NCBI GenBank assembly: GCA_946479905.1
Contig: CAMLIA010000022.1
Span: 1-34,766, forward strand
Direction: 5' to 3'
DNA length: 34,766 nucleotides
DNA from: an uncultured Frankiales bacterium
GTDB lineage: Bacteria > Actinomycetota > Actinomycetes > Mycobacteriales > SCTD01
A program made the translations under genes and the position numbers. The notes under the pieces are model-generated. The model searched no databases, was not told where the DNA came from, and saw only the letters and a list, made by a program, of their open reading frames with translations. Positions 1 through 34,766 of this stretch are shown here, one piece after another (the first letter of the stretch is position 1; every line of letters starts with the position of its first letter).

Positions 1-170
1 GCGCCGTGGTCGTACCAGGGCGCGCGGCGCTGGCAGTGTCCGCAACGGCCGTGCTTGGGCCGACGTGGACGGACGTGAGCGATGAGGACCTGATTCGCCT
101 CGTCGTACTCGAGCTGCTCGATGACGGCGACGACCCCCAGCACGCGCCGCCATAGGGTTGCGTTCTGCAC
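1..170 (-). CDS. ISL3-family transposase, N-terminal part (runs off the left edge)
   Basis: The first 56 residues of a transposase are readable on the minus strand, starting at a GTG at 170; the rest lies beyond the left edge. The N-terminus has the typical ISL3 layout: a short leader (TLWRRVLGV), an acidic beta strand followed by a VRPRR segment, and the start of a zinc-ribbon (CGHC, with a following RRAPWYDHG). In this family that region is the DNA-end-binding zinc finger and the DDE catalytic core follows. The copy may be intact or a fragment. It is too short for the supplied length threshold of ordinary gene calling, which is why it could be missed. The family call rests on recalled motif order, not on a search. 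Confidence 0.75.
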   Translation of the reverse strand, partial: MQNATLWRRVLGVVAVIEQLEYDEANQVLIAHVRPRRPKHGRCGHCQRRAPWYDHG

Positions 171-237
171 GCCGTTCCCCGTTCAGTGGTTTCTGGCCCT
201 CGACAAGCCGAAAACCTAGATCTGGAACGGCGTGCAG
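165..237. repeat. 14-bp inverted repeat around the transposase start
   Basis: CTGCACGCCGTTCC at 165-178 and its exact reverse complement at 224-237 are separated by 45 bp. The left arm overlaps the GTG start of the ISL3-like transposase. It could form an mRNA or DNA hairpin over the start region, or be a target or end structure of the element. I could not identify the terminal inverted repeat of the element itself. Confidence 0.5.
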
Positions 238-953
238 CCGTCTCAAGACCTACCGGGCACCCACGGAAGCGTCAGGAGAGTCCGTTATCCACAGCCCGCT
301 GCACGCGCGCTCCACATGATCGTGATCGGCGCTCATGCTTCGAGGCATGCCTTCGGTCAGGAAGTACGGTCAAGAAGTACGGCGCGACGTGGCCTGCACG
401 CTGGAGTTGGAACCTGCCCCGCACGTAAGCGCCCGGCAAGCCAGAAATCGGGCTTCCGGACCATATCGGATGCGCTGGCGGCGCTCGAGAAGGCCCAGCG
501 GCTCGCCGAGCACGGCGTGACCGAAGTGCGGGCTGTAGGGGTGCCGGCTCGGGCTGACGACATCGCCCTGTGGGTTCCGCCGACGGACCCGGGCAGGAGG
601 CGAAGGGAAGCGAGGCCGCGCCCTGGCGGCACTGACCGGACGTACCCGGAGGACGGATTGCAGGCAGGTTCGAAGGCCACCCGGGGGCCATGAGCAGCTG
701 TCCCACCCGCTGCCTAGAGTGAGCGTCATGTCCGAACGCGCAGGCGAGCGGGTGCCTTCACCCGGGTTCCCGTCGACCAGCAATGACGCCATCTGGCCGC
801 GGACCGCGCCGCAGGCAGGCCCTGCGAGGCCATCGGTGCTGCCCAGCGGGGCGCGGACGCGTGGAGCGGCATCGTGAGGTGCTGGCTGCGGGGCTCCGTC
901 CTTGCGCCATCGATGACCGGTCTGGCGTCGTCACCTCTGACTCCCACCCTCAC
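238..953. other. Region without a convincing gene (possible decayed DNA beside the IS)
   Basis: About 700 bases between the transposase and the SnoaL-like gene hold only short overlapping reading frames on both strands, none resembling a known family. A 49-residue frame from an ATG at 728 to a stop at 877 and a longer plus-strand frame from 232 to 693 have no recognisable domain. The region may be remnants left by insertion events. I see no tRNA, clear terminator or repeat beyond the one listed separately. Confidence 0.4.
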
Positions 954-1463
954 ATGACAGAGTCGGACGCGAACGCGCAGGCGTGGCGGGAGCTCGTGAC
1001 GACCTACTACAACGGCTGCAGTGCCGGTGATGTCGAGTTGATGATGTCCGCGCTGCACCCGGACGTCGTGCATTGGTTCTTGGCCCCCAACAAGGGGTCA
1101 ACGGCGGTTGCGTCAGCCGAGCACCTTGCACGCTACTGGCGCAAGGTGGCCAGGGCGCTTCATGCCCGGTGGGTTGTCGACACAATCGTTGCATCAGGCG
1201 ACGAGGCCGTCATCGAGTGGACCATGTTCTGGCGGTCCGCGCCCGGGGCCGAGCGGGTGGCGACCAGGGGGGCTGAGTGGTTCACAAGGCACGAGGGACG
1301 TATCCACGAGATCCGTTCCTATTACCAGATGCGGGCGGAATCGACGGAGCTTGACGGGTTCCCCTACCAAGACCGGGGTTATTCCGTACTCGGCCGCGAA
1401 CGTACTGAGGTCCATCCGGACGCGGAGGCCTATGAGACCTTGCAGGCGGGCGACGCACCATGA
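954..1463 (+). CDS. SnoaL-like / NTF2-fold protein
   Basis: A 169-residue protein with the pattern of the SnoaL/NTF2-like superfamily: an N-terminal helix (WRELVTTYYNG), the characteristic 'D-x-x-x-x-M-x-x-x-L-H-P-D-V' segment near residues 25-40, a central helix (HLARYWRKVARAL), then strands containing EWTMFWR and a final 'GRIHEIRSYYQ'. Members are small cone-shaped isomerases, hydratases or ligand-binding proteins; the substrate cannot be told from sequence. The ATG at 954 was chosen because the domain begins soon after it; the longer frame from 783 adds a low-complexity Arg-rich stretch unlike the family. No good Shine-Dalgarno is seen. The stop overlaps the next start (ATGA), so it is translationally coupled to the crotonase, and the two may act on the same acyl-CoA or aromatic substrate (inference). 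Confidence 0.7.
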   Translation: MTESDANAQAWRELVTTYYNGCSAGDVELMMSALHPDVVHWFLAPNKGSTAVASAEHLARYWRKVARALHARWVVDTIVASGDEAVIEWTMFWRSAPGAERVATRGAEWFTRHEGRIHEIRSYYQMRAESTELDGFPYQDRGYSVLGRERTEVHPDAEAYETLQAGDAP

Positions 1464-2269
1464 CGGTTGAGGACGGACCGCCGGTCGCGAACGTCGTGAC
1501 AACAACCAAGGCCGGCGTGGCAACGGTCACGCTCAACCGTCCTGACCGACTCAACGCCGTGGACGAGCCCACACGTCGGGCGCTGCTCGCTGCGCTGAAC
1601 GGAGCGGAGGCGAACCCAGCCGTCCGGGTCATAGTCCTGACCGGAGTGGGGCGTGCGTTCTGCGTCGGTCAGGATCTTGCCGCAACTCATGAGCTGGTCG
1701 ATGCTCATGCCACGGTCGCCCAGAGCTACAACCCGTTGGTGCGAGCGATCATCACCGCGACCAAGCCCGTGGTCGCGGCTGTCAACGGCCTGGCCGTGGG
1801 TGCCGGTTTCGCTCTTGCCTGCGGTCTCCGGCTCGCCGCAGCCTCTGCGTCCTTCGCAGCCTCGTTCTGCAAAGTCGGTCTCGTGCCCGACAGCTCGGTC
1901 TCGTGGTTCCTCGTACGCGAGCTTGGTCATGCGCGGGCCTTCGAGCTGGCCGCGACGGGCCGCACGCTGAGGGCAGAGCAGGCGCTCGCTCTCGGCCTGC
2001 TCAACGAGGTGGTGCCGGACGACGAGCTGGCCTCGAGGGCCTATGAGCGGGCCCGCGAGCTGGCGGAAGGTCCGGCCCTCGCCCTGGCCTTGACCAAGCG
2101 GATCTTCACGTCAGTCGGCCAGGAGTCGTTCGACGCGGTTGCGGCCCTGGAGGCGCTGAGCCAGGGTCGTGCCGCTGCGTCTGCTGAGCACCTTGAGGGT
2201 CGGACAGCGTTCGAGGAGCGCAGGCCTCCGCGGTATCCCGGCGCACCTTCCATGGAGGTGCCGCAGTGA
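1460..2269 (+). CDS. Enoyl-CoA hydratase/isomerase (crotonase) family protein, PaaG-like
   Basis: A 269-residue crotonase-fold enzyme, normal length. The N-terminal 'VTLNRPDRLNAV' motif, the first oxyanion-hole strand (FCVGQDL, about residues 67-73) and the second oxyanion-hole helix start (GLAVGAGFALA, about 110-120) are all present. An acidic residue sits in 'GLVPDSS' (Asp144), the position of the catalytic acid in PaaG-type isomerases; the hydratase-type second glutamate is not evident, so isomerisation or ring-opening chemistry is more likely than plain hydration. It would act in the cytoplasm on acyl-CoA thioesters. It overlaps the preceding SnoaL-like gene by 4 bases. Neither gene has an obvious place in the sugar pathway downstream, so this pair may be a separate function or a remnant of another operon. 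Confidence 0.85.
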   Translation: MTVEDGPPVANVVTTTKAGVATVTLNRPDRLNAVDEPTRRALLAALNGAEANPAVRVIVLTGVGRAFCVGQDLAATHELVDAHATVAQSYNPLVRAIITATKPVVAAVNGLAVGAGFALACGLRLAAASASFAASFCKVGLVPDSSVSWFLVRELGHARAFELAATGRTLRAEQALALGLLNEVVPDDELASRAYERARELAEGPALALALTKRIFTSVGQESFDAVAALEALSQGRAAASAEHLEGRTAFEERRPPRYPGAPSMEVPQ

Positions 2270-2451
2270 CGAGACGGCTGAGCGCGGCCTGAGCATCCCG
2301 GCTTGAAGCATCGCCCGGGCTCGACCAGTCCAACGTCCCACTGGCAGGTCTGCAGACGTCAGGGAGGACGTCGCTTGCCCCGCGCGGCAACATCTTCCCA
2401 GAAGCTTGCCTACGACGCACTCCGCGCTGCGCTCCTCTGTCACACCGCCTC

Positions 2452-3360
2452 TCAGCGCCAGGACGGCTGCATCCCCCAGGTGAGCTCCAGGCTGTGTCCG
2501 GGCGCGACGATCGTCAGATCGACGCCGCTCCGCAGGGCGTTGGCGGGGGCGGTGCACGGCTCCACGGCCAGGCTGCGGCGGCGGTCCGGCTCCGGCAGCG
2601 TGCTCGAGTTGTAGACGACGAGGTAGCGCGTCGTGGGGCCCCCCCACACCACCACGGCGTCGCCGTCGGGGAAGCCCACCACGCACCGCACCGTGCCGTC
2701 CACGTCGGGCAGCACGTCGGTCCAGCACGCGTCGATCTCGGCAGCGCCGATGCGGCGTCCGTGCCGGAAGTCGAGCTCCGAGCCGGTGAGCGGCGTGCGC
2801 CCGGTCTCCTCCCAGGCGTGGTCACCCTCAACGAGGGTGCCGGCGGGCAGCTGCAGCGTCACGTCGTCGACGGGACCGCGCGTCACGACGTACGGGTGCA
2901 CGCCGAGCCCCACAGGGGCGTCTCGCTGACCGGTGTTGCGCGCGCTCAGCGAGCAGGAGAGCCCGGTCGGCCCGAGCGAGTACCCGGCGTCGACCTGCAG
3001 GGAGAAGGGGTAGCCGTCACTGGGCTGCAGGTCGTGGCGCAGCACCACTCGGTCAGGTCCCTGCTCGACCACGGAGAAGGGTGCGTAGCCGACCAGGCCG
3101 TGCAGCGCCGTACCGCGGTCGGGCTCGCTCACCGCGAGCTGGTGCGTCTCGCCCTCCCAGGCCCAGACGCCACCCGCCACCCGGTTCGGCCACGGGGCGA
3201 GCAGCGCGCTGCGGTAGTACGGCCGGTCCGCCGGCTCCTCACCGGCGATCACGTCCCGGCCCGCCACGGCGTAGGCCACGACACGCCCGCCCAGAGTGGA
3301 GATCGTAGCCCGCTGGTTACCGACTTCGAGCTGGACGCCCCCCGTGCCCACGAGCTGCAC
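2452..3360 (-). CDS. Aldose 1-epimerase (galactose mutarotase family)
   Basis: A 302-residue protein that interconverts the alpha and beta anomers of an aldose. Family hallmarks are visible: WPNR near residue 57-60, the His of LHGLVG (His87), the second His of GVHPY (His155) and the C-terminal catalytic Glu in AVEPCTAPANAL (Glu267). No signal peptide, so cytoplasmic. It starts at a GTG at 3360, 9 bases after the stop of the serine hydrolase, and the two form one minus-strand transcription unit behind the TGGTATACCA site. Its likely role is to supply the correct anomer to a sugar 1-dehydrogenase of the locus. It is one of three mutarotase-type proteins in this window. The sugar specificity is not visible from sequence. 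Confidence 0.88.
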   Translation of the reverse strand: MQLVGTGGVQLEVGNQRATISTLGGRVVAYAVAGRDVIAGEEPADRPYYRSALLAPWPNRVAGGVWAWEGETHQLAVSEPDRGTALHGLVGYAPFSVVEQGPDRVVLRHDLQPSDGYPFSLQVDAGYSLGPTGLSCSLSARNTGQRDAPVGLGVHPYVVTRGPVDDVTLQLPAGTLVEGDHAWEETGRTPLTGSELDFRHGRRIGAAEIDACWTDVLPDVDGTVRCVVGFPDGDAVVVWGGPTTRYLVVYNSSTLPEPDRRRSLAVEPCTAPANALRSGVDLTIVAPGHSLELTWGMQPSWR

Positions 3361-3369
3361 CCTTCGCGT

Positions 3370-4557
3370 CTAGAGACAGGACAGGATGGCGTCGATCAGC
3401 ACAGGTGCTCGGGTGTCTGCTCCGTTCGGTCCGCGCATTCCCCACATGTTGTTGCGGACGTACCCGATCGCCAGACCGGTGTCGGGGTTAGCCAGCCCAA
3501 GGCACCCACTGGCGCCGCCGTGCCCGAACGAGTTCGGGCCGAGCAGGGGGGTGGAGGCTGACGGGACCTGGAACCCGAGGCCGAAGTGCAGGGCGAGCTC
3601 TTCATTGCCTGCTGGCATCCCGAACGCCGACGTGGTCTGCCTGGCCGCCGCCGCCTTCACCGTCTCCGGTCGCAGCAGCTGGATGCCGTCGACGGAGCCG
3701 ATGGTGGCGGCGTACATCCGGGCCATCGAGCGGGCGTCGGCGACCATGTTGCCGGCCGGGATCTCAGCTTCGAGTGCCTGGCGCGCGTTCAGGCCGCCGC
3801 CGTCGTCGGTCACCAGCGACAACGGAAGGGCATCGCCGAGGGTCAGCGACCGCACCCAGTAGGCGTCAGGCCCTTCCAGCTTGGCAACCGCGTCCTCGAA
3901 GTCCGGCCCGGGCGGCGGACCCGGGGTCACGTGCGCCAGATCGAGCTCGATGTCGCGCGGCAGCCCGATGTAGGCGTGCAGTCCGAGCGGCTCGGCGATC
4001 TCGTCACGCAAGTACTGTCCGACCGTCCTACCGGTGATGCGCCGGATGACCTCGCCTACCAGGTGCCCGTAGGTGATGGCGTGATAGGCGTGCTCTCCGC
4101 CAGGGGCGAAGACGGGCTGCTGCTCCTCGAGCGCGCGCACGAACGGGTCCCATGCGCAGAGCTCGTCGAGAGTCAGCGTGCGGTCGACAACGGGAAGTCC
4201 TGCCTGATGAGTCAGCAGCCAGCGGACCGGCATGCCCTCCTTGCCGGCAGCGCCGAACTCAGGCCAGTACGACGTGACGGGGGCGTCCAGGTCGAGCTCG
4301 CCGCGTTCGACCAGCATGTTGGCGCACAGGGCCGTGGCGCCCTTGCTGCAGGAGAACACCAGCACGACGGTGTCCTTGTCCCACGGTCGACCGGTGCGGC
4401 GGTCGGCAGTGCCTCCCCAGACATCCATGACCGGCTTGCCGTCGACGTAGATGCACAGCCCGGCGCCGATCTCGTGGCCGAGGGCGAAGTTCTCTTGCAG
4501 GACGTCGGCGACCTTCCCCCAGCCGTCGTCGACCTGGCCGAGCAGTTCCATCGTCAT
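3370..4557 (-). CDS. Beta-lactamase-family serine hydrolase (esterase-like)
   Basis: A 395-residue protein of the class C beta-lactamase / EstB-type esterase family. The nucleophile motif is S-C-S-K (Ser69, Lys72), the second motif is Y-H-A (Tyr158) and a late 'FGHGGASG' supplies the third element. The 'WLLTHQAGLP' helix near 113-122 is typical of the family. There is no signal peptide, so it is probably a cytoplasmic esterase or deacylase rather than a true beta-lactamase. It starts at ATG 4557, with a second in-frame ATG at 4551, about 39 bases downstream of the TGGTATACCA palindrome. Co-transcription with an aldose epimerase suggests removal of an acyl group from a sugar or glycoside (inference). 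Confidence 0.85.
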   Translation of the reverse strand: MTMELLGQVDDGWGKVADVLQENFALGHEIGAGLCIYVDGKPVMDVWGGTADRRTGRPWDKDTVVLVFSCSKGATALCANMLVERGELDLDAPVTSYWPEFGAAGKEGMPVRWLLTHQAGLPVVDRTLTLDELCAWDPFVRALEEQQPVFAPGGEHAYHAITYGHLVGEVIRRITGRTVGQYLRDEIAEPLGLHAYIGLPRDIELDLAHVTPGPPPGPDFEDAVAKLEGPDAYWVRSLTLGDALPLSLVTDDGGGLNARQALEAEIPAGNMVADARSMARMYAATIGSVDGIQLLRPETVKAAAARQTTSAFGMPAGNEELALHFGLGFQVPSASTPLLGPNSFGHGGASGCLGLANPDTGLAIGYVRNNMWGMRGPNGADTRAPVLIDAILSCL

Positions 4558-4595
4558 CCCAAGGCTCTTTCGTGGGGGCCGCTGACAAGAGATGA

Positions 4596-4624
4596 TTGGT
4601 ATACCAGTTCGGCAGCCGGGTCAA
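4596..4624 (-). promoter_or_regulatory. Promoter with TGGTATACCA operator for serine hydrolase/aldose epimerase
   Basis: The perfect palindrome TGGTATACCA lies at 4597-4606. On the minus strand a TTGACC -35 (4624-4619) is followed after 17 bases by TACCAA (4601-4596) as a possible -10, so the palindrome covers the -10 and a bound repressor would block RNA polymerase. The same palindrome recurs at 27508 and 30442. Sites of this form with central TA are known for GntR-family regulators such as UxuR/ExuR and FadR-like proteins. Confidence 0.65.
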
Positions 4625-4633
4625 GCGATTCCG

Positions 4634-4648
4634 GGCAATCGTATTGCC
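4634..4648. repeat. Inverted repeat GGCAAT-CGT-ATTGCC
   Basis: Perfect 6-bp arms with a 3-base centre, in the intergenic region between the divergent serine hydrolase and ABC exporter genes. Immediately to the left, TCAAGCGATT (4621-4630) matches the first ten bases of the LacI-type palindrome found elsewhere in the locus with one mismatch. Together they may be a degenerate regulatory site; function unproven. Confidence 0.35.
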
Positions 4649-4736
4649 GGGCGCCGGCACCCGCTGGCCCGATAGGGTTTGGCTGTTCGTTGGACAGCAT
4701 TACTAACCCGGCCCAGGGGGTGTCGACATCTCTGCC

Positions 4737-6476
4737 GTGGACCGGCCGAACCTGCCACCCGGCGGCATCAAGGCACTCGCCCGACAGCTGCTAGGGAAGA
4801 ACCGTCGACCGTTCGTGATCGCGGTGGGCGGCGCGCTCGTCTACCTCACGACCCAGCTGGCCGTGCCGCTGCTCACGCGCACCGGTGTCGATGCGCTGAC
4901 CACTCGCGACGGCGGATCGTTGCGGCTGGCGCTGATTGGCTTCGTGGGCGTCGCCGTCGTGCGGGCGTTGGCAGGCGGCCTGCGCAAGTACTACGCGGGG
5001 GTCTTCTCGTTCCGGGTCGGGACCGACCTTCGTGCCGGGATCTACGAGCACCTGCAGGTGCTCGACATCGGGTACCACGGCCGAATGGGGTCGGGGCAGC
5101 TGCTGTCCCGGGCGGCCGGGGACGTCACCCTGGTCGAGACCTTCGCCGGAGCCATCCCCTACTTCACCCAGTCGCTGCTGGTAGGCATCGCCGGCGTACC
5201 TCTCCTCGTGTGGCTCGACCCGCTGCTGGCCACCGTGGTGCTCGTCGCGACGGCCCTGGTCGGCGGGCTTGTGCTCCGGGCCGCACGGCCGATGTACCCG
5301 ACCTCGGTCATGGTCCAGAACATGACCGGTGCCTTCACGACCTTCGTCGAGCAGCAGGTCGAGGGCATCCGGGTCGTCAAGGGCCATGGCTTCGAGCCGG
5401 CCCACCGTCGACAGGGGCGACGGCTCGCCGTGGACGTCCGCAGCGTGGGTGTGCACCTCGGCCGGCAGCGTGCGCGGCTGATCGCGTGCATGATCGCCGC
5501 CCCCGGCATGGCGACCCTGCTGGTGCTGCTGGTCGGTGGCGAACGAGCCCTGCACGGACAGCTCCGGCCCGGCGACATCGTCGCCTTCGTCCAGTACCTC
5601 GGTCTGCTCGTGACCCCGATCGTCGTCGGCGCCCAGCTGCTCGGCCAGTGGCCGCAGGTGCGCGCCGCGGCGGAGCGGGTCGCCGCGGTGCTCGAGGCCC
5701 CGGTCACGATCGTCGACCCGCCCGCGCCGGTGGCGCTGCGCGCCGGGCCGCCCGAGCTGCGCTTCGAGGACGTCTGGTTCGGGTACGACGAGGACGACCC
5801 CGTGCTGGCGGGCTTCGACCTCACCGTCCCGGCCGGCAGCTCCGTCGCCCTGGTCGGGATGAGCGGCTCCGGCAAGACGACCGCGCTGAGGCTGGTCGAG
5901 CGCTTCTTCGACCCGTGGCAGGGCCGGGTGCTGCTCGACGGGGTGCCCGCGTCGCGCGTGCCGCTGGAGGAGCTGCGGGCCAGGGTCACCATGGTCTTCG
6001 AGGACGCCCAGCTGTTCTCGACGTCGGTGGTGGAGAACGTGCAGGTGGGCCGGCCCGGTGCCGACGACGAGCTGGTACGGCGGGCGATGACCGCGGCGGC
6101 AGCGGAGTTCGTCGGCGATCTCGACCAGGGCCTGGAGACGCAGGTCGGCGAGAAGGGCACGTCGCTGTCAGGTGGTCAGCGTCAGCGCGTGGCGCTGGCC
6201 CGGTCGCTGGTACGCCACTCCGACGTGCTGCTCCTCGACGACGTGACGAGTGCCCTCGACCCGCAGACCGCGGACCGGGTGCGGGCGTCGCTTGCCGAGC
6301 TGATGCTGAGCGCGACGACCCTGGTCGTCGCCCAGTCCGTGGAGACGGCGCTGCTGGCCAAGCGGGTCGCGCTCGTGGAGGACGGGCGGGTCAAGGCCCT
6401 CGGCACGCACAAGCAGCTGATGCGGCTGGCGGCGTACCGCAAGGCGCTGGCCCTGACGTCCGAGCGGCCGGGGTGA
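4737..6476 (+). CDS. ABC exporter half-transporter with degenerate ATPase site (subunit 1)
   Basis: A 579-residue fusion of a six-helix type IV (ABCB-like) membrane domain, roughly residues 20-315, and a nucleotide-binding domain. Walker A is G-M-S-G-S-G-K-T (about 373-380), the signature is LSGGQ (about 476) and Walker B is LLLDD (about 492-496). The residue after the Walker B Asp is Asp instead of the catalytic Glu, and the H-loop His is replaced by Gln (VVAQS). This subunit therefore forms the inactive half-site of an asymmetric exporter, as in TM287/288-type heterodimers. It starts at GTG 4737 and its stop overlaps the ATG of the partner (TGATG). Substrate unknown; its link to the sugar genes is only positional. 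Confidence 0.9.
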   Translation: MDRPNLPPGGIKALARQLLGKNRRPFVIAVGGALVYLTTQLAVPLLTRTGVDALTTRDGGSLRLALIGFVGVAVVRALAGGLRKYYAGVFSFRVGTDLRAGIYEHLQVLDIGYHGRMGSGQLLSRAAGDVTLVETFAGAIPYFTQSLLVGIAGVPLLVWLDPLLATVVLVATALVGGLVLRAARPMYPTSVMVQNMTGAFTTFVEQQVEGIRVVKGHGFEPAHRRQGRRLAVDVRSVGVHLGRQRARLIACMIAAPGMATLLVLLVGGERALHGQLRPGDIVAFVQYLGLLVTPIVVGAQLLGQWPQVRAAAERVAAVLEAPVTIVDPPAPVALRAGPPELRFEDVWFGYDEDDPVLAGFDLTVPAGSSVALVGMSGSGKTTALRLVERFFDPWQGRVLLDGVPASRVPLEELRARVTMVFEDAQLFSTSVVENVQVGRPGADDELVRRAMTAAAAEFVGDLDQGLETQVGEKGTSLSGGQRQRVALARSLVRHSDVLLLDDVTSALDPQTADRVRASLAELMLSATTLVVAQSVETALLAKRVALVEDGRVKALGTHKQLMRLAAYRKALALTSERPG

Positions 6477-8254
6477 TGGCGACAGCGAAGGTGGAACGCC
6501 CCTCCACGCGGCGCATCCTCGACGAGCTCGGGCCGCACCGTCGCGATGTGCTCGGCACTGTCGGGGTGACCGTGGCGGAGGTCGTGTTCAACGCCGCCGG
6601 TCCGCTGCTGCTCGCCAGCGGCATCGACGCCTTGCGGCGACACGACCAGACCCGGCTGCTCGTCTGCTGCGCGGTCCTCGGCGCGACGACGCTGCTGCAC
6701 AACGGGGCGACGTACCTCATCCAGCGGTTCGGGAGCCGGCTCAGTCAGAACTACCTCGCGCAGCTGCGCGGCAGGCTGCTCGACCACCTCTTCCAGCTCG
6801 ACCTCGACTACTTCGACCGGGAGCGGTCGGGCCGCATCATCGCGCGGCTGACCTCGGACGTGGAGAGCCTGCAGCAGTTCCTCGAGGGCGGCGTGTCCAT
6901 GAGCCTGCGGGCGCCGCTGATGATCGTCGTCTCGATCGCGATGCTGCTCACGCAGTCGTGGATCCTCACGCTCGTGGTCGTTGGTTGCTGCCTGCCGATC
7001 GTGGCCGTGACCCTCTGGTACCGCCGGCGCTCGTTCGCTCGGCAGCTGGTCGTGCGCGACGCGAACGCCGACCTGCTGACCCACCTCACCGAGTCGTTGC
7101 AGGCCATCGGCGTGGTGCAGGCCTTCGGGCTGGAGGAGGCCCGGCGCTCGACGTACCGCGACCTGCTGGCGCGCTCGGTCGCGGCCAAGCTGCAGGTGTC
7201 GCGCGCCAACGTCGTCTACGGCGTGGTGCTCGACGCGATCGGCCCGCTGTCCCTGGCCGCGGTCCTCGGCGCGGGCTTCCTCCTCGCCGGGCACGGTGCC
7301 GCCTCGCTCGCCGTGGTCATCGCCTCGTTCCTGTACGCCGGACGCGTCTTCGAGCCGCTGCAGCAGCTCGCCGAGCTGAACAACCTGATGCAGGCCGCGA
7401 CGGCAGCCTTCGCGAAGATCTTCAGCTTCCTCGACGAGCGGCCGTTGGTGCACGACGTACCCCACGCGGCCAGCTTCGCGGCGGGGCCGGGTGCCATCGA
7501 GGTGGAGGACGTCAGCTTCCGCTACTCGCCGCAGGCGCCCGACGTGCTGCACGGAGTGTCGCTGACCGTCGCGCCGGCGGAGCGGATCGCGCTGGTGGGC
7601 AGCAGTGGAGCCGGCAAGTCGACCCTGGCGAAGCTGCTTGCCCGCTTCTACGACCCCAGCGCCGGGTCGATCCGGGTCGACGGGCAGGACATCCGCACCG
7701 TGCAGGGCCACAGCCTCCGGGCTCGGCTGGCCCTCATCCCGCAGGAGGGCTACCTGTTCACCGGCACCATCGCCGAGAACATCGCGCTGGGCCGCGCGGG
7801 GGCGACCCGGGCCGACGCGGAGGCCGCGTGCGAGCAGCTCGGCATCCTCGAGCGGCTCTCTGCCTCGCTGGTCGCAGGCCTCGACACGGAGGTGACCGCG
7901 GGTGGGCGTTCGCTGTCGTCGGGGCAGCGCCAGCTCGTCGCCCTCGCCCGCGCGTTCCTCGCCGACCCGACCGTGCTCGTCCTCGACGAGGCCACCTCGA
8001 ATCTCGACCCGGCCACGGACGCGCTGGTGGAGGAGGCCCTGCACAACCTGCTGGCCGGTCGCACCAGCATCGTCATCGCCCATCGCGTCGCCTCGGCCGT
8101 GCGCGCCGACCGCGTCGTCGTGATGGCGAACGGGCGCATCGCCGAGCAGGGCGACCCGCAGGAGCTGATGCTGCGCGACGGGGCGTTCGCGCACTGGCTG
8201 AGGGCCGAGGGGGAGGCCGCCCCCGTGGAACCTCTCGAGTTCGCGACGGACTGA
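6476..8254 (+). CDS. ABC exporter half-transporter with canonical ATPase site (subunit 2)
   Basis: A 592-residue membrane/ATPase fusion that pairs with the gene just upstream. The N-terminal domain has the coupling-helix region '[20 protein letters not shown]', typical of ABCB-type exporters. The nucleotide-binding domain has Walker A G-S-S-G-A-G-K-S (about 374-381), signature LSSGQ (about 479), Walker B VLVLDE with the catalytic Glu, and the H-loop His (IAHR, about 535). The second signature position is Ser rather than Gly, common in actinobacterial exporters. With the degenerate partner it should form one heterodimer with one competent site. The start ATG overlaps the upstream stop by one base. 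The exported compound cannot be told; a drug, lipid or toxic intermediate is possible. Confidence 0.9.
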
Positions 8255-8405
8255 GCCTGGTGCGCGGGGTTCCCATCTGTCGCCGCGATGGTTTACGGTT
8301 TGGAATGTCATGCAACAAATCGGGGAAACGGAGCGCCTGGTCGGGGCAGGTCGCTGTTGGGCCACCTGGCCCAGATCCCTGCCTGACCCAACCTAAGGAG
8401 TACCC

Positions 8406-9266
8406 GTGCACCTGATGCGCATCGGCGAGCCCGGCAAGGAGAAGCCCGTCGCCCGGCTCGACGACACGACGTACGTCGACCTCTCCGACGTCGTGGCCGA
8501 CTTCGACGAGGCGTTCTTCGGGTCCGCGGGCATCGATCGCGTCCGCCCGATCGTCGCCGAGCGGGCATCCGCCGGGCAGACGGCGCAGTTCGCCGGGGAG
8601 CGGGTCGGTGCGCCCTTCGCGCGGCCGCACCAGATCCTGTGCATCGGGCTGAACTACCGGGCGCACGCCGCCGAGACCAACCAGGCAGTTCCGGACGAGC
8701 CGATCCTGTTCACCAAGTCGCCCAACACCCTCATCGGCCCGTACGACGACGTGCGCATCCCTCGCACCTCGGCCAAGACCGACTGGGAGGTCGAGCTCGG
8801 CATCGTCATCGGCAAGCGCACCAGCTACCTCGACTCGGTCGATGACGCACGCGACCACATCGCTGGCTTCTGCGTCGTGAACGACGTGAGCGAGCGGGCC
8901 TTCCAGATCGAGCGCGGCGGCCAGTGGAGCAAGGGCAAGTCGTGCGAGACTTTCAACCCGGCCGGGCCGTGGCTGGTGACCCACGACGAGGTCGACGACG
9001 TCCTCGCCCTCGACATGTGGCTCGACGTCAACGGGGTGCGCCGGCAGGAGAGCACCACGAAGGACATGATCTTCGACCCGTACTTCATCGTGCACTACCT
9101 GAGCCAGTTCCTGATCCTGGAGCCCGGCGACCTCATCAACACCGGCACGCCCTTCGGCGTCGGCATGGGCCTCACCCCGCCGGTCTTCCTCGCGCCGGGC
9201 GACGTGATCGAGCTCGGCATCGACGGCCTCGGCGCACAGCGGCAGAACGTCCTCGCGCCTCGGTGA
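8406..9266 (+). CDS. Fumarylacetoacetate hydrolase-family protein (likely 2,4-diketo-3-deoxy sugar-acid hydrolase)
   Basis: A 286-residue enzyme of the FAH family. The conserved GLNYRAHAAE (about residues 81-90), the metal pair in DWEVELG (Glu128, Glu130) and the Asp of VVNDVSER (Asp160), followed by the family's lysine-rich KGKSCETF loop, are all there. In oxidative L-fucose and L-rhamnose catabolism such enzymes cleave 2,4-diketo-3-deoxy acids to pyruvate plus a hydroxy acid such as L-lactate; ureidoglycolate lyase-type and acylpyruvate hydrolases are relatives. The context (zinc dehydrogenase, RhaM-type mutarotase, lactonase) favours the diketo-acid role. Start GTG 8406 is preceded by a good AAGGAG at 8395-8400, five bases away. 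The stop overlaps the next gene's GTG. Confidence 0.85.
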   Translation: MHLMRIGEPGKEKPVARLDDTTYVDLSDVVADFDEAFFGSAGIDRVRPIVAERASAGQTAQFAGERVGAPFARPHQILCIGLNYRAHAAETNQAVPDEPILFTKSPNTLIGPYDDVRIPRTSAKTDWEVELGIVIGKRTSYLDSVDDARDHIAGFCVVNDVSERAFQIERGGQWSKGKSCETFNPAGPWLVTHDEVDDVLALDMWLDVNGVRRQESTTKDMIFDPYFIVHYLSQFLILEPGDLINTGTPFGVGMGLTPPVFLAPGDVIELGIDGLGAQRQNVLAPR

Positions 9267-10285
9267 GCACGATCCGCGCCTTCGTCGTCTCGGCCCCGGG
9301 GAAGGGCGCGGTCCTCGACGTGCCCACCCCCGTCCCGGCGCCCGGTGAGGCCGTCGTGGACGTGGAGCGGGTCGGCGTCTGCGGCACGGACGTCGAGCTG
9401 TTCACCGGTGTCATGGCATACGTCGACCAGGGCCTGGCGTGGTATCCGATGCGGCTCGGCCACGAGTGGTGCGGAACGGTGTCGGCGGTCGGCCCCGGCG
9501 TCGACGAGTGCTGGATCGGTCGCCGCGTCATGGGCGACACGATGCTGGGAGACGGCACCTGCCGGCAGTGCCTGCGGGGCAACCACCACATGTGTCCGGA
9601 CCGCACCGAGGTCGGCGTCCGTGGTGGTCGCGACGGCGCGCTGGCCGAGCAGATCGCCGTACCTGCAGTGTCCTTGCACGTGCTGCCCGACGAGCTCGAC
9701 CCGCTGCTGGGTGCTCTGGTCGAGCCCGGCGCCAACGCCCTCCGCTCCGCCCAGGCGGCCCAGGCGAAGCCTGGCGACCCGGTGCTCGTCATCGGCCCCG
9801 GCACCATCGGGCTGCTGGTGGCGATGTTCCTGCGTGCCGAGGGTGCGGAGGTGCATCTGCTGGGGGAGTCGGAGCCCTCGCTCGCGTTCGCCCGCAGCCT
9901 CGGGTTCGGCAAGGCCTGGACCGCGGACACGCTTCCCGACATGCCGTTCGACGCGGTCGTCGAGGCGTCGAATGGCGTGCAGATGCCGGCGTACGCACTT
10001 GAGCGGGTCCAAGCCTGCGGCCGGCTCGTGTACGTCGGGCTGGCGGGCGCTCCGAGCCTCGTCGACACCCGCGCGATGGCGTTCAAGGACGTCACTGCCG
10101 TCGGCATCCTGTCGGGATCGCCCGCCCTGGACGACACCATCACCGCGTACGCCAAGGGCATCGTCGACCCCCAACCGCTGGTAGCGGCGACGGTCGGCCT
10201 CGACCAGGTCCGCGCGGTGCTGGCGGGGCAGCGGCCGGCGGGCGCAGGCCCGGGACCGAAGGTGCACATCGACCCGCGCGCCTGA
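9263..10285 (+). CDS. Zinc-dependent medium-chain alcohol/sugar-acid dehydrogenase
   Basis: A 340-residue MDR dehydrogenase. Catalytic zinc ligands are Cys40 (GVCGTD) and His67-Glu68 (GHEWCG). The structural zinc lobe is D-G-T-C-R-Q-C...C, with Cys100, Cys103 and Cys111 but Asp97 where the first cysteine normally stands. The Rossmann motif VIGPGTIGLL follows in the middle of the chain. It probably oxidises a hydroxyl of a sugar or of a 2-keto-3-deoxy sugar acid with NAD(P)+, giving the diketo acid cleaved by the FAH-family enzyme encoded just upstream. The start at GTG 9263 gives a 4-base GTGA overlap with that gene; upstream in-frame sequence is only a shadow of it. L-fuconate, L-rhamnonate or L-threonine-like substrates are all conceivable. 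Confidence 0.85.
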   Translation: MSTIRAFVVSAPGKGAVLDVPTPVPAPGEAVVDVERVGVCGTDVELFTGVMAYVDQGLAWYPMRLGHEWCGTVSAVGPGVDECWIGRRVMGDTMLGDGTCRQCLRGNHHMCPDRTEVGVRGGRDGALAEQIAVPAVSLHVLPDELDPLLGALVEPGANALRSAQAAQAKPGDPVLVIGPGTIGLLVAMFLRAEGAEVHLLGESEPSLAFARSLGFGKAWTADTLPDMPFDAVVEASNGVQMPAYALERVQACGRLVYVGLAGAPSLVDTRAMAFKDVTAVGILSGSPALDDTITAYAKGIVDPQPLVAATVGLDQVRAVLAGQRPAGAGPGPKVHIDPRA

Positions 10286-10360
10286 GGTCCAGGTGGTCTG
10301 TCGCCGTACCATGCGCACAGTGCCCGAGCGCGCCGCGACCGAGGGGAGGTGCCGAGCGCG

Positions 10361-11410
10361 ATGTACACGCCTGAGCGGCGACCCACCATCCTCGACGTGG
10401 CGAAGCTCGCCGGAGTCGACCGGGCACTCGTCTCACGCGTCATGAACGCCGACCCGAAGCTGTCCATCCGGCAGGAGACCCGGGAACGCATCCTGGCTGC
10501 CGTCGCCGAGCTCCGCTACGAGCCGAACGCCAACGCGCGGAGCCTGCGCACGTCCCGGTCCGGCATCATCGGGCTGGTCATCCCCGACTTCGAGAACCCC
10601 GTGTACGCAGCGATCATCAAGGGCGCCGAGGCCGCCGCCACCGAGAGCGGCCAGTTCCTCCTGACCGGCAGTGCAGGCGACGGGGCGCAGGAGCCCGGCC
10701 GCTTCCTCGACCTCCTGCACCAGCAGCGGGTCGACGGGCTGCTCATCGCAGGACCATCGATCCCGGAGAAGGCGCTCCGGGCGATGTCCAGCGCCGGCCG
10801 CCCGTGGCTCTACCTCAACCGTCGCGTGGGCGCCGTCTGGCGCTACGCGATCCTCGACGACGAAAAGGCGGCCCGGATGGCCGTGGACCACCTCGTCGAG
10901 CTGGGGCACCAGCGCATCGCCTGTGTGGCAGGACCTCCGACGGCAGACACGGCACGGCGCCGCAAGACGGGGTACACCCGCGCGCTGCAGCGCCATCAGC
11001 TCGCGACCGGTCCCGAGCTCATCGCCTCGGGTCCGTACACGGTGGCTGGCGGCGTCGAAGCCGTGGAGGAGCTCCTGTCCCTGGGGGCCAGGTTCACCGC
11101 CCTCGTGGTGGCCAACGTCGCCATGGCCGTGGGTGCCCTGGCTGCCCTTCGTCGCGCCGGCCACCGGGTGCCGGAGGACGTCAGCGTGGTGGCTATCCAC
11201 GACCTTCCACTGGCGGCGTCTCTGACGCCGGCCCTCACCTCGGTGCGGATGCCCCTCATCGAGCTCGGGCGGCGAGGCGTTGAGATCCTGAGAGCTCTCC
11301 ACAGCGCCGACGAGCCCGTCACGGAGGTCGTCCGCGAGCCGATGGAGCTGATCGTCCGTGACTCCACGGCGCCACCCCCCACCGCGGCGCGCAGGCGCGC
11401 TTCAGGCTGA
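10361..11410 (+). CDS. LacI-family transcriptional regulator
   Basis: A 349-residue LacI/GalR repressor. The N-terminal helix-turn-helix (TILDVAKLAGVDRALVSRVM, residues 9-28) and hinge (NANARSLRTSRSGIIGL) are followed by a periplasmic-binding-protein-like effector domain that should bind a sugar or sugar acid. The recognition helix carries Asp-Arg-Ala before Leu-Val-Ser-Arg. The ATG at 10361 is preferred over the GTG at 10349 because GGGGAGG at 10342-10348 lies 12 bases upstream of the ATG and directly abuts the GTG. It is the only regulator in the window and is the natural candidate to bind the palindrome TCAATCGATTGA at 14445 and 15951, whose central CG fits LacI-type operators (inference). 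A TACCAT at 10307-10312 could be its own -10. Confidence 0.9.
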   Translation: MYTPERRPTILDVAKLAGVDRALVSRVMNADPKLSIRQETRERILAAVAELRYEPNANARSLRTSRSGIIGLVIPDFENPVYAAIIKGAEAAATESGQFLLTGSAGDGAQEPGRFLDLLHQQRVDGLLIAGPSIPEKALRAMSSAGRPWLYLNRRVGAVWRYAILDDEKAARMAVDHLVELGHQRIACVAGPPTADTARRRKTGYTRALQRHQLATGPELIASGPYTVAGGVEAVEELLSLGARFTALVVANVAMAVGALAALRRAGHRVPEDVSVVAIHDLPLAASLTPALTSVRMPLIELGRRGVEILRALHSADEPVTEVVREPMELIVRDSTAPPPTAARRRASG

Positions 11411-11445
11411 CGCGTCTTTCCAGCCGGCAGGCCGAACGACCTGTT

Positions 11446-12486
11446 CTAGGGCTCCGGGAAGACGGCCTGCTGCAGGCCGCGGATGTAGCCGAACGCGTAG
11501 AGACGGCCCAGGGTGGCGTAGCCGGGCCGCGCGTTGTCCTCGCCGGCCAGCGTGGGCACGTGGTCAGGGCGGAGCGGACCGCTGAAGCCGACCTCGCGGT
11601 AGGCCCGCATGCACTCGACCATGTCGGTCTTGCCCTCGTCGTGGAACACCTCGATGAAGGAGTCGGCGTCACCGACGACGTCGCGGAAGTGCACGAACGC
11701 GATGCGGTCGCGGGCACCGAACTCGCGGATGACCGACGGCAGGTCGTCGGTCATCAGCGTCACGTTCCCCTGGCACAGCGTGATGCCGTTGGCGGGGCTG
11801 TCGACGATGTCGAACACCCGTCGGTAGGCGTCGAGGGACCGGATGATGCGAGGCACCCCGCGGACGCTCTCGAGCGGCGGGTCGTCGGGGTGCAGCCCGA
11901 GGCGTACGCCCGCCTGCTCCGCGGCCGGCACCACGGCCTCGAGGAAGTAGCCCAGCGCGGCCCAGAGCTGGTCGTCGGTGATGTCGCCGGGCTCGACCAG
12001 ACGCCCAGCCGCATCGCTCACCGAGCGGTCGAACCCGGTCGACAGGGCGCCACCGCGCAGCGGCACCTCGGTGGCCGTGCGGGCCCAGCTCCCGATGGCC
12101 ATCCAGTTGTAGCAGAGGACTCCGATCCCGGACTCGCCCATCGCGTGGATCTGGTCGATGACGTGCTCGATCTGCTCGTCGCGCCCCGGCAGGCCGAGCC
12201 GGACGAGGTCCATGGGTGCGGTGTCCTCGACGGCCGCGATCGTCAGCCCCACCTTCGCGTACTCGTTCTGCAAGGCGGCCAGCGCCTTCTTCTCCCACGG
12301 CCGCTCGCCCTTGGGCGGCACGTGGTAGGGGAGTGGGGCGGACCCCGTCGAGGCGCCGCGCAGCCAGCGAGCCTGCTGCTCGGCGCCGGGGAGGATCGCG
12401 ACGACGTGGTCGACGCCGACCTGCTTCACGAGCTGCCAGGTGAGGCTGGGCTCGGGGTCGAGGAGCTCGCTGATCAGGATGCTCAT
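11446..12486 (-). CDS. Mannonate dehydratase (UxuA)-like TIM-barrel enzyme, paralogue 1
   Basis: A 346-residue relative of D-mannonate dehydratase. The motifs CYNW (125-128) with the following W-A-R-T, HPDDPP (199-204), LCQGN (Cys238), VHFRD (His266) and RPDH (Asp308) match the family, and the His199/Cys238/His266/Asp308 set corresponds to the metal ligands described for UxuA. It is shorter than E. coli UxuA (394 residues) and diverged, so the substrate may be another sugar acid. Its stop lies 35 bases from the convergent LacI stop. It follows the E1 beta gene by 7 bases and belongs to the operon starting at 14412 under the TCAATCGATTGA site. It would remove water from an aldonate to give a 2-keto-3-deoxy acid. 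A second paralogue is at 25589. Confidence 0.8.
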   Translation of the reverse strand: MSILISELLDPEPSLTWQLVKQVGVDHVVAILPGAEQQARWLRGASTGSAPLPYHVPPKGERPWEKKALAALQNEYAKVGLTIAAVEDTAPMDLVRLGLPGRDEQIEHVIDQIHAMGESGIGVLCYNWMAIGSWARTATEVPLRGGALSTGFDRSVSDAAGRLVEPGDITDDQLWAALGYFLEAVVPAAEQAGVRLGLHPDDPPLESVRGVPRIIRSLDAYRRVFDIVDSPANGITLCQGNVTLMTDDLPSVIREFGARDRIAFVHFRDVVGDADSFIEVFHDEGKTDMVECMRAYREVGFSGPLRPDHVPTLAGEDNARPGYATLGRLYAFGYIRGLQQAVFPEP

Positions 12487-12493
12487 GCGGCGT

Positions 12494-13474
12494 TCACGCG
12501 CGCACGAGCTTGGTCGCGGCCTCGACGATGTCCGGGACCTGTGGGAGCCAGGTCTGCTCGAGGCTCTCGGCGTACGGCACGGGCATGTCGAGCCCGCCGA
12601 GCCGTGCCACGGGGGCGTTGAGCCGGTCGAACAGCTGCTCGGTCACGGTGGCCGCGATCTCCGCGCCCGGTCCGGTGCTGCGGTGGGCCTCGTGCACGAC
12701 GAGCAGCCGGCCGGTGCGGGCGACGGAGTCGCACACCGTCTCGTAGTCGAAGGGGACGAGCGTCCTCGGGTCGATGACCTCGGCCTCGATGCCGGAGGCG
12801 GCGAGCTCGGTGGCCGCGGCCTCGCAGGACCCGGCCATCGCCGACCAGCTGACGATCGTCAGGTCACGGCCGGGACGCCGGACCGCGGCCTTCCCGAAGG
12901 GCACGAGGTGCTCGCCGTCCGGGAGGTCGCCCTTCACGCCGTACAGCTTCTTGTGCTCGATGACGATGCTCGGGTCGTCCAGTCGCAGTGCCGTGGCGAG
13001 CAGCCCCTTCGCATCGGCGGGCGTCGACGGCACCGCGACCGCGAAGCCGGGCAGGTGCATGAAGAGCGCCTCGAACGACTGCGAGTGCTGGGCGCCGGTG
13101 CCGCTGCCGACGCCCTGCTGCGTGCGTACGACGAGAGGAACCCGCCACTGGTCGCCGGACATCAGCCGCATCTTGGCGGCCTGGTTGAAGAGCTGGTCGG
13201 CGGCCACGAGTGCGAAGTCCATGAACATGAGCTCCACGACCGGGCGCTTGCCCGACATGGCCGCGCCGATCGCCGCGCCGAGGAAGCCGGCCTCGGCGAT
13301 GGGGGTGTCGACCACGCGCTGCAGCCCGAACTCGGCGAGCAGCCCCTCCGTCACCTTGAACACGCCGCCGTACTCGGCGATGTCCTCGCCGACGAGCAGG
13401 ATCGACGGGTCGCGGCGCATGCCCTCCTGCAGCGCCTCACGGAGAGCCTCGCGGTACGTCGAGGATCGGCTCAT
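12494..13474 (-). CDS. 2-oxo acid dehydrogenase E1 component, beta subunit
   Basis: A 326-residue protein of the pyruvate/acetoin/branched-chain oxo-acid dehydrogenase E1 beta family. It has the N-terminal TYREALREAL helix, the thiamine-diphosphate-contacting Glu30 in VGEDIAEYGG, the GAQHSQS loop with the active-site His, and the C-terminal transketolase-like domain with RRPGRDLTIV and PRTLVPFD motifs. It starts at ATG 13474, overlapping the stop of the alpha subunit by four bases (ATGA), so the two are made together. An upstream extension of the frame is a shadow of the alpha gene. No lipoyl E2 or E3 gene lies in the window, so the pair either borrows these from elsewhere or acts as a stand-alone thiamine-dependent decarboxylase or ligase. 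Confidence 0.9.
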   Translation of the reverse strand: MSRSSTYREALREALQEGMRRDPSILLVGEDIAEYGGVFKVTEGLLAEFGLQRVVDTPIAEAGFLGAAIGAAMSGKRPVVELMFMDFALVAADQLFNQAAKMRLMSGDQWRVPLVVRTQQGVGSGTGAQHSQSFEALFMHLPGFAVAVPSTPADAKGLLATALRLDDPSIVIEHKKLYGVKGDLPDGEHLVPFGKAAVRRPGRDLTIVSWSAMAGSCEAAATELAASGIEAEVIDPRTLVPFDYETVCDSVARTGRLLVVHEAHRSTGPGAEIAATVTEQLFDRLNAPVARLGGLDMPVPYAESLEQTWLPQVPDIVEAATKLVRA

Positions 13475-14412
13475 CGCGTGCTCGTCATGTAGTCCGCGAC
13501 GCCGAGGCGCAGGTCGGCGACGTCCGGCTGGGGCGCGGCCCACGCCGCGGCCTCCGCGGCGGCGAGCTCGGCGGCGACCCGGTCCCTGGTCGATTCCACC
13601 TCGGGCACCGGGAGTCGGGCCTCGACCGCGGCGATCGGGTCGAGGCGCAGCCAGGTCTCGACCTCGGTGGGGTCGCGGTAGGCCCCGACGTCGCCCGTCA
13701 TGTGCCCGCAGAAGCGGTAGGTCTTGGCCTCGATGAGCGTCGGGCCCCTTCCGGCGCGGGCGGTCTCGGCAGCGGAGGCCACAGCGTGAGTGACCGCCTC
13801 CAGGTCCATGCCGTCGACGATGGTCGCGTCCATGCCGTAGGCGTCCGCGCGGTCGGCGAGGTCTGTCACGTTGACCATGCGGTCGATGCGCGTCATCTCC
13901 GACCAGACGTTGTTCTCGCACAGCAGGATGAGGGGGAGCGACCAGATGGCCGCCAGGTTCATCGCCTCGTGCCAGGCGGCCTGGTTGGTCGCACCGTCAC
14001 CGAACACGGCGACGGTCACCGCCTGGGTGCCGTCGAGCTTGGCCGCCCAGGCGCTGCCGCAGGCGATCGGGACGTTGGCGGCGACGATCGCGTTCGAGGG
14101 CAGCACATGGTGCTCGCGGGAGCCGAAGTGCTTCGACCCGGCCCGTCCACGGGCCATGCCCGTGTCCCTGCCCAGGATCTCGGCGAAGGCGGCCTGGAGT
14201 GGGACGCCCCAGGAGAGGGCGTAGTTGTGACCCCGGTACGTCGGTGCGACCACGTCGCCCGCGCGCGTGCCCAGGCGTGCCCCGACGGCCACGGCCTCCT
14301 GTCCGATGCCAAGGTGGCACGACCCCCGCACCTTGCCCTCGGCGAACAGGGTCTGCACCCGCTCCTCGAAGCCCCGGCAGCGCAGCATCATCTCGTAGGC
14401 ATCGCGCAGCAC
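13471..14412 (-). CDS. 2-oxo acid dehydrogenase E1 component, alpha subunit
   Basis: A 313-residue thiamine-diphosphate enzyme subunit. The motif GDG (138-140) through CENN (165-168) is the classic cofactor and magnesium site; SKHF (His95) and the 'CHLGIGQEAV' stretch (about 32-41) match acetoin and branched-chain oxo-acid E1 alpha chains. Length is slightly below the family's usual 320-400. The GTG start at 14412 lies only six bases after a TAAGGT -10 candidate, so the mRNA may be leaderless. It is the first gene of the operon E1 alpha, E1 beta, UxuA-like, controlled by the palindrome at 14445-14456. The oxo acid used is unknown; pyruvate or a sugar-derived 2-oxo acid from this locus is likely. 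Confidence 0.9.
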   Translation of the reverse strand: MLRDAYEMMLRCRGFEERVQTLFAEGKVRGSCHLGIGQEAVAVGARLGTRAGDVVAPTYRGHNYALSWGVPLQAAFAEILGRDTGMARGRAGSKHFGSREHHVLPSNAIVAANVPIACGSAWAAKLDGTQAVTVAVFGDGATNQAAWHEAMNLAAIWSLPLILLCENNVWSEMTRIDRMVNVTDLADRADAYGMDATIVDGMDLEAVTHAVASAAETARAGRGPTLIEAKTYRFCGHMTGDVGAYRDPTEVETWLRLDPIAAVEARLPVPEVESTRDRVAAELAAAEAAAWAAPQPDVADLRLGVADYMTSTR

Positions 14413-14418
14413 AGTCGC

Positions 14419-14456
14419 ACCTTAGAAATCGCCCGTTCGGATTGTCAATCGATTGA
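14419..14456 (-). promoter_or_regulatory. Promoter with TCAATCGATTGA operator for the E1/UxuA-like operon
   Basis: The perfect 12-bp palindrome TCAATCGATTGA lies at 14445-14456. On the minus strand a consensus TTGACA (14448-14443) overlaps it, and after 18 bases TAAGGT (14424-14419) is a good actinobacterial -10. The GTG start follows six bases later. A LacI-type repressor bound here would cover the -35. The identical palindrome occurs at 15951. Confidence 0.75.
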
Positions 14457-14466
14457 ACAATCCTCT

Positions 14467-14790
14467 TCAGTCGAGGTGGAAGATCTCCGTCGCCTCCGCC
14501 CACCACTCGCCGTCGCGGGCGGACTCCAGCGGCCGTTGGCAGGGAGTGCAGACCTCGAGCCAGCGCTGCGTCGTCTCGTCCTGCGCAGTCATGGCCATGT
14601 CCGACTCGAAGTCGTCGCCGTCGTACTCGAGGTAGCTGAAGAGGAGACCGTCGCGCAGGAAGATCGAGTAGTTGCTGACGTGCGCCTGCTTGAGCACCTC
14701 GAGCACCCGCGGCCAGACCGCCGCGTGCAGGGCGACGTACTCGGCCTCCTTGTCGGCGTGCAGCCGGATGACCGTGGCGAAGCGCTTCAC
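14467..14790 (-). CDS. L-rhamnose/L-fucose mutarotase (RhaM family)
   Basis: A 107-residue protein matching RhaM (104 residues in E. coli). With the GTG at 14790 as start, the catalytic His falls at position 22 in the motif H-x-x-x-W-P (LHAAVWP), as in the characterised enzyme; NYSIFL, the LFSYLEYDG strand and the C-terminal EIFHLD also match. It interconverts pyranose anomers of L-rhamnose or L-fucose-type 6-deoxy sugars in the cytoplasm. An upstream in-frame GTG at 14799 is possible but would move the His. It follows the Gfo-type oxidoreductase by 58 bases, in the same transcription unit reading away from the TCAATCGATTGA site at 15951. This is the strongest single clue that a 6-deoxy-L-sugar is the substrate. 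Confidence 0.88.
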   Translation of the reverse strand: MKRFATVIRLHADKEAEYVALHAAVWPRVLEVLKQAHVSNYSIFLRDGLLFSYLEYDGDDFESDMAMTAQDETTQRWLEVCTPCQRPLESARDGEWWAEATEIFHLD

Positions 14791-14830
14791 GAGCAGCACT
14801 GTCGCGCACGTGCAGTCGGCGAAAGGACTT

Positions 14831-14847
14831 CGGAAGATAACCTTCCG
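14831..14847. repeat. Inverted repeat CGGAAG-ATAAC-CTTCCG
   Basis: Six-base perfect arms with a five-base loop between the stop of the Gfo/Idh/MocA gene (14849) and the start of the mutarotase (14790). No T-run follows, so it is not a standard terminator; it could be an attenuating or mRNA-stabilising hairpin that sets the ratio of the two products. Low certainty. Confidence 0.35.
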
Positions 14848-14848
14848 A

Positions 14849-15919
14849 TCACGGTTGAGGGAGTGCGACGACCTGGCCGGTGTCCGCTGAGGCGTACATC
14901 GCCTCGACCAGGCGCAGCGTGCCGAGGTTGTCCCGTCCGGTCGTGGGTGCGGGCTCGCCCGTGGCGACCTGCCGCAGCAGGGCGAGCATCGGCCCTGCGA
15001 AGGCGTCGGGGGACCAGCGGCCCCGGATCCCCGAGTCGACGAAGGCGGCGTCGCCCGCGCGCCTGGTCCGCACCACGGAACCACCTCCGGTGCCCGCCTC
15101 GTCGAGCACCCCTTCGAGGCCGCCCTCGGTGGCGGTCAGCGACCACGTCGTACCTGGGGTTGCGTAGAGCGCCTCGACGTCCACGTCGACCAAGACGGTG
15201 ACCTCGTCGCGGAAGGTGATCAACGCCTGCGTCGTGGTCTCGGCTCGCGCGAACTGGCCCTTCCGCCGGCCCAGCCTGCAGAAGACCTGGGAGGGCTCGC
15301 CGAACCACGAGCGGAACGTGTCCAGGTAGTGGATCGAGTGGTACATGACCTCCAGGTACGGCGACTCGCGCAACCATGGCCACACCGTCCAGTCACCGGC
15401 GCCACGGCAGTGCCAGCTCAGCGTGCGCGGAACGCCGATGCCCCCCCTCGAGAGCAGCTCGCGGACGTACGTCATCGTCGCCTCGTACCGCAGCTGCTGG
15501 TTGACGACGAGCGCCACGCCCGCCTTCTCGGCGGCCTCGACGAGCTCGAGCGCGGTTGCGCTGTCGACGGAGAGCGGCTTCTGGGCGAGCACGTGCGTGC
15601 CTGCGCCGATGGCGCGCCGGGCGATCTCGGGCTGGCTCGGGCCGGGCACGGCGATGTCGACGACCTGGATGTCGTCGTCGAGCAGCTCGTCGAGGGAGCC
15701 GTAGACCCGGGGAAGCCCGAACGCCTGAGCCGCCGACTGCGCTCGCGCGCGGTCGAGGTCGAAGATGCCGCGGACGTCCACTCCGGCCAGCCGGTACGCC
15801 GGGAGCTGGCTCGCGGTGACGATCAGACCGGCACCGACGATGGCCACGGGCGCGCGCCACTCGTGCGGGACCTCGGCGACCACGCGCCGCAACGTACGGA
15901 GGCAGTCTGGCCCCGTCAA
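14849..15919 (-). CDS. Gfo/Idh/MocA-family NAD(P)-dependent oxidoreductase
   Basis: A 356-residue sugar oxidoreductase. The N-terminal Rossmann motif is VAIVGAGLIV, followed by the family's 'VDIAVPGPSQPEIARRAI' region and the A-Q-K-P-L motif that replaces the usual E-K-P. The C-terminal domain has the MYHSIHYLDTFR helix, with the His positions typical of the catalytic site, and GDWTVWPWLRES before it. It likely oxidises a sugar or sugar lactone at C1 or C3. The start given is a TTG at 15919 with no clear Shine-Dalgarno; a GTG at 15883 is an alternative that still keeps the Rossmann fold. It is divergent from the large glycoside hydrolase gene and shares the operator at 15951. It may be the first dehydrogenase of the LacI-controlled pathway. 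Confidence 0.85.
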   Translation of the reverse strand: MTGPDCLRTLRRVVAEVPHEWRAPVAIVGAGLIVTASQLPAYRLAGVDVRGIFDLDRARAQSAAQAFGLPRVYGSLDELLDDDIQVVDIAVPGPSQPEIARRAIGAGTHVLAQKPLSVDSATALELVEAAEKAGVALVVNQQLRYEATMTYVRELLSRGGIGVPRTLSWHCRGAGDWTVWPWLRESPYLEVMYHSIHYLDTFRSWFGEPSQVFCRLGRRKGQFARAETTTQALITFRDEVTVLVDVDVEALYATPGTTWSLTATEGGLEGVLDEAGTGGGSVVRTRRAGDAAFVDSGIRGRWSPDAFAGPMLALLRQVATGEPAPTTGRDNLGTLRLVEAMYASADTGQVVALPQP

Positions 15920-15950
15920 CCGATGGAGAAGGGCCTTCCGGGGGTGGTGT

Positions 15951-15987
15951 TCAATCGATTGACACTAGATGTACCCCGCGAGAGGCT
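15951..15987. promoter_or_regulatory. Divergent promoter region with TCAATCGATTGA operator
   Basis: The same 12-bp perfect palindrome as at 14445 lies at 15951-15962 between the divergent Gfo and glycoside hydrolase genes. For the plus-strand gene TTGACA (15959-15964) is the -35, and 17 bases later GAGGCT (15982-15987) is a possible -10; the GTG start follows six bases on. GAGAGG at 15980-15985 could instead be read as a Shine-Dalgarno. No convincing minus-strand -10 is seen. Confidence 0.7.
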
Positions 15988-15993
15988 GGGCGG

Positions 15994-17940
15994 GTGACCC
16001 GCATCTGGCGCGATGGCCTGTTCGTCGGGCTCCACTACGACCTGCACGCGACGGCCGACGACACCGAGCTCGGGGCGGAGCTCACTGCCGACCACTTGCG
16101 CGCGGAGCTGGACCGGACGAACCCCGACTGGGTGCAGTGCGACGCCAAGGGGATCGTGGGCTACACGAGCTTCGTCACGAAGGTCGGAAGCCCGTCGCCG
16201 GGCATCGTCCAGGACGCCCTGCGCATCCACCGCGAGGTGACGGCGGAGCGCGGCATGCCGCTCGCTGTGCACTACTGCGGGCTCTGGGACGCCCGCGCGA
16301 TCGAGCTCCACCCCGAGTGGGCCGTGGTCGCGGCCGACGGGACGCCATCGAAGGACCACATCTGCCCGCGGAGCGACTACCGCGACGAGCTCATGATCCC
16401 GCAGCTGCTGGAGCTCATCACCGAGTACGACATCGACGGCATCTGGGTGGACGCGGAGAACTGGGGCGCCGCTCCCTGCTACTGCGACCGCTGCCGTGCT
16501 GCTTTCGACAGGCCGGCTCCGACGAGCGCTGCCGAGCTCGGCTGGGACGAGTGGCTCGACAGCCACCGCCAGGCGGTCAAGGCGCACGTCACGGCGTATG
16601 CGGAGGCGGTGCACGAGGCCAAGCCCGGCTTTGCTGTCGCGAGCAACTGGCTCGGTGGCCTCATCCAGCCAGATGCCCTTGGTGCTCCCGTCGACTGGCT
16701 CAGCGGTGACGTCGCGCCGACCGTGTCGCCGATCCTCAACGCCCGGGCCTTCGACCGGCGCGGCATGCCCTTCGAGCTGATGACCTGGGCTTTCATCACG
16801 CCGTACCCGGGCCACCCCGTGATGGACCACAAGTCCTTCGACCACCTCCGCCAGGAGGTCGCCATCGGCCTGTCGTGCGGTGGCGGGGCCGCTGTCTACG
16901 ACATCCCCGAGCGGACTGGGCATCTCGTCTCGTGGCGGCAGCAGCGCCTCGCCGACCTGATCGCCTGGTGCCGGGAGCGGCAGGCCGTGGTGCAGGGCTC
17001 GCGGTCCGTCCCGCAGGTGGCAGTGCTGCAGTCCGAGACCCAGCACTACCTGCGCAGCCCTGGGCTGTTCGTGACGAATGACGCCACGACACCTGTGCGC
17101 GGCGCCGTCCTCGCGCTGCTCGACGCTGGCTTCCACGTCGACCTCGTCACCGAGGCCGACCTGGCCCAGCGCGCGAGCGAGTACCGGCTCGTCGTCGTAC
17201 CGGAGCAGGAGGACCTCTCGCCCGACGCGCTGCGTGAGCTGGAGCGGTACGCGACCAACGGCGGGTCGGTGCTCCTGTCCGGCGCGCGGGTCTCGGCCAC
17301 GATGGGGAGGCTGGCCGGCACCACCGAGTCGGGGCCCATGAGCAAGGACCCGGTGGAGCTCAAGGCCGGGGACATCGCGATCCACGCGACGGGGCCGTGG
17401 CAGCCCGTTGAGACCGTCGATGCCCGGCCCGTCGCCTCGTTGCTCGCCAGCCGGGAGCCCGCCAACGCCTCGGCCGACGTCGCCATCACCGAGCGGAAGC
17501 ACGGCGCGGGCCGCGTCGTCGCTGCCCACGGGCCGCTGTTCGCGCACCACGCGACGTACAACGTCCCGGGCAGCCGCCGGCTCATCGCGGAGCTGGCCAG
17601 GCTGGCTCAGCCGTCGTTCGACGTCGAGCTCGACGCGCCGATGCAGGTGCACCACACCGTGCGGGAGAAGGACGGCTCGACCGTCGTGCACCTGATCAAC
17701 ATGGCGGGCTGGCACCCGCTGGACCCCGTGACCAAGCACGTCGAGGCCATCCCGCCGATCGGCCCCGTGACCGTGCGGGTACGCACCCACAGGCCACCGA
17801 CGAGCGTCCGCGTCGTCCCGGACGGGGCGCCCGTGGAGGCGTCGACCGAGGGCGAGTGGACCGCGGTCGTCGTACCGCGGCTGGAGATCCACTGCGCCCT
17901 CGTCCTCGAGGGCACCCGCGTGGCGGGACGTGACGCGTGA
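15994..17940 (+). CDS. Putative glycoside hydrolase (GHL6-like TIM barrel plus GH42-type trimerisation domain)
   Basis: A 648-residue protein. Residues 1-330 look like a TIM-barrel hydrolase of the loosely defined GHL6/alpha-amylase-like group: FVGLHYDLHA at the start, PDWVQCDAKG, MPLAVHYCGLWD, and YDIDGIWVDAENWG with a nearby CYCDRC cluster. Residues about 345-560 resemble the beta-galactosidase trimerisation (class I amidotransferase-like) domain: VAVLQSETQHY, GFHVDLVTEADL, YRLVVVPEQ and GSVLLSGARV. A beta-rich C-terminus follows. No signal peptide, so intracellular. Fucosidase, rhamnosidase or galactosidase activity would fit the operon, but the exact family and catalytic acids are not established. 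It starts at GTG 15994 and its stop overlaps the next gene's start. Confidence 0.7.
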   Translation: MTRIWRDGLFVGLHYDLHATADDTELGAELTADHLRAELDRTNPDWVQCDAKGIVGYTSFVTKVGSPSPGIVQDALRIHREVTAERGMPLAVHYCGLWDARAIELHPEWAVVAADGTPSKDHICPRSDYRDELMIPQLLELITEYDIDGIWVDAENWGAAPCYCDRCRAAFDRPAPTSAAELGWDEWLDSHRQAVKAHVTAYAEAVHEAKPGFAVASNWLGGLIQPDALGAPVDWLSGDVAPTVSPILNARAFDRRGMPFELMTWAFITPYPGHPVMDHKSFDHLRQEVAIGLSCGGGAAVYDIPERTGHLVSWRQQRLADLIAWCRERQAVVQGSRSVPQVAVLQSETQHYLRSPGLFVTNDATTPVRGAVLALLDAGFHVDLVTEADLAQRASEYRLVVVPEQEDLSPDALRELERYATNGGSVLLSGARVSATMGRLAGTTESGPMSKDPVELKAGDIAIHATGPWQPVETVDARPVASLLASREPANASADVAITERKHGAGRVVAAHGPLFAHHATYNVPGSRRLIAELARLAQPSFDVELDAPMQVHHTVREKDGSTVVHLINMAGWHPLDPVTKHVEAIPPIGPVTVRVRTHRPPTSVRVVPDGAPVEASTEGEWTAVVVPRLEIHCALVLEGTRVAGRDA

Positions 17941-19271
17941 CCCACGCGTTCAGCCTGCTGCTGGCTCTCAACGGCGACGCGGCCATGGCCGAGGTGCTCT
18001 CGCTGGAGAGCACTCTGTCGGCGTGGCTCGCAGCAGAGCGGGCGCTGGCGACGGCGCAGGCGAAGGTCGGTGACCTCGGTGCCGACGACGCGGCGGCTAT
18101 CTGCGCCGCGTCCCAGCCTGCAACGGTGGATCTTGATCGGCTCGTCGCCGACGCGCGCAACGTCGGGTACCCGATCCTCCCGCTCGTGCGTCAGGTCACC
18201 GACGCCCTGCCTCCTGGTCCGGACGGACGGATGCACTACGGCGCCACCACGCAGGACATCATGGACACCGGGCTGGTGCTGCAGCTGGCTCGGGCCGTCG
18301 AGCGGTTGGAGTCGCTGGCCTGCGCGGTCGGTGACCAGCTGGCGGGTCTCGCCGCCGAGCACCGGTCCACGGTCATGGCGGCGCGCACCCACGCCCAGCA
18401 GGCGGTGCCCACCACGCTCGGGGCCAAGCTGGCCGTGTTCCTGTCCCAGCTCACCCGCCAGCTCGATCGGCTCGACGAGCTCAAGCCGCGGTTGCTGGTT
18501 GCCTCGCTGCACGGTGCCGGTGGCACCTCCGCGGCCCTCGGCGAGCGCGTCGAGCAGGTGCGCGAGGCCTTCGCGGCCGAGCTAGGGCTCGCGCCCGTCA
18601 GCGTCCCGTGGCACGTGGCACGCGACGTGCTGCTCGAGCTCACGCAGTGGTGTACGTCGGCCAGCGCTCTGTGCGCACGGCTGGCGCGTGAGGTCATCGA
18701 CCTTTCGCGGACCGAGATCGGCGAGGTCAGTGAGGCCGCCGGCTACCACCGTGGGGCGAGCTCGACCATGCCGCAGAAGGCCAACCCGATCCTGTCCGAG
18801 GCGATCATCGGCCTGGCCAGCTGCGCCTCTTCGCTCGCCGGCTCGATGGCGCGCGCAGTGGAGGCCGGCCATGAGCGGGCGGCGGGGGAGTGGCAGATCG
18901 AGTGGTTCGCCGTGCCCAACGTGCTGCTGCTGACCTCGAGCGCCCTGCTGAGCACGTCCGAGCTCGTCACGACCCTGACCGTCAGTCCCGAGAAGATGGC
19001 GGCAAACCTCGAGGCCGACCACGGCCTGCTCATGGCCGAGGCGCACATGATCGCCCTGGCGCCGCGGCTCGGCCGGGAGGTCGCCCACGACGTCGTGTAC
19101 CAGGCGGTGCGGGTGGCGCGCGTCGAAGCGATCCCTCTCCAGACCGCCGTCGTGCGGCAGCTTCGCGAGCAGGGCATCGAGGAGGCGGTCGCCTCCCTCG
19201 AGCCGGCGAGCTACTTGGGCGAGGCAGAGGTCTTCTGCGACACCGCCGTCGAGGAGTGGCGGTCGCGGTAG
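17937..19271 (+). CDS. Fumarase/aspartase-superfamily lyase (PurB/PcaB-like)
   Basis: A 444-residue protein of the superfamily that includes adenylosuccinate lyase and 3-carboxy-cis,cis-muconate cycloisomerase. The three conserved regions are visible: HYGATTQDIMDTGL (about residue 100-113), ARTHAQQAVPTTLG (about 146-159) and the signature SSTMPQKANP (about 275-284) carrying the catalytic serine loop. These enzymes eliminate or cyclise through an enolate-like intermediate next to a carboxylate. The purine role is unlikely because no purine gene is nearby and it overlaps the glycoside hydrolase gene by four bases (GTGA). A carboxylate lyase or cycloisomerase acting on a sugar-derived acid or lactone, or on an amino-acid conjugate, is more plausible. 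Substrate unknown. Confidence 0.8.
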   Translation: MTHAFSLLLALNGDAAMAEVLSLESTLSAWLAAERALATAQAKVGDLGADDAAAICAASQPATVDLDRLVADARNVGYPILPLVRQVTDALPPGPDGRMHYGATTQDIMDTGLVLQLARAVERLESLACAVGDQLAGLAAEHRSTVMAARTHAQQAVPTTLGAKLAVFLSQLTRQLDRLDELKPRLLVASLHGAGGTSAALGERVEQVREAFAAELGLAPVSVPWHVARDVLLELTQWCTSASALCARLAREVIDLSRTEIGEVSEAAGYHRGASSTMPQKANPILSEAIIGLASCASSLAGSMARAVEAGHERAAGEWQIEWFAVPNVLLLTSSALLSTSELVTTLTVSPEKMAANLEADHGLLMAEAHMIALAPRLGREVAHDVVYQAVRVARVEAIPLQTAVVRQLREQGIEEAVASLEPASYLGEAEVFCDTAVEEWRSR

Positions 19272-19324
19272 CCCCCTCCGGGGCGGATAGCCTCACCGAA
19301 CTTCGAGACAGATGCGAGGGACTT

Positions 19325-20152
19325 GTGGCGATCATCGACGCGCATCAGCACTTCTGGAACCTCGACGAGGTGGAGTACTCGTTCCTGACGCCCGACCTCG
19401 GCGTCCTCTACCGCAACTACGGGCCGGCCGATCTCGAGCCGGAGCTGCGGGCGAACGGCGTCTCCGGAACGGTCCTGGTGCAGGCCACGGATAGCGCCGA
19501 GGACACGGCGAGCATGCTGCGGATCGCCGCCGTCCACGACTTCGTGAAGGGTGTTGTGGCCTGGCTGCCGCTGACCGACCCGGCGGCGGTGCGCGAGCAG
19601 ATCGGCACGCTTCCCCCTGTGGTCAAAGGGATCCGGCATCTCATCCACACCGAACCCGACCCCGACTGGCTGCTCCAGCCGACCGTCCTGGAGTCCCTGC
19701 GAGTGCTTGCGGAGCACGAGCTCGCGTTCGACGTGGTCGCCGTCCTGCGGCGGCACCTGGAGCATGTGCCGACGATCGTGAACGAGGCCCCGGGCCTGCG
19801 GGTCGTCATCGACCACCTCGCGAAGCCGGCCATCGCGGACGAGGCCTGGCAACCGTGGGCCGACCTGCTCGCCGCGGCGGGGTCGCACCCGAGCGTCTTC
19901 GCCAAGGTGTCGGGGCTGAACACGGCGGCGGGAGAGGGCTGGACCGCGAAGCACCTGCAGCCCTACGTCGACCACGCCCTGGCGGTGTTCGGGCCGGAGC
20001 GGTTGATGTTCGGCTCCGACTGGCCCGTCGCCCTGTACAACGGCGACTACCGGCAGGTGCTGGACGCCACGCGCGAGGTCATCGGCGGCCTCACCGCTGA
20101 CGAGCAGGAGTCAGTGCTGGCCGGGACCGCCACCGCCTTCTACCGACTCTGA
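19325..20152 (+). CDS. Amidohydrolase-family sugar lactonase (L-fucono/L-rhamnono-lactonase-like)
   Basis: A 275-residue amidohydrolase_2-type enzyme. The metal-binding H-x-H is His7/His9 in IIDAHQHFWNL, with VVIDHLAKP supplying the later His and FGSDWP the catalytic Asp near the end. The signature WNL followed by LGVLYRNYGPADLEPEL is typical of L-fuconolactonase and L-rhamnono-1,4-lactonase. It would open the aldonolactone made by the first dehydrogenase. The GTG at 19325 was chosen because the H-x-H motif starts right after it; the upstream frame is a shadow of the lyase gene. It lies 54 bases after the lyase in the plus-strand operon and overlaps the convergent M24 gene by 13 bases at the 3' end. 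Confidence 0.85.
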   Translation: MAIIDAHQHFWNLDEVEYSFLTPDLGVLYRNYGPADLEPELRANGVSGTVLVQATDSAEDTASMLRIAAVHDFVKGVVAWLPLTDPAAVREQIGTLPPVVKGIRHLIHTEPDPDWLLQPTVLESLRVLAEHELAFDVVAVLRRHLEHVPTIVNEAPGLRVVIDHLAKPAIADEAWQPWADLLAAAGSHPSVFAKVSGLNTAAGEGWTAKHLQPYVDHALAVFGPERLMFGSDWPVALYNGDYRQVLDATREVIGGLTADEQESVLAGTATAFYRL

Positions 20153-21180
20153 CCACCGCACAGGTCCCGGCCTCCCGCCCGCGTCACGACCGCCGTGGTG
20201 CCCCAGGCGCCTGTCTTGCCACCCGGCTGGCGCACGGCGACGTGGACCGCGAGCGTCATGCCCGCCTCGACGGTCACGCCCGTCCCAGCGATGAGCTGGG
20301 GGATCTCGGGAGTGTCCGCTCCGACACCGTGGCCGAAGTCGTACTCCTTGTACGGCAGCAGTCCTCGGGCCGCCAGCTCCTTGTCCCCGGCCGCGACGAC
20401 CTCGTCCACGGTGACGCCCGGACGCAGCGCGTCGAGCAGCACCTGTCGCACGGCGTGCACGTCCTCCAGGGCGCCGTCGGAGGGCAGGATCGTGTCGAGG
20501 ACGTGGACGCAGGCTCCCCGCCAGGTGAGGGTGACCTCGAAGCCGATCGGGTCCTCGGGCCCGGCGACCTGCCCGGTGGCCTCGGTGATGACGGCGCCGC
20601 GGCCGATGCCCACGAGGCACAGGCACCGCGAGGCACCCAGTCGGCGGGCGGCTCCTTCTACCTGCGCGGCGAGCTGGAAGTCGCTCACCCCGACCTGGTA
20701 GGACTCGCGCGCCGCCGCGACCGCCTGCCAGGCGACCTGTGTGGCGCTCTGCAGGTGGTCGATCTCGACCGGTGACTTGACGGCCCGCCACCGGTCGACG
20801 ACAGGCTGCCGGTCGAGCAGCTCGACGCCCGACTCCTGGGCCCACCGCGACAGCCCGATCGGTGTCTCGTTCACGGCGAGATCCCCTGCGACCAGGACGA
20901 TCCGCTGCGCGCTCCCGGGCACGAGCAGCTGGGGGCTCGCGACGGCTGAGACCGGCAGTTGCGACGCCGCTGCCGCCCGGTCGACGTCGAAGGGAAACCG
21001 CACGCCGAGCCGCTCCGAGCCGTCGACCCCGACCCAGAGGACGGTCCAGTTGGACAGGTAGCCCGGGAAGTAGCCGGCGAACCAGGCCACCGTCGCGCGG
21101 CGCCACGAGAAGACGAGGGCACCCTGGGCACCCTCGGCGCGGGCGAGCTCCCGGAGCTGCTCGCGTCGGGTGTCGCTCAC
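20140..21180 (-). CDS. M24 (pita-bread) fold hydrolase with altered metal site
   Basis: A 346-residue protein with the creatinase/prolidase arrangement: an N-terminal creatinase-like domain, then a linker KSPVEIDHL and the pita-bread domain. In active metallopeptidases five ligands (Asp, Asp, His, Glu, Glu) bind two metals. Here the aligned positions appear to be Glu215, His226, His284, His313 and Thr328, so only the GHG histidine (FGHGVG) is kept. As in creatinase itself, a metal-free hydrolysis or C-N cleavage is likely rather than dipeptide cleavage. Start GTG 21180 overlaps the upstream stop (GTGA). It is the last gene of the eight-gene operon and ends inside the 3' end of the convergent lactonase gene. 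Substrate unknown. Confidence 0.75.
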   Translation of the reverse strand: MSDTRREQLRELARAEGAQGALVFSWRRATVAWFAGYFPGYLSNWTVLWVGVDGSERLGVRFPFDVDRAAAASQLPVSAVASPQLLVPGSAQRIVLVAGDLAVNETPIGLSRWAQESGVELLDRQPVVDRWRAVKSPVEIDHLQSATQVAWQAVAAARESYQVGVSDFQLAAQVEGAARRLGASRCLCLVGIGRGAVITEATGQVAGPEDPIGFEVTLTWRGACVHVLDTILPSDGALEDVHAVRQVLLDALRPGVTVDEVVAAGDKELAARGLLPYKEYDFGHGVGADTPEIPQLIAGTGVTVEAGMTLAVHVAVRQPGGKTGAWGTTAVVTRAGGRDLCGGQSR

Positions 21181-22118
21181 GCGTTCAGCACCGCCCGCTC
21201 GGCCGGGTACCGGGTCCACACCCGCCGCTCCGGGTCGGACACGAGCGCCTCGAACGACCGCGTGACGACCTCCTCGAGCGTCTCCGCACCGGGACGCACG
21301 AGCCCCGCGCTCGTCGCCCGGGTCGTGTCGAGCAGGTAGTCGACGTTGGGGAACGGGAAGAGCAGGTCGCCCTTGTCGAACACGGTCGGGTCGACCGGTG
21401 CGAACTGGAGCAAGGGGGAGCGGCCCGCCACCGTGGCGCACACCTCGATCAGGTCCAGCGGCGTGAAGGTCCCTGGCGCTGCGAGGTTGTACGCCGTGAA
21501 GGGCTCCGACACCTCCAGCTCGAGTGCCTGCGCGAAGGCGTACGCCGAGTCCTCGGTGCTGATGTGCTGCAGCCGGCCGCGACCGTCGCCGGGGACCAGC
21601 ACCACCTGCTCGTCGAGCAGACGGTTGAGCACGAACTCCTCGCGATCGGCGTAGTTGCGCGGCCCGAGGACGAAGGGGAACCGCAGGCTGACCACGGGCG
21701 CCTTGGCGGCCTCGCGCAGGACCTGCTCGCAGCCGAGCTTCTCGACCGCGTAGTCCCCCCAGAGCGCCCAGGGTCCGTCCGGGGCGTCCTCGTGCCACGG
21801 CTGCGCGCTGTCGGGGGAGTACACCGCGCCAGTGGAGCAGTGCACGATCCGCCCGACGGGCGGCAGGTGCTCGAGGAGCTTCGTCGTCTGCGCGGTCGTG
21901 TAGGCGGAGAAGTCGACGACGGCGTCGAGGTCGAGGCGGCTCAGCTGCACGAGGTCCGCCGGTGCGTCGCGATCGCCCACCAGGTGGTGCACCCCTGCCG
22001 GCACCGGCCCTGACGTGCGGCCCCGGTTGAAGGTCCAGACCTCGTGCCCGCGCCGCTGCAGCTCGACGACGGTGGCCAGGCCGGCGAACCGGCTGCCGCC
22101 CATGACGAGGACCCTCAT
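21177..22118 (-). CDS. NAD-dependent epimerase/dehydratase (extended SDR)
   Basis: A 313-residue extended short-chain dehydrogenase. The N-terminal nucleotide-binding motif is GGSRFAG, an atypical form seen in CSP41/isoflavone-reductase-like proteins, followed by FNRGR. The catalytic Tyr-x-x-x-Lys is in GDYAVEKLG, with a Ser/Thr in HCSTGAVY. The second half has RFPFVLGPRNY and HISTED, characteristic of nucleoside-diphosphate-sugar epimerase relatives. Start ATG 22118 was preferred over the frame's first ATG at 22133 because it directly precedes the Rossmann strand and makes a 4-base overlap with the upstream stop. It may epimerise or oxidise a free sugar derivative of this pathway; a nucleotide sugar is not required. 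Substrate unknown. Confidence 0.8.
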   Translation of the reverse strand: MRVLVMGGSRFAGLATVVELQRRGHEVWTFNRGRTSGPVPAGVHHLVGDRDAPADLVQLSRLDLDAVVDFSAYTTAQTTKLLEHLPPVGRIVHCSTGAVYSPDSAQPWHEDAPDGPWALWGDYAVEKLGCEQVLREAAKAPVVSLRFPFVLGPRNYADREEFVLNRLLDEQVVLVPGDGRGRLQHISTEDSAYAFAQALELEVSEPFTAYNLAAPGTFTPLDLIEVCATVAGRSPLLQFAPVDPTVFDKGDLLFPFPNVDYLLDTTRATSAGLVRPGAETLEEVVTRSFEALVSDPERRVWTRYPAERAVLNA

Positions 22119-22984
22119 GGCACCTCCACCCACTCCACGCCGAGGGAGGGAGCAAGCTCCCGGATGCTGGCAAGAGCAGCCATCGACGCCTCGCGCGGGA
22201 GGTGCTCGACGACCAGCGTGATCGGGTCATCGAGCCGGGCGGCGTTGTCCATGAACGCTTGCACGTCGAGGTAGCCCTCGCCGGGCGCGACCTCGTCCAG
22301 GTGCAGCACGATGTCGGCCCGGACGGTGACGTCCTTGAGGTGCGCGCTGGCGGCGTACCTGGTCCCGACCACGTCGACCATGCGCGTCATGGCGGCCGCG
22401 TTGCCGTAGACGTCGTCGAGGCTCGCCAGCAGGTTCACCGGGTCGAAGTTGGCCAGCACCCATGGCGAGTCGACCCGGTCGAGCACCTCGCGGATGACTT
22501 CGGGGCGCGACATGGTCGTGAGCTGGTGGCACTCGATGAGGACGGGCACGCCGACGTCCTCGGCCGCACGGGCCGCGAGGGTCAGGGAGTCGACGAGCCG
22601 GTCGACCGTCTGTGGCGCGTGGTTGTCCGGGTGCGGGCCGTAGAAGAAGGTCGGGTGCAGGGTGCCGCAGCCGGTGATGAGTGACTCCGCCCCCAGCTGC
22701 GCCGCGGTGAGCAGCGCCTCGCGCAGCCGCTCGAGCTCGTGCGCCCGCTCCGCCTCGTCGGCGCAGACCAGGTTCGCGCTGACGCCGGCTGCCTGGGCGA
22801 TCACCACACCTGCGTCGGCCAGCCTCTTCCTGGCCGCTTCGGCAGCAGGCGTGGGTCGTTGGGCTTCCAGGTGCGTGACCAGCACCGAGACGCCCGCCTC
22901 TCGCAGCGGTCCGAGGTTGTCCTCCGTGAGGCCGTCGAGGGTGCGCGGGACCAAGGGTCCCGCGATGCCGAGTCGCGCCTTCAC
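22115..22984 (-). CDS. Sugar phosphate isomerase/epimerase-like TIM-barrel protein
   Basis: A 289-residue protein of the xylose-isomerase-like / AP-endonuclease-2 TIM-barrel family. Metal ligand positions are visible as the Glu of VLIECHQL, the Asp of LANFDPVN, the His of SAHLKDV and the Glu of LVVEHLP. Such proteins are keto-sugar isomerases, epimerases or, in some glycoside-oxidising operons, eliminases that act on 3-keto sugars. The start is a GTG at 22984 overlapping the SDR stop (GTGA), and its stop overlaps the next ATG. The upstream frame is only a shadow of the SDR gene. It probably works with the neighbouring SDR and epimerase on the same sugar. Exact reaction unknown. Confidence 0.8.
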   Translation of the reverse strand: MKARLGIAGPLVPRTLDGLTEDNLGPLREAGVSVLVTHLEAQRPTPAAEAARKRLADAGVVIAQAAGVSANLVCADEAERAHELERLREALLTAAQLGAESLITGCGTLHPTFFYGPHPDNHAPQTVDRLVDSLTLAARAAEDVGVPVLIECHQLTTMSRPEVIREVLDRVDSPWVLANFDPVNLLASLDDVYGNAAAMTRMVDVVGTRYAASAHLKDVTVRADIVLHLDEVAPGEGYLDVQAFMDNAARLDDPITLVVEHLPREASMAALASIRELAPSLGVEWVEVP

Positions 22985-23742
22985 AGGTCGCGTACCGTCG
23001 CTTCCGACCACACCCCGCGCCCGTTGAGTGCCATGCCCGGGCAGGTCGCGGCGTAGTGCACCGCCTGGGCGACCTCGGCCGCCTCCTGGAACCGCCCGCT
23101 GGGTACGCCGGCCAGGCGGCGCTCGACGAACTCCTGAAGGGTCAGTCCTTCCGCGGCCGCCAGCCCGGGTCCGAGGCCGGACCACATGCCTTCGAGCACG
23201 TTGCCTGGGTACACAGCCGTGCAGCAGATGAGGTCGTCAGCGCAGGCGTGCGAGAGGCTCTGGGTCAGGTGGTTGAGAGCGGCCTTGCTGGCGCCGTACG
23301 CCGCGAGGAGCGGCCGACCGTGGTGCGCCGCGCCGGAGGTGATGTTGACGATGCGGCCGCGGCACCCGGTGGCGTTGGGCTCCTGCTTGCGGAACACCTC
23401 GACGGCCGCCTGGGACAGCCGGAGCGGGACGCCCACGTTGATGAGCATCGTGAGCTCCCAGCCGTGGCCCTCCTCCAGCACCGGCGTCACCGCCGCGCGG
23501 CCGGCGTTGTTCACGAGCACGTCGAGCCGGCCGAACTGGTCGACCACCTCGGGCACGACCTTCGCCACCGCGGAAAGGTCGGTGAGGTCGGCCTGGATGC
23601 TGTGGGCGAGATCCGCGGACACCGGGTCACGGTCGACACCGACGACCGCGGCGCCCGCGCTCCCCATGCGCTCGGCGATGGCCGCGCCGATGCCCCGCGC
23701 TGCCCCCGTGACGATGACGACCTGATCGGCGAGCGATCCCAT
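22981..23742 (-). CDS. Short-chain dehydrogenase/reductase (second SDR of the operon)
   Basis: A 253-residue classical SDR. Cofactor motif TGAARGIG (about residues 12-19), NNAG (about 85), catalytic Ser in ITSGAAHHG and Tyr-x-x-x-Lys in YGASK. Acidic VGVDRD after the second strand suggests NAD+ preference. Candidate reactions are sugar 1-dehydrogenation or oxidation of a 2-keto-3-deoxy sugar acid at C4. It begins 10 bases after the mutarotase-like gene and overlaps the TIM-barrel gene at its stop. It differs clearly from the other SDR at 26674, so the two probably act at different steps. Confidence 0.85.
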   Translation of the reverse strand: MGSLADQVVIVTGAARGIGAAIAERMGSAGAAVVGVDRDPVSADLAHSIQADLTDLSAVAKVVPEVVDQFGRLDVLVNNAGRAAVTPVLEEGHGWELTMLINVGVPLRLSQAAVEVFRKQEPNATGCRGRIVNITSGAAHHGRPLLAAYGASKAALNHLTQSLSHACADDLICCTAVYPGNVLEGMWSGLGPGLAAAEGLTLQEFVERRLAGVPSGRFQEAAEVAQAVHYAATCPGMALNGRGVWSEATVRDL

Positions 23743-23752
23743 GACGGTCCGA

Positions 23753-24700
23753 TCACCCGATGGAGCTTGAGACGGACAGGCGGGACTCGACGGACAGGCT
23801 CGCGTTGCCGTCGATGCGCAGGGAGGGGAGGCCCGGTCCGCCGGTCGGGGTGCTGGCCGGCTCGATGGCCATCACCCGCGCGCGCTGGAACCACGGGAAC
23901 GCCGGGGTCGCGTTCAGCTCCTGCCACCACCAGGCGTAGGGCAGATGGGTGCCGTCCCACTCCACGGTGACGGTGAGGCCGAGGTCGTGGTTGGTGACGG
24001 AGGCGCGGTGCTCGGCGAAGTCCGAGAGCCAGCCGAAGACCGTGTGCGACGTACCTGGGGCAGGGACGTCGCTCAGGTCGAGTGAGCCGCCCTCGGCCGC
24101 TGCCGCCAACGGCCAGTCGCTGGTCGATCCCGCGGTGAGCGGGCTCGGGTAGTCGGGGTCTGCGGTGAAGCTGCGAGCCCCGGTCTCGATCGTGCACTTG
24201 CCGTCGAGGAACGCCGTGCTCAGCGCCGGGTGCGAGACGTAGTCGACGTCGAGCGTGACGGGGCTGAGGTTGGTCAGCACGTCCACCAGTGAGACGGTGC
24301 CGCCCTGGAGCGAGACGCTGCGCTCGATGGCGAGGGGCACGGAGTAGAGCTCCACCCGCAGGGTTGCGGTGGTGCTCGACGCGCCGACAACGGTCCACGG
24401 CACAGCCCACGCCTCGCCGTGGAAGGGCTGCTGCGAGCCGGCGACCTCTCGCGACGGGCCGCCGCTGGGGCACAGGATGTTCCAGCCGCCGGCGTACCCC
24501 TCGAGGGCTCCCGCCGTCACGTCGGTGCTCCACGTCGGCATCGCGCCCGAGCGGATCGCCTCGGCTCGCTCGTGCCAGGGGGTCGCGGCCAGCACGTCGA
24601 CGCCGCTGACGCGGTGGGTCAGGTGCAGGACGTCGCCGCCCCGTCGGGGGTCGACGACGACGTCGAGCTGCTCGTTGGAGAGTGTGAGGAGCCGGCTCAT
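23753..24700 (-). CDS. Aldose 1-epimerase-like (galactose mutarotase superfamily) protein
   Basis: A 315-residue beta-sandwich protein of the galactose mutarotase-like superfamily, with the opening VDPRRGGDVLHLTHR and the segment YAGGWNILCPSGGP, close to the DUF4432/aldose-epimerase-like group. A His is present in YVSHPALS and the C-terminal WFQRARVMAIEPAS has the glutamate in the position of the epimerase base. The classical GVHPY motif is absent, so activity may differ from the protein at 2452. Start ATG 24700 is three bases after the SMP-30 stop. It likely converts anomers or binds the sugar before oxidation. Confidence 0.75.
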   Translation of the reverse strand: MSRLLTLSNEQLDVVVDPRRGGDVLHLTHRVSGVDVLAATPWHERAEAIRSGAMPTWSTDVTAGALEGYAGGWNILCPSGGPSREVAGSQQPFHGEAWAVPWTVVGASSTTATLRVELYSVPLAIERSVSLQGGTVSLVDVLTNLSPVTLDVDYVSHPALSTAFLDGKCTIETGARSFTADPDYPSPLTAGSTSDWPLAAAAEGGSLDLSDVPAPGTSHTVFGWLSDFAEHRASVTNHDLGLTVTVEWDGTHLPYAWWWQELNATPAFPWFQRARVMAIEPASTPTGGPGLPSLRIDGNASLSVESRLSVSSSIG

Positions 24701-24703
24701 CGC

Positions 24704-25576
24704 TCAGCCCGCGAAAGCGCTGACGGGGACGCCGAGCGTGCCCGAGGCGAGCGCGAAGACCGAGCCGGCGTGCGGCTGCTCCGCGAGGGCCTGTTCGTCC
24801 AGGCCGTGCGACGCCGACGTGATGTAGAGCGTGCCGTCCGCGGCGAACGCGCAGCTGGACGGCTGGGCCACAGACATCTCCACTCTCGCGACGACCTCGC
24901 CGGCAGGACTGATGCGGAGCACCTCCCAACCACCCCAGACCGCGACCCAGATGAAGCCGTCGATGTCGACGGCGAGGCCGTCGGGCAGGCCGGACTCGAT
25001 CTTGGCGAGCACCTCGAAGCCGCCGACCGTCCCGTCGGTCGCGTCGAAGCTGGCCGACATGAGGGTGTTGGCGAAGCTGTCGACGAGGTACATCGTCCGG
25101 TCGTCCGGGCTCCACCCGAGCCCGTTGGGGAGGATCAGCCCGTCGGTCGCGACCCGGCTGGGACCGCTGCCGTCCCACACGTGCAGGGTGCCGACGCCGG
25201 GCACGAACTCCATGTGGTTGCTCCCCGCCCACAGCCGACCGGCCGAGTCGCACTTGGCGTCGTTCATGCGTCGGTGTGCCTCGGGCAGCACCGGGTCGAC
25301 GACGTCGAGCTTGCCGTCGGTCACGAGGCCGAAGCCGTCCGCGACGGCGACCGCGAAGCCCGCAGCGTCGGCCCGCGGTACGGCGGCGCCGAGCATCATC
25401 GGCAGCTGGGTGACCGCCTGGGCGCCGGTGCCCAGGTCGTTCTCGAAGAGCTGACCCTCCATGATGTCGACCCAGACCAGTCGGTCGGTTCGCGCGTCGA
25501 AGACCGGTCCCTCGCCGACCAAGGCGCGGGCCCGGACGACGACGTCGGGTGCGGGCAGGACGGTGACGTCTCCCAT
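24704..25576 (-). CDS. SMP-30/gluconolactonase family lactonase
   Basis: A 290-residue six-bladed propeller lactonase. The metal Glu is in LVGEGPVFD near the N-terminus, the middle blades have ILPNGLGWSPD with the conserved Asn and VDSFAN with Asp, and GLAVDIDGFIWVAVW is the family's signature strand. It hydrolyses an aldonolactone such as those produced by SDR-type sugar dehydrogenases. GAAGGGAAAG precedes the ATG at 25576. The gene sits between the UxuA-like dehydratase and the mutarotase-like gene, the expected order of an oxidative sugar pathway. It is a different family from the amidohydrolase lactonase at 19325, so the locus has two lactonases. Confidence 0.88.
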   Translation of the reverse strand: MGDVTVLPAPDVVVRARALVGEGPVFDARTDRLVWVDIMEGQLFENDLGTGAQAVTQLPMMLGAAVPRADAAGFAVAVADGFGLVTDGKLDVVDPVLPEAHRRMNDAKCDSAGRLWAGSNHMEFVPGVGTLHVWDGSGPSRVATDGLILPNGLGWSPDDRTMYLVDSFANTLMSASFDATDGTVGGFEVLAKIESGLPDGLAVDIDGFIWVAVWGGWEVLRISPAGEVVARVEMSVAQPSSCAFAADGTLYITSASHGLDEQALAEQPHAGSVFALASGTLGVPVSAFAG

Positions 25577-25588
25577 GGTGCTTTCCCT

Positions 25589-26677
25589 TCAGTGGGCGGG
25601 TGCGGGCTCGTTCTCGTGGGCGGCGCGCATGGCAGCTCTCATGTAGCCGAGGGCGTAGGCCATGCCTGCGTGCCAGGAGGCGTCGCAGGTCATCTGCGGG
25701 GTGTGGTCGGGGATGAACACCCCGTCGTACCCGTTGGCGAGGTACGTGTGGAGCGCGCGGAACATGTCGACGTACCCCTCGTCGACGAAGACCTCGTGGT
25801 AGGTCGGCGAGCGCCCGACGACGTTGCGGAAGTGCACGTAGCCGATGCGGTCCTGCTGGGAGAACGCCGCGATGGCGTCGTACACGTCGACGTCGTGCAT
25901 CTCCGAGACCGTGCCCTGGCAGAACTCCAGGCTGTTGCTGGGGCTGGGCACCAGGTCGACCAGTCGCTGCAGGGACTTCTGGTCGGTGAGCAGCCGCGCG
26001 GTGTTGCGCAGCCGCGGCAACGGCGGGTCGTCAGGGTGCGCGCACAGGCGCACACCTGCCTGCTCCGCGACAGGTACGGCGGCATTCAGGAACACGCTGA
26101 TGCGCTCCCACATCTCCTCGACCTCGACAGGGCCGATCGTGGTCGTCTCGTCGGGGTTGCCGTAGGTCATGTTCCAGACCTGGCCGACGGGGATCTCCGG
26201 CTGCTCGCCGACAGCCTCGGCGTCGAACCCGATCGACTCGGCACCACCTCGGGCGTACGGCCCGCGGAGGTGACCCCACACGCCGGCGAGGCTGAAGTTG
26301 TAGCCCAGTCGCGGGATGCCGGCCTCGCCGAGCAGCCGGATCGACTCGAGCACGCCCTCGATCTGCTCCTCGCGCTTCGGCCCGGCCAGCAGGATGTCGT
26401 GCCAGTGGCCCGGGTCGATGTTCTCGACCGCGTGCAGGACCAGGCCCTGGTCCTCGACCAGCTTCTTGACGCCCTCGATCTCCTCGAGCGTCCACGGCTT
26501 GCCGACCCGGTGCGTGGGTCCCCAGCCGGCGCTCTTGGAGACCGAGGAGGGGATCTGCGGACCACCGCTGAAGTAGTCGACGAGGTGGGCCACGATGTGG
26601 GTCGCGCCGGCCTGCTTGGCGAAGCGCAGGTTGTCCTCCGTGAGCATGTGCCGGTAGAGGCCCAGGCCGAGCTTCAT
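25589..26677 (-). CDS. Mannonate dehydratase (UxuA)-like TIM-barrel enzyme, paralogue 2
   Basis: A 362-residue UxuA-family protein. HPDDPP (214-219), FCQGT (Cys253), VHFRN (His282) and IPDH (Asp324) keep the family's metal set. The substrate loop differs from paralogue 1: GYNF (125-128) replaces CYNW, and the following W-A-R-T is W-G-H-L-R. The ATG at 26677 is the right start: it overlaps the SDR stop (ATGA) and begins with a proper first barrel strand, while the longer frame is a shadow of the SDR. It probably dehydrates or isomerises a sugar acid made by the preceding SDR and lactonase. A separate IlvD-type dehydratase at 28698 lies in the same gene block, so the two may use different acids. 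Confidence 0.8.
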   Translation of the reverse strand: MKLGLGLYRHMLTEDNLRFAKQAGATHIVAHLVDYFSGGPQIPSSVSKSAGWGPTHRVGKPWTLEEIEGVKKLVEDQGLVLHAVENIDPGHWHDILLAGPKREEQIEGVLESIRLLGEAGIPRLGYNFSLAGVWGHLRGPYARGGAESIGFDAEAVGEQPEIPVGQVWNMTYGNPDETTTIGPVEVEEMWERISVFLNAAVPVAEQAGVRLCAHPDDPPLPRLRNTARLLTDQKSLQRLVDLVPSPSNSLEFCQGTVSEMHDVDVYDAIAAFSQQDRIGYVHFRNVVGRSPTYHEVFVDEGYVDMFRALHTYLANGYDGVFIPDHTPQMTCDASWHAGMAYALGYMRAAMRAAHENEPAPAH

Positions 26678-27489
26678 ACGCCGAGCCGGGCGAGCAGGCC
26701 GCCGTCGACCTGGTAGCAGGCACCGGTGATCACGCGGGCCTTCCCACTGGACAGGAACAGGATCAGCTCGGCGACGTCCTCGGGCTCGGTGAGGAAGCCG
26801 ATCGGGTGCATCCGGCCCCACTCCTCCATCCCGGCCTGCGGGTCGTCGGGGAAGAACTCGCGCGCCCCCGCCTCGAGCATCGGGGTGCGCACCGAACCGG
26901 GCGCGATGCAGTTGACCCGGATGCCGTCCTTCGCGTGGTCGAGCGCCATCGTCTTGGTCAGCGACACGACGCCGCCCTTGGACGCCGCGTAGGCCGCCAC
27001 CGTCTGCTGGGTCGCGAAGGCTTGCACCGACGCGGTGTTCACGATCGAGCCGCCGCCTCGCTGCCGCATCGCCGGAATGGCGTGCTTGGCGAGCAGGTAC
27101 GGCGCTTTGAGGTTCGTGTCGAGAACGGCGTCCCAGTCGTCCTCGGAGAAGTCGGGCACCTCGCCGTAGCGGATGATGCCGGCGTTGTTCACCAGGATGT
27201 CGAGCCCGCCGAAGTGCCCCACGACCTGCTCGACGAAGCCGCGGGCGGCGTCGCTGGAGCGCACGTCACCGGTCAGGGCGACGGCAGAGCCGCCGGCGGT
27301 GGTGATCTCCTTGACCACCGACTCCGCCGCCTCGGCGTCAAAGTCGACGACCCCGACAGCGGCGCCGCGCGTGGCGAACGCCTGGGCGGCCGCGGCGCCG
27401 ATGCCCTTGCCGGCGCCCGTGACGAGAGCGACCTTGGCGACGAAGTCATTCGATTGAGCAGCACCCGGCACAGCGAGCGGTCCCTTCAC
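26674..27489 (-). CDS. Short-chain dehydrogenase/reductase (first gene of the eight-gene operon)
   Basis: A 271-residue classical SDR. Cofactor motif TGAGKGIG (about residues 24-31), GVVDFD acidic cap for NAD+, NNAGI (about 105-109), catalytic Ser in NTASVQAF and Tyr-x-x-x-Lys in YAASK, then the usual IAPGSVRTP and YQVDGG ends. A sugar 1-dehydrogenase or 2-keto-3-deoxy acid dehydrogenase role fits. The GTG start at 27489 gives an unusual 16-residue N-terminal extension before the first strand; a GTG at 27471 is an alternative. No Shine-Dalgarno is evident. It is preceded by the operator at 27508, and its first codons contain a one-mismatch copy of the LacI-type palindrome. Confidence 0.88.
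   Translation of the reverse strand: MKGPLAVPGAAQSNDFVAKVALVTGAGKGIGAAAAQAFATRGAAVGVVDFDAEAAESVVKEITTAGGSAVALTGDVRSSDAARGFVEQVVGHFGGLDILVNNAGIIRYGEVPDFSEDDWDAVLDTNLKAPYLLAKHAIPAMRQRGGGSIVNTASVQAFATQQTVAAYAASKGGVVSLTKTMALDHAKDGIRVNCIAPGSVRTPMLEAGAREFFPDDPQAGMEEWGRMHPIGFLTEPEDVAELILFLSSGKARVITGACYQVDGGLLARLGV
27446..27457. promoter_or_regulatory. Possible LacI-type operator TCATTCGATTGA inside the 5' end of the SDR gene
   Basis: This 12-mer differs from the TCAATCGATTGA palindrome by one base. It lies 32-43 bases inside the SDR coding region, in the non-conserved N-terminal extension, downstream of the TGGTATACCA promoter. It could act as a road-block site linking the two regulons, or be chance. 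Confidence 0.3.
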
Positions 27490-27506
27490 GGAAGGCGAGA
27501 AGGCAA

Positions 27507-27535
27507 GTGGTATACCAATGCTGCGACAGCGTCAA
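27507..27535 (-). promoter_or_regulatory. Promoter with TGGTATACCA operator for the eight-gene operon
   Basis: The palindrome TGGTATACCA is at 27508-27517. On the minus strand TTGACG (27535-27530) followed after 17 bases by TACCAC (27512-27507) gives the same arrangement as at 4597: operator on top of the -10. The -35 overlaps the stop codon of the GH1 gene, so the operon can be transcribed separately from the GH1/dehydratase genes upstream. Confidence 0.65.
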
Positions 27536-28683
27536 GGCAGCGCATTGGCGCGGGCGACGTCGCCGTACCAGCGGGCGCTCGGGCGGACCGTGCGCTCGAA
27601 GGTGCGCAGGTCCACCCCCACCAGACCGAAGGTGGGCTCGTAGCCGAGCGTCCACTCGAAGTTGTCGAGCAGCGACCAGTAGAAGTAGCCGCGCACGTCG
27701 ATGCCGTCGCTGATGGCCTCGTGCACGCTCGTCAAGGCACGTCGCACGTAGTCCAGGCGCTGCGCGTCGTCCGCGGTGGCGATGCCGTTCTCGGTGATGT
27801 AGACGGGCTTGCCCGTCACAGCAGCGGTACGTCGGACCGCGCGCCCCACGGCCTCCGGCCGGTAGAGCCAGCCGATCATCGGCAGGACCACCTCGTCCGG
27901 TCCCCCTGCGACCGGGCCGTCGGGCCCGATGACGGTGTCCGTGTAGGTCTGCACGCCGATGAAGTCGTCGTCAGTCGTCGCCTCGAGGTAGACGTCCGTG
28001 CCGCGGGTGTACTCCTTGGCCGCCTGCTCGCCGCCCGGCTGCACGTCCAGGCCGGAGATGGCCATGGTGAGCCCCACCTCCGGCGTACCGGCGTCCTTGA
28101 GCACCTGCACCGACCGGCGGTGGGCGTCGAGCATGATCGCGCGGGCCTCGTGGACGTCGGCGCGCTGAGGGGGCGTCAGGAAGAGGTTGAAGAGCTCGAG
28201 CAGGATGTTCGGCTCGTTGATCGTGCAGACGATGTCGACGTCCTTGAGGACGGGCAGCGCGATCTCGGTGAAGCGGCCGAACCAGTCGATCGACTTGGGG
28301 TTGGTGAAGCTGCCCTCCCGGGTGAACCACTGCGGGCTGGTGAAGTGGTGCAGCGTCACGACGGGCTTGATCCCCGCGTCGAGGCAGGTGTCGACCATCC
28401 GCCGGTAGTGCGCCAGCGCGGCCCGCGACGTCTCGCCCTCGAACGGCTCGATGCGGCCCCAGTCCAGGCTGAACCGGTACGACTGAAGGCCGAGGTCCGC
28501 GACGATCGCGATGTCCTCGGGGTAACGGTGGAAGGAGTCGCAGGCGTCGCCGCTCGGCTCCTTGAAGGGCGATCCCGGCAGCCGCTCGGCGAGCCAGGCG
28601 TCGTTGAGGGAGTTGTTGCCCTCGGTCTGGTGGGCAGCTGTCGCCGTGCCCCACAGGAAATCGTCGGGGAACGCGAGTGTCAT
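27532..28683 (-). CDS. Glycoside hydrolase family 1 beta-glycosidase
   Basis: A 383-residue GH1 enzyme. The N-terminal FLWGTATAAHQTEG, the acid/base Glu157 in TINEPN and the nucleophile Glu298 in YITENG are all present, with LLDNFEW and FGLVGVD at the end. It is about 60 residues shorter than typical GH1 proteins and has no signal peptide, so it acts on imported oligosaccharides or glycosides. The ATG at 28683 is preferred to a TTG at 28686 because AGGAG lies five bases upstream of the ATG. It follows the IlvD-type dehydratase by 14 bases in the same transcript. Beta-glucosidase, galactosidase and fucosidase activities all occur in GH1. Confidence 0.92.
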   Translation of the reverse strand: MTLAFPDDFLWGTATAAHQTEGNNSLNDAWLAERLPGSPFKEPSGDACDSFHRYPEDIAIVADLGLQSYRFSLDWGRIEPFEGETSRAALAHYRRMVDTCLDAGIKPVVTLHHFTSPQWFTREGSFTNPKSIDWFGRFTEIALPVLKDVDIVCTINEPNILLELFNLFLTPPQRADVHEARAIMLDAHRRSVQVLKDAGTPEVGLTMAISGLDVQPGGEQAAKEYTRGTDVYLEATTDDDFIGVQTYTDTVIGPDGPVAGGPDEVVLPMIGWLYRPEAVGRAVRRTAAVTGKPVYITENGIATADDAQRLDYVRRALTSVHEAISDGIDVRGYFYWSLLDNFEWTLGYEPTFGLVGVDLRTFERTVRPSARWYGDVARANALP

Positions 28684-28697
28684 CAAGGCTCCTGGGT

Positions 28698-30389
28698 CTA
28701 GTGCGACTCGCGGGGGATCCCCGCCCGCTCGCCGCCGACGAGGAAGTCGAGGTCGGCGCCGAGGTCGGCCTGAAGCACGTGGTCGACGTACATCCGCTCG
28801 TAGCCGCGGGTCGCCGGCCAGGTGGGCGTGACGCTCTCGCCCAGCCGCTTCGCGATCTCCGCGTCGTCGACCTCGAGGTGCAGCGAGCCGTTCGGGACGT
28901 CGAGGCTGATCATGTCGCCGGTGCGTACCGCGGCCAGCGGACCACCGGCGGCGGCCTCGGGGGCGACATGCAGGACGACCGTGCCGTAGGCCGTTCCGCT
29001 CATCCGGGCGTCGGAGATGCGCACCATGTCGCGCACGCCCTGCGAAAGGATGGCCTTGGGTAGCGCGAAGTTGCCGACCTCGGGCATGCCCGGGTAGCCC
29101 TTCGGCCCGCAGCCGCGCAGGACGAGCACGTCGTCGGGGGAGATGTCCTCGGTGTCGATCCGGTCGTGCAGGTCCTCGACCGAGTCGAAGACCACGGCCC
29201 GGCCGCGGTGCGTGAGCAGCTCGGGCGTCGCGGCGGACGGCTTGATCACCGCGCCGTTGGGCGCGAGGTTCCCGCGCAGCACGCGGATCCCGGCGTTCGG
29301 CTCGACCTCGCGGATGACCTCGTCGTTCCAGATCTGACCCCGGGCCGCAGCATCACCGATCGTTTCCCCCGAGACCGTTAGCGCCTTGGTGTCGAGGCGG
29401 TCGCCGAGCTCGCCGAGCACGGCGGCCAGGCCGCCGGCCTCGAAGAAGTCCTCCATGAGGAACCGGCCCGAGGGCTTGAGGTCGACCAGCAGCGGGATGT
29501 CGGCGCCGAGCTCGTCGAAGTCGTCGAGGGAGAACGGGATGTTGAGGCGGCCGGCGAGGGCCAGCAGGTGCACCACGGCGTTGGTCGAGCCGCCGAGCGC
29601 CGCGGTGACCCGGACGGCGTTCTCCAGCGAGCCGCGGGTGACGATCGAGCTGAAGGTGACGTCCTGCTTGACCAGCTCGACGATGCGTCGGCCGGTCAGG
29701 TGAGCGCCCCGCAGCCGTCGGGTGTCCGGGCCGGGAAGCGCCCCGAGCTCGGGCAGCGACAGGCCGAGGGCCTCGACGAGGCAGGACAGCGTCGACGCGG
29801 TGCCCATGGTGTTGCAGAAGCCCGTGCTGCGCGTCATGCACGACTCGGCCGCGGTGAACTCCTCGGGCGTCATGGTCCCCGCACCGACGTCCTCGCTGAA
29901 CTTCCAGACGTCGGTACCTGAGCCGAGGGGCCGGCCTCGGTAGCTGCCGTTGAGCATCGGGCCGCTGGTGACGACCATCGTCGGCAGGTCGGCGCTGGCC
30001 GCACCCAGCAGCATCGACGCCGTCGTCTTGTCGCAACCGCAGAGCAGCACGACCCCGTCGAGGGGGTTCATCCGGATCGACTCCTCGACCGACATGCTCA
30101 TGAGGTTGCGGTAGAGCATCGCCGTGGGGCGGACCAGGCTCTCGCCCAGGGACATGGTGGGGATGACCAGGGGGAGGGCCCCCGCCTCCCAGACGCCCCG
30201 CTTGACGTGCTCGGCCACGGTGTCCAGGTGCAGGTTGCAGGGCGCGGCCTCCGACCAGCTGGTCAGGATGCCGATCACCGGGCGCCCGTCGAACGCGTCG
30301 TCCGGCAGGCCCCGCTTCATCCAGCTCCGGTGGATGAACGCGTCCCGGCTCTGGCCGCTGAACCAGGCAGGGGATCTCAGCTCCGTCAC
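28698..30389 (-). CDS. IlvD/EDD-family sugar-acid dehydratase (L-arabonate dehydratase-like)
   Basis: A 563-residue iron-sulfur dehydratase. The cluster cysteines are Cys51 (EAAPCNLH), Cys119 (LLCGCDKTT) and Cys192 (GFCNTMGTAS), with the D-K metal-site pair after Cys119. The opening (DAFIHRSWMKRG) is characteristic of the pentonate/hexonate branch rather than of IlvD proper. It removes water from an aldonate to give a 2-keto-3-deoxy acid. The GTG at 30389 was chosen because the longer frame to 30485 crosses the divergent promoter and operator; TATTAC lies seven bases upstream, suggesting a leaderless transcript. It heads the transcript with GH1 and is divergent from the sulfatase. In known L-fucose pathways this step usually uses an enolase-type enzyme. 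Confidence 0.9.
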   Translation of the reverse strand: MTELRSPAWFSGQSRDAFIHRSWMKRGLPDDAFDGRPVIGILTSWSEAAPCNLHLDTVAEHVKRGVWEAGALPLVIPTMSLGESLVRPTAMLYRNLMSMSVEESIRMNPLDGVVLLCGCDKTTASMLLGAASADLPTMVVTSGPMLNGSYRGRPLGSGTDVWKFSEDVGAGTMTPEEFTAAESCMTRSTGFCNTMGTASTLSCLVEALGLSLPELGALPGPDTRRLRGAHLTGRRIVELVKQDVTFSSIVTRGSLENAVRVTAALGGSTNAVVHLLALAGRLNIPFSLDDFDELGADIPLLVDLKPSGRFLMEDFFEAGGLAAVLGELGDRLDTKALTVSGETIGDAAARGQIWNDEVIREVEPNAGIRVLRGNLAPNGAVIKPSAATPELLTHRGRAVVFDSVEDLHDRIDTEDISPDDVLVLRGCGPKGYPGMPEVGNFALPKAILSQGVRDMVRISDARMSGTAYGTVVLHVAPEAAAGGPLAAVRTGDMISLDVPNGSLHLEVDDAEIAKRLGESVTPTWPATRGYERMYVDHVLQADLGADLDFLVGGERAGIPRESH

Positions 30390-30394
30390 GATGT

Positions 30395-30451
30395 TAGTAA
30401 TACCACGTTTCAAACCGGTCTGAGCGGGTTCCTTCCCAGAGTGGTATACCA
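30395..30451. promoter_or_regulatory. Divergent dehydratase/sulfatase promoter with TGGTATACCA site and a variant copy
   Basis: TGGTATACCA at 30442-30451 ends five bases before the sulfatase ATG; its TATACC (30445-30450) is a plausible -10 with the start codon six bases later. On the minus strand, TGGTATTACTA (30405-30395) is a near-palindromic variant overlapping a possible TATTAC -10, seven bases before the dehydratase GTG. The two sites are about 46 bases apart. No convincing -35 is seen on either strand. Confidence 0.6.
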
Positions 30452-30456
30452 AGATC

Positions 30457-31866
30457 ATGCGTCGGCCCAACATCCTGCTCATCAACTGCGACGACCTCGG
30501 GTACGGCGACCTCGGCTGCTACGGCTCCACGCTCAACGAAACCCCCCACCTCGACGCGCTCGCCGACCAGGGCACGCTCTTCACGGACTTCTACATGGCC
30601 TCGCCCGTGTGCTCGCCCTCGCGCGCGGCGCTGCTCACCGGCTGCTACCCGCCGCGGATCGGCTTCGGCGACTTCAACGGGATGTCGGTGCTGTTCCCCG
30701 GCTTCCCCATGGGGCTCAACCCCGAGGAGTCCACCCTCGCCAAGGTGCTCCACCAGAGCGGCTACGCCACGAAGGCGGTGGGGAAGTGGCACTGCGGCGA
30801 CCAGCCGGAGTTCCTCCCCAACCGGCACGGGTTCGACAGCTACTACGGCATCCCGTACAGCAACGACATGGGCCGTCAGGTGCGGCCGGCCGGGTGGCCG
30901 TCCAAGGAGGAGCTCGCCGAGCAGGGCATCGAGGTCGACGTGTGGGAGCGGCCGCCGCTGCCCCTCCTGCTCGACGAGGAGGTCATCGAGCAGCAGCCGG
31001 ACCAGGCGACGCTCACGGCCCGCTTCGTGGACGAGAGCGTGCGGTTCATCAGGAGCAACGCCGACCGCCCGTGGTTCCTCTACCTCGCGCACATCTACGT
31101 GCACATCCCGCTGTACGTGCCGGAGAAGTTCGTGCGCGACTCCCGGAACGGCAGGTACGGCGGAGCCGTGGCCGCCATCGACTGGGCGGCCGGGGTCCTG
31201 CTCGCCGAGCTGCGGCGACTCGGCCTGGAGGACGACACCCTCGTCATCTTCACGAGCGACAACGGATCCCGCGGCGTGGACGGCGGGAGCAACGCCCCGC
31301 TGCGAGGGGCGAAGGCGTGGACGTGGGAGGGCGGGATGCGCGTGCCCTTCCTCGTGCGCTGGCCGGGTCACGTGCCGGCAGGCGGCCGCTGCTCGGCGGT
31401 CGCCACGGCGATGGACCTCTACCCGACGCTGGCCGCGCTCGCCGGTGCCGACGTGCCGACGGACCGCGTCATCGACGGGCGCGACATCTCCGGGCTGCTG
31501 ACGGGTGCGTCGGACCGCTCGCCGCACGACGCGTTCTTCTACTACCGCGGCAACGACCTCGAGGCGGTCCGCGCGGGGCGCTGGAAGCTGCACCTGGCGC
31601 GCTGGGGCGAAGCCGTCGAGGAGCTCTACGACCTGGAGGCCGACCCGTCGGAGACCGACGACCTCTTCGCGAGCGAGCCCCAGGTCGTGCGCGAGCTCTC
31701 CGCGCACGCGGACCGGATGCGGGCCGAGCTCGGTGACGCGCGGCTGGGCATCAAGGGGTCAGGCAACCGGCCTGTGGGCGAGGTCGCCAACCCCACGACG
31801 CTCACGACCTACGACCCCGACCACCCCTACTTCATGGCCGAGTACGACCTGGCCGACCGGGGCTAA
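30457..31866 (+). CDS. S1-family sulfatase (formylglycine-dependent, cytoplasmic)
   Basis: A 469-residue sulfatase. The modification motif C-S-P-S-R (Cys52 becomes formylglycine) is followed by A-A-L-L-T-G. Metal ligands are Asp12-Asp13 (NCDDLGYGD) and Asp268-Asn269 (TSDNGS); Lys110 and His112 (GKWHCG), His216 (LAHIYVHIP) and Lys286 complete the site. It hydrolyses a sulfate ester of a sugar or glycoside. No signal peptide precedes MRRPNILLIN, so it is intracellular, meaning sulfated substrate must be imported; a formylglycine-generating enzyme must be encoded elsewhere. Its stop overlaps that of the convergent esterase (CTAA). Co-regulation with GH1 and the dehydratase through the shared operator region strongly suggests a sulfated sugar as substrate. 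Confidence 0.92.
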   Translation: MRRPNILLINCDDLGYGDLGCYGSTLNETPHLDALADQGTLFTDFYMASPVCSPSRAALLTGCYPPRIGFGDFNGMSVLFPGFPMGLNPEESTLAKVLHQSGYATKAVGKWHCGDQPEFLPNRHGFDSYYGIPYSNDMGRQVRPAGWPSKEELAEQGIEVDVWERPPLPLLLDEEVIEQQPDQATLTARFVDESVRFIRSNADRPWFLYLAHIYVHIPLYVPEKFVRDSRNGRYGGAVAAIDWAAGVLLAELRRLGLEDDTLVIFTSDNGSRGVDGGSNAPLRGAKAWTWEGGMRVPFLVRWPGHVPAGGRCSAVATAMDLYPTLAALAGADVPTDRVIDGRDISGLLTGASDRSPHDAFFYYRGNDLEAVRAGRWKLHLARWGEAVEELYDLEADPSETDDLFASEPQVVRELSAHADRMRAELGDARLGIKGSGNRPVGEVANPTTLTTYDPDHPYFMAEYDLADRG

Positions 31867-33473
31867 GGCAGGGGGCGCACCATCGGGAGGGTCACCGACG
31901 ACGGGGTGCGGCCGCCGCGGTGCACGGCCTGCTCGCCACTGGGAGCCAGCGCGATCCGCGGGAAGTTCGCCGAGGCGATCTCGATCCGGATCCGGTGACC
32001 TGGCCGGAAGGCGTGGGCCGTCGAACCGACGCTGAACGAGACCTTCCTCGGCCGCGGGCTGCCGACCACGCGGCGCACGCCGTCCACGACGTTGAGCGGC
32101 CGGCCGTCGGGGTGGACGTCCACGACCTTGACGACGACGTCGGCCTCGGTCGCCGTCGTCGCGAACCAGATGTCCGCGGTGATCTCGCCGACAACCCACT
32201 GCTCGGTCCTGAGCGCCTCGGTGGTGTAGACGAGGACGTCCGGCCGTGCCTCGACGTCGCGCTGGTCGCACGGCCCGAACAGGGGCGTCGCCTCGCCGAG
32301 GGTGCGTCCGCCGCAGTTGGGCACGGGGTCACCGGCGTCGTGGGTCCACCGATCCGCGCCGGTCGGCTCCGGTGCCTTGCGGGTGAGCCGGCCGTCGCCC
32401 GCCGAGCTGCGCGCGCTCAGACGCGCGTCGAGGAACAGCTCCGTCGCCTTCGCCCGGGGCGGCCAGTCGGGGAGGTGCATCCAGCGGTCCGCCCCCATGA
32501 CGAACGCGCTCACCCCGGTGGGGGTCTCGTCACGCGTGATCGAGGCCGCGAGCAACTGGTTCGCCTCCTGCGGGAAGCCCTTGGCGAAGCCGTTCGCCTC
32601 GGGCCCGAAGCTGTGCGAGCCCGTCACCGGCAGGTACACGTTCACGTGCGCCCACGGCCCGATCACCAGCCGCTGGCTTCGGCGCGCGTACGCACTGGCT
32701 GCCGAGGTGCGCAGGCCCTGGTAGCCGGCGATCGCGCCCTCGCAGAAGATGTCGTACCAGCCCGCCACGTGGTAGCCGGCGACGTCGAGGACGGGGAACT
32801 TCCGTCGTACGTCGAGGCGGCGCCAGTAGGTCGCGTCGCGGTAGTCGGTGAACCTCGCGTACGCCGGGAAGACGCCGGCCACGCCGTTGTCCTGCGGGCG
32901 CCGCCGGGCGAGCTCGACCAGGTCCGAGCGCAGCTCGCCGATGCGCTGCAGCTGCTCCGGCGTGCTGCCTGCCGTCGTACCGGCGATGTCGAGCGACCAC
33001 TGGTTGACGAAGCCCTGCTGGAAAGAGCCGTTGACGTAGGTCCATCCCTCATGGACGTTCGGAGCGCTCACGACGGGAGAGATGGCCCGCAGCGGCTTTG
33101 GTGACGTCGAGGCGGCGAGCCACTGCGTGGCTCCGAGGTACGACGCCCCAGCGGTGACGACGTTCCCGTCGCACCAGGGCTGCTTCGCTGCCCACGTGAT
33201 CGCGTCGCGCCCGTCCCGGACCTCCTGGTGGAAGGGGTCGAAGCGGCCTTGCGACCCCCATCGCCCGCGCACGTCCTGCAGCACGACCGCGAAGCCGCTC
33301 TGGAGGAGGGCGAGCGGGTCGTTGGAGATGCGCGCCGACGGGATGTTGTACGGCGTCCGGACCAGGACGACGGGACGCGGCTCGCCATCCCCGGGCAGCC
33401 AGAGCTCGGTCGCCAGCTGCGTGCCGTCGCGGGTGGCCATGAAGGTCTGGTCGACTACCGCGGTGTGCGCCAT
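31863..33473 (-). CDS. CocE/NonD-family serine hydrolase (X-Pro dipeptidyl-peptidase S15 fold)
   Basis: A 536-residue alpha/beta hydrolase with the CocE layout. The nucleophile is Ser111 in GASYLG; the acid Asp is in the AGWYDIF segment and the His in IGPWAHVN, followed by the C-terminal jelly-roll domain of the S15 family (VVKVVDVHPDGRP, FRPGHRIRIEIAS). QDVRGRWGS is the family's oxyanion-region motif. Substrates of relatives include acyl esters and antibiotic or cocaine-type esters. There is no signal peptide. The ATG at 33473 lies seven bases after TAAGGT (33486-33481), suggesting a leaderless message. It may remove acyl groups from glycosides beside the sulfatase; the peptide-cleaving role is less likely. 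Confidence 0.85.
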   Translation of the reverse strand: MAHTAVVDQTFMATRDGTQLATELWLPGDGEPRPVVLVRTPYNIPSARISNDPLALLQSGFAVVLQDVRGRWGSQGRFDPFHQEVRDGRDAITWAAKQPWCDGNVVTAGASYLGATQWLAASTSPKPLRAISPVVSAPNVHEGWTYVNGSFQQGFVNQWSLDIAGTTAGSTPEQLQRIGELRSDLVELARRRPQDNGVAGVFPAYARFTDYRDATYWRRLDVRRKFPVLDVAGYHVAGWYDIFCEGAIAGYQGLRTSAASAYARRSQRLVIGPWAHVNVYLPVTGSHSFGPEANGFAKGFPQEANQLLAASITRDETPTGVSAFVMGADRWMHLPDWPPRAKATELFLDARLSARSSAGDGRLTRKAPEPTGADRWTHDAGDPVPNCGGRTLGEATPLFGPCDQRDVEARPDVLVYTTEALRTEQWVVGEITADIWFATTATEADVVVKVVDVHPDGRPLNVVDGVRRVVGSPRPRKVSFSVGSTAHAFRPGHRIRIEIASANFPRIALAPSGEQAVHRGGRTPSSVTLPMVRPLP

Positions 33474-33480
33474 GGCCCGC

Positions 33481-33510
33481 ACCTTAGCGTGTTTTGTAAG
33501 GTGACCGTAC
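33481..33510 (-). promoter_or_regulatory. Probable promoter of the CocE-type hydrolase
   Basis: On the minus strand TAAGGT (33486-33481) is a good actinobacterial -10, seven bases before the ATG. Upstream, GGTACGGTCACC (33511-33500 region) has GGT and ACC half-sites and could be a distant relative of the TGGTATACCA operator. No clear -35 at the usual spacing. Confidence 0.4.
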
Positions 33511-33531
33511 CAACTAGTGGCCCTCGTGGTC

Positions 33532-34134
33532 CTAGTCGACCAGGCGGTACTGGCGCCTGGTGAGCTCGACGAGCAGGGCGGTCGACGCGGGCTGCGACCC
33601 GCCGAGCTCCACCAGGTAGGCGACGTTGCCCCGGGTGAACCACGAGCCCCAGATGAACAGCATGGTGCCGTCGGAGTCCTCGTCGCCCTGGACGTAGAAG
33701 CTGCTCGCCCCAGGGGCACCCTTCACCTCACCCGTGACCCGTGCGCCGCCGACCGCGAGCGAGCGCGCGTAGTCGAGCTGCAGCTGCATCAGCCGTCTGG
33801 CCTCCCCTGCGGACCCGAAGCGGTAGGCGGCGATCTTGATGTAGCGCTCGCCCGACTGCCACTGCTTGACCTGCCCGGTGCGGAACCCCTCGAGCCGCGG
33901 TCGCAGCGTGTCCGCCGCGATCACCGTGCTCGCTGCAGCAGCATCACGCGACAGACGGCCGGTCGACGCCGGGTCGGGCACATAACCCGCGGGTACGGCG
34001 GACAGCAGCTCGAGCTTGCCGTTGGAGCTCCCCTCCGCGGTCGCGACGATCACGCCCGCCAGGGCCACGGCGACGGCAACGACCACCGCGACGATGACCC
34101 GCCCGCGGCGGTTCAGGCGCTTACGCATGCACAT
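33532..34134 (-). CDS. Membrane-anchored protein of unknown function
   Basis: A 200-residue protein that I do not recognise. A positively charged start (MRKRLNRRGR) is followed by one hydrophobic segment of about 20 residues (VIVAVVVAVAVALAGVIVAT), consistent with a signal anchor or uncleaved signal peptide, and then an extracytoplasmic domain of about 160 residues. That domain has the pattern of a small alpha/beta fold: GQVKQWQSGERYIKIAAYRF, a helix SAGEARRLMQLQLDYAR, and late strands SSFYVQG, LFIWGSWF and VAYLVEL. No lipobox cysteine is seen. Start at ATG 34134 or 34128; both overlap the 3' end of the GH3 gene. It may be part of the same transcript as GH3. Confidence 0.6.
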   Translation of the reverse strand: MCMRKRLNRRGRVIVAVVVAVAVALAGVIVATAEGSSNGKLELLSAVPAGYVPDPASTGRLSRDAAAASTVIAADTLRPRLEGFRTGQVKQWQSGERYIKIAAYRFGSAGEARRLMQLQLDYARSLAVGGARVTGEVKGAPGASSFYVQGDEDSDGTMLFIWGSWFTRGNVAYLVELGGSQPASTALLVELTRRQYRLVD

Positions 34135-34766
34135 GCCCCAGCTCGACGCGGACGGGGGTCGTGAGGGCGCGAGCGTTGCCGCACCGCAGCGGTTCGCCTT
34201 CGATCGTGAAGAACCCCTGGAGCCGGATGTCGTCGGACGATGCGCCGACCATGACGTCGATCCGGCCGGGCTCGGTCACCCAGCCGTCGCGCGGGTCGTA
34301 GAGCGCGACCCGGTCGGCCGAGAGCTCGAAGGTGACTCGCGCCCACGCGCCGGCCTCGAGCTCCACCCGTTGGAACCCCTTCAGCTCGCGGACCGGCCGG
34401 GACGTGCGGGCGAACGGGTCGTGCAGGTAGAGCTGCACGACCTCGGCGCCTGCGCGGTCACCGGTGTTCGTGACGGTGCAGCTCACCTCGACGTTCCCGC
34501 TCGTCGTGATCGCCTCGGTGTCGAGGGCCATGTCCGAGTACTCGAACGTCGTGTAGCTGAGGCCGTGCCCGAACGGGTACAGAGCACCCAGCGATGCGTC
34601 GAAGTACGCGGCGCGCGACGTGTCCACCTGGTAGTGGGCGGGGAGGGCGCCGGGATGCCGCGGGAGGCTGACCGCGAGGCGCCCCGAGGGGTTGACCTCG
34701 CCATAGAGGACACCGGCGATCGCTGCCGCACCCTCCTCACCTGCGAACCAGGCTTGGACGATGCCG
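34121..34766 (-). CDS. Glycoside hydrolase family 3, C-terminal part (runs off the right edge)
   Basis: The last 214 residues of a GH3 beta-glycosidase. The frame opens at the edge with IVQAWFAGEEGAAAIAGVLY and N-P-S-G-R-L, the end of the (alpha/beta)6 sandwich domain, then the linker YPFGHGLSYT and a fibronectin type III-like domain (NTGDRAGAEVVQLYL, RPVRELKGF). The nucleophile domain lies beyond the window, so specificity cannot be judged; beta-glucosidase and beta-xylosidase are typical. The reading frame continues past the internal GTG at 34627, which is not the start. Its stop overlaps the start of the membrane-anchored gene by 14 bases. A second glycosidase beside GH1 fits stepwise removal of sugars. 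Confidence 0.9.
   Translation of the reverse strand, partial: GIVQAWFAGEEGAAAIAGVLYGEVNPSGRLAVSLPRHPGALPAHYQVDTSRAAYFDASLGALYPFGHGLSYTTFEYSDMALDTEAITTSGNVEVSCTVTNTGDRAGAEVVQLYLHDPFARTSRPVRELKGFQRVELEAGAWARVTFELSADRVALYDPRDGWVTEPGRIDVMVGASSDDIRLQGFFTIEGEPLRCGNARALTTPVRVELGHVHA

Follow-up and report, generated by a model that had tools for sequence, protein, structure and literature searches.

Two kinds of described regulon come closest to the locus analysed here. In LacI-family sugar regulons, as set out in the available parts of the literature (PMC4052901; RhaR of Actinomycetales, PMC3870299), the regulator combines a LacI helix-turn-helix with a sugar-binding domain, its gene lies in the cluster, and its sites, even palindromes with a central CG, stand just upstream of catabolic or uptake genes; across the family, even palindromes mostly have this central CG (PMC4052901, in the part available). 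The FadR subfamily of GntR regulators, which includes UxuR, ExuR, DgoR and GntR, recognises sites composed of TKGT/ACMA boxes, with GT and AC usually 3 nt apart and 2 nt apart in UxuR and others, and acts on targets of the sugar-acid type (PMC4494728, available part). The Streptomyces regulators of hydroxyproline and gluconate use are also FadR-subfamily proteins controlling carbon catabolism in Actinomycetes, as we predict here (PMC6608401, PMC5425828, both as available in part). One of them, the repressor HypR, has a site of its own that covers a -10 region, and its motif, CTNTGC(A/C)ATGTCAC, is unlike the TTGGTATACCA motif described below; for SCO1678, no description of the operator was found for comparison in the available parts of the same two papers.

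The stretch of DNA studied here (the window; 34,766 bases, 70.7% GC) would, from its composition and its relatives, be an actinobacterial sugar-catabolic cluster, and it resembles both kinds of system (Table 1). It encodes a LacI-family protein and carries an even, central-CG palindrome, TCAATCGATTGA, just upstream of catabolic genes. It also carries three copies of TGGT-AT-ACCA, upstream of genes of the sugar-acid type; the sequence fits the TKGT/ACMA boxes of the FadR subfamily, and its GT and AC are 2 nt apart, as in UxuR, within the subfamily's 2-3 nt (PMC4494728, available part). We propose that the two palindromes are the operators of two local repressors, one of the LacI and one of the GntR family, each with its own units, and we hold this to be quite probable. 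It is a new assignment of known operator kinds, and one local LacI together with a GntR encoded elsewhere is ordinary regulatory logic. Among the matches listed in the open-licence literature, judged by title and abstract start, none described these operators together with these genes, and of those containing any of six motif strings none, by title, concerned a LacI regulator; a Helicobacter NikR paper among those matches contains two of the six.

Table 1. Predicted operators, regulator gene and transcription units (positions are those of the whole window)
Feature	Position	Strand	Remarks
LacI-family regulator gene	10349..11410	+	Pfam, sequence, orthologues; predicted TCAATCGATTGA binder
LacI-type operator TCAATCGATTGA	14445..14456		32 bp upstream of E1 alpha gene (13471-14412, -)
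LacI-type operator TCAATCGATTGA	15951..15962		shared by two divergent genes, 31 bp from the called start of either (15919 -, 15994 +)
Predicted LacI-controlled operon	11446..14412	-	TPP-type E1 alpha 13471-14412, E1 beta 12494-13486, UxuA-like 11446-12486
Predicted LacI-controlled operon	14467..15919	-	GFO/IDH dehydrogenase 14849-15919, RhaM-like mutarotase 14467-14784
Predicted LacI-controlled operon	15994..20152	+	GHL6-type hydrolase 15994-17940, PcaB/adenylosuccinate-lyase-type lyase 17937-19271, L-fuconolactonase-like amidohydrolase 19301-20152
GntR-type operator TGGTATACCA	4597..4606	TTGGTATACCA on +	39 bp upstream of beta-lactamase-fold hydrolase gene (3370-4557, -)
GntR-type operator TGGTATACCA	27508..27517	TTGGTATACCA on -	18 bp upstream of SDR start GTG 27489
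GntR-type operator TGGTATACCA	30442..30451	TTGGTATACCA on -	5 bp from sulfatase ATG 30457 (+), 49 bp from GTG 30392 (-)
Possible weaker FadR-type sequence TAGTAATACCA	30395..30405		GT, 3 nt, AC (spacing rule of PMC4494728, available part); adjoins IlvD-type gene start
Predicted GntR-controlled operon	2452..4557	-	beta-lactamase-fold hydrolase 3370-4557, aldose epimerase 2452-3360; predicted from the operator at 4597
Predicted GntR-controlled operon	20140..27489	-	eight genes: SDR, UxuA-like (25589-26821), SGL lactonase, DUF4432, SDR, TIM-barrel, epimerase, M24-type; predicted from the operator at 27508
Predicted GntR-controlled operon	27532..30392	-	IlvD/Edd-type sugar-acid dehydratase 28698-30392, GH1 27532-28686; predicted from the operator at 30442
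Predicted GntR-controlled sulfatase gene	30457..31866	+	operator ends 5 bp before ATG

A sequence-only reading of this DNA had reported two copies of TCAATCGATTGA and three of TGGTATACCA, all of them intergenic, and an exact scan, shuffled sequences and our gene calls agree with it on both points. With up to two mismatches allowed, TCAATCGATTGA has four matches in the window against a shuffle mean of 0.28 (at least four in 0/100 dinucleotide shuffles). The three exact copies of TGGTATACCA compare with a shuffle mean of 0.03 (at least three in 0/100 dinucleotide shuffles), and a search of the window with up to one mismatch gave no extra copy; all three read TTGGTATACCA on one strand. By our gene calls the five palindromes fall within intergenic sequence, which amounts to 1,782 of the 34,766 bases, a placement that for the 30442 copy depends on the IlvD-type gene starting at GTG 30392, as the longest IlvD-type ORF (start TTG 30485) would include it. 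The start of the first SDR gene, taken as GTG 27489, is likewise a gene-call choice that affects the layout.

The pairing of the LacI protein with its site is well supported by comparison with other genomes, and binding of the one to the other is predicted. PF00356, PF13377 and PF00532 all match the protein above cut-off, giving a helix-turn-helix and a periplasmic-binding-protein-like domain, and the recognition-helix region reads VDRALVSRVMN. Orthologues 52-59% identical to it were found in 12 genomes, from the genera Paractinoplanes, Kineosporia, Nonomuraea, Jiangella, Nocardia, Actinomadura, Conexibacter, Actinoallomurus, Pseudonocardia and Amycolatopsis. The window's own 12-mer TCAATCGATTGA, used here before any generalisation of the motif to TCAAWCGWTTGA, is present with 0-1 mismatch in 11/12 of these orthologue loci; the site is absent from the 21 kb of the other locus (L011), and the genome concerned has one beside another lacI orthologue. 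The form common to the orthologue loci, TCAAWCGWTTGA, was derived from those same 12 loci, so that its counts are partly circular, and it has 20 exact copies in their 233 kb against none in five shuffles, and 32 copies in the 12 whole genomes against one in seven comparison genomes. Its reversed control is found 0 times in the 12 orthologue genomes and twice in all 19, and no exact TCAAWCGWTTGA occurs in 68 distant LacI loci (1.17 Mb). The TCAATCGATTGA-type site is thus an even palindrome with a central CG which is conserved among orthologues of the regulator, and its earlier designation as a LacI-type operator is borne out by the contrast between orthologous and distant LacI loci.

The genes beside these sites also recur. 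For 19 of the 20 copies in these loci, a match to a pathway gene (SDR, GFO, solute-binding protein, lyase, E1, amidohydrolase or GH95) starts no more than about 230 bp away; six of the neighbour-labelling queries, here and for the copies outside these loci, were taken from the relatives. Of the 12 copies outside these loci, seven adjoin lyase, SDR or GH95 genes, one of the seven also adjoining a lacI orthologue; the remaining five comprise three by distant LacI genes, one in the coding sequence of a nitrile hydratase and one that precedes a TetR gene. Many random copies within coding regions would have spoken against an operator, and the 12 orthologue genomes gave the opposite, with 26/32 copies of TCAAWCGWTTGA at pathway genes, three at other LacI genes and three without assignment. 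At the distant LacI genes of loci L146 and L147 (33% and 37%), which TCAAWCGWTTGA sites adjoin, solute-binding-protein genes are near.

We propose that the LacI protein binds TCAATCGATTGA and controls the E1 alpha/E1 beta/UxuA-like, the GFO/RhaM-like and the GHL6/lyase/fuconolactonase-like units, with an L-fucose-type sugar, or the corresponding lactone or acid, as the most likely releasing effector. In the relatives, E1 homologues follow the LacI-type site, and GH95 (PF22124) and sugar ABC uptake genes lie under it. The window's amidohydrolase is nearest to the L-fuconolactonase model, yet under its cut-off (180 vs 400 bits), and no GH95 match was seen among the window proteins scanned with Pfam. 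An L-fucose-type substrate for this regulon is suggested by the GH95 and sugar ABC genes of the relatives together with the fuconolactonase-like amidohydrolase. This L-fucose-type set in the relatives differs from the RhaR rhamnose regulon, as does the window's lacI gene in having no copy of TCAATCGATTGA upstream of it (PMC3870299, as available in part). The orthologue loci (L001-L012) and positions 11446-20152 of the window share GFO/IDH, SDR, amidohydrolase, PcaB/adenylosuccinate-lyase-type lyase, TPP E1 alpha/beta and sugar ABC genes, with GH95 in some. No homologues of the window's FAH or UxuA-like proteins were seen in the 12 orthologue loci (9-21 kb each; E 1e-15, at least 30% of the query). 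Tentatively, we suggest that a lyase and a two-subunit TPP E1 may stand in for the expected FAH hydrolase or UxuA-type enzymes, and that TCAAWCGWTTGA sites may trace an oxidative route, widespread in Actinomycetes and uncharacterised, by which L-fucose or a similar 6-deoxy-L-sugar would be broken down. The site provides a testable operator for a LacI group spread across many actinobacterial genera, and the co-regulated genes indicate a route of sugar breakdown in which the lyase and E1 steps await assigned chemistry; the more unusual lead is the lyase-E1 gene set conserved under the LacI-type site.

The TGGTATACCA palindrome is rare. There are 10 copies in 18 genomes (approximately 171 Mb), about one per 17 Mb, against three in the window; at that density 0.002 copies would be expected per window, and the probability of at least three is about 1e-9, as calculated post hoc on the assumption of even density. 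The reversed control has 14 occurrences in the same 18 genomes, so that genome-wide the motif is no more frequent than its control. A GntR-type gene is present in the 3-kb locus around five of the 10 sites, which between them have four distinct genes, and among the five sites that read TTGGTATACCA such a gene is found at four. A larger survey gave the same picture: the 11-mer TTGGTATACCA has 28 unique sites in 26 of 246 Actinomycetes genomes, 13 of them within about 140 bp of a GntR gene (measured to the start of the model match) and one more at 1.4 kb, and reversed TTGGTATACCA has 29 unique sites in the same genomes, with a GntR gene at 0/27 of those with loci. The difference between the motif and its reversed control therefore lies only in position beside GntR genes, not in overall frequency. 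The background is 0.014 GntR genes per 3 kb (7 in 1.54 Mb), taken from loci that are not all actinobacterial (L001-L080 and L114-L143), and the GntR model derives from 29 FCD-type ORFs in three genomes. The link divides by locus GC, with a GntR gene in 14/21 of the 3-kb loci above 60% and 0/7 of those below (L207-L213). In two loci (L199, L201) the called GntR ORF overlaps the site and its true start is unsure.

A GntR domain was present in 9/9 of the linked proteins sampled with Pfam, accompanied by FCD in eight and UTRA in one. Clustering of the 18 linked GntR proteins gives six groups at 45% identity and two at 35%; six groups mean that the link is not one inherited case, and the eight proteins that make up a single 45% group mean that the sites are not all independent. 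Several linked loci have a second near-match around the GntR gene, as in autoregulation. The UxuR site itself, we presume, contains TGGTATACCA. The earlier view of this palindrome as a GntR-type site is supported, and from its genomic neighbours the TTGGTATACCA-form motif is very probably a GntR-type operator, which would make it usable for finding GntR targets far from their regulator. No window-like gene cluster was found in 17 extended motif contexts (18/38 sites of both surveys).

As the sequence-only reading had noted, the window has no GntR gene, by Pfam on the main ORFs or by the GntR/FCD model on ORFs of at least 100 aa. Three genomes have 46, 33 and 26 FCD-domain matches, which makes it plausible that the regulator is encoded elsewhere. 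We propose that this regulator, with its gene outside the window, belongs to the GntR family, probably to the FadR/FCD subfamily, that it recognises TTGGTATACCA, and that the sugar-acid, sulfatase and hydrolase units of Table 1 are under its control, with release probably by a sugar acid. The three sites are identical, so one and the same GntR would act at all of them.

Homologous target clusters were sought with the UxuA-like protein of the eight-gene unit. Matches at E 1e-60 or 1e-80 were found in 0/18, 0/394, 0/298 and 0/297 genomes, in searches run without a known positive and so uninformative alone; at E 1e-20 there were matches in 26/293 genomes of an order-level sample, one of them close (genome G1191, 74-77%). 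In a plasmid collection 135 records match the protein, all below 60% identity. The G1191 cluster contains two UxuA-like genes, DUF4432, SGL and a sugar ABC importer, and at its end (L112:16182-17815) an IclR gene, about 9 kb from the UxuA-like gene, adjoins an FCD-type GntR gene, about 10 kb from it. By eye, an inverted repeat, ATTCATCC...GGATGAAT, can be made out ahead of the GntR gene. TGGTATACCA is absent from the whole of G1191, the sole genome with a close UxuA-like orthologue, and no TGGTATACCA-like operator was seen in this cluster. Thus a GntR accompanies a UxuA-like cluster in one genome, with another operator or other targets. The IlvD-type protein was matched in 82/150 genomes, and among the 30 best loci TGGTATACCA was found in 0/30 at up to one mismatch.

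Another possibility is that TGGTATACCA is the operator of a regulator of another family (IclR, TetR or other), which we regard as unlikely. The IclR gene (Pfam) that shares the G1191 cluster with a UxuA-like orthologue of 77% identity would favour it, though the FCD-type GntR gene adjoins that very IclR gene, and so would the GTTCC/GGAAC-like repeats that were seen by eye, in place of TGGTATACCA, upstream of several IlvD-type genes in relatives (L114-L143). However, TGGTATACCA misfits the published IclR consensuses, GKTYCRY-W3-4-RYGRAMC and TGRAACA-N1-2-TGTTYCA, as given in the available part of PMC8222616, a mismatch on which the IclR operator reading was rejected, and it is the motif and not its reversed control that is placed beside GntR genes. 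It could also be supposed that the palindromes have no regulatory function and arose by chance or as structural repeats. The window does have 93 maximal perfect palindromes of at least 10 bp and 15 recurring palindromic 10-mers, several GC-rich ones among those that recur, and in other genomes neither TGGTATACCA nor its 11-mer form is commoner than its reversed control. Nevertheless, only the TCAATCGATTGA and TGGTATACCA types among the recurring 10-mers have 40% GC or less, every copy is intergenic, and the local density far exceeds the genome rate; the chance explanation, which we consider very improbable, was rejected on the genome counts of TCAAWCGWTTGA, the density of TGGTATACCA and the conserved neighbour genes. 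Neither palindrome is a chance repeat.

There might, finally, be one linked regulon, in which LacI also acts at the SDR operon through a near-match, TCATTCGATTGA (27446-27457), and both regulators meet there. This copy differs from the LacI-type site by one mismatch and sits 50 bp from the TGGTATACCA copy at 27508, but it falls within the first codons of the SDR ORF, the position at which it differs is changed in none of the six one-mismatch sites of the LacI orthologue loci, and no LacI-type site lies near 4597 or 30442. Such linkage seems to us improbable, and TCATTCGATTGA may reflect cross-regulation or chance. We retain the assignment of the two palindromes to a LacI and a GntR repressor with separate units; the division into two regulons drawn in the sequence-only reading stands as a prediction, with both regulator families upheld by the cross-genome tests.

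The suggestion that the palindromes overlap -10 or -35 elements was not confirmed by a strict sigma-70 scan, which was empty in all five palindrome regions. By eye, TTGAC(C/G)-15 nt-TATACC on the minus strand is common to the 4597 and 27508 copies. The operator at 4597 also precedes, by about 130 bp, an ABC exporter gene (4737, +), the first of two overlapping MsbA-like ABC exporter genes (4737-8254) inside the cluster, and it could serve this gene too.
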